64,000 nucleotides of DNA from Ehretia macrophylla (lineage: Eukaryota; Streptophyta; Magnoliopsida; Boraginales; Ehretiaceae). Positions within the stretch are counted from its first letter, which is position 1; every line of letters begins with the position of its first letter. The stretch covers positions 13,759,501-13,823,500 of the forward strand of contig CM075765.1 of NCBI GenBank assembly GCA_037974665.1, written 5' to 3'. This document shows positions 1 to 64,000 of the stretch, piece by piece. Under the pieces are notes generated by a model. That model did not search any database. It worked only from the letters and a program-made list of their open reading frames with translations, and was not told the DNA's origin. A program made the position numbers and the translations under genes.

Positions 1-2
1 CA

Positions 3-1283
3 ACTATCAGAGTAGTCTTGGCCATGTGTGCTGTGTTAGACTTACATCTAGAACAATTAGATGTAAAACTGGCTTTTCTTCATGGTGAGCTTGAAGAAGA
101 GATTTACATGCTTCAACCAGAAGGTTTTGTTGAGAAAAAAAAAGAAAACTTGGTTTGTAGGTTGACCAAATCTTTGTACGGTTTAAAGCAGGCGCCAAGG
201 TGTTGGTACAAGAGATTTGATTCCTTCGTGATTAGCCTTGGGTACAACAGACTCAATTCAGACCATTGTACGTACTACAAGAGGTTTGGCAATGATGATT
301 TTATCATTCTGCTATTGTACGTGGACGACATGCTGGTAGCAGGTCCCAGCAAAGATCGGGTCTAAGAACTGAAGGCACAGTTGGCTGGGGAGTTTGATAT
401 AAAGGATTTGGGACCAGCAAATAAGATTTTAGGGATGGAAATTCACCGAGACAGAAAAGGTAGGAAGGTATGGATTTCCCAGAAGAATTACTTGAAGAAA
501 ATCTTGCGGCGCTTCAATATGCAAGATTGTAAGGAAATCTCGACCCCGCTTCCTGTCAATTACAAATTATCCTCAAGTATGTGCCCTAGTACTGAAGCGG
601 AGAGGATAGAAATGTCTCGAGTACCGTATGCATCAGCAGTGGGAAGTCTCATGTTCGCTATGATATGTACGAGACCAGATATTGCTCAAGCAGTTGGTGC
701 GGTCAGTCGGTTCATGGCAAATCCTGGTAGAGAGCATTGGAATGCTGTTAAGAGGATCCTACGATACATCAAAGGGACCTCGGATGTTGCATTATGTTTT
801 GAAGGATCAGAATTTAGTGTCAAGGGTTTTGTTGATTCTGATTTTGCAGGTGATACCGATAAACGGAAGTCCACTACAGGCTATATGTTTACAGTTGCAG
901 GCGGCATGGTAAGTTGGATATCTAAATTACAGAATGTTGTGGCCCTATCTACAACAGAAGCTGAATACATGGCAGCTACACAAGTTTGTAAAGAAGCAAT
1001 CTGGATTAAAAAGTTAATAGAGGAGCTCGGGCACAAACAAGAGAAAATTCCTTTATTTTGTGATAGTCAGAGTGCCTTGCACATTGCAAGGAATCCAGCA
1101 TTTCATTCCAGGATGAAACACATAGGTGTTCAATATCACTTTGTTCGAGAAGTCGTGGAAGAAGGGAGTGTGGATATGCAGAAGATACACACCAACGAGA
1201 ACCTAGCAGATGTCATGACAAAGCCAATCAATGTTGACAAGTTTGTTTGGAGTAGATCCTCCTTTGGCCTAGCAAAGACGTAA
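3..1283 (+). pseudogene. copia pol remnant: RT C-terminus and RNase H, one stop codon
   Basis: This frame encodes the end of the copia reverse transcriptase, with the YVDDMLVAG catalytic block near 320, and then the RNase H domain, with DSDFAGD near 835 and the usual copia C-terminus LADVMTKP near 1205. A TAA at 363-365 interrupts the frame. The same codon is CAA in the intact copy at 62727-62729, so this is a single C-to-T change. The rest of the frame is open to the stop at 1281-1283. It belongs to the retrotransposon and is not a host gene. Confidence 0.9.
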
Positions 1284-1348
1284 GCAACGTGGAATTGGCA
1301 AGTATGGAGAGATTTGAAGATTTTCAAATATGACTTTAAGTGGGAGAA

Positions 1349-1897
1349 TGTGAGCTATCAAAGACTTTTAATGAGGTAAAGTCACATTTGGTAGCTTTAC
1401 ATTTTTGGTGAGTCAAAAGAAGACAAAAAGTAATGGAAAAAGGAAGATTTGTGCATCAAAGTTTGGTGTAAAATTAGGCACATGAAAATCCTTTTCACAC
1501 TACTATTTTGCTTTCATTTTGGGTATGGAATGAGCCTATAAATAGAGGCTCATTCCTTACCATTTTGCATCACCAAACATTCCAAGTTAGAGAGAAAACA
1601 TAAGCTTTCTCTTGAGTAGTTTTCTTCCTCTTTTGTTGTCCTATATTTGTGAGTGAGAGTTAGTTTCTCCTATTATTTGAGAGAGTGATATTGTTCTCTC
1701 CTTATATTAGAGAGAAGGTTATTGTAAAATACTCCACATCATAGTGAAATCCTCCATTATTTGCCCGTGGTTTTTCCCTCGATTTGTTTGAGGGTTTTCC
1801 ACGTAAATCTTGTGTCTCTACTTTCTCTGTTCTCATTCATATTTTAGCTGCGTGATACTGTTTGTCCCCGACCATTCTGCTGCGCCGATACCCAACA
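1349..1897 (+). repeat. 3' LTR of the Tnt1-like element
   Basis: 549 bp, starting TGTGAG and ending CCCAACA. It contains a CTATAAATAG TATA box near 1537. Homologous to 59012-59560 (also 549 bp) and to 63713-64000. Confidence 0.9.
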
Positions 1898-2643
1898 GTA
1901 GTCCCCACCCCTGCAATTCAAGCTCGCTTTGTCTCTACACCTGAAGAGTAAATCATTTGTGATTCATGTGTTGGAGAATATTGGGAGTCTACTTCTACCT
2001 TTTGCTCATACTGCAAATAACTCTCATAATATGCAAACATGGTATAAACTTGATAAAATGTTAGATGTAGTGTTGACAAATGAAGTAGATCTTCGACACT
2101 TATGAATTAAATGACCATTTCGTTACATGTGTGCATGTTTCGTGTTGTGGTATGGTTGGTGGTGGCATGCGAGTGGTGTGGTCACGAATGTGGTATGTGG
2201 TGTATGGTGTAGATAGGGAGATAGGTTACAGGTGTGGGGGTGGTGGTGATAGCCAGCAGTGGTGCTGGTGCAGATTGGGGTAGGGGTGGGGGTGGGGGTG
2301 GGGGTGGGGGTGGGGTAGGGGTAGAGGACTTGTGTCATGTTATTCGTTTTGTTTTTTATATCTAAAGGGTATATTTAAGTTTAAAATTATCATTATATCC
2401 TTTAAGGGTATTTTTGTCCATAAAATATTTTATTTTTAATAAAAAACAACATAAAAATTTGCAGCATCTCAAAATTAGCGTGTGCATTACACTTTCCGTT
2501 AAGTTTAACGATTTTTATGATAGAAGGGGATGTGTGCACACCTTTAAAAACCATAAAGAGGTTTTTTACATTTTAAAACATGCACATGAATAAAAACACA
2601 GGGAAGTTCTGTGCCATTTACCCAAAAGTAAATACAAAGAAAA
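1898..2643. other. intergenic, no gene seen
   Basis: No convincing coding region. It contains the G-run array at 2277-2323 and otherwise AT-rich sequence without recognisable family membership. Confidence 0.5.
2277..2323 (+). repeat. GGGGGT-type tandem repeat
   Basis: Runs of four to five G separated by single T or TA, repeated about eight times on the + strand. A simple repeat with G-quadruplex potential. The proline/threonine-rich frame on the opposite strand is only its translation. Confidence 0.85.
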
Positions 2644-3160
2644 GGGAAAATTTCACATTGAGCTCCTATTGTTTGCAAAGTATCTCAATTTAATCTCTAT
2701 TATTTAAAATGTCTCAATTTAGTTCCTATTGTTTCACCAAAAAATTTAATTTCATCTCTAATGTTTAATATGTCTCAATTTAGTCCCTATTATTTTTTAA
2801 AAAGTTTCAACTCCGTCCCAATTATTTTTAAAAAGTTTCAATTTCATCCCTACTATTTTCTTAAAGTTTCAAATTCGTCCCTATTATTTTCTTAAAGTTT
2901 CAAATTCGTCCCTATTATCCAAGAACTAAATTAATTTTTTTAAAAAAACAATAAGGATGAATTTAAAACTTTTTAAAAATAATAGAGATGAAATTAAAAT
3001 TTGTTGAAAAATAACAAAGACGAAATTGAGAACTTTAAATAATAAGAATGAAATTAAAACTTTTAAAGAAATAATAAAAAATAAATTAAAAAATTTTAAA
3101 CAATAAAAACTAAATTAAAATACTTTATAAATAATAAGAACTAAATGTAAAATTTTTCCC
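2644..3160. mobile_element. MITE-like element with 8-bp target duplication
   Basis: A 517-bp non-coding element. The left end GGGAAAATTTCACATT matches the reverse complement of the right end, GGGAAAAATTTTACATT. The whole element is a long imperfect hairpin: the left half is built of units like TCAATTTAGTCCCTATT and the right half of their complements. It is flanked by an 8-bp direct repeat AAAGAAAA (2636-2643 and 3161-3168). The 8-bp duplication fits a hAT-derived MITE, but the superfamily is an inference. Confidence 0.7.
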
Positions 3161-3313
3161 AAAGAAAATAACAACTTAGATTCTTCACACCTCTCATACT
3201 GTATATAACTAACGCTGCTTACTGATCACCTTGCCACGTAATCGGACAAATAGTGTGGGCTGGACTAAGGCCTACTGCTGCACCTAACCGTTGTATCAAT
3301 GTAGAGGTGTGGT

Positions 3314-4020
3314 ACATTTCCATATCTGAAATGACGGGTCATTCGACGTGATATGAATCACATCTTTCTTTTTCATGATGAGTTTATTCCAATTGGAACA
3401 TTTTATATAATTTAGAATACTTACTCTTGAATCATGTAAAATGTACCAATTAATTCAGAAGAATACTAACTACTATGATGAAAAAAAAAAAATGAATACT
3501 CGATTACTACTGTTTTTAGTTGATTTCTGAGGCTCTCGATTAGATCTCCTTTTAAAAGTAAAGAAAAAAAAAAACAATTGTACTAGATACGTAGAAAAAG
3601 AATATACTTATTTCTCATTAAATCTAGGCTCCTGATTATGATTATCAATTGGTACCTTTCCCATGCTCCGTCAGAAGATTCACTACCATCAATTGATTTG
3701 CAATGCACCTGATTAGGATAATTAGATTTGATCATAATAACCAAGAGATTATTGTGGAAAATCATGTTTATCAATGTATGATCCGAAATTTTATCTTGGT
3801 TTATTTCTGAAAATAAATTATGCGAATTATTAAGGAAGTCATTCATGAATACTAGATAGTCTTTATCATATAGGGTTTAGTAAGCTTAAGTGGTTTCCTC
3901 AAACAGACAACTCAGTTTTTTGTGTAAGAATATAACAATTTTTTGTATAAGAACAGTGAGAGTTTTTAAATTCACGCATGGATTTGTAGCCTTCATCTTT
4001 ATAAATATCTACGCAAAGTT
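3314..4020. repeat. RNase-downstream block, copy 1
   Basis: Non-coding DNA homologous to 15475-16188 and, in two pieces, to 43722-44723. The 43.7 kb copy lies straight after RNase R3 and the 15.5 kb copy lies after R1 beyond an inserted LTR element. Copy 1 therefore probably marks the 3' flank of another RNase copy whose coding part has been lost or lies left of the window. The shared start is ACATTTCCATATCTGAAATG. Confidence 0.65.
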
Positions 4021-4948
4021 AAATTCTAACGACTTTGCTGGCCTGATAAATGCTAAATTCTTACCGTTGTTGGACTAATTAATGCTATATACAATATGAT
4101 AATATCTTCAAGTCGAAATATCCACACTCGGTCCCTACAACTTAATTGACACTTAAGAGTTCGTCTCCTATACAGTTGATGCCACATCAGCATTTGACAC
4201 CCTTGATTCAATAGAAGTGGCATGGACTGTTGATTCAATAGCTTTCTTTTCAAAAAAAAAAATTGAATTAAAAATTGTTTTTATGAGATTTTGACAACAA
4301 TTTGATTTCTCTTATTATTAATTGTGAGTAAAATAATTTGCTTAGAAATTAATGGATGGCATGCAAATTTTTTTTTTTTTTTTGGTTATGTTGATTGTAG
4401 AAAAGGAAAAAACCCGTAATATCAAAGCGACGCATGCGAAGTTTGTTCTCCGTCACAACAAAAAGAAAAAATATATATAACAAATCATGTGGTCAAAGAT
4501 CTTACAAACTAATTTTGGCTACGTTGATTGCATGCATGGGTGTTAGATTATTACACGTTTTGAACCAAAAATAAAAATAAAAAAAGAGGCTAACACTAAA
4601 CTTGGGACCGAGTTTTGAAAATAAAAAATTAAATAAATAAATAAAACTACATGGGACTTAATTTTGTCATTTAGCAAAAAAAAAAAAATTTACTCTTATC
4701 CATTTCAGTCATTTTTACAAATTTATTATTTTTTAGTCATGTCCATTTCAGTCATTTTATAAATTTATTATTTTTTTGCCATGTCTATTTCAGTCATTTT
4801 ACACAATTAATTGATAAATTTGTCTGCATTTCCACTGCCACGTGTCAACAACTGCATCTTTCCTCATCTTTTCGGCTGCGGTTCGATTTTCGCAACCATA
4901 TAGTAGAAAAATCCGAAACTTAAATATGCATCCGAGGATGCTTCTGTC
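4021..4948. other. R1 upstream region
   Basis: AT-rich sequence with several poly-A/T runs and no supported gene. The last ~35 bases before the TATA box (from about 4916) resemble the same stretch upstream of R2, R3 and R4. Further upstream I see no similarity to the other RNase promoters. Confidence 0.5.
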
Positions 4949-4950
4949 CC

Positions 4951-4958
4951 TATAAAAG
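4951..4958 (+). promoter_or_regulatory. TATA box of RNase R1
   Basis: TATAAAAG, 40 bp before the ATG at 4991, in the context CTTCTGTCCC-TATAAAA-CCCAGCAC that is shared with R2 (28421) and R4 (58739). Confidence 0.65.
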
Positions 4959-4990
4959 CCCAGCACAAGTTGCAATATCTTCAAATCCAA

Positions 4991-6014
4991 ATGTCCACAA
5001 AAATGTCTCTAGCTATCTTTCTCATTTCTTTCTTCTTCTATTGTTGGTACAGACAGCCAACTCAGAAGCCAATATCTGGCTTTCGGCTAGCTCAACAATG
5101 GCCATCAGCATTTTGTAATTTAAACCCTGACAAGTGTAACAGGACTCGGGTACTTACCGTGATAAACTTCACCATCCATGGCCTGTGGCCATATGACTCC
5201 AAGGGTAGCTCGATTCATCCACCTTGCGGAGGGTCTAACTTCGATGGTTCGATGGTGAGTGATGTAGTTTAATATATTGCAATTTTTTTCCGCACTTCCG
5301 ATCGTCTTTGCATTTTACAGTACTCGGCCATGATGTTTAACTAATTATATAATATTGTTTGATCATCCATGTACAGGTTAAGAATATTACTAAAGAACTC
5401 GACAAGGCATGGCCTAACTTTGACATGAAGAAGAAAAATGTAGACTTTTGGCGTAAAGAATGGGAGAAACATGGCCGATGCTCTCAGAGTTTGCTCAATC
5501 AGACGAGTTACTTTGAGACTACCATTCACCTGAAGAACGAGTTTAATATTTTTAAGACGCTGGAAAACGCTGGTATGTATAGACGAATACTAGTTATTAA
5601 TTCGATTTGTCCTAATTCAGTGCTCGATCGAGCTAGCTAGCATTTGATATTGATAGAGTCAGTAGAATTTTAATTTGAGTGGTGCGTACAACATTTTTTG
5701 TATGCGGCGCGTATCCAAAAAATAAATATTACGTTTTGCAAAAGAAGATTATTCATGGCAATATATATGTAGGTATTTACCCAGATAATCGGAAGTATCC
5801 TGCACAGAATGTTTCCGATGCTATCAGCAAGAAGCTAACCTTGCCTGAGTTAAGGTGCGAAAAGAATGCTAATAACACGTTACTGTTATTGGAGGTTCGC
5901 TTGTGCGTTCGTCAAGATGGGAAACAATTCGTGAATTGCAGTTCCAAAGGCAAATCGTGCTTCCCTGATAAAGACTCTGATGATGTTGTCTTCATAGCAT
6001 TGGACTCGGCTTAG
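4991..6014 (+). CDS. T2 ribonuclease R1 (S-RNase/S-like type), three exons
   Basis: Predicted secreted RNase T2, which cleaves RNA through a 2',3'-cyclic phosphate. Exons 4991-5254, 5377-5572 and 5773-6014 have GT-AG introns of 122 and 200 bp (phases 0 and 1) and encode 233 residues. Residues 5-20 form a hydrophobic signal peptide. CAS I is FTIHGLWP (His63) and CAS II is EWEKHGRC (Glu116, Lys119, His120, Cys123), so the catalytic residues are present. Possible N-glycosylation sites include NRT, NFT, NIT and NQT. The mature part has about 31 Lys/Arg against 23 Asp/Glu, a basic protein as is usual for S-RNases. Intron 1 falls where S-RNases carry their hypervariable-region intron; intron 2 is additional. 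I chose this start because it aligns with the MST start of R3; an ATG seven codons upstream (4970) is possible. No F-box gene is visible upstream within the window. Confidence 0.88.
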
Positions 6015-6217
6015 TGTGTATATATACAGTATATATGCTAACTAAATAATTTAATCAGAGTACTATAGATGATAATAAGATTTTATCAGTTGGCAAATGG
6101 CAAATCTTATTAAACATTGAACGGGGTTGAAATTTAGTACGCTCATTATAATTGTAGTACACAACACAACTTCAGTGGGAAATATTCTAGTATGCGCTTA
6201 CTCTTGTTAAATACTCT

Positions 6218-6219
<2 letters not shown>

Positions 6220-6287
<68 letters not shown>

Positions 6288-6290
6288 ATT
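6220..6290. repeat. compound microsatellite (TC)n(TA)n(TG)n
   Basis: Uninterrupted TC, then TA, then TG dinucleotide runs about 200 bp after the R1 stop codon. Confidence 0.9.
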
Positions 6291-6325
6291 TATAATATAT
6301 GTGAAGGTAAGGACCAAGTAGTTAA

Positions 6326-7794
6326 TGTTGGATTGTATGTCCTAAATGTCAAATTTATGACATAATAATTATATTATTTATTGTGGGCACTTTATTTAAA
6401 TATAATTAATGTGATTAATTATTTAAATAAAAGTTCTTAAAATAATATTTATAAATTTTATCCTTAAGAGTAAGGATATAAGTGACATAATCTATATTTA
6501 TAAATATATTCTAAAATAGTCCTCGATCGTATGATAAATTAATTGGGCGTTAATTTATCCGGAAAGATCGGATTGCAGTCTACCATCAAGATATTATGGG
6601 ATATTGATTTGAGCGATTAGTCTCATATCGTGAGGGTAGATGCATAAGTGCTTGTTGAGAACAAGTGACTGGACATGACTGCTAGTACAACGAATTGTAT
6701 GGAATGGTCAATAATTTGTTGTACAATGTAATGGTGCAATTAGTTCTTAGACCTGAAACACCAAGGTTATCTTGTGTTGGAAATAACGTGATTTACTGGT
6801 GTAATAAAGGTAGTCATCATCAAAGATTGAATAATGTACTCAATGGTTACGATCTATTCTGGCATGGAGATAGGTGCATGTAGATATGGAATCTGTCAAT
6901 TAGAGATCCTATGCGATCTATTAATCGAGTAATTAAAAATCATTGGCCGAGGTAGAATAGTAGAAGTTGTTCCATGTATTATTCATAAGTTACTAATTAA
7001 ATAGATTTGGACATATGATTGAGTAATACAGTTTGACGACCCTATCCATGACTCTGGCTCAATCGGGATAATTCATACAGAAGAAATTAGTTGCATGATA
7101 ATTACTAAGGGTTCGTAGAATTTACACTTTATTATTAGTTGGTAGTCGTGATATACTACTAGGTATCACTCACGACTTGCGAGAAATAAATTAGAAGAGT
7201 TCTAATTAAATATTAATTTGATTAATATTATTTCGCTGTCAATTAATTATGAACCCGAGAGGTCACACATAAAAGAGATTCAGAATTAATCAACAAGAAA
7301 TATAAATTAAATATTAGAAGAGTCTAATATTTAATTGGACTTAAAACTGATTAGATTGTAATATTAGTTCAGTCATTTAATCAGTCTAAGTTCAGTAATT
7401 AGGACTGGCCCAAAAGCTAGTCATAATATGTCCAGGGTTTCCTATATATAGGAAACTATGACAAACAAAAAAACTAGCACAAATCCTATCTTTCATAGCA
7501 AGTATATTTTCTCTAAAACTCGTAGTGGAGGTTTTGCTGATTGATGACTCGGATCTCGTGTGGATACTTTCAGAGGTTTCATAGTTGGGGAGCTCTGGAT
7601 TTGATCAATATCTACAATAGATTCGTCAATATGGAAAAGTAATCCTGAAATCCTTTAATGCGTAATTAATGTCGATTATTTATGCAAATATGTAATCTAC
7701 GTAAATAGCCATGAATGTAATGCATGAGTATTTTAATTTCTGATGCATTTATTCTGATTATAAAATTTTAAAATACCATGTACGATTCCCAATA
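6326..7794 (+). repeat. 5' LTR of the old copia element
   Basis: Starts TGTTGG and ends CCCAATA; the matching 3' LTR ends CCCAACA, so the terminal CA has mutated here. Paired with 13471-14936. Confidence 0.9.
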
Positions 7795-7795
7795 G

Positions 7796-7808
7796 TGGTA
7801 TCAGAGCC
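7796..7808 (+). promoter_or_regulatory. primer binding site, initiator-Met tRNA type
   Basis: TGGTATCAGAGCC directly after the 5' LTR. It is complementary to the 3' end of plant initiator tRNA-Met, the usual primer of plant copia elements. Confidence 0.88.
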
Positions 7809-10469
7809 ATCGTTCATGCCATTTACGTGATTATTCGTTTATAGCGCATATCATAGCACAAATTAAACGTGTCAAATATAGTTTGTGAAACTATTTGTGA
7901 AATTAATAGTTTGTAAATCTATTAATTTTATACCCATGATTTAATTGGATTAAATATTGCCCTAAAGTTCTTCCCTCTATCAATTTCATAAAAGTAGTTT
8001 GTGAAATTATTTTTCAGTTTCATTAAAGGTTGTTTTTGAAATTGAAATTTCATTTTTATAAAATGGTTTTTGAATATGTTTCAAAATTATTGAATATCCA
8101 GATTTTGTAAAAGGTGTTTTGCAAAAGGGTTTTATTTCTGAAATTGTTCAGCAAAAAAAAAAAAAAAGGATTTTCTAAATTGCCCTTACACCATTGTTTT
8201 CCCCCATGGCTGCAACCCCTACCACCCACGGGGCAGCTGGGTTGCCCCACGGGTAATAGAAGGGAGGAGTAGCCATGGCTATTCCTCGTAACAACAGTCG
8301 AGGCAGTCATGGCTACTTCGTTGTAAGCAGCCATGGCTGCTCACGGTGCTGCAGCAGACGCGAGGTGGCGACCTTGAGCTGTTGCTGCTGCAGCGCGTCG
8401 CTGCCGCTGAAGCAGCAGCACTTCATTTCCATGATGGCAGCGACGGTAGTTGCTCAATCAGAAAGCGAAAATAAGGGTAGGGGCAGCGCTGGTGAGGAAA
8501 AAAGGAGAAAGAAAAAAAAATTCTGATTCGAGTAGGGTTTCAAACCTGACCCGAATCTGAAAGGATTCGTGTATGGATCTAGACCCGGATCTAAACCCAA
8601 GGTGTTGGGTGATGGATGGGTTATATTTTGTTTTTATTTTTCTTTTACTTAATCTTTTGGGCTGCTGGGCTCATAGTTTTGGGCTACTTTAAATCTGAAT
8701 TTGCATGAGATAAGTGGGACTTATTTATTGTTTGGGTTGGGTTGCAACTAAAAGATTGAGTTTTTGTTTATCCCTTGGGCTAATGGGCACATGTATTATA
8801 AATGGGCATATATCTAATTTGGGCTATATCTTCATTTGGACTTGGACTTAATAAAATAAGTTGGACATATTTTGTAAAGTCAAAGATGTTTAATAATTTT
8901 GTGTGACAAATTAATTAAACAAGCCCAAATACATTTTTGACACTTTATATTAATAAATAGTTTCTTAATTATTAAATATAATTTGATTATATTTATTTTT
9001 TGTAAATATGAGATATTTATGGAGTAAATTTAATAAAGAGTTTATAAATGGAATAAATTTAATAAAGAGTTTATTAAATTGGAAAACTCTATTGTAAAGA
9101 GTTTATATTAGAAAATTAATTGTGTTATGCTTGTAATTAATTAGTAAATTGTTTATTAATTAATTACTATAAATATAATGTGATTATATTTATTTAAATA
9201 TGAGATATTTAAGGATCCAAATTAATAAAGCTGTTTATTAATTGGATAAACCTAATATAATGATATTATATTAGGAAACTAATTGTGCTATATTCATGGA
9301 TTACTTTTCATTATTATTTGTTATGTTTGTGGGTGATTATGGACTAGTCTTGGATGTATGAATGGATGAAAGAATGAATAAATGGATGAATGTCATTATT
9401 TTAATTATTTACCCATTTTGGGTTTTATGTAATATTTTAAAATGGGGCTTGCATGCCTCTTATCCCCATTTTAAAGATATAAAACCCCTATTTCCATTTA
9501 TGTATCCCCACTAGATTAGGAATCTATGTAAATAAATGTAATGGAAGATCAAGATGAAGACATCAAGAGTTGGTAGGCCCAGTTTGCGAAAGGAGTTTTG
9601 TGAAGCCGATGAGCAGCAGCCCATGAATTTATCTTGTGGGCCCTTTATTTGATTTAGGTATTCAACCTAGTGGCTCTAGTTGATAAGTGCTCCTAGTCCA
9701 CGATCATCTCATTTTATTTTATGCATTTATTTATTTATGCGATAAATATGTGATGAATACATGTATGTTTCTATTTATTTATGCGATAAATTGAAATTAG
9801 AAGCATGTGAAAAGTGAGACCTAAACTAAAGACCAGAAAATCTTTTCAAATTAAATATTAAGTTAATAATGGTGTAGTCTTAAGAAGATTATATCATTGC
9901 CTTCTGTTATTGTAGATTAGTTTATGTGTTAGGCAAGTAAGTAGCTGGTTATAGACACATAGGGGTTATTTACTTGTATCAACATATGAACTAAGTATAT
10001 ATAAGCATGAGATGTGGAAATTTTGAATTCTTACTGACAACCAAAAATCTATTATGTGAGGTGTCGGTATTGCATTGATCCAAATTTCCAGGATAATGGG
10101 TTTAAGTTAAACAATCATTGGAGACCAAAAATCTATAATGTGAGGTCGAAATGATTGGAGGTAAGAACAATTGGAATTTGCATGAGATACATTGAATAAG
10201 AGGTTATTCACCTATTTGTTTTAATTTCACCAAAAATCTAAAATATGAGGTGGGTTAAAGTGAATGGGCCTCCAATTCCACTAAGGAAAACACCATATTG
10301 TTTTTCTGTTTTCCACTAGGGAAGTGTGGGATTCAAAAAATTTGGTGGGGGTTACTGTTTGATTTAAAGACCCAAATCAAATGGTTAATAATATATTTAT
10401 CTAACATCCTTAGAAATTACTGCCTATATATAATATCGAATGTGAACCTAACCTTCTATTGTGACTAGA

Positions 10470-13100
10470 CCAAACTTCGATGACTAGCTCAATGTTTTGA
10501 GAATTGTTCTTAAATCTGATAAAGTCATACACGTTCTAGATGCCCAAGATAAGTTGTCAAAAAGAAGCAAGAGAGTATGGATAATGTATCCATCATTAAT
10601 TACTTACAAGACTTGTGAAGTAAGCAATAAAGGACAACTAGATATGAGATATCTAGAAAGTTGTTCCAAATAAAGGATAACTAGAGGAATTGATTCGAGG
10701 GCATGTGTTCTCAAGGTGAGTATCTTGAGTCCATGAGTTTATTCATGGTTTATCATATGCAGACAAATCTAATCCTCAAAGTCAATCCTTAATTTTCTTT
10801 TGTCATTCAAAATGGATTTAGCCATGTGAATACATTTGACACAAACTTTGAACATGAAAGTCATGTATCAAGGGTAGATCTGGAAAGGTGAAACTTGATT
10901 GGTAAAGAGATTTTATTTCTACTGCAAGAAAGGAGAACTACTAATAGAGGAAAATCCAAAGGACTTCAAAAAGTTTGAAGAGAAATAGATGTCCTCTATA
11001 AATATATCTCATCTTCTCGTTTACCCATCTGGGTGTTCATTAATTTTGGAATAATTGTTGTTCATGTGTTTCATTTATTTTGGAAATAAATGAGTTGACA
11101 CTAGTAAATTAATGAACGAGTTTTATATGCATGATATAAAACGTGATAAACGAATAATATGAGAGATCAAGAGATACGAATAGCTTTAAATTATTGTGGC
11201 ACTTAAGATTAGGTCATAGAAGAGAAACAAGAATCACTCAATTGGTGAAAGAAGGACTGGTAAGCCCTTGTGGCCCTGGGACATTCCCAACACGTGAGTC
11301 TTGTATTCTTAAAAATGATCAAATCAGCCTTTGTAGGACAAAGTCAAAAGACCACAAACATTTAGGGTTTATACATAACGATGTATATGGGCCATTTGGT
11401 GAAATAGCCCAATAAGGATTTAGCTATCTTACATATATTTATGATTGTTATAAGTATGAATCTAAATCATATGAAGCGTTCAAAGAATTCAGAGCTAAAG
11501 TAGTAAATCAAACTAGAAAAGAGAAGTATGTCTCAATGATGAGATCATGGAGAGTTCTTAGCTTTAATTTCTGATAGTATCTCAAGGGAAAACAACACAG
11601 TTATTTCATTAACTCCTTCTAGTACTCCGATACTTGATGAAGTATTGGAGAGAATGAGTTGGACATTATTGGACATGGTCTGTAATTGATAAACTATGTT
11701 GATTTATAATTTAGCCTGTGAGGCTATATTCTCCTTATAGCAGTCCATCTCTTTGATAAGGTCACATTCAAATTAATCTTAAGTACTTTATATATGATAT
11801 GAGATAATAGTTTACCTAGTCTTAAGGTATTAAGAATGAGGGTTATCCTATTTTCAATCAAAGGCTTAAGATTGATAAATTAAAAATGAGATTGGACAAG
11901 GTTAATTGGTTATCCCAAGGATTTGATAGGATATAAACTTTATTCCCTTGCTGACTAGAAAGTCTGTTAGCAAGTACAACTTCTTCTTGGAAGAATAGTT
12001 CATCTAAGAAGATAGTGTGAGAAGAAAAGTATGACTCAGTGTGAGTCACTAAGCAACCAGCTAACCCAAGTCGAATATAGGATTTGATCCTAGATAACCT
12101 AATCCAAGAACAACCAGTCAATTTCACAAGGTTTTCAAATCAATAAGATGACAATAATCATGATTGATGATTTTGTCAGTTATGAAAAGCTTTGTTTGAC
12201 ATAAGCTTAAATGGTTTGAGGCCATAAAATCTTAAATGAATAAAGGTGGAGACATTTCGGACAAATGGTGAAAAATTATAGTCATAGGCAAGGGGTTGAA
12301 TATGAGAAAATATTTTCACCAATTATTAAAATTCATTATGATTTATTGGTCATAGTTGCACACTACTATTATGAGATATGGTAGATGGATGTCAAAACGA
12401 CATTCCATAATGACTTCATTAATGAAGATATTAATATAGGATTGCCAATACGTTTTGAGTCTAGTGATGAGTCACAAAGAATGCAGGCTAAAAAGGATCC
12501 ATTTATGGATTTAACCAAGGCTAAAGAATCTAGAACATTCGATTGACTTCATTAAGAATGAAGATGAATCTTGACTACACAAGTAGGTCTAAGTCATTCA
12601 AATAAATTCTCCAGGTAATATTTTGGATAATCCGCCTAAATCCTTGAAAGTCGATCTATAGCGATAGATCAAAAGGATTAATGGGTTTTTTTCCAAAAAT
12701 GTGTTAAAGGTGTTTAACATGTACATAGATTCTAAAAGAAGGTTGTTCTCTTTTAGGACATAACATTTATCTCTCTAGAGATGAGAGTCCTAAGACTACT
12801 AAAGAGAGAGAGACTGGACACACAAGGTTCTAATGTACAAAGACATGATATCACAAATGCTATAAGTGTTATAAGCAGATGTCTGTCTGATCCAGGTTAG
12901 GAACGCTAGACAGCAATCAAGAACTTTCTTGAGCATTTGAGAAGCACTGAAGAAATGTTCTTGGTATATGGAGAAAGTGAAACTTAAAACTTTACAAAAT
13001 CAGACTGAGAGTCAAAGGTGGATTATTGAAAAATCCATATATGGGTTCATACTCACCTGTAATGGAAGAGCAATCATTTGGAAATATTTTAAAATATTGG
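10470..13100 (+). pseudogene. decayed gag-pol of the old copia element
   Basis: Recognisable fragments in + orientation, separated by many stops and frameshifts. A gag piece at about 10470-10560 (LNVLRIVLKSDKVIHVLD, preceded by a TAG). A GAG-pre-integrase piece at about 11188-11410 (LWHLRLGHRR, then IHNDVYGPF). A reverse transcriptase piece at about 12290-12450 (RQGVEYEKIFSPI, then MDVKTTFHN). An RNase H piece near 13040 (an FTCNGRAIIWK-like stretch). The 2.6 kb between the PBS and the gag piece shows no recognisable coding sequence; an Ala/Ser-rich frame near 8275-8526 is low-complexity. Confidence 0.75.
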
Positions 13101-13470
13101 TACAATTGCAAATTCTAGAGGTTGAGTGTATCTTGCATCAGATGTGACAAGAGGAAGCGATTTGGATCTAGGAGTTCGTAACTGAACTCAGGATGGTCCT
13201 TTCCATTAAGTCAACGGGTAGTGCTGTGACGACAATGGAGTTGTAGCGCAAGCCAAAGAACCTAGGTCTCACTATAGATCCAAACTCGTTAAAGAGGCAT
13301 TACCACACCGATCAGAGATTATGGGTAGGATGATATTATGCAGTAAATAACGTCAACAGTTGACGGTGCTAGTTCATTAACTAAGACAATGATTCAGCAG
13401 TCATTAGATTACCATCTTGAGAAGATAGGTATGGGATACCAGGGTAATTGACTTTAGTGCAAGTCGGGGA

Positions 13471-14936
13471 TGGTTGGATTATATGCACTAAATGCTAATT
13501 TTAGGACATAATAATTATATTATTTATTGTAGGCAGTTTATTTAAATATAATTAATGCGATTAATTATTTAAATAAAAGTTATTAGAGTAATATTTATAG
13601 ATTATATCCTTAAGAGTAAGGATATGAGTGACATAATCTATATTTATAAATATATTCTAAAATAGTCCCTGATCGTAGGATAAATTAATTGGGCATTAAT
13701 TTATCCGAAAAGATCGGATTGTAGTTTACTATCCAGATAATATGGAATATTGATTTGGGCGATTAGTCTCATATCGTAAGGGTAGATGTATAAGTGCTTG
13801 TTGAGAACAAGTGACTGGACATGACCGCTAGTACTACGAATTATATGGAATGGTCAATAATTTGTTGTACAATGTAATGGTGCAATTAGTCGTTAGACCT
13901 GAGACGCCACAGTTATCTTGTGTTAGGGATAACGTAATTTGTTGTTGCAATAAGCTAGTCTTTATCAAGGATTGGATAATGTACTCAGTGGTTACGATCT
14001 ATTCCATCATGGAGATAGGTGGGTGTAGATATAGAATCTGTAAATTAGAGATCCTATGCGATCTATGAATTGAGTAACTAGAAATTCTTGGCCGAGGTAG
14101 AATATTAGAAGTTATTCCATGTATTATTCATAAGTAACTGATTAAATAGATTTGGGCATATGATTGAGTAATAGAGTTTGACGACCCTATCTATGACTCT
14201 AGCTCAATCGGGATAATTCAGACAGAAGAAATTAGTTGCATGATAATTACTAAGGGTTCGTAGAATTTACGCTTCATTATTAGTTGAGTAGTCGTGATAT
14301 ACTGCTATGTATCACTTACGACTTACGAGAAATAAATTAGAAGAGTTCTGATTAAATATTAATTGGATTAATATTATTTCGCAGCCAATTAATTATAAAC
14401 CTGAGAGGTCACACACAAAAGAGATTCGGAATTAATCAGCAAGAAATATAAATTAAATATTAGAAGAGTCTAATATTTAATTGGACTTAAGATTGATTAG
14501 ATTAGAATATTAATCCAGTCATTTAATCAGTCAAAGTCCAGTAATTAGGACTTGCCCAAAAGTTAGCCCTAATATGTCCAAGGTTTCCTATAAATAAGAA
14601 ACTACGACAGACAGAAAAACTAGCATAAATCTTGTCTTTTATAGCAAATATATTTTCTCTAAAACTCATAGGAGGTTTTGCTGATTGATGGCTCGGATCT
14701 CGTGTGGATACTTTCGGAGGCTTCATAATTGGGGAGCTCTGGATTCGATCAATTTCTACAATAGATTCGTCATTATAGAAAGGTAATCCTGAAATCTTTT
14801 AATGCATAATTAATGTCGATTATTTATGCATATATAATTTACGTAAATAGCCATGAACGTAATACATAAGTATTATTATTTCCGCTGCGTTTATTCTGAT
14901 TATAAAATTTTAAAATATCATGCATGATTCCCAACA
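13471..14936 (+). repeat. 3' LTR of the old copia element
   Basis: Starts TGGTTGG and ends CCCAACA. Preceded by the purine-rich GTGCAAGTCGGGGA and followed by the target duplication GTTAA. Confidence 0.9.
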
Positions 14937-15474
14937 GTTAAAACTTTAGCAAAAAGTAGTTAAAACTTACAAATTGCAAAATGTTCATGCTTCGACTTGT
15001 AAAAGATTGCATGCATGACATTGTATTCTTTTCATCGTCAACATTATGTTTAATTATGTAATTCACGTTGTATGAGATTGAGCATAAATATATCCTCCGA
15101 TCCACAACAAATTTTTCATTAATTCCTGAACAAAAGGCAGAAATCAATCTGTCCACTGGAGGGCATCAAACAATTAAAGCAGATCGATCATGTTCACCAC
15201 GAAATGATCACACGAAATTTGATCGATCTTGGTCTACCTGTGATTAATGTTGTTTCTAATCGTAGTAAAACATGTTGTATCGTCTCTTGTTTTGTCTGAA
15301 GAATATCAAAGAACCCAAATAATGCATCCAACTTGTATTGAACGTTGGCTAATGTATTCTGATCATGTTAAGTTTTTAAAATCTTTTTCTTTCCTGCAGT
15401 CTAATTAATTTTGCCTTAATTTGATAGAATTTATAATGTAAGAATTCAAGGTTTGTCTTAAACCTTACTATTTC

Positions 15475-16188
15475 ACATTTCCATATCTGAAATGACGGGT
15501 CATTCGACGTCGTATGAATCACATCCTTCTTTTCCATGATGAATTTATTCCAAATATTAGTACATTTTATATGATTTAGAATACTCACTCCTGAATCATG
15601 TAAAATGTACCAATTGATTCAGAAAAATACTAACTACTATGACAAAAAAAAAAAAAGAATACTCGATCACTACTGTTTTTAGTTGATTTCCGACGCTCTC
15701 GATTAGGCCTCCCTTTAAAAGTAAAGAAAAAAAAATAACAATTGTACTAGCTACGTAGAAAAAAAGTTATATACTTATTTCTCGTTAAATCTATGCTCTT
15801 GATTATGATTATCAATTGGTACCTTTCCCATGCTCCGTCAGAAGATTCACTGCTATCAATTGATTTGCAATGCACCTGATTATGATCATTAGATTTGATC
15901 ATAATAACCAAGAGATTATTGTGAAAAATCATGTTTATCAACGTATGATCCGAAATTTTATCTTGGTCTATTTTTGAAAGTAAATGATGCGAATTATTAA
16001 GGAAGTCGTTCATGAATACTAGGCAGTCTTTATCATACGGTGTTTAGTAAGCCTAAGTGGTTTCCTCAAACAAACAACTCAGCTTTCTGTGTAAGAATAT
16101 AACAATTTTTTGTATAAGAACAGTGAGAGTTTTTAAATTCACGCATGGATTTGTAGCCTTCATCTTTATAAATATCTACACAAAGTTA
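15475..16188. repeat. RNase-downstream block, copy 2
   Basis: Closely similar to 3314-4020 and, in pieces, to 43722-44723. This is the displaced 3' flank of R1, pushed 9 kb away by the LTR element at 6326-14936. No coding content is supported. Confidence 0.7.
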
Positions 16189-17494
16189 TTGTATTTGAAT
16201 TAATAGTAGTGCAACACACAGAACATGCATCTTACTATTACATGAAAAATTACATATTTTTAATTATACGACTTAGGCCTCCCTTAAATTTAAAATAAAA
16301 AATAAAAATTGCCCATGCTTACGTGAAATGCTTGATATACAAGCATTTTCAGCTCATGTCTATGGGCACTATATGTTTTTTTCGTCTGTTAGTACTTCAA
16401 TTTGATACACATGACTTGATTACACGCTTTCATGCGCTGTTGACATTCATGAAAATATGTCTTTAATGGGCTGCCGTGGTGTGTCAAACTCGAGACTTGC
16501 TTTAGTTATATATAGTCAAACTTATTTATGTTTTTCAAAAGATGACATTAAGTAGGATAATATGGTTAAAACTTGATATTTACTTTATAATGCATGAAAT
16601 AAATACATATGTGTGTGCCTTGTGTCTTTGGAGACTAGTCTACTTTTCACGACATTTCCGGTGTTGGACTTATTATATTATTGCGTTCGGGACGTGACAA
16701 TATTTACTGCACTTAGTTATGTCATTTGAATTTAAAATTTGCAAGATAGTCGAATTAGGTGAATGTGAGTAGAGTTGATATGAGTAATAGTGTAATAGTT
16801 AAAATTAAGTTGACTCGTCCATTTTCAATCCTTTAAAAAGTAAGTCAAATCAGACTGGGTGAAAATGGGTAGCCCACTCCATAGGCCCCAAATGATCTTT
16901 CACATAAAATATGGACAATATCTTTTTAGCTATCTTCCTCTTTTGCTAACCTTTGTCTATTGACTTACTTGATTTTATTGTCAAATAAGTTTAAAAGTAC
17001 TTAATCCCATTATTCATTTCCATTAAATGTTTTATCTCTTATTTTTCAATTTTCTTTCCATTTCCTTCTTTTTCATCTTTTTCCTTATTATTTCCCCTTT
17101 TTGTTTTCTCACCATGGTCTTCAAACTCTACCTTTATACAAACAACCACATTGAAAATTCAAACAATCACACGCGTTAAACTAGGCATCCGAATTACATG
17201 TCGACAGGTACATATTAATGGCAGGTGCAAATATGACATAATGTATAATGGATCACGTTCACTGGTTCATGATATATATTAGATTACCAATTGCTTTGGT
17301 TCTTAATAATTCTCCACATCGTGTAACATGGGAGCATTGTATATGATAGCTTGAGTCAATAATTTTCTCCAATAGTTATTCTCAAATTGCGGTGCTGATC
17401 AGGATCATTGAGATAAAAAAATTTATAAAGAGAATAGAGTTTTATAATGTATGAGCAATGAAATTTTTTTCTAAATGTTTACTCTCTAAGTTTG

Positions 17495-17525
<31 letters not shown>

Positions 17526-18163
17526 TTTATGACGTGGGAATCCAATTGACAGATCTCGATCACCGAATTATCTGACGAAATCTGACTACTAACTGGTAAA
17601 TTCCGAGTGCAGCGGTGTGGCCCCACACATGCACTTAATCAATCAAGGACAAAACTCCAGAACAATTGAGAGTATCGAATCTGCAATCTCACAAGAAGGA
17701 TTTCACCATATATACTGCTAGACCATGTCGTGCCTCAAGTTTGAAATTTTGGCTCCGTTTGTTTGCCGTAAAATATTTTTCCATAAAATATTTTTTCAAT
17801 TTTCCTGTGTTTAGTAATATCAAAAATTGATCAATTGAAAAATATTTTCTAGACAAAAATTATGTGACTACATTTTCCTAATTTTTCGGTCTAGTCTATG
17901 GCATGTAGAAACCTTGCATTCTAAACTACATTGGCTTGGATATACCATTCTTCCCACAAACCTCCAAATTTTTCCTTTTCACATATGTAATATTCTTTTA
18001 AAAAAATGCTATGGCTCCACTAATTTGTTTTCTATAACAAAACACAACAACATTAATTCCCTATACGCCGAGGAGTTGTTATTATAGTGAAATCAGTTAC
18101 ACAGCCAAGTTCATTTTGATGTGAATCACGAGAGGAATATAGCTAACAGATTTGATAACGATA
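16189..18163. other. non-coding block shared with 45.3-46.4 kb
   Basis: No gene seen. The stretch from about 16.96 to 17.76 kb matches about 45.34-46.36 kb, and the stretch from 17.87 to 18.15 kb matches 30.37-30.60 kb and the two flanks of the LINE at 47.7-49.1 kb. These are remnants of the same ancestral repeat unit lying downstream of the RNase genes. Confidence 0.6.
17528..17738 (-). repeat. SINE-like sequence (tRNA-derived candidate)
   Basis: Read on the minus strand it contains TGGTCTAGCAGTATATATGG, resembling a Pol III A box, and about 30 bp later GATTCGATAC, resembling a B box. A homologous copy lies at 46128-46341 in the duplicated block. Poly-A/T-rich DNA is adjacent. It may instead be part of a larger unrecognised repeat. 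Confidence 0.4.
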
Positions 18164-18173
18164 CTATTTAGGA

Positions 18174-18852
18174 CTCCTAATCCATCTAGAAGCTTCTCGG
18201 CCAAGTCTGCCTATGAAGCCGTTCACGCTAAGTTGAGCAAAGTGGAGTGGTGAAAGATGGCCTGGTTCAAGGGTATTATTCCTAAACGTGCTTTCTGTTT
18301 TTGGTTTATCAATTTGGACAGACTTTACACTAGACAAAGATTATTTTTTTGGGGTTTCAATGGTTTGATTGTGTGTCTTTTTCTGTTGTAACTCTACAGA
18401 GTCTCGTGATCACTTATTCTTTGAATGTAGCTTTGTCTAATGCATCTGGCGAAGATGTCTTAGAACTACTAGCATTGGAACGGATCTTCTATCTTGGGAA
18501 TCTGTCTGTCTTTGGTCTAAGAACTGGGTCCACACTAAGACTCTTCAATCTTCCTTATTCCACATTCTGCTGGGTGTTGCATGCTATCATATATGGACTG
18601 AAAGAAATTATCGCTTATTTGATGGAACGACACAAACAGAGGAGCAAATTTTTGCTTCTATTAAATCTTGTGTTCTACATAATGTAAAAAAATAGAAAAT
18701 ACAAATTTCGTTTTTGTAACTTTAATAGAAACATATGTATAGCATGGGATCTTGACTTAGGGATCCTCTGTTAGGCGGGGCCTTACTCCTTTTGTACATA
18801 ATTTTTTTTTGAATGAATTGAGTCATTTGCTTATTTAGTGAAAAAAAAAAAA
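18174..18852 (+). mobile_element. 5'-truncated LINE (3' end with zf-RVT region)
   Basis: Encodes, with frameshifts and stops, the zinc-binding region found after LINE reverse transcriptases: an FSAKSAYEAVHAKLSK-like stretch, then PKRAFCFWF, then an ESRDHLFFECSF-like stretch in another frame, then HIWTERN. It ends in a poly-A run (18841-18852). CTATTTAGGA occurs on both sides (18164-18173 and 18855-18864) as a target-site duplication. Confidence 0.8.
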
Positions 18853-20389
18853 TTCTATTTAGGAGTAAATCCCATATTCCCCATGAATTCTTGGATAAAA
18901 CCCAAATACCCCCATGAACTTATTCTTTTACCCAGATTTCCCCATGGCATCAAACTCACCCAAACAAAGCCTTAATGTTGAGGGCATGTTGGTCTTTCAC
19001 CCTTTTAACCCAGAAAATTCAAAAATTACCTAACTCCAATTCTCTCTCATACACACACACGCACATAACACTGTTTATGTTTCACATTATTGCTTCCCCT
19101 CTCTCTCACACACACTAGACCACATAATACAAATCACACCCACATACACAATGCACATATTACAACCATGGGGAAGGGGATTTGGCTTTGGTTCCACCCA
19201 ACTTTTCTGATTTCTTTTTCCTTTTGAACATATCATATTTGGCTTTGGTTCTACCCAGCTCTTCTGATTTCTTTTTCCTTTTGAACATTAACTAGAGTAT
19301 GATACATTATATATATATATATACAACATTTTTGCTTTGGTTTCAATTAATGCTTATCAGACATCATACACTACAAGAAAAACTGTCAAAGGTGACGGTC
19401 CGTCACCTTTTCGTCGCCAAAAAAATGACAAAAATGAGACGAAACTGAATAGTAACCATTTTGAGACAGTTTGGAGATGGTTTAGTCTCCCAATGGAGAC
19501 GAATTGGAGATAGAACATGAATGTCGCCTCCTATTCGTCTTCGATAAGATACGAAAAGGAGATGACATGTTTGAAGATATATTATCCATCTCCATTTTGT
19601 CTCTCTTTTGGAGACGGAATGGAGACAAATCGTTGACATATTTTTTCTAATTTGTTTAACTTTTTCCCAAAAAAATTAAAAAAAAATAGTCAAAAGGGAG
19701 ACGGACCATCCATTCCGTCTCCAAAAAGGAGACAGACCCAATGTTCCATCTCCAAAAATGGAGATAGAACTTTTGGGTCATCTCCAAAAGGGAGACGAAA
19801 TCAAGGTCCATCTCCAAAATTGGAGACGGAATGGATGATCCGTCTCCAAAAATATAATTTTTAAAAAATTTTTTTGAGAAAAAATTTAAACAAATTTAAA
19901 AAACATTTATATGGGTTCGTCTCCATTCCGTCTCCCATTTGGAGACGAAATAGAGACGAACCCTTGACATTTTTTTTTTGAATTTGTTTAAATTTCCCCC
20001 AAAAAAATTTAAACAAAAAATACATTTTGTGCGACAGACCATCCATTTTGTCTCCATAAGGGAGACGGACCTCTAAAATTGGAGAAGGAATGGATGGTCC
20101 ATCTCTAAAAATGTATTTTTTTGTTTAAATTTTATGGGTGAAAATTTAAACAAAGACAAATAAACAAAAAATATTACTAATAAAATAAAAAAATAAAAAA
20201 ATAAAGCATAAAGTAGTCCGTCCCCTTTGGGAGACGGAGCCAATTTTAAAAATTGGTTGAAGGAGACAAACCACTTTGGTCTGTCTCGAAAGCCTATTTA
20301 AAAAATTGGCTGCGGGCACAAATCGTGTCCTCAGCCAATTTTTTTATAAATAAAACCCAAACCCCCTTCCCCTATATACAATACCCAAT

Positions 20390-20462
20390 ACCCCACCCCC
20401 CACCCCCCACCCCCCACCCCCACATCTCTAGCCCCCTTACCACCCCCCCTCCCCCCCACCCA
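20390..20462 (+). repeat. C-rich tract inside the CACTA element
   Basis: Repeated CCCCCCAC-type runs. Low-complexity only; the proline-rich translation is not a gene. Confidence 0.8.
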
Positions 20463-20639
20463 CCCCACACCCCATATTAAGGTTAGATATATATGTATAT
20501 TTTTGTATATGTATATGTATATATAGATGTATAAATATATGTAGATGTAGTTGCAAATGTAGATATAGTTGTATATTAGTATGTATATACGTATGTGTAT
20601 GTGTATGTTTATGACTATATACCTATTTATTTTTGGTAG

Positions 20640-20696
20640 ATGTATGTTTATTTTTTATTTTGGGTTTTTGTTTTATTTTTTTTCAGTTTTGTTTTT

Positions 20697-20753
<57 letters not shown>

Positions 20754-21074
20754 TACCTATTTTTTGAATATGTAGATGTAAGTTTTTTTTATTTTCATTT
20801 TTTTTGGGGTAGATGTTTTTTTTAATTTTTTTTCTTTTTATATATATATATATATATATACATATATACCTATTTTTTGAATATGTAGATGTAAGTTTTT
20901 TTTTATTTTCATTTTTTTGGGGTAGATGTTTTTTTTTAATTTTTTTTCTTTTTATACATATATAAAATATATATATATACATATATACCTATTTTTTGAA
21001 TATGTAGATGTAAGTTTTTTTTATTTTCATTTTTTTGGGGTAGATGTTTTTTTTAATTTTTTTTCTTTTTATAC

Positions 21075-21136
<62 letters not shown>

Positions 21137-21170
21137 GGTATATGCATATATACCTAAATTTTGATGGTAG
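20640..21170 (+). repeat. minisatellite with (TA)n cores inside the CACTA element
   Basis: About four tandem units of roughly 120 bp. Each has a (TA)n run, then CTATTTTTTGAATATGTAGA, then a T-rich stretch with TTTTGGGGTAGATG. Length differences lie mainly in the (TA)n part. Tyr/Ile- and Phe-rich reading frames here are artefacts. Confidence 0.85.
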
Positions 21171-21696
21171 ATGTTGGTTTTTTTTTTTTTTGGGGTGGGG
21201 GGGAGGGGTTTTAATTTTTTATTTCTCAATTTCATTTTTTTTCCTTTATTTGTTATTTATATATTTTTAAAAATAAAAAATATGACATAATCATAATTTA
21301 ATAATTTTTTTTATTTTAAATTATTTTTTAAAAAAAATTTAAAAAAATGTGACGAAAATGAGACAAAATGTGAGAGAGACGAAACATAGATGAAATTATA
21401 TGGAGACAAAAATGAGACAAAATGTAAGGGAGACGGAACGAAGATGAAATATGAGGGAGACAGAAATGTGACGAAATGTGAGGGAGACGAATTGGAAACG
21501 AAATGTGAGCGAGACAGAAAGGTGATGAAATATCTTTTCGTCTCCATTTGAGACGAAATGGTGATAAAATTTAAAAAATGAGAAGGGTTGAAAAGTGACG
21601 CGCGAGTTTCGCCTTCATTCCGTCTTCTTTTCAGATTGGAGACGGAACGTTGACGGAAATATGTCATCTCCGAATGTGAAATTTCTTGTAGTGATA

Positions 21697-23736
21697 AAAC
21701 TCTTAGCCGTGTTGATGCATTCATATGCTTTGCAATTTCAATCTATATAGAGTAATGAAGGTATAGTCATTTAGGAAAAGAGAAATAGAAAAAGAAAAAA
21801 AAGCACTAATTACTTGAGTTCCTTGTCATGCAAATTTTTGAAAGAAAGAAAAATAAAATTGTTGGAAAAGTATCTGAATTTTCACTATTTGCTGATCATA
21901 TTCTTGAGCAAACCAAAGTCAAACCTCTAATTCCCATGTTTGTGTGATTTGTGAATGTTTATGTGAGTGCGATTTGTGCACGTGCACGTGGGTGTAATTT
22001 GCGCATATGTGTTCTAGCATGAGAGATATAGAGAAAGTGTGTGTTGTGTGTGTGATTGAGAGAAACATTATTTTTAATGTGTGTTTGTGTGTGTGTGAGA
22101 GAGAGAGAATATGGGGTTGGGTAATTTTTGGATTTTTTATATTAAAAGGGTGAAAGACCAACATGCCCTAAACATTAAGATTTTGTTTGGGTGGATTTGA
22201 TGTCACGGGAGAATTTGGGTAAAAGAAAACACAAGATTTTTTAAATGTTGGTAAAGTTCCAACCTACTATTCCTTTTCCTTTGAGTCCACAAAGGTTTTT
22301 CCCACTCTCTTCTCTTTACAAAAATTCTCTCAATCCTAATTTAGAGCCCAATAGTGTGTACAATACAAGGATTTAAGTATTTGAAATATAATACAATGAA
22401 GAAGAATCAAAACTCCTCAATAAGTAGATAATACAATTGAAAGCTCTTGAATGTTCAATAGCTTTGCAAGTTATAGCTCAAGCTTGGTGTATATTGATTG
22501 AAGTATATAAAATTTGAATCTTATAATCAATAAATGATGTTTTGGAGATGTTGGAAGAGTTCAATTGATGATTCGGGTTGGACGTATTTATAAAAAATGT
22601 TATAACGATCATAAAATGACTAGTTTTTCAAATTCCCAGACCACCGGTCGTGATACCAGTCTTATTAACACAATCGGGTATCAAGCCTGGTAAAAATGTA
22701 ACGATTCAGCCCATGGGGCAGTCTTGATAATGGTCTTGTTATCAAGCCCGGGTATCACTCCCGGGGTCACTCGATTTTTAGCAAAACTTTATCCAAAATA
22801 TTTGCTATCAAGTCTTTTGAAGATATAAAGTTTAAACCTCATAAAAACACTTCTTCAAAAGATTTTTTCATGGCATTTAACATCTCAAACATTTTCTAAA
22901 TTCTTGTGGAAAGATCAAAATTGATTTTTGAATTCAAGAGTTTATAACAAAGTTTTTACCCGAAAATTCAATCTTTTGAAGATAAATTGTTTAAACCTTT
23001 TAAAAATATTTTTTCAAAAAATATTCCAACCCATTTAACATTTTGAAATCTTTTCAAAACTCTTGAGGAAATATTTAATGACATTTTTTAAAGAGTACCA
23101 AGAGCTTGAACCATAAAAATGCATACCTAAGGCAAACAACATTTTTAAGCCACTATCTCTTATGTCGCCACGTCTCCATCCTTATAATACCACTTGATCT
23201 TCATGTCTTTAAGTCCTGATTCTTGAAATATGATCTTCACTTCTTTAGCTTTTCAAGAGTTCATTTCTTCATGCTAGTGGTAAGCTTGATCTTTACATTC
23301 TTCAATGGCATACATAAGCTTGCATCTTTTCTATCTTGCATCTCTTCTTTGATCAATCACATATCTTCTTTGTACAAGATCCTCTTCCTCTTTCAACACC
23401 AAGCATTCACAAGATATTTTGGCTTACAAAATCATTAGTACGATATAATGCACATAAGCCAAAGCATTTAGATACACTTGGATTATAATGATATATACAT
23501 TTAATTCACAAAAACCAATAAGTGTATACTCGAGTATATAAATAAATTAACACAAACACACTTTATATTTTCAATTTTTCTTGATTTGTTATGATCAAAA
23601 TCAAATCTTTTGGCATAAAGTCAACAACGAGGCTTTGACGCATTAGAGAGAGGTTCTCAAGGGTGTTGTTCTGATTGTTATTAAGTGCGGACTCTAGCAT
23701 GAGATGATGCTTGGGCTTTTCGCCAAGGGAAAGATT
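21697..23736. other. intergenic, repeat-like, no gene seen
   Basis: Up to 22227 it is the right arm of the interrupted TIR element. From 22.25 to 23.6 kb it is AT-rich, repeat-like DNA without any frame I can assign. The last ~100 bp before 23737, including CCAAGGGAAAGATT, look like the 3' end of an LTR retroelement interior. Confidence 0.45.
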
Positions 23737-24269
23737 TGTTGGGTTTTTTACTTAAGCCCAAGCCCAATGAGAAGTTGAAGACAAGTAGGAGTCCATCAAG
23801 AGAAGAAATAGGAATGAAAATCCTAGTAGAGTTAGGTTTTGGTACCAATAAATAGGACTTTCTAGCTTATAATTATTTGCCACAAGAGTCATACCCCATG
23901 GGTGGTGTGGTAGGGGGTGAGCCGAGTATTGAGAGTGTTTTTCTTGCTTTTGCTAGAAAAAACCGATTTGGAGAGGGTTTAAACTTTAGCCATAAATAAA
24001 GTCATTGTGCAAGGGTTTAAATTTTTCCGTTCATAAAGTCACTTGGGAGAATTTTATAGTTTTTCCTAAAACTATAAGCGTTTGAGTGATGGGAGGGTTT
24101 GGATCTTTTCCTGACAAAAAGATCTTCCGCGTTATAAAGGTTTATTATTGAAAAATGGAGTTTCCAATTACTTGTGTCATGGATGTAAACAGATGGACGA
24201 ATCACGTTAAAACTATTGTGTGTTGCTTCCGTTGTGCTTGTGTGCTATGTGTGTGTCCGATTCCCAACA
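23737..24269 (+). mobile_element. 3' LTR of a truncated LTR retrotransposon
   Basis: Starts TGTTGGG directly after a purine-rich tract (CAAGGGAAAGATT) and ends CCGATTCCCAACA, typical plant LTR borders; 533 bp. No 5' partner or coding region is visible, so only the 3' end of the element remains. Confidence 0.65.
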
Positions 24270-25738
24270 AATAATTGAATGTCTCATATTAACTATTGAG
24301 AAACATAATTGGCAATAGGTGAGTAGTTGAGAATCTCATATATTAACTATTGAGAAACATAATTTATTCATATAGAAGAGGCGCATTTTTTATTGTAAAT
24401 AGTTAACTCAGCCCTTATCCAGAATCAAATTAAAAGATATAAAACCTTTCAAGAATCTAAAGAGCTTTGTTATCATATTTTAATGAAACACAATCTTTGC
24501 CACGATATGAGAGCATTCACTTCTCGGCCACAAAACGTATTAATATTATATTACAACCAATTGTAATGAGGCGGTTGATTTTCTTTCGATTTGTTATCAC
24601 AAATAAGGTCTGCAGAGACCACCACTATCCAAAAAATAATGCATTTATAAATAACTCAACAGTAATATTTAAGGAGCTATATTATGTACTTTGGATTTAA
24701 AGTTGACAAAACAAACAAATTAGGTGAGTGTAGGTAGAGTTAATTTGAGTTGTAATTATAAATTAACTCATCTATTTTCTCGTGACTCGCCAATTGATAA
24801 ATCACTAATGTACAAGTTTAGTGTCAATTACTGCATAGAGGATGGTAAATTTTTAATGCCCCATAATTAATATGCAAACTGGAGAAGAAGTCAAAAATGT
24901 TTTTAGGCATGAAAAATTCAAAACTACCTGAATAATTAGAAATTAGATGGAATTGTAGTGTGTGAACAATTGTGAAACAGGTTAAATATTAAATGCAGTA
25001 ATCGTCTCTCTTTTGTGTGTATGCTATTTCTGCATAGATTTTTGAAGTAATATTTTATGTGTCCCTTCACCTCTTCGCTCTTACTTTGTATGGTATAATT
25101 TGTTATGTTGAATGTCAAATATCTTATACATGTATGTAGTAAATTTCCCTTATATAAAGAACGATAAAGGAGTGATGTTTTATGATATGAAATATTTGTG
25201 AATTAAACATCAAATCTCTTATCCGTATGATAAAATTTCTCGAGGGTGATACATAAATTAAGCAATGTTGAAATTTTTAATGTTGCAAAATCTACAAAGA
25301 AGGGAATGAGTTAAAGGGTCTCAGACTCTCACACATGAAAAAATCAAGAGGATCCCCATTTATGGATCTCTCGGTTTGAGAAATGAAAATAAGATCAAGA
25401 ACTACTCTTTTGAACAGAGAATGAGAGTGGTCCAATAATTTTATCTACATCAATCTTAACCACACTTTATAATTGGAAAAAAGAGCACTGTGGATAATCC
25501 CGAGGATTAAGCATAGAAAATGGAATATGTGATGCATATTAATTATGATCTCCCACGCAGAGACCACTAATGGTTTCAACCCCCTTTATATTTCGCCCTC
25601 CCAGTTATATATAGGTTTTAATGGCATGATTATTCTGCATACTTTTGTTTTCTCTCACTATACACCTAGCTTGCGCTCTTTAATTTCAACCCTCATCCTT
25701 ACAATTAATTTAGTTTTCTAGCTAGCAAAAACATCAAA
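24270..25738. other. F1 upstream region, conserved with F2 and F3
   Basis: From about 24.77 kb this aligns with 33105-33797 and 54106-54875, the upstream regions of F2 and F3; shared pieces include GGATGGTAAATTTT and TAATGCCCCATAATTAATAT. No coding sequence is supported. It is the likely promoter region of F1 before its decay. Confidence 0.6.
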
Positions 25739-26941
25739 ATGATGATAAGTGGGAATTTGCATGAAGATGTGATGATGAACATATTGGCAAGGCTTCCCGC
25801 AAAATGTCTAGTGCGATTCAAGAGTGTTTGCAAATCATGGCAGGCACTGGTGGCAGATCCCAATTTCATAGACAAACACTTTGAAACCAGAGCTCGTATT
25901 ACTAAAAATAGTTGTATCCTCTTTGCACGTCGAACCGTGCCTGCAATTCTTTGCGACATTGATATGGAGGATGTTGTACTTTCTCTGCTTATTCATGACG
26001 ACGACGAAAAAACAACAATCAGATGTGTTGATCTGGAGCTACCTCAACTGGTCCCGAAAGGATCACCCAACGATTTGTTGAGTGATGAGCGGGGCATATT
26101 TTGTGTTGCGTATACGTCACAACGTGACATTTTCGTTTTCAATCCTGCTACTAAAGAATTTAAGGCCCTTCCAACAAGTGATTATCCCAAAGAACCACCA
26201 AACACTTGTCATTGGGAAAATTTTCTTGCATTTGGTTTCGATCATAAAACGAATGATTATCAAGTGGTGAAAATTTTGACTTTTCGCCATTTACCCCTGC
26301 ATGATGTACCGGCCTCGTACTCGTATAAGGTACAACAATACAGCCTGAAGAATCCTGATCAATAATGGAAGGAGATCAATGTCACTGTTCCGCATGGTAT
26401 CTTTACATCTGATGGTGAGGGCTGCTCCATTTATTTAAAAGGAAAATTTTACTGGCGCTCCGCAGATTCTTGCTTGCCAGAGAGACTCTTTGTATATGAT
26501 TTTAGCAATCAAACATTTGATGTGTTACAGTTGCCTGATCCACCCACAGCAGGATTCATGGGGGATAATTATTACGGTTATTGGGCGGCGTGTGTTGCTT
26601 TCAATGATACCATTGCTTTGGTCAGTTTACCTATTCCCACCGATAACTACCTCAGGGAGATTTGGTTAATGCAGGATGAACACCTCCAAGACCACGAAGG
26701 TCGAGACCCGCGTGTTGTTGTTCATGTGTCTTGGGCTAAATTTATGACTACAGACATGCTAGCGACGAATCTCACGGTAGCGGGATCTTGGAAGAATGGT
26801 CAATGTTTACTTGTTTGTGATGACAATTATAAGCTTCTTTCCATCAATTTGTGTACCCAAGAAATTACAGATCTTGAGATTGAGTTGGATGATTCGATAC
26901 TACCTCTTGTTTATAACGAGAATCTATCCAGTTTTACTTAG
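25739..26941 (+). pseudogene. SLF/SFB-like F-box gene F1, interrupted
   Basis: Homologue of F2 and F3 along its whole length. The N-terminal F-box (residues about 4-50, including LPAKCLVRFKSVCKSW) is intact, and the F-box-associated part follows (FNPATKEFKALP, FGFDHKTNDYQVVKI). A TAA at 26363-26365 stops the frame after 208 residues. The same frame then continues with clear homology (LPERLFVYDF, FMGDNYYGYW) to a TAG at 26939-26941, six residues short of the F2 end. Around the first stop the sequence is two codons shorter than F2. A short 208-residue F-box protein could still be made, but it would lack most of the substrate-binding part. It lies 1.5 kb before the broken RNase R2. Confidence 0.85.
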
Positions 26942-28420
26942 ATCGGATCGCATACTTGGTCACCCAATATCCACCATATGAGGGAAATATTGGAGTAACG
27001 TGGAGCCAAAATGGCATGGTCGTCGGGAGCGGACTTGGGGGATTAGTTAAGAATCTTGTTGGCTCAAACCAAGTGGTACTTTAACCACTTCTATTGATAT
27101 ATAAAATGTATTTATTAGTACAATTTGGGAGATCATTTGCTATTTATTCATTGCTATTCTTCGGGTTTTGTAGTCTCATTAATATATATATATATATATA
27201 TTGGCTAAGCCTCATTTATATATCTTTTGTTATTTTAGTTTTCTACTTCCTAATAACTAACTCTTATGGTGAAAATTAAGACATACATGACATTTCCTGC
27301 AATAATCTAGATGTGTTACCGAATAACAATAATTCATTTTATATCCTTTTTATCTGTCCCAAAATGGGGATAGAAAATAATTAAAGTAACTTTACATCCC
27401 ACATGTTTCTCATAATACATTGCTATCAACTTCTTAACCTAAAAAAAAGTACACCAAAAATATTTCTTTAAACAAAGGTATTTACAACAAGGTCCGCCAC
27501 AGCTAGGCTACTAAATTTGCACAAAGTTTTAAATTACATACAATTTTTTTTTCATTTCAAATCGACCACTGAATATAACTTTTTAAAAAACTAAACAATT
27601 TACACTAAGGTAAATTATGTCACAGGCAAGCTACATTTTTTTAGTTTTTCAATTTAATTTCAACGAATTTTTATTTTTGGTAGAGTAAAATTATCATTAA
27701 TTTGTCACATTATTTCAATAATATAAATAGGGTAAATTAGGTCATACTTTTGGTTTAATCTCTCTTGTTGGCGCAATACTTGCAAGAATATGTTATTCTT
27801 GGTGGATTGTATTGTGTATGCCTCTAGCTATATCTAGAGAAGACTCTCTTGTACCCATTATTTATTGATAATGAAAGTTTTTGTGTGGAGTTCGGTCTCG
27901 TGGTTTTTCCTCTCCATGTTGGGGAGGTTTTTTACATTAAAATTTTGGTGTTGCTCTACTTTTGTTGAAATTTCAAATTTGTGCATTGCGTGTGTTGGCT
28001 CTATTTGTTGCTTCCTAACAGGTTTACATAAGGGGAATGTGTTTTTTCAACTGTGCATTTGTTATTATTTCTCTAATTTGTGTTTTGATTTCGGATTTCC
28101 TCCCAATAAATTAGACCTACAAAATAAGAAAACCTATACTTCCTAAACCTCTTTATCCTTTCCTGTTTTTCCCGGTTTACTTGGAAGCCAATAGGCCACA
28201 AAAGGGATAGATGCACATGTATGGTATGGTAAAGTGGTCTTCTTATATATAGTGATTATTCATTGCATTGCATGTGAACATCACATCATACTTGATCTTC
28301 CTACATATTATCTTCTTTAATTTTAATTGGCTGACGAGTCTTAATTAGGGTTTTTTTTTTTTAATTGTGTCTTATTAATTAATTGAAACTTAAGTATGCA
28401 TCCAATAATACTTCTGTCCC
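26942..28420. other. F1-R2 intergenic region
   Basis: The start is homologous to the F2 and F3 downstream regions (AACCAAGTGGTACTTTAACC near 27070). About 27750-28020 is an LTR remnant. 28140-28420 is homologous to the R3 and R4 promoters (CTTGGAAGCCA, ACATCACATCATACTTGATC). No gene seen. Confidence 0.6.
27750..28020 (+). repeat. LTR remnant (R-U5 part)
   Basis: Contains a block that looks like a copia LTR transcript leader: CTTGTACCCATTATTTATTG, GTCTCGTGGTTTTTCCTCTC, TTGGGGAGGTTTTTTACATT, and a possible end CTTCCTAACA at 28020. The same architecture is seen in the LTRs at 1349 and 59012 (GTGGTTTTTCCCTCGATTTG). The left border is not clear. Confidence 0.5.
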
Positions 28421-28428
28421 TATAAAAA
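28421..28428 (+). promoter_or_regulatory. TATA box of pseudogene R2
   Basis: TATAAAAA in the same CTTCTGTCCC-TATA-CCCAGCAC context as R1, 41 bp before the ancestral ATG. Confidence 0.55.
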
Positions 28429-28461
28429 CCCAGCACAAATTACAATATCTTGAAGTCTGAA

Positions 28462-29728
28462 ATGTTGAAGTACCTATTGATATCCACAATGAAGTCTCTA
28501 ACTCTCCTTCTGGTAATGTGCTTTTTTTTTTTTTTTTTTCTGTTGTTGCTACAGGCAGTCAACTCAGTAGCCATCTGGGTATCGGCTAGCTCAACTTTGG
28601 CCTGATGCATTTTGTAATTTCAACGTTATTTGTAATAGGACCAAATTGAACAAAGTGATAAACTTTACTATCCATGGCCTGTGGCCATATGACTCCAACG
28701 GTCAATCCATTCCTCCAGCATGCCAAGGGTATAAATTCAACATATGACTCCAACGGTCAATCCATTCCTCCAGCATGCCAAGGGTATAAATTCAACGTTT
28801 CGATGGTGAGTGACATAGGTTAATATTGCTATTTTTTTCGCATTTCGATTATTTTTGCATTCTACAATACTCCATGTTAATCAAAAGTATGTAAATATAG
28901 GCAAATTAAGGCCTATTATAATTAATTTTTCCCTTTATCGATCTCTTGATCATTTGTGATGAACACGGAGTAAACTTGCATATTTCATTCTACTCATTGT
29001 TATATATACAAATCATGCCTACAGTATATCTTTAAAAATATATTTAACCAACTAATTATATAATATTGTTTGATCATGATCTACAGGTTCAGAATATTAA
29101 GACTGAACTTTGTTAACAAAGCATGGCCTTACTTCAGTATCCGGGATAGGAGAAATGAAAAGTTCTGGAGATACGAATGGGTAAAACATGGAAGATGGTC
29201 TGAGAGTTTGCTCGATCAGAAGAGTTACTTTGAGATTGCCCTCCACCTGAAGAACAAGTTTGATATTTTCGAGACGCTGCAAGATGCTGGTATGTTATAT
29301 AGACTACAAGTAAATATTAATTCTGTCTTAATTCGGTTTTCGATCGAGCTAGCTAGCTAGCATTTGATAATATTGCTAGAGTCAATATAATTTTAATTTG
29401 AGTGGCACATACTCAACATTTCTATCTAATAAATAAATATTATGTTTTGCATGAGAAAATTATTCATGGAAATATATATGTAGGTATTCTCCTAGATGAT
29501 CAGAGCTATAGTCCTCAAGATGTTTTTGACGCTATCAGCAAGAAGCTAAACTTTGAGCCCGAGTTAAGATGCCAAGAGAATGCTAATGGAAAGTTATTGT
29601 TAAAGGAGGTTTACTTGTGCGTTGATCAACTTGGGCAACAATTCGTGAATTGCGGCTTCAAAGGCAAATCGTGCTTCCTTCCTCAATACTCTAATCATGT
29701 TGTCTTCAAAGCATTAGCCTCACCTTAA
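28462..29728 (+). pseudogene. T2 ribonuclease R2, degraded copy
   Basis: Three-exon T2 RNase remnant (about 28462-28805, 29087-29289 and 29484-29728; splice signals as in R3). Damage: the T run in the signal peptide has grown to 18 T, shifting the frame; a TAG lies at 28568-28570 in the mature frame; a 55-bp tandem duplication (28687-28741 and 28742-28796) shifts the frame after CAS I; exon 2 has a net 4-bp insertion and a TAA at 29114-29116; and the CAS II cysteine is replaced by Trp (HGRW, codon 29196-29198). CAS I (FTIHGLWP) and exon 3 are preserved. The closest relative in the window is R3, with exon 3 nearly identical in protein. It cannot encode an active enzyme. Confidence 0.92.
28687..28796 (+). 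repeat. 55-bp tandem duplication inside R2 exon 1
   Basis: Two perfect adjacent copies of a 55-bp unit starting ATATGACTCCAACGG. 55 is not a multiple of three, so it breaks the frame. Confidence 0.95.
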
Positions 29729-31417
29729 TTAGTAGCATATATATCCCGAGCTAACGGACTAGGGCTGCTTTTTAATAATTTAATCAGAGTATAGATAAGA
29801 GATAATTATAAGATTTTATCTATAAAAAGGGCTCTTCTCTACCCATGCACATACACTCACACGTGAAGAGCAAGAGAAAAATTAAAAGCTCTCTCTCTCT
29901 ACTCCACACATTAGAAGCTAAAGAAAAACAAGAATAATAATCACACAATTCTCCATAATCTTCAAGAAGGAAGAAGGCCACCGAGGAGAAGATTAAGAGG
30001 TTTTCTTCGTCTCTAAAACTTGTAGATCTTCCTGCAGCAAGTTCGTAGTTGGTTTTGGTATTTTTTTCGTTAAGTTCTAAGCTAAAGAATCCAGGTAAAA
30101 AAATCCATTACTTGCTGAATTTTAATCTTTATATAATTGTTCTACATGTGAGAATAATGTTTATACAACTGTTCTGGTTAGAATTATGTGGTTTGATCCT
30201 AGATTAGCATGCTATCATATTTCCGCTGTGTTATAGTTTTTTAAAACCTTAGCTATATCTAGGTAGCATGCACCTCCACTACTAGCAAGGAAAAATACGT
30301 TTAGGTCTTTAATTACTTTAACCTCAAAATGACGAAAATCGAATACTTTAACATCAAAGTAAAAATAGGATGCTTTTCTAGTCTATAGCAAGTAGAAACC
30401 TTAAATTCTAAATTACATTGACTTGGATATACCATTTCTCCCACGTGAAAAAATTATAAACTCTTCAAAATTACTTATAAGATCTTGCACTACTTTGGAG
30501 TTTGGACCCTCCAAAACCTCCAAATTTTTTCTTTTAACATATGTAATATTCTTTAAAAAAAAAATGCTATGGCTCCACTAAATACTTTTTTATATGGGTA
30601 TATTTTCAACGTTAATAGGAGTGTGTTTGAATTTATCTGATTTAGAAGGGAAGAACTTATATTAGTATCTCAATTGTTCTAAGAAATATTTACCATCTAA
30701 AAGGTAAAAAATGAAATATTTGTCTAAACAGTCTAAGTTAATCGTGTCTTTCTTTAATAAGAATTGATACGGAGGCTATGGAGGACGAGAGAGAAGCCTC
30801 CTTTTTTCAGTACCTGACGTTTTAGACTTTTGGTAGATAATGTTTTTCCTTAAAATGGTCACTGAAATACATTAGGAGGGTAGTGTTACTAACCCCATAA
30901 CATGACAGGTGTTTAATGGAAAAAAGGAGAGTCTTCAAAATGTTCATGAGGTCCATACGCTTTTTGGGGCGTATTTTCATGCTCTAGTGGAGGCCTCATG
31001 GGCTGTGTCCTGGATGTTAAGACTTTTCAAATAAAGAAATTCCAGACGGACTAGTATGTTAACTGATGCTTGGTTGAACTTGTGATTCGATATGTACTTT
31101 CGTCCTGTATTATTCTTAATAGCAATGCAGAATGTTTGCTTCCCGGACTTGGATCCTTTTTTTTTTTGGGTCAAAGGACTAACGCTAGACATTGTAAAAC
31201 TATTTCATGAGTTTTGCTACAATAACTTCATGAAAGTAAAACCGACTTCATTTAGCGAGATAAAATTTGGTTTGATCTAGTTTCGTTTGGGACTTTGATG
31301 CCCACTAGCATCACAAGATTATGGTGCACCAAATTAAAATGGTCATAGAGATACAATGCTAAGGGAAAAGTCGATAACAAGGTTCCCAATCATATTCAAA
31401 GCCACTCAAATGTGCAT
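29729..31417. other. R2 downstream region, no gene seen
   Basis: 29810-30245 has a TATAAAAAGG box, a CT-rich leader and an end-like ATTTCCGCTGTGTTATAG, and may be an LTR fragment. About 30370-30600 matches 17.87-18.05 kb. The rest is unassigned; short frames on either strand have no recognisable content. Confidence 0.45.
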
Positions 31418-32030
31418 GCCTAATCAAACCAATGTTTCCAACTGCAGGACATACAAGATGGAGACAAAAGACTCACTGCAGAATCTGATTCTGCAATAAC
31501 AAGTTTATTAAGAGTGAAACACTTCTATTCAAGCATCTCCATACCCAATCAAGGCCAAAAGCATTTTCTCATAGTCCCCTGAGGTCCTGCATGCAGCCAT
31601 CAATCGCTTCGTTGTATGAAATGTATTTTCAACCAAGATTTGAAGTTAAAGCATCTAGTTAGCAATTACAGATGGTGATGGCAGGATTCGAAACACAAAA
31701 ATTTGAATATCACTTTCAAATTGTGGAAAAGATCGATAAGTTTAAAAAGATTAATAAATCTTCATATGTTTTCTCGGCTCTCGATTAACTTGAGAAATCT
31801 TTGGGGGAATGTTAATTCCTTATGATTTTAGAGGGCTTATAGTATTCATACTGGCGTAATAACACAAACGTTAGTATCAAGACTGCTACTAATGCTATGA
31901 TATATACCTTGTTGATAGCATTTCCAAAATGATCATTATATTATAGTGGTTGAGTATTGCATTGATTTGTGCTTTACTCCTTGTAGTCAGAATCCTGATG
32001 AGCTCATCATCGTTGTAAGCTTTTCTCAGA

Positions 32031-32529
32031 TTTTTTTTTTTGGTAAAAGGAGGTGTTCTTCCTTCCGGGTATTTTATTAATATCAAAAGAAATGTACAAA
32101 AGTGGAGGGGGACATAAAGCCGGAACCTCCACGGGGATTGGAGTACTTACCTGTCCCAAAAGCCTAACTAATCTAAAAGGAACACAAGTTGTTCCTTTTT
32201 ACAAGAGTCTAAACAAAAGATTATGATATATCATAAATGCAACGCATAACGTACTGTTAACGAGAAAGGAGAACACAAGCAAGAACTTCTTTCCAAGTAA
32301 CATTAAGGCAAACAAAAGTATAATGTGTAAAATTAACCATATGACCAAAAGAAATTAGAATCTAAAATGTGGTAATTGAAGTTTATCAATTCCGATCATA
32401 CCTCTTAATTGGTTTTGATCATTTGTATTTTAAAAAAAGCAGCAAGTTTCCGCAAAAACACCTTGGTTGGCAAGTAGGCCGGCAGGTTGATTTCCTTCCC
32501 TGTAAATGTGGGAGATGAAGCCTTGACAT
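32031..32529 (-). mobile_element. 5'-truncated LINE insertion
   Basis: Absent from block B. It is flanked by AGCTTTTCTCAGA (32018-32030) and AGCTTTCTCAGA (32530-32541), a duplication of about 12 bp. The poly-T run at 32031 is the poly-A tail of a minus-strand element. On the minus strand the 5' part encodes an RNase H-like stretch ([15 protein letters not shown]), typical of plant L1-type LINE ends. Confidence 0.85.
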
Positions 32530-33104
32530 AGCTTTCTCAGAGATCTTCTTGTGAAGTATTTTAGCCTCTGATCGTGCCAATGTCATGTTAACATCTTCCC
32601 CTTCGTAGCGGAATGCAGTCACAAGTGGGACCAAAAGCTATTACAGAATTTAGCAAACATTAGAAGCACATGAAAACTAATTAATTTTTTTAATCAAATT
32701 AAATATTTTTTATTATTTAATTAATTAATTTTATTTAATAATAATTAATTAAAAATGTGACGGGAATGGAAGTGGGGGTGGGTGAAGGTGATATAGAGTG
32801 AGAGGAAAATGCTTTCTTCTCCCAAAGGAAATGAAAATATTTTTTTCACTCTTTTTAACTAAATATTTTCTTTTGATCGAAAATATTTTTCGATTAATCA
32901 ATTTTTCAGTATTATCAAATAACAAAAAATTAGGAAAATATTTTATAGCAAACAAACGGAGTCAGGGAGTCTTGAAATAAAATAACATGCTCTGGAATTG
33001 ACTTTATCTTTTCTGTTCATATTCAATTTAAGATAGGAGTAGTGAGCTACCAGAGCTAGGGAATCTTGAAAAAAAAAAAAAAGAAGCCAGGGAGTAACTC
33101 GTCT

Positions 33105-33797
33105 ATTTTCTCTTGACTCGCCAATTAATCACTGACGAAGGACAAGATCGATGATTTATTGTTAATCACTGCATGGAGGATGGTAAATTTTAATGCCCCA
33201 TAATTAATATGCAAACCGGAGAAGGAGTAAAAAATTGTGAAACGGATCAAATATTAAATGCATTAATCATCTCTCTTTTGCATGTTGTTACTACGTATAT
33301 GACAAAATTTTGAAGTAATACTTTATGTTTTCCCTTCACCTCTTCATTCCCTATTTTGTATCATATGATTTTCTTGAACTGAATATTAAATATGATCTTA
33401 TATATGTATATAGTAAATTTCTCCTATATAAGGAAGAATGAAACAATGATATTTTATGATAAGAAAAAATATTCGTGTATTAAATATTAAATCTCTCATT
33501 ATATGATAAAAATTCTAGGGGTGATATATAAATTAAGCAATGCGGCAGAAATATCTAGAGATCGATAAGGGAATGAGTTAAATGGTTTAAACTCACCCAT
33601 GAAAAGATCAAGATCACTCCAAGAATTAAGCATAAAAATGGAATTTTAGAGTGTGAACAGATGTGAAACGAATCAAATTAATATTAAATGCATATTAACT
33701 ACCACCTTTATATCTCGTCCTGTCCGTTACAGGTTTTGTTTTCTCAATAGCTCTTTTCAACCTTTCTTACCCTTTAATTTCGAACCCAAAAAAAAAA
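33105..33797 (+). promoter_or_regulatory. F2 upstream region
   Basis: Homologous to the upstream regions of F1 and F3. Compared with both, F2 lacks about 80 bp around 33230 (the part with TTTTTAGGCATGAAAAATT). No clear TATA box can be placed with confidence; a CTTTATATC motif lies near 33707. Confidence 0.45.
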
Positions 33798-34994
33798 ATG
33801 ATAATTAGTGGGAATTTGCCTGACGATGTGATGATGAACATATTGACAAGGCTTCCCGCAAAATGTCTCGTGCGATTCAAGAGTGTTTGCAAATCTTGGC
33901 ACGCACTGGTGGCTGCAGATCGCAATTTCATAGACAAACACTATGAAACCAGAGCTTGTATTACTAAAAATAGTTGTATCCTCGTTGCACGTCGAACCGT
34001 GCCTGAAATTCTTCGCGACATGCTTAGGGAGGATGTTGTACTTTCTCTGATTTATGACGAAAAGACAACAATCAGATGTGTTGATTTGGAGCTACCTGAA
34101 ATCGTCCCGAAAGGATCACCCTACGTGTTGAGTGATCAGCGCGGCATATTTTGTGTTGCGTATATGCGACAACGTGACATTTTCATTTTCAATCCTGCTA
34201 CTAAAGAATTTAAGGCCCTTCCGACTAGTAATCATCCCAAAGAACCACCAAACACATGCCATTGGCAACATTATCTTGCATTTGGTTTCGATCATAAAAC
34301 GAATGTTTATCAAGTGGTGAAAATTTGGACTTTTCGCCATTTACCCCTGCGTGGTGTACCGGCCTCGTACTCGTATAAGGTACAACAATGCAGCCTGAGT
34401 AGTGAATCGGCCAGCTGCATCTGGAAGGAGATCAATGTCACTGTTCCGCATGGTATCTTTACATCATCTCATGGGGGCTGCTACATTTATTTAAGAGGAA
34501 AATTTTACTGGCGCTCCGGGGATTCTCGCTTGCCAGAGAGACTCTTCGTATATGATTTTAGGAATCAAACCTTCGATGTGTTACAGTTGCCTGATCCACC
34601 CACAGCAGGATTCATGGGCGATAATTATTGCGGTTATTGGGCGGCGAGTGTTGTTTTCAATGATACCATTGCTTTGGTCAGTTTACTTATTCCGACCGAT
34701 AACAACCGCAGGGAGATTTGGTTAATGGATGAACACCAAGCGAGAGACCATGTTGTTCATGTGTCTTGGGCTAGATTTATGACTACAGACATGCTAGGGA
34801 AAAATTGCATCGTAGTGGGATCTTGGAAGAATGGTCATTTGCTTGTCTGTGGTGACAATGCGAAGCTTTTCTCCATCAATTTGTGTACCCAAGAAATTAC
34901 AGATCTTGAGATTGAGTTGGATACTTCTGTAAAACCTCTCGTTTATAACGAGAATCTATCTAGTTTTACTTTGATCGGATCGCATACTTGGTGA
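33798..34994 (+). CDS. SLF/SFB-like F-box protein F2
   Basis: Single-exon gene of 398 residues, the usual length and structure for S-locus F-box-like proteins. The F-box at residues about 4-50 (LPDDVMMNILTRLPAKCLVR, then FKSVCKSW) would bind Skp1 in an SCF ubiquitin ligase. The remainder is an F-box-associated region with FNPATKEFKALP, FGFDHKTNVYQVVKIW, LFVYDFRNQTFDVLQLP and a C-terminal LVYNENLSSF block resembling the family's VY-x-E-SL motif. It is cytosolic by family. In self-incompatibility such proteins bind non-self S-RNases; that role here is inferred only from family and from linkage to R3 downstream. It differs from F3 at two residues (Ala315 and Asp317 here, Asp and Gly in F3). The start fits the homologues: an ATG after an A-run. 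Confidence 0.9.
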   Translation: MIISGNLPDDVMMNILTRLPAKCLVRFKSVCKSWHALVAADRNFIDKHYETRACITKNSCILVARRTVPEILRDMLREDVVLSLIYDEKTTIRCVDLELPEIVPKGSPYVLSDQRGIFCVAYMRQRDIFIFNPATKEFKALPTSNHPKEPPNTCHWQHYLAFGFDHKTNVYQVVKIWTFRHLPLRGVPASYSYKVQQCSLSSESASCIWKEINVTVPHGIFTSSHGGCYIYLRGKFYWRSGDSRLPERLFVYDFRNQTFDVLQLPDPPTAGFMGDNYCGYWAASVVFNDTIALVSLLIPTDNNRREIWLMDEHQARDHVVHVSWARFMTTDMLGKNCIVVGSWKNGHLLVCGDNAKLFSINLCTQEITDLEIELDTSVKPLVYNENLSSFTLIGSHTW

Positions 34995-35689
34995 TCATCC
35001 GATATACTATATATAGAGGGTTTCACTAGTGTCTGTTATCCGAAATTGAAACAATCAAGCTTCAAACAATATACTTTTCGATCTACTAATTAACCTTTGT
35101 GAGTCTTTTCTATATATCTAGTTGATTTACTTTGCTACCATTTCATTACTTTATCACAAAATTCTATTTTGATATTTGATTATGGGCGACTAAGTGGTTG
35201 TCTTATGCTGGAAGGGTTGAAAGATCATCAAGGCCATCTTTTCTAAATTCCTTAGGAAACACCATGCTAATCAAAAGGGGGAGCCAAAGTGGCATGGTGG
35301 TGGTACTTGGGTATTATTGTTGCCTCAAACCAAGTGGTACTTTAACCACTTCTATAAAAGGGGTATAGAAAATATTTAAAGCAGCTTCCATCCCGCATGT
35401 TTCCAAATTGCAATAACCCATATGATCAAAAGTTATAATTTCTTTTTCCTTGTTGCAATCCTTCCTTAAAAGGTACAATCATCCAAGCAAAGTTATCACA
35501 TTATTCTCTTTTTAATTTTCTCCTAAAATAGTTTTCTAAAAGCTAGGCCTAGCAATTTCGATTCATTTACTATATATAAATACAACTCTTTGTACATTAA
35601 TATTATAAACTATCATTTTCAAATGCTAACCTCACGAGATATTAGAGTCTAGGCTACCAAACAGTCTTATTTTTAAGTATATATCGCCA
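34995..35689. other. F2 downstream region
   Basis: Non-coding and homologous to 56073-56767. The first ~300 bp are identical to block B by eye; differences then appear at about one to two percent. Confidence 0.6.
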
Positions 35690-35889
35690 TGAAGATATTT
35701 AGCTAACAAGATTAGTTAGAGTTAGTGAGTTGAGCACGTGATTGCACGTGGAGGTTCTAGAAGAAATAGCCAGCTGTCATCTATGTAAACTAACCTGAGC
35801 TACTTGTATATATAGCTCAAAGATATATCAGATTCATTCTTATGCAATGCAATTATATTTTCTTCTCTCACATTCTCTCAATTTTGTCA
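35690..35889 (+). repeat. 5' LTR of the young copia element
   Basis: 200 bp, TGAAGATATT to TTTTGTCA, followed at once by the primer binding site. Confidence 0.92.
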
Positions 35890-35902
35890 TGGTATCAAGA
35901 GC
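35890..35902 (+). promoter_or_regulatory. primer binding site
   Basis: TGGTATCAAGAGC, complementary to the initiator tRNA-Met 3' end apart from one extra A. Confidence 0.85.
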
Positions 35903-35994
35903 ACCATAAGACCTTTGTCTTCTTCGATCCAGAGGACTCCATTTTTTTTTCTGCAACATCGCAAAGCTCATTACAGTGCTTCTAAGCTGCTCTA

Positions 35995-38900
35995 ATGGTG
36001 ACAACTACATCTCAGGACCTTCCTTCAGGTCTTCGCCTCCTTATTCAGAATCTGAATTCTCTGATTCAGCTGAAACTGGACAATTCAAACTACATATTGT
36101 GGAAAGCGCAGCTCCAAGCAGTTCTTGAAGCTACACAGCTCCTAGAGCATGTCAATGGAAGCTTGCCATGTCCACCGAAGCTTGTTGAAGACGATAATGG
36201 AGAACTTGTTTCTAATCCTAAGTTTCTCTCATGGCAGTAAACAGATCAACATATTCACACCTGTCTCTTTGCTTCTATTACGCCACAGGTGCTTCCTCAA
36301 GTACTTTCTTTGAAAACATCACATTCTATTTGGTCAGCTCTTGAGCAGCGCTTCAATTCCTTGTCTCGCTCGCATATTCATCAGCTAAAAATGAAGCTTT
36401 GCATACTTTCTAAGACTTCTCAGTCGATGCAATCTTATCTCGATGAAGTCAAAACGATCACTGATAGTTTAGCAAATGTGGTTGAGATAGTTAAAGAAGA
36501 CGACTTGATCTTGTACATTCTTAAAGGATTACTTACTGAGTATGATGCCTTTAAAGCCTCAATTCGAGTTCGATCTAACCCTATCTCTGTGGCTGAGCTA
36601 TCTTGTTTGCTTCTCTCTGAAGAACTTCATCTGCAATTGTCTAATTCATTGAAAATCACTGATTCTCCAAACAATGAACTTCACTCTGCCCTCACGGCTC
36701 AACAAATCACATATTCTGCTAATAATCAACGAGGCCGCGGTAGACAAAACTCTAGAGGAGGTAGGAATCACATAGGACAAGGCAGAGGTAGCTACTTTGG
36801 TAGAGGACAACACAGTTCAACATCTCCAACTCAGTCTAAAGTCTCTTCCTATGAGAATGTTGTTTTGTGTCAGATTTGTGGTAAACGGAATCACATTGCT
36901 TTAGATTGCTGGCATCGCTTGGACATATCAAACTATTGCAGCACCAAACCTAGCAAACAGGTAATAGCTGCTCAACTCAATCAATATCCTCCTACTGACA
37001 CACCTTGGTTCTTGGACACAGGTGCGAATACTCATGTCACCTCTGATCTCTCTTAATTGATCTATCCTCAACCATATGATGGCATGGAAACCATTTCAGT
37101 GGGCAATGGACAAAATCTGCCAATTGCACACACTGGACATGGTAAAATTCATACTCATATCTCTTCCTTTGCTCTCAATCAAGTCTTACATGTGCCTCAA
37201 ATATCCTCAAACCTGTTGTCAGTCTATCAATTAGCCAGGGATAACAATGTCACTCTCCTTTTTGATTCTCATAAGGTACTAATCATTGACAATTTGACTC
37301 GTCAGGTTCACTTCCAGGGCCCCTGTAAAGGAGGTCTCTACCCTCTGCCATCAAGCATTCACAAAACTTCCAGTCCTCAAGCCTTGCAGTACACAAGTGT
37401 AGCTTCTCTGCCTACTGTTAACACACTCTGGCACCTAAGGCTAGGGCATCCTTCAAGACAAGCTCTTCATCCTCTATCATCTGTATTACCTATATCTTCA
37501 ACTAATAATAAACTTGTCTGTGAGTCTTGTATGGTTGCTAAATCACATAAACTTCCCTTTCAATTGTCAAATTCTGTCACTAGAAAGCCGTTTGAACTAA
37601 TACATGCTGATGTTTGGGGACCTGCTTCTGTTGTTTCCTTTAGTAATTTCAGATATTACTTACTGTTTGTTGATGATTTTAGTAGATACTCTTGGATCTA
37701 TCCATTGAAATCTAAAGGAGACTCTTACTCTGCCTTTCTTGCCTTTACGGCCTTAGTCAAAAATCAGTTTGACACAACAATTAAAATTTTCAGAACTGAT
37801 AATGGTCTTGAGTTTGTCAACAAGAGTTTTGGCTTATACCTGCAGTCTATAGGCACTTTACATCAAACATCTTGTCCCTATACCCCTGAGCAGAATGGAA
37901 GAGTAGAAAGGAAACATATGCACTTAATAGAAACAGTAATATCCTTGCTTCATCAAGCTCACTTACCACCAATATTTTGGCTTGAGGCTTTGTCTACAGC
38001 TAATTATCTCATTAATAGAATGCCCAAGTCTATTCTGAATAATAAATCCCCTTTTGAGTGCTTATACTGCACCACTCCTGATTATAGTGTCCTTAAAGTG
38101 TTTGGCTGCCTTTGTTTTCCATGGTTGAGACCTTATACCAAGCATAAATTAGAGCCTAGATTAGTTCCCTGCTTATTTCTTGGATATTGTCCTCACTCCA
38201 AAGGATATAGGTACCTCAATCTCACTACAAACCAAGTATATGTTTCTCGACATGTGAGATTTTTATGAGCATGTCTTCCCTTTTCCAAAGTTGTGCTCTT
38301 CCATGTCTAAGAGTCCTTCTAGCAGTCTGCCCTTTCCCCCTTTGTTCTTCACTACCTCTGAGTCTTCTAATTCTCCCAGCTGCACTAATTCCCCTAACTC
38401 TTCTACTGTAGTTCTTAACTTTGCAGAACCTACTCCAAACAACTCTCCTATTGAACTCCATTCTTCTGCAAATGCCTCAACCCAAGCATCTGTAGATTCT
38501 TCCTTAGTGGACATTCCTAGCTCAGTCATTCCTCCTGCACCACCTACTCTAATTCATCCCCTACAACCTTGTTATCCAATGACAACGAGATCCAAAACAG
38601 GATCTTTAAAGCCTAGGATCTTTGCAGTCACTTCCTTACTTCATTCTCCTCTTGAAACTGAGCCCTCCACTTATAAAGAGGCATCCAAATCTCCTTATTG
38701 GCAAAGGGCTATGGCTGAGGAATATCAAGCATTGGTTAAACAAAACACATGGCTTCTTGTCCCACTACCTCCAAAGAGGCAACCTATTAGTTGTAAATGG
38801 GTATATAAGGTCAAAAGACATGCCGATGGCAGCATAGCTAGGCACAAAGCAAGGCTAGTCGCCAAGGGATATCATCAAGAATACGGCCTAGATTATGGCG

Positions 38901-40261
38901 AAACATTTAGTCCAGTTGTCAAAGCTCAAACAGTTAGAATTGTGCTCTCTTTAGCTATGCATTTCAACTGGGAACTTAGACAATTGGATGTATCAAATGC
39001 CTTTCTTCATGGGGCACTTCAAGAGGAGGTTTATATGGTGCAGCCTCAGGGATTTGAGAGTAGTCAACATCCCAATTATGTGTGTAAGCTTCAGAAGTCC
39101 TTGTACGGACTCAAACAGGCCCCAAGGGCCTGGTATCAACTCTTGCATTCCTTTTTGGTGTCACAAGGATTTCTATGTAGCAAGGCTGACACATCATTGT
39201 TTGTCAAGCACACTTCCACTTGCAGCATCATTGTATTGGTTTATGTAGATGACCTTGTGGTCACTGGCAGTGATCCAACATCTGTCAGCTCACTTATTCA
39301 AACTATGCACACAAAGTTTGCAATGAAAGACTTGGGCAAATTGTCTTATTTTTTGGGAATTGAGGTTGAGTACAACTCCAAAGGCATCTTACTTCATCAG
39401 ACTAAGTATGCAAAAGATCTTATTAACAAAGCTAGGATGAAAGCATGTAAATCTAGTCCTACACCTGCTGCAGTATCTCAATCCTATGGTTCTACTGCCT
39501 CTCAACTCCCTTACTCCTCCCCCACTCAATTTTGAAGTTTGGTTGGGGCGTTGCAGTATCTTACCATAACAAGGCCTGATTTGTAATACTCTGTCAATGC
39601 AATATGTCAGAAAATGCACTCTCCATCTCAGGCTGATTTTACTGCTCTTAAAAGGATCATCAGATATATTCAAGGCACCCTTGGCCATGGCCTTCAGTTC
39701 CAATCAAGTCCTCTTCAGCTAAATGCCTTTTCGGACTCAGATTGGGCTTCAGATTCACTGACTCGCAGATCGACAACTGGATATTGCATTTATCTTGGCA
39801 AGAATTTGGTGTCTTGGTGTTCAAAACGACAGCCTACAGTCGCACGATCCTCTACGGAGGCAGAATATCGAGCGATGGCTTACACTGCTGCTGAGCTTCG
39901 ATGGTTATCTTATGTGCTCAAGGATCTTGTTGTTTCTTCTTCTTGTCCTACCTTGTGGTGTGATAATGCCTCAGCTCTTGCATTGGCTGCAAATCCAGTA
40001 TTTCATAGCCGTACAAAGCACATTGCACTCGATTATCATTTCGTTCGAGAGCAAGTTATTCATCAGCAGCTTACTGTCAAGCATATTTCATCTGCAGAAC
40101 AAGTGGCTGACTTGTTCACTAAACCTTTGTCGACTGCGTCTTATCTCTACCTTCGTGGAAAGCTTCCCATTGCTCACTCAATGCTCAGCTTGAGGGGGCA
40201 TGATAAAGCACAAGAGGAGAACCAAGCTCAGTTCACTGTACAATTTAGCACCAGCTCATGA
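35995..40261 (+). pseudogene. copia gag-pol polyprotein with stops and a frameshift
   Basis: Domains in order: gag (from 35995), zinc knuckle CQICGKRNHIALDC near 36870, protease WFLDTGA near 37007, GAG-pre-integrase LWHLRLGH near 37430, integrase (VWGPA near 37613, RTDNGLEF near 37795, EQNGRVERKH near 37888), reverse transcriptase (YVDDLVVTG near 39243) and RNase H (DSDWASD near 39737, LADLFTKPL near 40107). Lesions: TAA at 36238-36240, TAA at 37054-37056, a one-base length change in the T run at 38260-38264 that leads to a stop at 38266-38268, TGA at 39533-39535 and TAA at 39584-39586. Otherwise the frame is continuous. The final stop is the TGA that begins the 3' LTR. It cannot supply its own proteins. 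Confidence 0.93.
40190..40200 (+). promoter_or_regulatory. polypurine-tract-like site, 58 bp from the LTR
   Basis: TTGAGGGGGCA followed by TG, the usual look of a plant copia polypurine tract and LTR start. It lies 58 bp before the 3' LTR start defined by comparison with the 5' LTR, where no purine tract is present. Confidence 0.5.
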
Positions 40262-40458
40262 AGATATTTAGCTAACAAGATTAGTTAGAGTTAGTGAGTT
40301 GAGCACGTGATTGCACGTGGAGGTTCTAGAAGAAATAGCCAGCTGTCATCTATGTAAACTAACCTGAGCTACTTGTATATATAGCTCAAAGATATATCAG
40401 ATTCATTCTTATGCAATGCAATTATATTTTCGTCTCTCACATTTTCTCAATTTTGTCA
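40259..40458 (+). repeat. 3' LTR of the young copia element
   Basis: 200 bp, 198 identical to the 5' LTR. Followed by the target duplication TATCGCCA. Confidence 0.92.
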
Positions 40459-40466
40459 TATCGCCA

Positions 40467-42425
40467 TCACTTATTTAAAGCGTTAAAACTATCCACATAC
40501 AAGAATAAAAAATAAATCTCGCTTACACGTACCAATGCATGTTAAGTTCAATTATAAGCAAACTATACGTCAATTGTAAAGGAGAGGCGCTTCTCGATGA
40601 TCCAATTCAACTTCAAGATTTTCTAGTCTTGGGTACAAGGATCGGCAGATAAATATTTTCAGATGACATCAACTATAAGCAAACTATACGTCAATATTAT
40701 ATCCTGCTATATGTCATCAGCTAGAATCCGATGGGATTTTCGTTTGTTCTGTATATACTTATGTTGTATAAATAATCACTCTCGTTAATTTGTTTTGTAC
40801 ATTCTTATTTTCCACTGATGACATCGATCATAAGCAAACTAAATATTGAAAATTATTTATTCGAAAAGCAGACATCAACAGCACCATCAAGGAATACCAA
40901 GTGATGACCCAATACTGGAGAAGAGCCTTGGCCAAATAGCCTGTCCTTTTCTTTTGTATATATAAATACTCACTCTACTCCTCATTAAAAATAATTAAAA
41001 CCAGACCTGTTTTAGAATTTGAGTTGACATATTGTGGTATCGCAATTACCTCAAACTATTCGTGTTTTCTAGAAGGTGGTACATTCAGCCTAGACTTTAA
41101 CTTCATTTACGAAAATAATGAAATGATGATAATGCCCTTCACTAAATATTCACAACACAATCTGGCCTCTCATGCTTTTTGTAACAAGCTGAATACCCCC
41201 TATATTCCGACCCAGAAAAAAAAAAAAAACAAATACCCCCTATATCGAATTATCACATAAAATATACAGTACCTCCCTGTGCTTTTCTTTCAGATGCACA
41301 ATACACCCTTGGGCTTAAAATACACTATACTCCCTTGTGCTTATCATAATTTGCTGGTTACCCACATTCCTAAAAGGTGGTTATACCCTCTCTATTTTAT
41401 TGACGTGATCTCATTAAATTCTTATTTTGTAAAAATATTTCACATAACCATAGTCACAAATGCCAATGACCTAACGTCACAAAGTTAGTGCAAGAGGTGA
41501 ACATGTCGTTAACTTTAAAGGATCAACTAATGATAAGGAGTATTTGCACACAATATTTTGCAAAACACAAGTAATTTATGAGATAATTGTGGTAGAATGC
41601 TTATTCATTAAACCATAGGGAAGTATGGTGTATTTTACGTGTTTTTCAAAATCAAAATACAGCCTCTCAGAGCGAGCTACTTGCACTCAGTCTCTATTTG
41701 CTCTGATTGAAATGAAATACAAAGTTCTTTTTTCTCTCTCTCTTTTTTGGTGTGAGATATCCTAAGTTAAAATGCTTATACTTTTCTTCGCTTTTTTTGA
41801 CATAAATATTTATAATTTTGTCGTATAGCAACAATGAATCAAGTATCAATAAGTAACTAATCTCTAAAATTCATATATCCCATAATTAATTAGTTGTGGA
41901 TGTCATTTTCTTATCACTCTGCAGGCCTTTCCCTATTAATTAATGTGCATGAGATCGGAAGATCGAAAATGATTTCCAGAAAGTCATGAACATAGGTACT
42001 ACCATTCCTTTGAATGGAATGTAAAGACGCGTATGATGCATCCAAATATTGCCCTAGCAAACTATCAAGCTTTTATTTCCCTACCACAACATATATATAC
42101 AAACTTAAATGCACGTAGAGTATGTATCTTCGGATGTCTATTAATATCATGATCATGCAAAATTGGAAAACCTATACTTCCTAACCCTCTTTGTTCTTTC
42201 TTGTTTTTTCCCGGTTCACTTGGAAGCCATGCAATAGGCTACAAAAGGGATGCACATATGTAGTATGGTATAGTGGTCTTGTTATATCTAGTAATTATTC
42301 AATGTATTGCATGTGAACATCACATCATACTTGATCTTCTTTACATATTATCTTCTTTTTCATTGTTTATTGTGTTTTCTTAGTTAATTGAAACTTAAAT
42401 ATGCCACTGAGGATGCTTCTGTCCC
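40467..42425. other. F2-R3 intergenic region, R3 upstream
   Basis: Collinear with 56768-58738. From about 42170 it also matches the R2 promoter. Apart from the MITE-like piece at 41258-41638, no gene or element is seen. Confidence 0.6.
41258..41638. mobile_element. MITE-like element, copy A
   Basis: The left end TAAAATATACAGTACCTCCC resembles the complement of the right end (GTAAAATACACCATACTTCCC). The same element is in block B at 57572-57952, so it predates the duplication. Related end sequences occur at 46807 and 50461. Target duplication not resolved. Confidence 0.45.
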
Positions 42426-42433
42426 TATACAGA
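42426..42433 (+). promoter_or_regulatory. mutated TATA position of RNase R3
   Basis: TATACAGA where R1, R2 and R4 have TATAAAA in the same flanking sequence. Two substitutions relative to the duplicated copy (58739-58746). Confidence 0.7.
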
Positions 42434-42484
42434 CCCCAGCACAATTGCAATTTCTTCAAGTCTGAAATGTTAAGGTACCAATTG

Positions 42485-43567
42485 ATGTCCACAATGAAGT
42501 CAATAACTCTACTTCTGATCATGTTCTTCTTTTTCTGTTGTTGCTACAGCCAGCCAACTCAGCAGCCATCTGGGTATCGGCTAGCTCAACAATGGCCATC
42601 AGCATTTTGTAATTTAAACCCTGCCATTTGTGACAGGAATCAGTTACACTCCGTGATAAACTTTACCATCCATGGCTTGTGGCCATATGACTCCAAAGGT
42701 CAATCGATTCCACCATGCCAAGGGTCTAACTTTGATGTTTCGATGGTGAGTGATTTAGTTTAACATTGCAATTTTTTTTCGGCACTTCCTATCCTCTTTG
42801 TTTTTTACAGTACATATATACTCCTTGTTAATCAAAAGTATGTAAATATATATAGGAAAATCAAACTGGCCTGTTAATTTTCCTCTTTTCTCTTGATCAT
42901 ATTTTGTGATGAACACGTACGGAGTAAATTTGCACATTTTGTTCAACTCATTATTGTATATACAAATCAAGCATACAGCACATCTTTAATTAATTAATTA
43001 CATAATATTGTTTGATCATCCACAGGTTGAGAATATTAGGGATGAACTCAACGAGGCATGGCCTACCTTCAATATCCGGGATATGGGAAATGAAAACTTC
43101 TGGAAATACGAATGGGAGAAGCATGGAAAATGCTCTGAGAGTTTGCTCGACGGGAAGAGTTACTTTGAGACCGCCCTTCACCTGAAGAACAAGTTTGATA
43201 TTTTCAAGACGCTGCAAGATGCTGGTATGTTATATATATAGGCGAATACTACTCATTAATTTTGTCTTAATTCAGTAGTTTACACGAGAAAATATATTAT
43301 TCGTATATATATATATATATAGGTATGGTCCCAGATGATCGGAGCTATAGTCCTCAGGATGTTTTTGACGCTATCAGCAAGAAGCTAAACTTTGAGCCCG
43401 AGTTAAGCTGCCAAGTGAATGCTAATGGAAAGTTATTGTTAAAGGAGGTTTACTTGTGCGTTGATCAACTTGGGCAACAATTCGTGAATTGCGGCTTCAA
43501 AGGCAAATCGTGCTTCCTTCCTCAATACTCTAATCATGTTGTCTTCATTGCATTGGCCTCGGCTTAA
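42485..43567 (+). CDS. T2 ribonuclease R3 (S-RNase/S-like type), three exons
   Basis: Secreted RNase T2 by family. Exons 42485-42745, 43026-43224 and 43323-43567 (introns of 280 and 98 bp, phases 0 and 1, GT-AG) give 234 residues. An in-frame ATG at 42467 would add six. Residues 5-20 are a Phe/Cys-rich hydrophobic signal peptide. CAS I FTIHGLWP (His63) and CAS II EWEKHGKC (Glu116, Lys119, His120, Cys123) are complete, as are the C-terminal cysteines (CGFKGKSC). The mature protein has about 19 Lys/Arg against 24 Asp/Glu and so should be acidic, unlike R1. It carries far fewer N-glycosylation sites than R1. The promoter has lost the TATA consensus. Its partner F-box is F2, about 2.7 kb upstream without the copia insert. 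Confidence 0.9.
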
Positions 43568-43721
43568 TTACAAGTATATATATTTATTCCGAGCTAGCTA
43601 AGGGACTGGGACTGCTTTTTATGAAAACTGCAATATGCAGTATACTAACTAAATAATTTAATCAGAGTATAGATTATTATAAAAATTTTATCTGTCTTAT
43701 TAAACCTAGCTAGCTTCTATT

Positions 43722-44723
43722 TCACATTTTTCATCTCTGAAATGACGACGTGACGTGGTATGAAGCACATCTGATCAATACTTGAAACATATTTATGAAT
43801 CTACTTCTTTTCTTTCTTTTCCATGATGATGAATTTATTCCAAATATTAGTACATTTTATATGATTCAGAATACTCACTGCCAATTGATTCAGAAGAATA
43901 CTCACTACTATGACCAAAAAGAAAAGAACACTCACTGTACTGTTTTTAGTTTTTTCACGATTATGACTAGATGCAGTGATATAGGATGAACAGAAGCAAA
44001 GCAGCATTTAATTTTCAACTCGATGCAAACCATCGTTCTAATTTTAAATAAATACCAAGTGAACAACAACATGGAAATTATGTACGTTAACAGCTGTACT
44101 AGCTAACTTAGTGTGCGAGACGTCTCGAGATCGATTATCGACAAATGTAACATCCTTAATTTGTATGTAATATAATATTGGCTTAGATATCCTTCTAAAT
44201 CTAAAGCAAAAAAAAAAAAAAACAACTGTACTAGCTATATAGAAAAAAGTATACTTATTTCTCATTATATCTTATTATCTATTTCTGAAAGTAAGGATGT
44301 CTTATTGTCTCTAGTTTCGTCTTAACAAATTAAACAACCTAATGGCTCAAATTTATAAGTTGTTGATAACTAACCTTTTTTACTTCAAAATACTAAATTT
44401 TCAGTGTAAATTTTTAATTTTTTTTCCGGTTAACCGAATTTTATAGTACTCCAAATAATTTAATTCCACCATGCATCTTGACTAGTGATCCACATTACAA
44501 TGTAGAAAATAAAGTTTGTTTTATTGCTAATTAAGGAAGTCGTTCAGGAATACTAGGTAGTCTTTATCATACTGGGTTTAGTAAGCCGAAGTGGTTTCCT
44601 CAAAAAGACAACTCAGCTTTCTGTGCAAGAATATAACAATTTTTCGTATAGGAACAGTGAGAGTTTTGAAATTCACGGATGGATCTGTAGCCTTCATCTT
44701 TATAAATATCAACATAAAGTTAT
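43722..44723. repeat. RNase-downstream block, copy 3
   Basis: Shares its start (CATCTCTGAAATGACG) and end (GTGGTTTCCTCAAA to TTTATAAATATC) with 3314-4020 and 15475-16188. The middle part differs. No coding content. Confidence 0.6.
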
Positions 44724-46806
44724 TTCAATCATCGAAAATGTTGGAGTAAGCTCCTAGTCGAAAACAAAGTAATATCATTACTGTATGCCTTGTTAATAAC
44801 CTTTAATTACCTACACATTTGTATATATATATATATATATGCACGATAATTTGAATATTAATTGTGTAACAAGTCATGCACCTCTGGAAAATAAGTGAAT
44901 GATATGATTATGTGTTCATAATTTTTTTGAATTAATAGTATCGCAACACACGGAACATGCATCTTACTATTACATGAAAGATTACACATTATTAATTGAT
45001 TGATGGGCGTGCATCAAATGCAATTTTTTTTTGTTTAAATTATTAATTGTTTGGACAAAAATATCAATTTTTCCCAAATCCTAACCCTAAAAGAAAAAGT
45101 ATGTCATATAAAGGTATTTTTGTCTAAATAATTAATAATTTAAGCAAAAAAACCTTGAACAATCGCATTTGGCGTGCGTGCATCACATTTTTGTTAAAAT
45201 AAATACATTTTTTGATAGAGGGAGACTATTGTACTTAGTTTCAGAAACCATAAGGGGCTACAGTGCATTTTTAAAACCACATGCAGTATTGTGCAAATTT
45301 ACAAAAGTAGAGTGGGTTCTTGTGTACTTCACCCTACTTGATTTTATTGTCAAATAAGTTTAAAAGCTTAATCCCGTTATTCATTTCCAATAAATATTTC
45401 CTGTCTTATTTTTCAATTTTCTTTCCATTTCCTTCTTTTTCATCTTTTTCCTTATTATTTTCCCTTTTTGTTTTCTCACCATGGTCTTCAACCTCTACCT
45501 TTATCCAAACATACAAATTGATAATTCAAAACAACCACACAGCATTAAACTAGGCATCAAAATTACATGTCGACAGGTGTACATATATTAATGGCAGGTG
45601 CAAATATGACATAATGTATGTATTACATTTGATGGATCGGGTTCACTGATTCATGATATATGTTATAGGAAAACTTTTCAATCAGTTTAGACTAATATAA
45701 GTTCTCTCACATTGGGTGGGCTCCACATACATGTGCTTCCCACTCTCTCTCACGGATTGATGTTAGTTCGGACTAACTAAATAATTTTCCTATATTATAA
45801 GATTACCAATTGCTTTGATTCTTAATAATTCTCTATATCATGTGTATAATTGTAAGATTATCAGGGGGTTGTCAGGCTTCGATGGTCAGGCTCCACTAAT
45901 TAAGTTCCCACGTCATTAAAAATGATAAAAACGAATTGTAAGCCACATTGGAGCATTGTATATGATAGCTTGAGTCAATAGTTTTCTCCAATAGTTATTC
46001 TCAAATTGCGGTGCTGATCAGGATCATAGAGATAATTTTTTTTATAAAGAGATAGAGTTTTATAATGTTTGATTGATAAATAATTTCTCTAAAACTTTAC
46101 TATCAAGTTTGATTTTTTTTTTTTGGATGATGTGAGAACTCGACTGGTGGAGCTCGATCACCAGATTATTTGGCAGAGGTCGACTACCAACTGGTAAACT
46201 TCAGGGTGCTGCGATGCACTCCCACACATATATCAGATCAGTCAATGGCAGAACTTCATAGAAATGGAAAATATCGAACTTGCGACCTCATAAAAGCGAT
46301 TTCACCCTATTACCGTTGAATCATGGTCCTAGGGGCCTCAAGTTTGAAATTTTGAAGTAAAAAAAAATATCAAGATGTTGTAAAATGTTGTTCTTTCTGT
46401 CTTTTTAATGGGCTTGACTAGTTGACAAAAAAAAAAAAAAAGGCTTGACTATAAGTATACATGAAAGGGAAATCTCGGCTGTGATATTAAGGCAGTGATT
46501 GGTATGTGAAAATGAGTTGGGAATGGAATAACATTCTTAATTCTATTGTAATTCTTGTGTTTGGAATGACTTATGAACTTGGTAATCTCATTCTCACATA
46601 CATGAGAATAGACATTCCAGACCAAATACATGAGAATAGTCCATTCTCATGTGTTTGGAAATAAACTTGACTATCATACCCTCATATAACATAACTTTTA
46701 TATATAGTTTGTTTTACAATAGTAATAACAATAATAATAATAATAACAATAATAATAATAATAATCATAACAATTATAATAATGGAAAAATATAATAATT
46801 ATAATA
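44724..46806. other. non-coding block shared with 16.2-17.8 kb
   Basis: About 45340-46365 aligns with 16960-17760. It contains a second SINE-like copy (46128-46341, minus) and, from 46718, TAA microsatellite. No gene supported. Confidence 0.55.
46128..46341 (-). repeat. SINE-like sequence, second copy
   Basis: Homologous to 17528-17738, with the same A-box-like and B-box-like spacing on the minus strand. Confidence 0.4.
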
Positions 46807-47586
46807 AGAGTAAAATGCAAAACATCCCCTTGTGTTTTATGAAAGTTGCATAATAAACTTTGTGTTTTAAAAAGTAGCGTGAAACCTCCTGTATTTTCCA
46901 TCATGTTACAAATGCCCCCTTCATCCAATTTTTTGTCAAAGTTAATGGAGAGTGGCATACACTTGCTTATAATGCAACTAAGAATCGCACAAAACCTCAA
47001 AAGACATTTGAATTGACCAAAATACCCCCAACAAAAATTTTGTCCACGAAAAACTTCAAAAATTCATATCTTTTTCATTTTTGTCCAAATTGTATAGAAC
47101 TTGAAGCATTAGATTAGTAATTTGATTAGAATAAGATGAATAAAAAATTATATAAAATTTACTTATCAAAATTTCGCTAATGTGATGCATAATAATTAAA
47201 GAAATTCAATACAAAACCGTTTTATTAATGGGGGGATTTCGTCTTTTATAATATTTGACTAACAAAGTTTAACGGAATTGCAAATTGGGGCGACTGTGCA
47301 ACATTTTTAATAATACAGGGTTTATGGTGCTACTTTTTAAAACACAAGGTTTGTGACACTACTTTTGAAAAACACAAGGGGGTATGGTGCATGTTACTCT
47401 TATAATAATTGTAAAAAAAATAATAATAATAATTATAATTATAATAATAAAGTAAAACTGATGATAATAATAATAAATAAAATATCATAATAATAATAAT
47501 AATCATGATAATAATAATAATAATAATAAAATTAATAATGATAAAAATAAAAAATAAAAAGTAATAATACCAATATAATAATGATG

Positions 47587-47652
<66 letters not shown>

Positions 47653-47655
47653 TTA
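46718..47655. repeat. TAA/ATA microsatellite around a TIR element
   Basis: TAA-rich simple repeat at 46718-46805 and again at 47402-47655 (about 20 perfect units at 47588-47650), surrounding the element at 46807-47400. A Leu/Ile/Tyr-rich minus-strand frame is an artefact. Confidence 0.8.
46807..47400. mobile_element. MITE-like TIR element
   Basis: About 594 bp. The left end AGAGTAAAATGCAAAACATC pairs with the complement of the right end (AGAGTAACATGCACCATACC), and similarity continues inward (CTTGTGTTTT, TTTTAAAAAGTAGC). A partial relative is at 50461. Its target duplication is hidden in the TAA repeat. Confidence 0.6.
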
Positions 47656-47742
47656 CTTTATAAGATCTTGCGCTACTTTGGACCCCCAAAACCTCCAAAA
47701 TTTTTCTTTTAACATATGTAATATTATATAAAAAGAAAAATG

Positions 47743-49068
47743 CAAAGAAGTTAGTAGCCTTTTTGCGGTTAAGGTGCAGCTTATTAACTTTGTGTTACAT
47801 AGCTTCACGTATTATTAGTGCAATGTTTTTTGTCATTCCTAAAGGAGTCATTCTTGATATTGAGAAGAAGTTAGTAGCCTTTTTGTGGAAAAATAACAGC
47901 AATAATGCGAGAGGAGCTAAGGTTGCTTGGGAAGATGTTTGTCGGCCTAAGGCAGAAGGTGGCTTAGGTATTCGCAGACTTGTGGATGTTAATTTGGTGG
48001 CTTTGCTCAAGCACTTTTGGCATACCTATTCACATGATCAATCACTATGGGGTTATTGGGTTAATACTATCTTTCTTGAAAACCAAAGTATCTGGAGTAT
48101 TGATATCCAGATAATGCATCTTGGTTGTGGAGAGAAATTCTAAAGTGTAGACCTATTGCATTTCAATTTATTAAGCATAACATTGGTGATGGTTCAAAGA
48201 CTTTTGTTCTCTGGGACCCATGGTTGCCGAATGGAGCAATGAGTGAATACATGAGAATGCATAACATTAATATTCCATAGAGCCTCAAAATGATTAAAGT
48301 TGTTGACTATATCATTGACAATCAATGGCAATGGCCTAAAGGAATGGAGTTTATTGCGGATCCTAATCCAGGAGTGCCAAACCAAGGAAGGCAAGATCGG
48401 ATTCTGTGGACAATGAATCAGTTAGGTGAGTTCTCTAACTTCAAAACATGGAATGCATTATGAGCACCAGGCGTGTAGATGAAATGGGCAGACCTTATTT
48501 GGGCTAGAATTGTTATCCCTAGGCAGAGCTTTTGCACTTGGCTTGCTTGTCTTAACAAGCTCCCAACAAAGTTTAGACTAATGGAATGAGGCATTGTCAA
48601 TTAGGCAAAGTGTGTGTTTTGTGTTGTGGGCATTGATTGTCGTAATCATATTTTTTTTCAATATTCGTTTACAAACAGAATTTTGCAACAGTGTGCTAGA
48701 AAGCTGAGATGTGGCAATCTCAACCTTGACTTGGACAATATCGTGGATAAATTGGAGATAAAAAGCATAAGGAAGAGTCTGAAGTCGGATCTTATTCGGG
48801 TTACATTTTATTTCTATGTTTATCATGTTTGGATTGAACGAAACAACATAATCTATAATTCAACTGTGAGCACAGAAGAACAAATTGTTGAGAAAGTTAT
48901 TTCGGATGTTAAAGGAAAATCTAGTATTCATCGTAAATTTCTTGATAGCTTAAAAAATAGCATGTTGTGTACAGAATGGAGTATTAGTTCTAGATGATCC
49001 ATTCACATGTTCCTTGTAAACGTTTCGAGTTTGTTGGAATGAAATGATTACTTACCCAACAAAAAAAA
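47743..49068 (+). mobile_element. 5'-truncated LINE with RT C-terminus and zf-RVT
   Basis: Encodes, with stops, the C-terminal part of a LINE reverse transcriptase (FLWKNNSNNARGAKVAWEDV, then CRPKAEGGLGIRRL, 47870-47980), the zf-RVT region (WDPWLPNG near 48215), and a tail with YHVWIERNNIIYN near 48825. It ends in an A-rich run at about 49060. It splits a sequence that is continuous at 17.96-18.05 kb and 30.53-30.59 kb (ACATATGTAATATT, then ATGCTATGGCTCCACTA), so the insertion point is clear. AAGAAGTTAGTAGCCTTTTT occurs twice near the 5' end (about 47746 and 47866). Confidence 0.85.
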
Positions 49069-49350
49069 TGTTATAGCTCTACTAATTTGTTTTCTACAAC
49101 AAAGCACAACAACCTTAATTCCCTAAACGCCAAGAAGTTGTTATTATAGTGAAATTAGTTACTCAAGAAAGTTCAATTTTATGTGAAGCACAAGAGGTAT
49201 ATAACAAATAGATTTGATAACAACACTTTAAATAGGGTCATATGTAATGAGTGAAATGTAAATGATAATATTCAACGCTAGATAGAGATGTAATTGTGAA
49301 GGACTTATACATAGACAGTTTTCAGGTATTAATAAAATACTTGTTCACTT

Positions 49351-49391
<41 letters not shown>

Positions 49392-50035
49392 CTATAAAAC
49401 ACGGATCAAAAGCCACAATTGATAAGAATAATATCAATGCATAATTATGAATCATAACCATATATCTAGTCAATCGAATTTGAGACTAAAACATCTCGAC
49501 ACCTCAATTTTAACTATAGGTTGAGACCTCGATGGCTACTCAAATGTCACACACCAATTGTATTAACTCGTGTTGAATCGTGGTATACAACTGGTTGACA
49601 TCGAGTTTAAACAAGATACATTGTCTGTTTGTGTAGACCTATAGATTCACTGGCTACTCATTTTGGTGAATTCGATGATCAGCTAACTGAGTAACATATT
49701 GGGTTGCTCATGCTACTATGATAGATTCTCTCCTCTTAGATTGGGTTTCAAATCCTCTCCTGGAGCTTTCACTTCTTGTATCTATAGATGCTACAATTGA
49801 TTTGTCATGATGTACTAGTATAGGTTGATGTACTTTTTTTTCTGACATATAATATCTTAACTGACAAACAAAAAAAAAAGACACCTATAGATCAAATAAT
49901 GATCCATGTCAAGTGGACCCGGTCATTCAATAAGATTGGCATTTCTTCTTACTATTTATAATAGTTGGACAAAAGAATATGATTATCCCAAATTGCATTT
50001 TCGCACAATAACCACAAAAAGACAAAAATTGCCTC

Positions 50036-50150
50036 AGGTGGAAGCTCAGTTGGTAACGTTGAGAGGATGTCAGAGGCTTGAAGTGGGTTTGATCCTTTAT
50101 GCTTTAAGTTTTTTTTGTCTGATTCGATGAATGCGTTGGGGGTATATTAT
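50036..50150 (+). repeat. SINE-like sequence (tRNA-derived candidate)
   Basis: GGAAGCTCAGTTGGTAACG resembles a tRNA-type A box, and AGTGGGTTTGATCCT, about 35 bp later, a B box. No intact tRNA fold and no clear target duplication were seen. Confidence 0.4.
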
Positions 50151-50460
50151 TGTATTCAAAGTTTGATGGGATATAGTGAATTTAAAAAATCTGCCTACCA
50201 ATCCCCAAACCTCTAAATTTTTTTGTCATATATGATATTCTTTAAAACAAATATTATGGCTCTACTAATTCTTTTTTCTACAACAAACTTGATTGCCTTT
50301 TTACTTTCTCGATTGAATTTTGACCCCTTAATATAAAATTTTTGGCTTTTCTCTACCTACTTTCTACAGATATGCACGTTTAGTCATTTTGAAAGTATCC
50401 AAAGTGTTCTAACCAAAAAAAAAAAAGTATCCAAAGTATGAATTCTTTTTTTTTTGTTAG

Positions 50461-50875
50461 AGTAAAATACACCATACCCTCTTGTATTTTTCGAAAGTTG
50501 CATCACAAACCCTGTGTTTTAAAAATTAGCACCTTAAATCTTGTGTTGTTGAAAACGTTGCACACTCGCCCCAATTGCATTTCCGTTAAACTTTGTTCGT
50601 CAAATGTTATAAAAGATGAAATTCCCTCCATTAATAAAAAAAAGTTTTGTACTTTTATTCAACTTTATGAATTTCTTTAATTATTATGCATCATATTAAT
50701 GAAATTTTGATAAACAAATTTTATATAATTTTTATTCTTCTTATTCTAATCGAAATTAAGAATCTAATGCTTTAAGTTCTATACAATTTGGACAAAAAAT
50801 GAAAAAGATATGAATTTTTGAAGTTTTTTCGTGGACTAAATTTCTGCTGGGGGTATTTTTGGTCAATTCTATAAG
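50461..50875. repeat. one-ended fragment of the MITE-like family
   Basis: AGAGTAAAATACACCATACC and the following CTTGTATTTTTCGAAAGTTG match the left TIR region of 46807. The right TIR is missing. Confidence 0.5.
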
Positions 50876-51535
50876 AGATATATATGCGCGGGAATGCAAT
50901 ATGAACAAAATAACTTACAACTTAACCAAATTAAAAGACAAAACTAAAATCGAAATACAAACAATAAAAAATACAAGAATAAAATACTTAAAAGAAACTC
51001 GCAATCTCGATTATGTAATTACACATGAAATCGAATAAGTGAACTAGCAAAAGTAATACTAAAGTAAAAATAGCTAATTAGATATGAAAACGAGTAGGCA
51101 AACTTATATAGAAGTTGTAATCTCAATATAATAATCGAGTAAGCTGACTTATGTAGAAGTTGCAATCTCAAAGAAGGCGAAAATAAAAAATAAAGAATCT
51201 ACGCAGTCTCGACCATGTAATGACACATGAGGTCGAGTAGGCGATAACTAAGAAAATGAAAAGACTGAAAGAAATGAAGCAAAAGAGAAAGGAAACTGAA
51301 AAATCAAAAAGTAGAAATACTTACTTGGAGAAAATTGATTAATGCAGTAAACTTGAAATGTAATAACCGAGGCCTGATCAAACCAATGTTTCCAACAGCA
51401 GGGAATACAAGATGGAGACAAGAGACTCACTGCAGATTCTGATTCTGCAATAACAAGTTTATTAAGAGTGAAACACTTCTATTCAAGCATCTCCATGCCC
51501 AATCAAGGCCAAAAGCATTTCCTCATAGTCCCCTG

Positions 51536-52052
51536 CATAGTTATCAGAATCATACGATTCACGATTCGAATCTTACGATTCGATTCGATTCATAAGAAAA
51601 ACGATACGAATCAGCATGCGAATCGAAAATATACATGAATCGCACTGAATTATTGTGAATCTTATGATTCAACATACGATTCATTGCAATGCTACATATA
51701 CATCAAGTCTCATTGTTTTTTGTTTCTCTTTTCTTCTATGTCCAAACCATAACAAAGCATAGTCAACCATAATAAAAATAGCCAAAGTGAAGACACAAAG
51801 ACCTTTACTAGTGTTGTTGGCTAAAATCCTTGATAAAGTTGAAGGTGATGAAGAGATAAGTGTAGTTGTTGTGGTTAATAATGTTGTTGTGATGACCTTT
51901 TTATTAGTTTACTTTAAAGATTCATACAAATATAGAGTTATAAATTCAATTTTGAATGTGAACGAATCGTTACGATTCACGATTCGATACGGTTCACGAT
52001 TCAAAAAAATGATATTTCGATTCGCGATACGATTCACGATTTGACAACTATG
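51536..52052. mobile_element. hAT-like MITE in block B
   Basis: 517 bp, absent from block A (junction near 31583). It is flanked by GTCCCCTG (51528-51535) and GTCCCTTG (52053-52060), an 8-bp target duplication with one mismatch. The left end CATAGTTATCAG and the complement of the right end (CATAGTTGTCAAATC) form imperfect TIRs. Both arms are filled with ACGATTCG/CGAATCGT words. The 8-bp duplication suggests hAT. Confidence 0.8.
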
Positions 52053-53028
52053 GTCCCTTGAGGTCCTGCATGCAGCCATCAATCGCTTCGTTGTATGAAA
52101 TGTATTTTTAACCAAGATTTGAAGTTAAAGTATCGAGTTAGCAATTACAGATGGTGATGGCAAGACTCGAAACACAAAAATTTGAATATCACTTTCAAAT
52201 TGTAGAAAAGATCGATAAGTTTAAAAAGATTAATAAATCTTCATATGTTTTCTCGACTCTCGATTAACTTGAGAAATCTTTGGGGGAATGTTAATTCCTT
52301 ATGATTTTAGAGGGCTTATAGTATTCATACTGGCGTAATAACACAAACTTTAGTATCAAGACAGCTAGTAATGCTATGATATATACCTTGTTGATAGCAT
52401 TTCCAAAATGATCATTATAGTGGTTGAGTGTTGCATTGATTTGTGCTTTACTCCTTGTAGTCCGAATCCTGAAGAGCTCATCATCGTTGTAAGCTTTCTC
52501 AGAGATCTTCTCGTGAAGTATTTTAGCCTCTGATCGTGCCAATGTCATGTTAACCTCTTCCCCTTTGTAGCGGAATGCACCCACAAGAGGGACCAAAAGC
52601 TGTTACAGAATTTAGCAAACATTAAAAGCACATGAAAACTAATTAATTTTTTTTATATTATTTAAGTAATTAATTTTTATTTAATAATAATTAATTGAAA
52701 ATGTGACGGAAATGGAAGTGCGAGTAGGTGAAGGTGATATAGAGTGAGAGGAAAATGCTTTCTTCTCCCAAAAGAAATGAAAATATTTTTTTCACTCTTT
52801 TTAACTAAATATTTTCTTTTGACAAAAAATATTTTTCGATTAATCAATTTTTCAATATTATCAAAATACCAAAAAATTAGAAAAATATTTTACACCAAAC
52901 AAACGGAGTCAGGGAGTCTTGAAATAAAATAACGTGCTCTGGAATTGACTTTATCTTTTCTGTTCATATTCAATTTAAGATTGGAGTAGTGAGCTATCAG
53001 AGCTAGGGAATCTTGACAAAAAGAAAAT

Positions 53029-54080
53029 GGACTTGACTCCTGTACAATTCTCTTCTCTACAATTCTATACAATACCTGTTCAGATTTGTGACACATGTCA
53101 CAAAATATTATCTACGGACTATATTAATCTTAGTAAACTAATCTTCCAACCATGGTTTGAAAACATTAAATACCAAGATCTAAACTGCCATATTTAGCAA
53201 AACAAGTATGGTATGATTATAAAAACAAAAAGCAAGCAATTTTTATTCTAAACGAAAAAAGAAAAAAAAAAGAAGAAGAAGCCATAGACTGAAAAAAAGA
53301 AAACAAAGAGAAAGTCATAGAAATGCACATAGAGAAGAAATTATATTAGATTCCTCTAGCTCTACATATTTCAATAAAACACTATAATAGTTTCTATGCA
53401 GCTCAGATATATGATGAGATGACCAAAAAAATTGATAGAACACAAGTGAAAATTTTCATACCTCAAATATATTTTTTATTTTTATTTTGTAGGATAATGG
53501 AAATCAACTGCAATGAATCCCAAGCAATCCTTTTTCATGTTCCATAAGTGAATCCTTCTTTACCAATGAAATTGGGGATAGAATTCGAATAAGATGAAGA
53601 TGCCTGTATTTAATTTAATAAGTATGCAGGTGCCGTTGACTTCAGTATTCCCAAGAATTTCATAAATAGAAGTGAAGTCCGATCTTTTTTTGTTTTTTGG
53701 CTACAGTAATAATGTAAAGTCCATTCTTATGTAACATCAAAGATTTACATATTTTTTTTGCTACAGTAACAAAGTAAAGTCCGTTCTTTTTTTTGCTACA
53801 GTAGAAGGTTACAGAGTGAAAGATAGGCGAGATGCCATGATTAATTAAGAAACATATTCTTTTATTTTTTATTTTGCATGATAATGAAAATCAACTGCAT
53901 AGATTTGTTTTGTTAAATATGGTAGTTTAAATTTGGTATTTAGTGTTTTTTAACCATAGTTGGAAGATTAGTTTTTCAAGATTAATACAGTCCATAGATA
54001 ATATTTGGTGACACTTGTCACTAATCCGAATAGGTATTGTATAGAATTGTAGATAATAGAATTGTAGAGGAGCCAAATCC
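53029..54080. mobile_element. long-TIR (MULE-like or foldback) element in block B
   Basis: About 1052 bp, absent from block A at the matching site (33074). 53029-53205 is the imperfect inverted complement of about 53905-54080; for example CTACAATTCTATACAATACC at the left has its complement GGTATTGTATAGAATTGTAG at the right. TIRs are about 175 bp and roughly 85-90 percent alike by eye. The interior holds repeated GCTACAGTAA pieces and A-rich DNA with no transposase. Flanks are A-rich, so a 9-bp duplication cannot be read with confidence. Confidence 0.8.
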
Positions 54081-54105
54081 AAAAAAAACAAGAAGCCAGG
54101 GAGTA

Positions 54106-54875
54106 ACTCGTCTATTTTCTCGTGACTCGTGAATTAATCACTGACGAAGGACAAGATCGATGATTTATTGTTAATCAGAGGATGGTAAATTTTAATGCCC
54201 CATAATTAATATGAAAACTGGAGAAGTCATCAAATGTTTTTAGGCATGAAAAATTAACTGTCCGAATAATTAGGAATTAGATGGAATTGTAGTGAGTGAG
54301 CAATAGTGAAACGGGTCAAATATTAAATGCATTAATCATCTATCTTTTGCAAGTTGTTACTACATAGATGACAAATTTTTGGAGTAATACTTCATGTTTT
54401 CCCTTCACCTCTTTATCCCCTATTTTGTATGGTATGATTTTCTTGTACTGAATATTAAATATGATCCTATATATGTATATATATAAATTTCTCCTATATA
54501 AGGAAGAATGAAAGAAATATATTTTATAATAAGAAAAAATATTCGTGTATTAAATATCAAATCTTTCATTATATGGTAAAAATTCTAGGGGTGATATATA
54601 AATTAAGGAATGTTTAAAATTTTAATGCCGCAGAAATATCTAGAGATCGATAAGGGAATGAGTTAAATGGTTTAAACTCACACATGAAAAGATCATTATC
54701 ACTCCAAGAATTAAGCATAATAAAAATGGAATTTTAGAGTGTGAACAGATGTGAAACGAATCAAATTAATATTAAATGCATATTAATACTACCTTTATAT
54801 CTCTCCCTCTCCGCTACAGGTTTTGTTTTCTCAATAGCTCTTTTCAACCCTTCTTACCCTTTCGACCCCAAAAAA
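54106..54875 (+). promoter_or_regulatory. F3 upstream region
   Basis: Homologous to the F1 and F2 upstream regions. It keeps the TTTTTAGGCATGAAAAATT segment that F2 lacks. Differences from F2 begin immediately before the ATG. Confidence 0.45.
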
Positions 54876-56072
54876 ATGATAATTAGTGGGAATTTGCCTG
54901 ACGATGTGATGATGAACATATTGACAAGGCTTCCCGCAAAATGTCTCGTGCGATTCAAGAGTGTTTGCAAATCTTGGCACGCACTGGTGGCTGCAGATCG
55001 CAATTTCATAGACAAACACTATGAAACCAGAGCTTGTATTACTAAAAATAGTTGTATCCTCGTTGCACGTCGAACCGTGCCTGAAATTCTTCGCGACATG
55101 CTTAGGGAGGATGTTGTACTTTCTCTGATTTATGACGAAAAGACAACAATCAGATGTGTTGATTTGGAGCTACCTGAAATCGTCCCGAAAGGATCACCCT
55201 ACGTGTTGAGTGATCAGCGCGGCATATTTTGTGTTGCGTATATGCGACAACGTGACATTTTCATTTTCAATCCTGCTACTAAAGAATTTAAGGCCCTTCC
55301 GACTAGTAATCATCCCAAAGAACCACCAAACACATGCCATTGGCAACATTATCTTGCATTTGGTTTCGATCATAAAACGAATGTTTATCAAGTGGTGAAA
55401 ATTTGGACTTTTCGCCATTTACCCCTGCGTGGTGTACCGGCCTCGTACTCGTATAAGGTACAACAATGCAGCCTGAGTAGTGAATCGGCCAGCTGCATCT
55501 GGAAGGAGATCAATGTCACTGTTCCGCATGGTATCTTTACATCATCTCATGGGGGCTGCTACATTTATTTAAGAGGAAAATTTTACTGGCGCTCCGGGGA
55601 TTCTCGCTTGCCAGAGAGACTCTTCGTATATGATTTTAGGAATCAAACCTTCGATGTGTTACAGTTGCCTGATCCACCCACAGCAGGATTCATGGGCGAT
55701 AATTATTGCGGTTATTGGGCGGCGAGTGTTGTTTTCAATGATACCATTGCTTTGGTCAGTTTACTTATTCCGACCGATAACAACCGCAGGGAGATTTGGT
55801 TAATGGATGAACACCAAGACAGAGGCCATGTTGTTCATGTGTCTTGGGCTAGATTTATGACTACAGACATGCTAGGGAAAAATTGCATCGTAGTGGGATC
55901 TTGGAAGAATGGTCATTTGCTTGTCTGTGGTGACAATGCGAAGCTTTTCTCCATCAATTTGTGTACCCAAGAAATTACAGATCTTGAGATTGAGTTGGAT
56001 ACTTCTGTAAAACCTCTCGTTTATAACGAGAATCTATCTAGTTTTACTTTGATCGGATCGCATACTTGGTGA
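54876..56072 (+). CDS. SLF/SFB-like F-box protein F3
   Basis: 398 residues, single exon. Almost identical to F2: I see three base differences in the whole coding region, at 55819, 55820 and 55825, changing Ala315 to Asp and Asp317 to Gly. F-box at residues about 4-50, then the F-box-associated region with the same motifs as F2. By family it is the substrate-recognition subunit of an SCF ubiquitin ligase. An upstream in-frame ATG at 54741 would add 45 residues, but that stretch aligns with non-coding DNA before F2, so I use 54876. The downstream partner RNase R4 is dead. F3 therefore has no functional RNase next to it in the window, unless sequence beyond 64000 supplies one. Confidence 0.9.
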   Translation: MIISGNLPDDVMMNILTRLPAKCLVRFKSVCKSWHALVAADRNFIDKHYETRACITKNSCILVARRTVPEILRDMLREDVVLSLIYDEKTTIRCVDLELPEIVPKGSPYVLSDQRGIFCVAYMRQRDIFIFNPATKEFKALPTSNHPKEPPNTCHWQHYLAFGFDHKTNVYQVVKIWTFRHLPLRGVPASYSYKVQQCSLSSESASCIWKEINVTVPHGIFTSSHGGCYIYLRGKFYWRSGDSRLPERLFVYDFRNQTFDVLQLPDPPTAGFMGDNYCGYWAASVVFNDTIALVSLLIPTDNNRREIWLMDEHQDRGHVVHVSWARFMTTDMLGKNCIVVGSWKNGHLLVCGDNAKLFSINLCTQEITDLEIELDTSVKPLVYNENLSSFTLIGSHTW

Positions 56073-58738
56073 TCATCCGATATACTATATATAGAGGGTT
56101 TCACTAGTGTCTGTTATCCGAAATTGAAACAATCAAGCTTCAAACAATATACTTTTCGATCTACTAATTAACCTTTGTGAGTCTTTTCTATATATCTAGT
56201 TGATTTACTTTGCTACCATTTCATTACTTTATCACAAAATTCTATTTTGATATTTGATTATGGGCGACTAAGTGGTTGTCTTATGCTGGAAGGGTTGAAA
56301 GATCATCAAGGCCATCTTTTCTAAATTCCTTAGGAAACACCATGCTAATCAAAAGGGGGAGCCAAAGTGGCATGGTCGTGGTACTTGGGTATTATTGTTG
56401 CCTCAAACCAAGTGGTACTTTAACCACTTCCATAAAAGGGGGATAGAAAATATTTAAAGCAGCTTCCATCCCGCATGTTTCCAAATTCCAATAACCCATA
56501 TGATCAAAAGTTATAATTTCTTTTTCCTTGTTGCAATCCTTCCTTAAAAGGTACAATCACCCTAGCAAAGTTATCACATTATTCTCTCTTTAATTTTCTC
56601 CTAAAATAGTTTTCTAAAAGCTAGGCCTAGCAATTTCGATTCATTTACTATATATAAATACAACTCTTTGTACATTAATATTATAAACTATCATTTTCAA
56701 ATGCTAACCTCTTGAGATATTAGAGTCTAGGCTACCAAACAGTCATATTTTTAAGTATATATCGCCATCACTTATTTAAAGCGTTAAAACTATCCACATA
56801 CAAGAATCAAAAATAAATCTCGCTTACACGTACCAATGCATGTTAAGTTCAATTATAAGCAAACTATATGTCAATTGTAAAGGAGAGGCGCTTCTCGATG
56901 ATCCAATTCAACTTCAAGATTTTCTAGTCTTGGGTACAAGGATCGGCAGATAAATATTTTCCGATGACATCAACTATAAGCAAACTATACGTCAATATTA
57001 TATCCTGCTATATGTCATCAGCTAGAATCCGATGAGATTTTCGTTTGTTCTGTATATACTTATGTTGTATAAATTATCACTCTCGTTAATTTGTTTAGTA
57101 CATTCTTATTTTCCACTGATGACATCGATCATAAGCAAACTAAATATTGAAAATTATTTATTCGAAAAGCAGACATCAACAGCACCATCAAGGAATACCA
57201 AGTGATGACCCATGCATAGGCATACTGTAGAAGAGCCTTGGTCAAATAGCCTGTCCTTTTCTTTTGTATATATAAATACTCACTCTACTCCTCATTAAAA
57301 ATAATTAAAACCAGACCTGTTTTAGAATTTGAGTTGACATATTGTGGTATCGCAATTACCTCAAACTATTCGTGTTTTCTAAAAGGTGGTACATTCAGCC
57401 TAGACTTTAACTTCATTTACGAAAATAATGAAATGATGATAATGCCCTTCACTAAATATGCACAACACAATCTGGCCTCTCATGCTTTTTGTAACAAGCT
57501 GAATACCCCCCTATATTCCAACCCAGAAAAAAAAAAAAAAAAACAAATACCCCCTATATCGAATGATCACATAAAGTATACAGTACCTCCCTGTGCTTTT
57601 CTTTCAGATGCACAATACACCCTTGTGCTTAAAATACACTATACTCCCTTGTGCTTATCATAATTTGCTCGTTACCCACATTCCTAAAAGGTGGTTATAC
57701 CCTCTCTATTTTATTGACGTGATCTCATTAAATTCTTATTTTTTAAAAATATTTCACATAACCATAGTCACAAATGCCAATGACCTAAAGTCGCAAAGTT
57801 AGTGCAAGAGGTGAACATGTCGTTAACTTTAAAGGATCAACTAATGATAAGGAGTATTTGCACACAATATTTTGCAAAAAACAAGTAATTTATGAGATAA
57901 TTGTGGTAGAATGCTTATTCATTAAACCATAGGGAAGTATGGTGTATTTTACATGTTTTTCAAAATCAAAATACAGCCTCTTAGAGCGAGCTACTTGCAC
58001 TCAGTCTCTATTTGCTCTGATTGAAATGAAATACAAAGTTCTTTTTTCTCTCTCTCTTTTTTGGTGTGAGATATCCTAAGTTAAAATGCTTATACTTTTC
58101 TTCGCTTTTTTTGACATAAATATTTATAATTTTGTCGTATAGCAACAATGAATCAAGTATCAATAAGTAACTAATCTCTAAAATTCATATATCCCATAAT
58201 TAATTAGTTGTGGATGTCATTTTCTTATCACTCTGCAGGCCTTTCCCTATTAATTAATGTGCATGAGATCGGAAGATCGAAAATGATTTCCAGAAAGTCA
58301 TGAACATAGGTACTACCATTCCTTTGAATGGAATGTAAAGACGCGTATGATGCATCCAAATATTGCCCTAGCAAACTATCAAGCTTTTATTTCCCTACCA
58401 CAACATATATATACAAACTTAAATGCACGTAGAGTATGTATCTTCGGATGTCTATTCATATCATGATCATGCAAAATTGGAAAACCTATACTTCCTAACC
58501 CTCTTTGTTCTTTCTTGTTTTTCCCGGTTCACTTGGAAGCCATGCAACAGGCTACAAAAGGGATGCACATATGTAGTATGGTATAGTGGTCTTGTTATAT
58601 CTAGTAATTATTCAATGTATTGCATGTGAACATCACATCATACTTGATCTTCTTTACATATTATCTTCTTTTTCATTGTTTATTGTGTTTTCTTAGTTAA
58701 TTGAAACTTAAATATGCCACTGAGGATGCTTCTGTCCC
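56073..58738. other. F3-R4 intergenic region, R4 upstream
   Basis: Collinear with 34995-42425 minus the copia element. Around 56760 it preserves the empty target site of that element (TATATCGCCATCACTT). Contains the MITE-like copy at 57572-57952. No gene seen. Confidence 0.65.
57572..57952. mobile_element. MITE-like element, copy B
   Basis: Counterpart of 41258-41638 in the duplicated block, with the same imperfect inverted ends. Confidence 0.45.
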
Positions 58739-58746
58739 TATAAAAA
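58739..58746 (+). promoter_or_regulatory. TATA box of pseudogene R4
   Basis: TATAAAAA, intact, in the same context as R1 and R2. Confidence 0.6.
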
Positions 58747-58779
58747 CCCCAGCACAATTGCAATTTCTTCAAGTCTGAA

Positions 58780-59011
58780 ATGTTAAGGTACCAATTGACG
58801 TCCACAATGAAGTAAATAACTCGACTTCTGATCATGTGCTTCTTTTTCTGTTGTTGCTACAGCCAGCCAACTCAACAGCCATCTGGGTATCGGCTAGCTC
58901 AACAATGGCCATCAGCATTTTGTAATTTAAACCCTGCCATTTGTGACAGGAATCAGTTACACTCCGTGATAAACTTTACCATCCATGGCTTGTGGCCATA
59001 TGACTCCAAAG
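58780..59011 (+). pseudogene. T2 ribonuclease R4, exon 1 fragment cut by copia
   Basis: Duplicate of R3 exon 1. The ATG at 58780 is present, but the twelfth codon is TAA (58813-58815; TCA in R3), and the second ATG used for R3 is ACG here. The mature part through CAS I (FTIHGLWPYDSK) is preserved. At 59011 the exon is interrupted by the LTR of the Tnt1-like element; the remaining exons are expected beyond the window. Two independent lesions: the stop in the signal peptide and the insertion. A later in-frame ATG (58834) would give only a short truncated product. Confidence 0.92.
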
Positions 59012-59560
59012 TGTGAGCCATCAAAGACTTTTAATGAGGTAAAGTCACATTTGGTAGCTTTACATTTTTGGTGAGTCAAAAGAAAACAAAAGGCAATGGG
59101 AAAGGAAGATTTATGCATCAAAGTTTGGTGCAAAATTAGGCACATAAAAATCCTTTTCACACTACTATTTTGCTTTGATTTTGGGTATGGAATGAGCCTA
59201 TAAATAGAAGCTCATTCCTTACCATTTAGTATCATCCAAGCATAGCAAATTAGAGAGAAAACATAAGCTTTCTCTTGAGTAGTTTTCTTCCTCTTTTGTT
59301 GTTCTATATTTGTGAGTGAGAGTTAGTTTCTCCTATTATTTGAGAGAGTGATATTGTTCTCTCCTTATATTAGAGAGAAAGGTTATTGTAAAATACTCCA
59401 CATCATAGTGAAATCCTCCATTACTTGCCCGTGGTTTTTCCCTCGATTTGTTTGAGGGTTTTCCACGTAAATCTTGTGTCTCTACTTTCTCTGTTCTCAT
59501 TCATATTTTAGTTGCGTGATACTGCTTGTCCCCGACCATTCCGCTGCTCTGATACCACCA
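59012..59560 (+). repeat. 5' LTR of the Tnt1-like element
   Basis: 549 bp, TGTGAG to ACCACCA. TATA box CTATAAATAG at 59198-59207. The end is inferred from the length of the related LTR at 1349-1897. Confidence 0.85.
59198..59207 (+). promoter_or_regulatory. LTR TATA box
   Basis: CTATAAATAG in the LTR, followed by a transcript-leader-like region. The probable start of the retroelement RNA, which would run in the same direction as R4. Confidence 0.65.
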
Positions 59561-59738
59561 TTGGTTACGGGTCACTGGTATACATACGGGGTTACTATTC
59601 ACCTATTCGGTATCGATACTATTTTTGTATACGGTTTTAGTACTATTCACGTATACGGTACTATTCATATAAATAGTACTATTCACAGTGAAATAGTGGG
59701 AGCCGGTTCAAGTTACAAAGCAGATCGTCGTTAATACT

Positions 59739-62700
59739 ATGGCAGCAAAATTTGAAATCGAGAAGTTCAACGGGAGAAATTTTTCCCTATGGAAATTGAA
59801 GATGAAGGCAATCTTGAGAAAGGAGAATTGCTTGGCAGCAATTGGAGACAGACCAGCGGAGGTGACGGACGACAAGTGGAAAGAGATGGATGACAACGCT
59901 ATGGCTAATCTGCACCTGGCATTGGCAGATTCGGTATTGTCAAGCGTTGAGGAAAAGAAGTCAGCAAAAGAAATTTGGGATGCGCTGACCAAACTGTATG
60001 AGGTTAAGTCACTTCACAACAAGATTTTCTTGAAGAGGAGACTTTACACCCTTCGGATGAGTGAGTCCACATCGGTGACAGATCACATCAATACCTTAAA
60101 TACGCTATTCTCTCAATTGACTGCAATTGGGCATAAAATAGCGGAGCTTGAACGTGCAGAAATTCTACTTCAAAGTATACCTGATTCGTATGATCAACTC
60201 ATCATTAGTTACACTAACAATGTTCTTTCAGATTTTGTTATTTTTGATGATGTTGCAGCCGCTGTTCTGGAAGAGGAATCTAGGCGCAAAAGTAAGGAAG
60301 ACAGAATCGAAAGTTCACAACAAGCAGAGGCATTATCAATGGTGAGAGGTAGATCAACGGAACGTGGCTCTAGTGGGAGCAACAACCAAGGTAGATCAAA
60401 ATCAAAGAGTAGAAAGAATATCAAATGCTACAACTGTGGCAAGAAAGGGCACTTCAAGAAGGATTGTTGGAGCAACAAAAAGAATCCCGAGGTGACAAAT
60501 TCTCAGGGATGTGTGGCGACTGTACCAGATGATGGAGATATTTTATACAGCGAAGCAGCAACTGTATCAAAAGGCAGAAAGGAGCTCACTGATGCTTGGA
60601 TAATGGATTCGGGAGCAACATGGCATATGACCTCTCGTAGAGAATGGTTTCACAACTATGAACCTGTCTCTGGAGGATCTGTGTACATGGGTAATGATCA
60701 TGCCTTGGAGATTGCTGGTATCGGTACCGTCAAAATTAAAATGTATGATGGTACCATTCGCACCATTCAAGGGATACGACACGTGAAGGGCTTGAAGAAG
60801 AACCTATTGTCCATTGGACAATTGGATGACCTTGGCTGCAAGACCCATATCGAGGATGGGATCATGAAGGTTGTCAAAGGAGCGCTTGTGGTGATCAAGG
60901 CAGAAAAGATCGGGGTAAATCTATACATGCTTTTGGGAGATACGTTACAGGAGGCAGATGTATCAGTTGCATCAGCCGGTCAAGAAGAATCAACTATAAT
61001 GTGGCATCGCAGATTGGGCCACATGACAGAACGAGGCTTGAAGATTCTTGCTGAACGTAATCTCCTACCCGGGCTCAAGACGGTAAACTTACCTTTTTGT
61101 GAGCACTGTGTTACCAGTAAGCAGCATAGATTGAAATTTGGGAGATCTACTGCCAGAAGCAAACACATTCTAGACTTGATCCATTCAGACGTTTGGGAAT
61201 CACCGGTTTTGTCCCTAGGAGGAGCCAAATACTTTGTATCATTTATTGATGATTACTCCAGGAGACTGTGGGTGTATCCAATCAAGAACAAGTCAGATGT
61301 GTTTCCAATATTTAAAACATTCAAAGCGCTGGTGGAACTTGAATCCGGGAAAAGGATCAAGTGTTTAAGGACGGACAACGGAGGAGAATACACTGACGGG
61401 AGCTTCTTGGCATTTTGCAAGCAAGAGGGTATTCAGAGGCAATTTACTGTTGCACATACACCTCAGCAAAATGGTGTAGCAGAGCGGATGAACAGAACTC
61501 TTCTTGAAAGAATGAGAGCTATGTTGGAAACTGCAGGTCTTGCCAAATCATTTTGGGCAGAAGCAGCTAGAACTGCCTGTTACGTGATAAACCGGTCACC
61601 GTCAACTGCAATTGGGTTGAAGACACCAATGGAAATGTGGACCGGAAAACCCGCAGATTATTCTACCTTGCACATATTTGGGTGTCCGGCATATGTGATG
61701 TATGGTTCCCAAGAAAGAACAAAGCTGGATCCAAAATCCAGGAAATGTGTATTCTTGGGAAATGCTGATGGTGTTAAGGGGTATCGCCTGTGGGATTCCA
61801 CTGCCCACAAGGTTGTCATCAGCAGAGATGTGATATTTGCAGAAGATAAACTGCAAAGTGAAGACGACAGCAACACTTCAAAGGAGACTACTACAATACA
61901 AATTGAAGATAAGTCAGAACAAGGAGATGCTTCTTCTGAAGCTGCACCGGAGCACGAGGAACAAGAACCAGATGATGCTGAGGTTATAGAAGTCCGACGT
62001 TCATTGCGTCAGACAACAAGACCAACTTGGCATTCAGATTTTGTCATGGCGAGCAATGCTGCATACTGTCTTCTAACGGAGGATGGAGAACCATCTACCT
62101 TTCACGAGGCTATAAAAAGCCCCGATGTTGCCCTATGGATGACAGCAATGCAGGAAGAAATTGAAGCTCTACATAAAAACAAGACGTGGGAGCTTGTTCC
62201 ACTACCACCTGGACGGAAAGCCATTGGTAATAAATGGGTCTACAAGATCAAGCGAGATGGTAATGACCAAGTGGAGCGATATCGTGCAAGACTGGTGGTG
62301 AAAGGATATGCTCAGAAAGAAGGAATTGACTTCAACGAGATATTTTCTCCTGTGGTAAGACTTACAACTATCAGAGTAGTCTTGGCCATGTGTGCTGTGT
62401 TAGACTTACATCTAGAACAATTAGATGTAAAGACAGCTTTTCTTCATGGAGAGCTTGAAGAAGAGATTTACATGCTTCAACCAGAAGGTTTTGTTGAGAA
62501 AGAAAAAGAAAACTTGGTTTGCAGGTTGACCAAATCTCTGTACGGTTTAAAGCAGGCGCCAAGGTGTTGGTACAAGAGATTTGATTCCTTCGTGATTAGC
62601 CTTGGGTACAACAGACTCAATTCAGACCATTGTACGTACTACAAGAGGTTTGGCGATAATGATTTTATCATTCTGCTGTTGTACGTGGACGACATGCTGG

Positions 62701-63647
62701 TAGCAGGTCCCAGTAAAGATCGGGTCCAAGAACTGAAGGCACAGTTGGCTGGGGAGTTTGATATGAAGGATTTGGGACCAGCAAACAAGATTTTAGGGAT
62801 GCAAATTCACCGAGACAGAAAAGGTAGGAAGGTATGGATTTCCCAGAAGAATTACTTGAAGAAAATCTTGCGGCGCTTCAATATGCAAGATTGTAAGGAA
62901 ATCTCGACCCCGCTTCCTGTCAATTACAAATTATCCTCAAGTATGTGCCCTAGCACTGAAGCGGAGAGGATAGAAATGTCTCGAGTACCGTATGCATCAG
63001 CAGTGGGAAGTCTCATGTTCGCTATGATATGTACGAGACCAGATATTGCTCAAGCAGTTGGTGCGGTCAGTCGGTTCATGGCGAATCCTGGTAGAGAGCA
63101 TTGGAATGTTGTTAAGAGGATCCTACGATACATCAAAGGGACCTCGGATGTTGCATTATGTTTTGAAGGATCAGAATTTACTGTCAAGGGTTTTGTTGAT
63201 TCGGATTTTGCAGGTGATTCCGATAAACGGAAGTCCACTACAGGCTATGTGTTTACAGTTGCAGGCGGCGTGGTAAGCTGGATATCTAAATTACAGACTG
63301 TTGTAGCCCTATCTACAACAGAGGCTGAATACATGGCAGCTACACAAGCTTGTAAAGAAGCAATCTGGATTAAACGGTTAATGGAGGAGCTCGGGCACAA
63401 ACAAGAGAAAATTTCCTTGTTTTGTGACAGTCAGAGTGCCTTGCACATTGCAAGGAATCCATCATTTCATTCCAGGACGAAACACATAGGTGTTCAATAT
63501 CACTTTGTTCGAGAAGTAGTGGAGGAAGGGAGTGTGGATATGCAGAAGATTCACACTAACAAGAACCTAGCAGATGTCATGACAAAGCCAATCAACGTTG
63601 ACAAGTTTGTTTGGAGTAGATCCTCATTTGGCCTAGCAAAGACGTAA
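59739..63647 (+). CDS. copia gag-pol polyprotein, intact
   Basis: One frame of 1302 residues with every domain in copia order. Gag occupies residues 1 to about 225, followed by a zinc knuckle CYNCGKKGHFKKDC (230-243). The protease is marked by DSGA (290-293) and the GAG-pre-integrase by MWHRRLGH (421-428). The integrase has HSDVW, RTDNGGEY and QNGVAERMNRT, the DDE residues. The reverse transcriptase has NKWVYKIK and YVDDMLVAG (about 980). RNase H has DSDFAGDSDKRKSTTGY, with LADVMTKP near the end. The length is normal for Tnt1/Tork-type elements and no lesion is seen. It makes the particle and replication enzymes of the retrotransposon and has no host role that I can see. The start follows the leader and matches the MAAKFEIEKFNG opening usual for this lineage. 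Confidence 0.95.
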   Translation: MAAKFEIEKFNGRNFSLWKLKMKAILRKENCLAAIGDRPAEVTDDKWKEMDDNAMANLHLALADSVLSSVEEKKSAKEIWDALTKLYEVKSLHNKIFLKRRLYTLRMSESTSVTDHINTLNTLFSQLTAIGHKIAELERAEILLQSIPDSYDQLIISYTNNVLSDFVIFDDVAAAVLEEESRRKSKEDRIESSQQAEALSMVRGRSTERGSSGSNNQGRSKSKSRKNIKCYNCGKKGHFKKDCWSNKKNPEVTNSQGCVATVPDDGDILYSEAATVSKGRKELTDAWIMDSGATWHMTSRREWFHNYEPVSGGSVYMGNDHALEIAGIGTVKIKMYDGTIRTIQGIRHVKGLKKNLLSIGQLDDLGCKTHIEDGIMKVVKGALVVIKAEKIGVNLYMLLGDTLQEADVSVASAGQEESTIMWHRRLGHMTERGLKILAERNLLPGLKTVNLPFCEHCVTSKQHRLKFGRSTARSKHILDLIHSDVWESPVLSLGGAKYFVSFIDDYSRRLWVYPIKNKSDVFPIFKTFKALVELESGKRIKCLRTDNGGEYTDGSFLAFCKQEGIQRQFTVAHTPQQNGVAERMNRTLLERMRAMLETAGLAKSFWAEAARTACYVINRSPSTAIGLKTPMEMWTGKPADYSTLHIFGCPAYVMYGSQERTKLDPKSRKCVFLGNADGVKGYRLWDSTAHKVVISRDVIFAEDKLQSEDDSNTSKETTTIQIEDKSEQGDASSEAAPEHEEQEPDDAEVIEVRRSLRQTTRPTWHSDFVMASNAAYCLLTEDGEPSTFHEAIKSPDVALWMTAMQEEIEALHKNKTWELVPLPPGRKAIGNKWVYKIKRDGNDQVERYRARLVVKGYAQKEGIDFNEIFSPVVRLTTIRVVLAMCAVLDLHLEQLDVKTAFLHGELEEEIYMLQPEGFVEKEKENLVCRLTKSLYGLKQAPRCWYKRFDSFVISLGYNRLNSDHCTYYKRFGDNDFIILLLYVDDMLVAGPSKDRVQELKAQLAGEFDMKDLGPANKILGMQIHRDRKGRKVWISQKNYLKKILRRFNMQDCKEISTPLPVNYKLSSSMCPSTEAERIEMSRVPYASAVGSLMFAMICTRPDIAQAVGAVSRFMANPGREHWNVVKRILRYIKGTSDVALCFEGSEFTVKGFVDSDFAGDSDKRKSTTGYVFTVAGGVVSWISKLQTVVALSTTEAEYMAATQACKEAIWIKRLMEELGHKQEKISLFCDSQSALHIARNPSFHSRTKHIGVQYHFVREVVEEGSVDMQKIHTNKNLADVMTKPINVDKFVWSRSSFGLAKT

Positions 63648-63700
63648 GCAACATGGAATTGGCAAGTATGGAGAGATTTGAAGATCATCCAATATGACTT

Positions 63701-63712
63701 TAAGTGGGAGAA
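63701..63712 (+). promoter_or_regulatory. polypurine tract
   Basis: TAAGTGGGAGAA directly before the 3' LTR TGTGAG; the plus-strand primer site. Confidence 0.85.
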
Positions 63713-64000
63713 TGTGAGCCATCAAAGACTTTTAATGAGGTAAAGTCACATTTGGTAGCTTTACATTTTTGGTGAGTCAAAAGAAAACAAAAGGCAATGG
63801 GAAAGGAAGATTTATGCATCAAAGTTTGGTGCAAAATTAGGCACATAAAAATCCTTTTCACACTACTATTTTGCTTTGATTTTGGGTATGGAATGAGCCT
63901 ATAAATAGAAGCTCATTCCTTACCATTTAGTATCATCCAAGCATAGCAAATTAGAGAGAAAACATAAGCTTTCTCTTGAGTAGTTTTCTTCCTCTTTTGT
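63713..64000 (+). repeat. 3' LTR of the Tnt1-like element, partial
   Basis: The first 288 bp are present and match 59012-59299 with no difference that I can find. Confidence 0.92.

Follow-up and report, generated by a model that had tools for sequence, protein, structure and literature searches.

The window, a stretch of 64,000 nts from haplotype b of Ehretia macrophylla (C2:13759501-13823500), is the left end of an array of T2 RNase and F-box genes. It includes four RNase copies (R1 to R4) and three F-box copies (F1 to F3), which belong to the types A, B and C described below. R1 (4991..6014, +) is an intact type A T2 RNase with exons at 4991-5254, 5377-5572 and 5773-6014 and GT-AG splice sites. 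F1 (25739..26941, +) is a type C F-box/FBA gene with one internal stop, and it is followed by R2 (28507..29728, outer limits approximate, +), a type C T2 RNase pseudogene with a 55-bp tandem duplication at 28686-28796, several frameshifts, and no start where one is expected. F2 (33798..34994, +) is an intact type B F-box/FBA gene of 398 aa. Its partner R3 (42485..43567, +), also of type B and intact, has exons at 42485-42745, 43026-43224 and 43323-43567, again with GT-AG splice sites. A copia-type element (35688..40459, +, judged by eye from its reading frames) with 203-bp LTRs that are 99% identical sits between the two. F3 (54876..56072, +) is another intact type B F-box/FBA gene, near-identical to F2. 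R4 (58801..59011, +) is a type B RNase represented in the window by the 5' part of exon 1, with a stop at codon 6, after which the exon is cut by a second copia-type element (59012..64000, +, judged by eye, ending about 257 bp past the window). This element has a target site repeat CAAAG and 545-bp LTRs with 2 mismatches, and the insertion is therefore recent. We reject a mere truncation of R4, since its remaining exons are found past the insertion, outside the window. The genes are those of the preliminary description, which had four RNases and three F-boxes with a common strand, every F-box preceding an RNase (F1-R2, F2-R3, F3-R4) and R1 alone; we find all seven in place, all on the + strand, and the gene models confirm its two intact RNases (R1, R3) and two intact F-boxes (F2, F3). 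The Pfam E-values of R3 (9.9e-46 to PF00445) and F2 (3.3e-10 to the F-box family PF00646, 7.6e-8 to FBA_1) lead us to reject chance matches as the source of the gene calls. No Rfam families (at the gathering score) and no tRNAs are found in the window. The F2-R3 and F3-R4 pairs lie in a duplicated block, whose first copy (31418..42698, +, in pieces, 11.3 kb with the copia-type element included) and second copy (51372..59011, +, in pieces, 7.6 kb) are piecewise 91-98% identical; it is a recent segmental copy.

In the 1.58 Gb genome (20 contigs, 1,579,978,469 nts in total), profile matches together with the underlying sequence place the array at 13.764-14.305 Mb on contig C2, a length of about 540 kb. 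By our count, the part of it beyond the window, which extends up to 14.305 Mb, carries another 19 RNases. From the PF00445 matches, the F-box matches and the underlying sequence we count 23 RNase genes of three types, with R13 and R15 each taken as one gene although their pieces lie 10 kb and 5 kb from each other, respectively. The last gene, R23, is the only one on the - strand; the others are on the + strand. The array has at least 21 F-box copies (16 about full length, 1 split and 4 fragments), where the counts are lower bounds based on 104 scored candidates out of 417, and where F19 and three other pieces are judged from the genome F-box scan alone. Type A collects R1, R7, R16 and the diverged R23, type B has ten RNases, and type C has nine. 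There are 18 pairs, with an F-box of the same type upstream of nine of the ten type B RNases (the exception is R6) and of all nine of type C. The + strand copies of type A (R1, R7 and R16) have no F-box partner among the matches listed, and R23, on the - strand, is upstream of its nearest F-box. The distance from F-box to RNase is 2.66-2.78 kb in six of the nine type C pairs and 6.1-8.1 kb in the other three; for type B it is 3.3-4.0 kb in four of the five pairs measured. The 8.7 kb between F2 and R3 result from the copia-type element that separates them. Along the array the types recur in a repeating order (A, C, B...), which suggests that larger multi-gene duplications also took place.

The F-box/RNase pair has been duplicated as one unit in the 14 pairs tested. 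For these 14 of the 18 pairs (the four with fragmentary F-boxes are left out), we compared F-box distances with the distances of RNase exon 1 only. Within types, the two sets of distances agree with a Mantel r of 0.75, a value reached by 4 of 20000 permutations, and the pair was therefore copied as a unit; overall r is 0.96, reached by 10 of 20000 within-type permutations. Synonymous divergence between F-boxes (dS) goes from 0.002 for F2 and F3, through values up to about 0.1 within types, to 0.13-0.20 between types B and C. Amplification is thus both old and recent. The linkage itself probably predates the array, because the RNase and F-box clades of the array are also represented on contig C1, by an RNase with F-boxes within about 150 kb of it.

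The RNase copies of the array are mostly dead, and the decay proposed in one alternative of the preliminary description is real for them: 4 of the 23 are intact (R1, R3, R5 and R6). For R5 and R6, both scored intact, the fourth codon is taken as the start. R7, which misses only its start codon, is scored as not intact, and so is R15, with three open exons, a conserved cysteine lost and a 5-kb gap before exon 3. Nine of the 21 F-boxes are intact (F2, F3, F6, F10, F11, F13, F14, F15 and F16). Type C has no intact RNase out of nine and five intact F-boxes out of nine (p 0.029, a significance inflated by stops and deletions shared through descent), and amongst full-length copies the difference between F-boxes (9 of 16 intact) and RNases (4 of 16) is not significant (p 0.15). 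Selection was measured as omega on chosen independent pairs, covering eight of the nine intact F-boxes (F6 left out) and 10 of the 13 alignable RNases (23 in total), with a neutral expectation from 5887 aligned sites that we take as non-coding. Intact F-box pairs have an omega of 0.48 (p 0.003), and 0.54 (p 0.014) for another choice of pairs that includes F6, which show moderate constraint (omega about 0.5). Six F-box pairs, five of them with a broken member, give 0.57 (p 0.008), and the five pairs with a broken member give 0.67 (p 0.08). RNase pairs, which involve mostly broken copies, look neutral (0.87, p 0.29). Omega does not differ significantly between F-boxes and RNases (Fisher p 0.15), where the F-boxes compared are intact and the RNases mostly broken. 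Divergence between types is fast, with an omega of 0.88 for F-boxes of types B and C and 1.25 for RNases of types A and B, values at which positive selection is not established.

The intron pattern, the tree and the catalytic motifs describe what kind of RNases these are. R1 and R3 have two introns, one of phase 0 in the hypervariable region and one of phase 1 after an "AG" codon. With positions matched by eye, the array introns are at positions 5 and 9 only, with none at 2, which is pattern III-A; class III T2 RNases have an intron at position 5 (optionally 9 or 1) and none at 2, and III-A is listed there (PMC5598434). In a tree of 22 rows with few reference sequences, in which six of the 23 array RNases are represented, the array groups with Pyrus S3-RNase, RNase MC1 and the RNases of chromosomes 6 and 7, apart from classes I and II, with support 62/82. 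The preliminary description had set a class I or II position against an S-locus origin; the array joins class III members weakly in the tree, and AU tests reject neither class I (p 0.26) nor class II (p 0.20). In the PDB, S-RNases score lower with R1 and R3 than the class I RNases LE and NW do. We reject a class II RNase, for which eight introns are reported (PMC5598434) versus two here, though the tree alone is compatible with it. Taken together, the array RNases may tentatively be called class III-like. Their mature isoelectric points, with assumed cleavage sites, are 9.08 (R1), 5.52 (R3), 7.70 (R5) and 7.08 (R6). Known S-RNases have a pI of 8.1-9.7 and almost all have one intron (PMC5598434), and R1 is the only one of the four intact copies with a pI in that range. 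The four keep both catalytic histidine motifs (FTIHGLWP in R1 and R3, FTFHGLWP in R5 and R6, EWEKHG in all) and are predicted to be active. S-RNases lack amino acid pattern 4; by eye we see no CPSSNG-like run in R1 or R3, as judged from the examples of the pattern and not from its definition. The relatives of R3 amount to 10 distant matches.

The array F-boxes have an F-box domain and an FBA domain, and scans with Pfam and NCBIfam return generic F-box families only. F2 has six matches, all distant, the best named one being Petunia S10-SLF14 (E 1.2e-12). In a tree of 14 rows, including four of the 21 array F-boxes, these four and two F-boxes from C1 form a clade (99/98) outside the branch that includes Petunia S10-SLF14, a Lycium relative and one F-box each from chromosomes 6 and 7 (94/97). 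Sequence identity to Petunia SLF14 is about 25% for array F-boxes and 34-37% for the chromosome 7 and chromosome 6 F-boxes (one each). A position of the array F-boxes as sister to the SLF14 branch is not rejected (p 0.42). The preliminary description had also asked whether the F-boxes fall outside SLF/SFB-like clades; they fall outside the SLF14 branch, and the sister position leaves that answer partial. By BLASTP, SLF14 gives scores with the four array F-boxes (79-89 bits) that are somewhat above those of the Papaver and Capsella F-boxes, which points to some SLF affinity. The Rosaceae-type SSK1 tail WAFEGVDED has 0 exact matches, an uninformative result as the tail of other families differs.

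Two other clusters in the genome bear on this comparison. On chromosome 6 (63.75-64.37 Mb) there are nine full-length SLF-like F-boxes without stops, eight of which are 59-67% identical to the ninth, the query copy, as well as broken copies and fragments. Surrounded by them is one RNase, the sole one among the matches listed there, with one phase-0 intron and an open frame. Its pI is 8.72 owing to a lysine-rich tail and 5.82 without it; being basic solely through that tail, it is a candidate and no more. If the species has a functional S locus of its own, the chromosome 6 cluster appears more likely to be it than the array on C2. A second cluster is found on chromosome 7 (28.25-29.15 Mb), with a basic RNase (pI 10.0, one intron in a hand-made model) 0.8 Mb from it.

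We consider it likely that the array is an amplified and decaying S-like paralogue cluster with an RNase/antidote logic, and not an S locus. On this reading its unit, one FBA-type F-box gene followed after a few kb by a class III-like T2 RNase, has multiplied in tandem in successive waves, at least 18 times and until recently, and transposons and point mutations have killed most RNase copies. In the S-locus model, SLFs detoxify non-self S-RNases (PMC8774079), and therefore an F-box next to an RNase that it recognises would be a unit that tolerates its own poison. The F-box protein may be, or have been, the receptor of an SCF ubiquitin ligase recognising the secreted RNase, in which case each unit would combine a poison and its antidote and would not determine mating type. 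Such a cis pair would be unable alone to reject self pollen, and would therefore fit a cluster of paralogues, not a locus that sets mating type. The RNase copies would then be dispensable, with the F-box copies retained somewhat longer. A related reading, which we find unlikely, is that the array is a poison/antidote system that amplifies itself and does not depend on the S locus, with F-boxes kept for neutralising R1, R3, R5 and R6 in pollen, so that antidotes are selected and poisons are free to die. If true, the array would be intermediate between S loci and systems of gamete selection.

Other explanations give the linkage, the copy number or the assembly a different meaning. A T2 RNase of stress or defence could have expanded in tandem in the ordinary way, with the F-box hitch-hiking and the two products not interacting. 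Other plants do have F-box genes near class I and II RNases (PMC5598434), class I is not rejected for the array RNases, and among solved structures the class I RNases NW and LE come closest to R3 and R1; however, both genes share their duplication history in the 14 pairs tested, and the two clades are linked on C1 as well, all of which makes this expansion rather improbable. The preliminary description had left a choice between an S locus that multiplied and a linked paralogue cluster. That the array is the S locus of the species, now or until recently, multiplied and now decaying, seems to us a little less probable still. In its favour are the tight linkage between F-box genes and class III-like RNases, the III-A intron pattern of class III, an intact and basic R1 with no paired F-box, Petunia S10-SLF14 as best named match of F2, and a sister position to SLFs that is not rejected. 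They are set against 23 RNases in one haplotype, F-boxes less similar to Petunia SLF14 than one F-box each of chromosomes 6 and 7 and outside its branch, an acidic R3 with two introns where S-RNases almost always have one, and the more canonical cluster on chromosome 6. It is the paralogue cluster that these favour. An artefact, in which haplotypes or repeats were wrongly joined in tandem, would agree with the 91-98% identity of the F2 and F3 blocks and with a QV of 34.7 for haplotype b (PMC11153487), but the assembly resolves the haplotypes with HiFi and Hi-C data (PMC11153487), the transposon insertions differ between copies, and divergence is graded (F-box dS 0.002 to 0.2); we regard it as very improbable. 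Among the literature matches listed (titles and abstract starts), we find no report of RNase-based incompatibility in Boraginales, and in a further listing (10 of 1006 matches) none names Ehretia; both are weak evidence of absence.

Linked RNase/F-box clusters serve for tracing the origin and loss of self-incompatibility. This array amplifies the whole pair and not the F-box alone, and its halves may decay at unequal rates, which would provide a test of partner dependence in a genome where chromosome 6 also has an S-locus-like cluster of more canonical form. Our best reading is that the array is a variant of the known S-like locus, where the new feature is the F-box/RNase pair as the unit of amplification. 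The S-like loci of eudicots (Zhao et al., PMC8774079) have class III-type RNase and FBA F-box genes outside the active S locus, partly inactivated, as in Antirrhinum, where one of two S-like SLFs is a pseudogene. The array is like them in linkage and in partial inactivation. The S-like duplicate locus described there is small (33 kb), whereas here the pair is repeated at least 18 times over about 540 kb, with F-boxes that in our small tree are not nested in the SLF branch. The putative relict S loci of Theobroma, Gossypium, Citrus and Phaseolus (Ramanauskas and Igic, PMC5598434) have the same III-A intron pattern, with 11 copies in cacao, and two or three RNases per cluster as opposed to 23 in the Ehretia array. 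Expanded S-RNase-like families, such as the 80 sequences reported across several data sets in Rosa (PMC7881130) and the class III expansion in Malvaceae and Fabaceae (PMC9250077), also have many RNase copies, some of them pseudogenes; in the excerpts of these two papers, we do not find the F-box/RNase pair stated as the unit of amplification. The canonical type-1 S locus of Solanaceae and Plantaginaceae shares the linkage of RNase and F-box with the array, but it has one basic S-RNase per haplotype and many diverged SLFs, where the array has many closely similar pairs.

Two members of one copia-type family occupy positions 1-1892 and 59012-64000 of the window, with 95-96% identity over their matching parts; the right-hand copy splits R4, the type B T2 RNase whose exon 1 part lies at 58801-59011. 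Two nested pairs of direct repeats, 6327-7796/13473-14938 (90% identity) and 3314-4021/15475-16188 (92%), are perhaps transposon ends. The window also includes a 113-bp unit in tandem (20720-21106, 3.3 copies, with long TA runs) and, as judged by eye, LINE reverse transcriptase-like remnants at 47664-48997.

Genes related to those of the array are found on two other contigs. In a relative of the array at C1:90320059-90463868, where F-boxes and an RNase occur together, two F-boxes are intact, with 48-49% identity to F2, the intact type B F-box/FBA gene of the array (window 33798-34994, plus strand). Additional F-boxes there are broken, as is the RNase, which belongs to the same clade as the array RNases. 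C9:51059510-51162133 carries two RNase copies of that clade, both with an N-terminal segment repeated internally, and no array-type F-box lies near them among the matches listed.

Clusters of F-boxes resembling S-locus F-box (SLF) genes are collected on C6 and C7. The second of these, C7:28250524-29152609, contains SLF-like F-boxes and degenerate RNase fragments. About 0.8 Mb from it, at C7:27444684, is a basic RNase that is missing a cysteine on the C-terminal side of its second histidine. The C6:63746466-64372324 cluster has nine full-length intact SLF-like F-box genes plus broken copies, and amid them one T2 RNase gene, with a single intron and a lysine-rich tail. We propose this C6 cluster as a candidate for the canonical S locus, the RNase-based self-incompatibility locus, of the same Ehretia macrophylla genome that carries the array.
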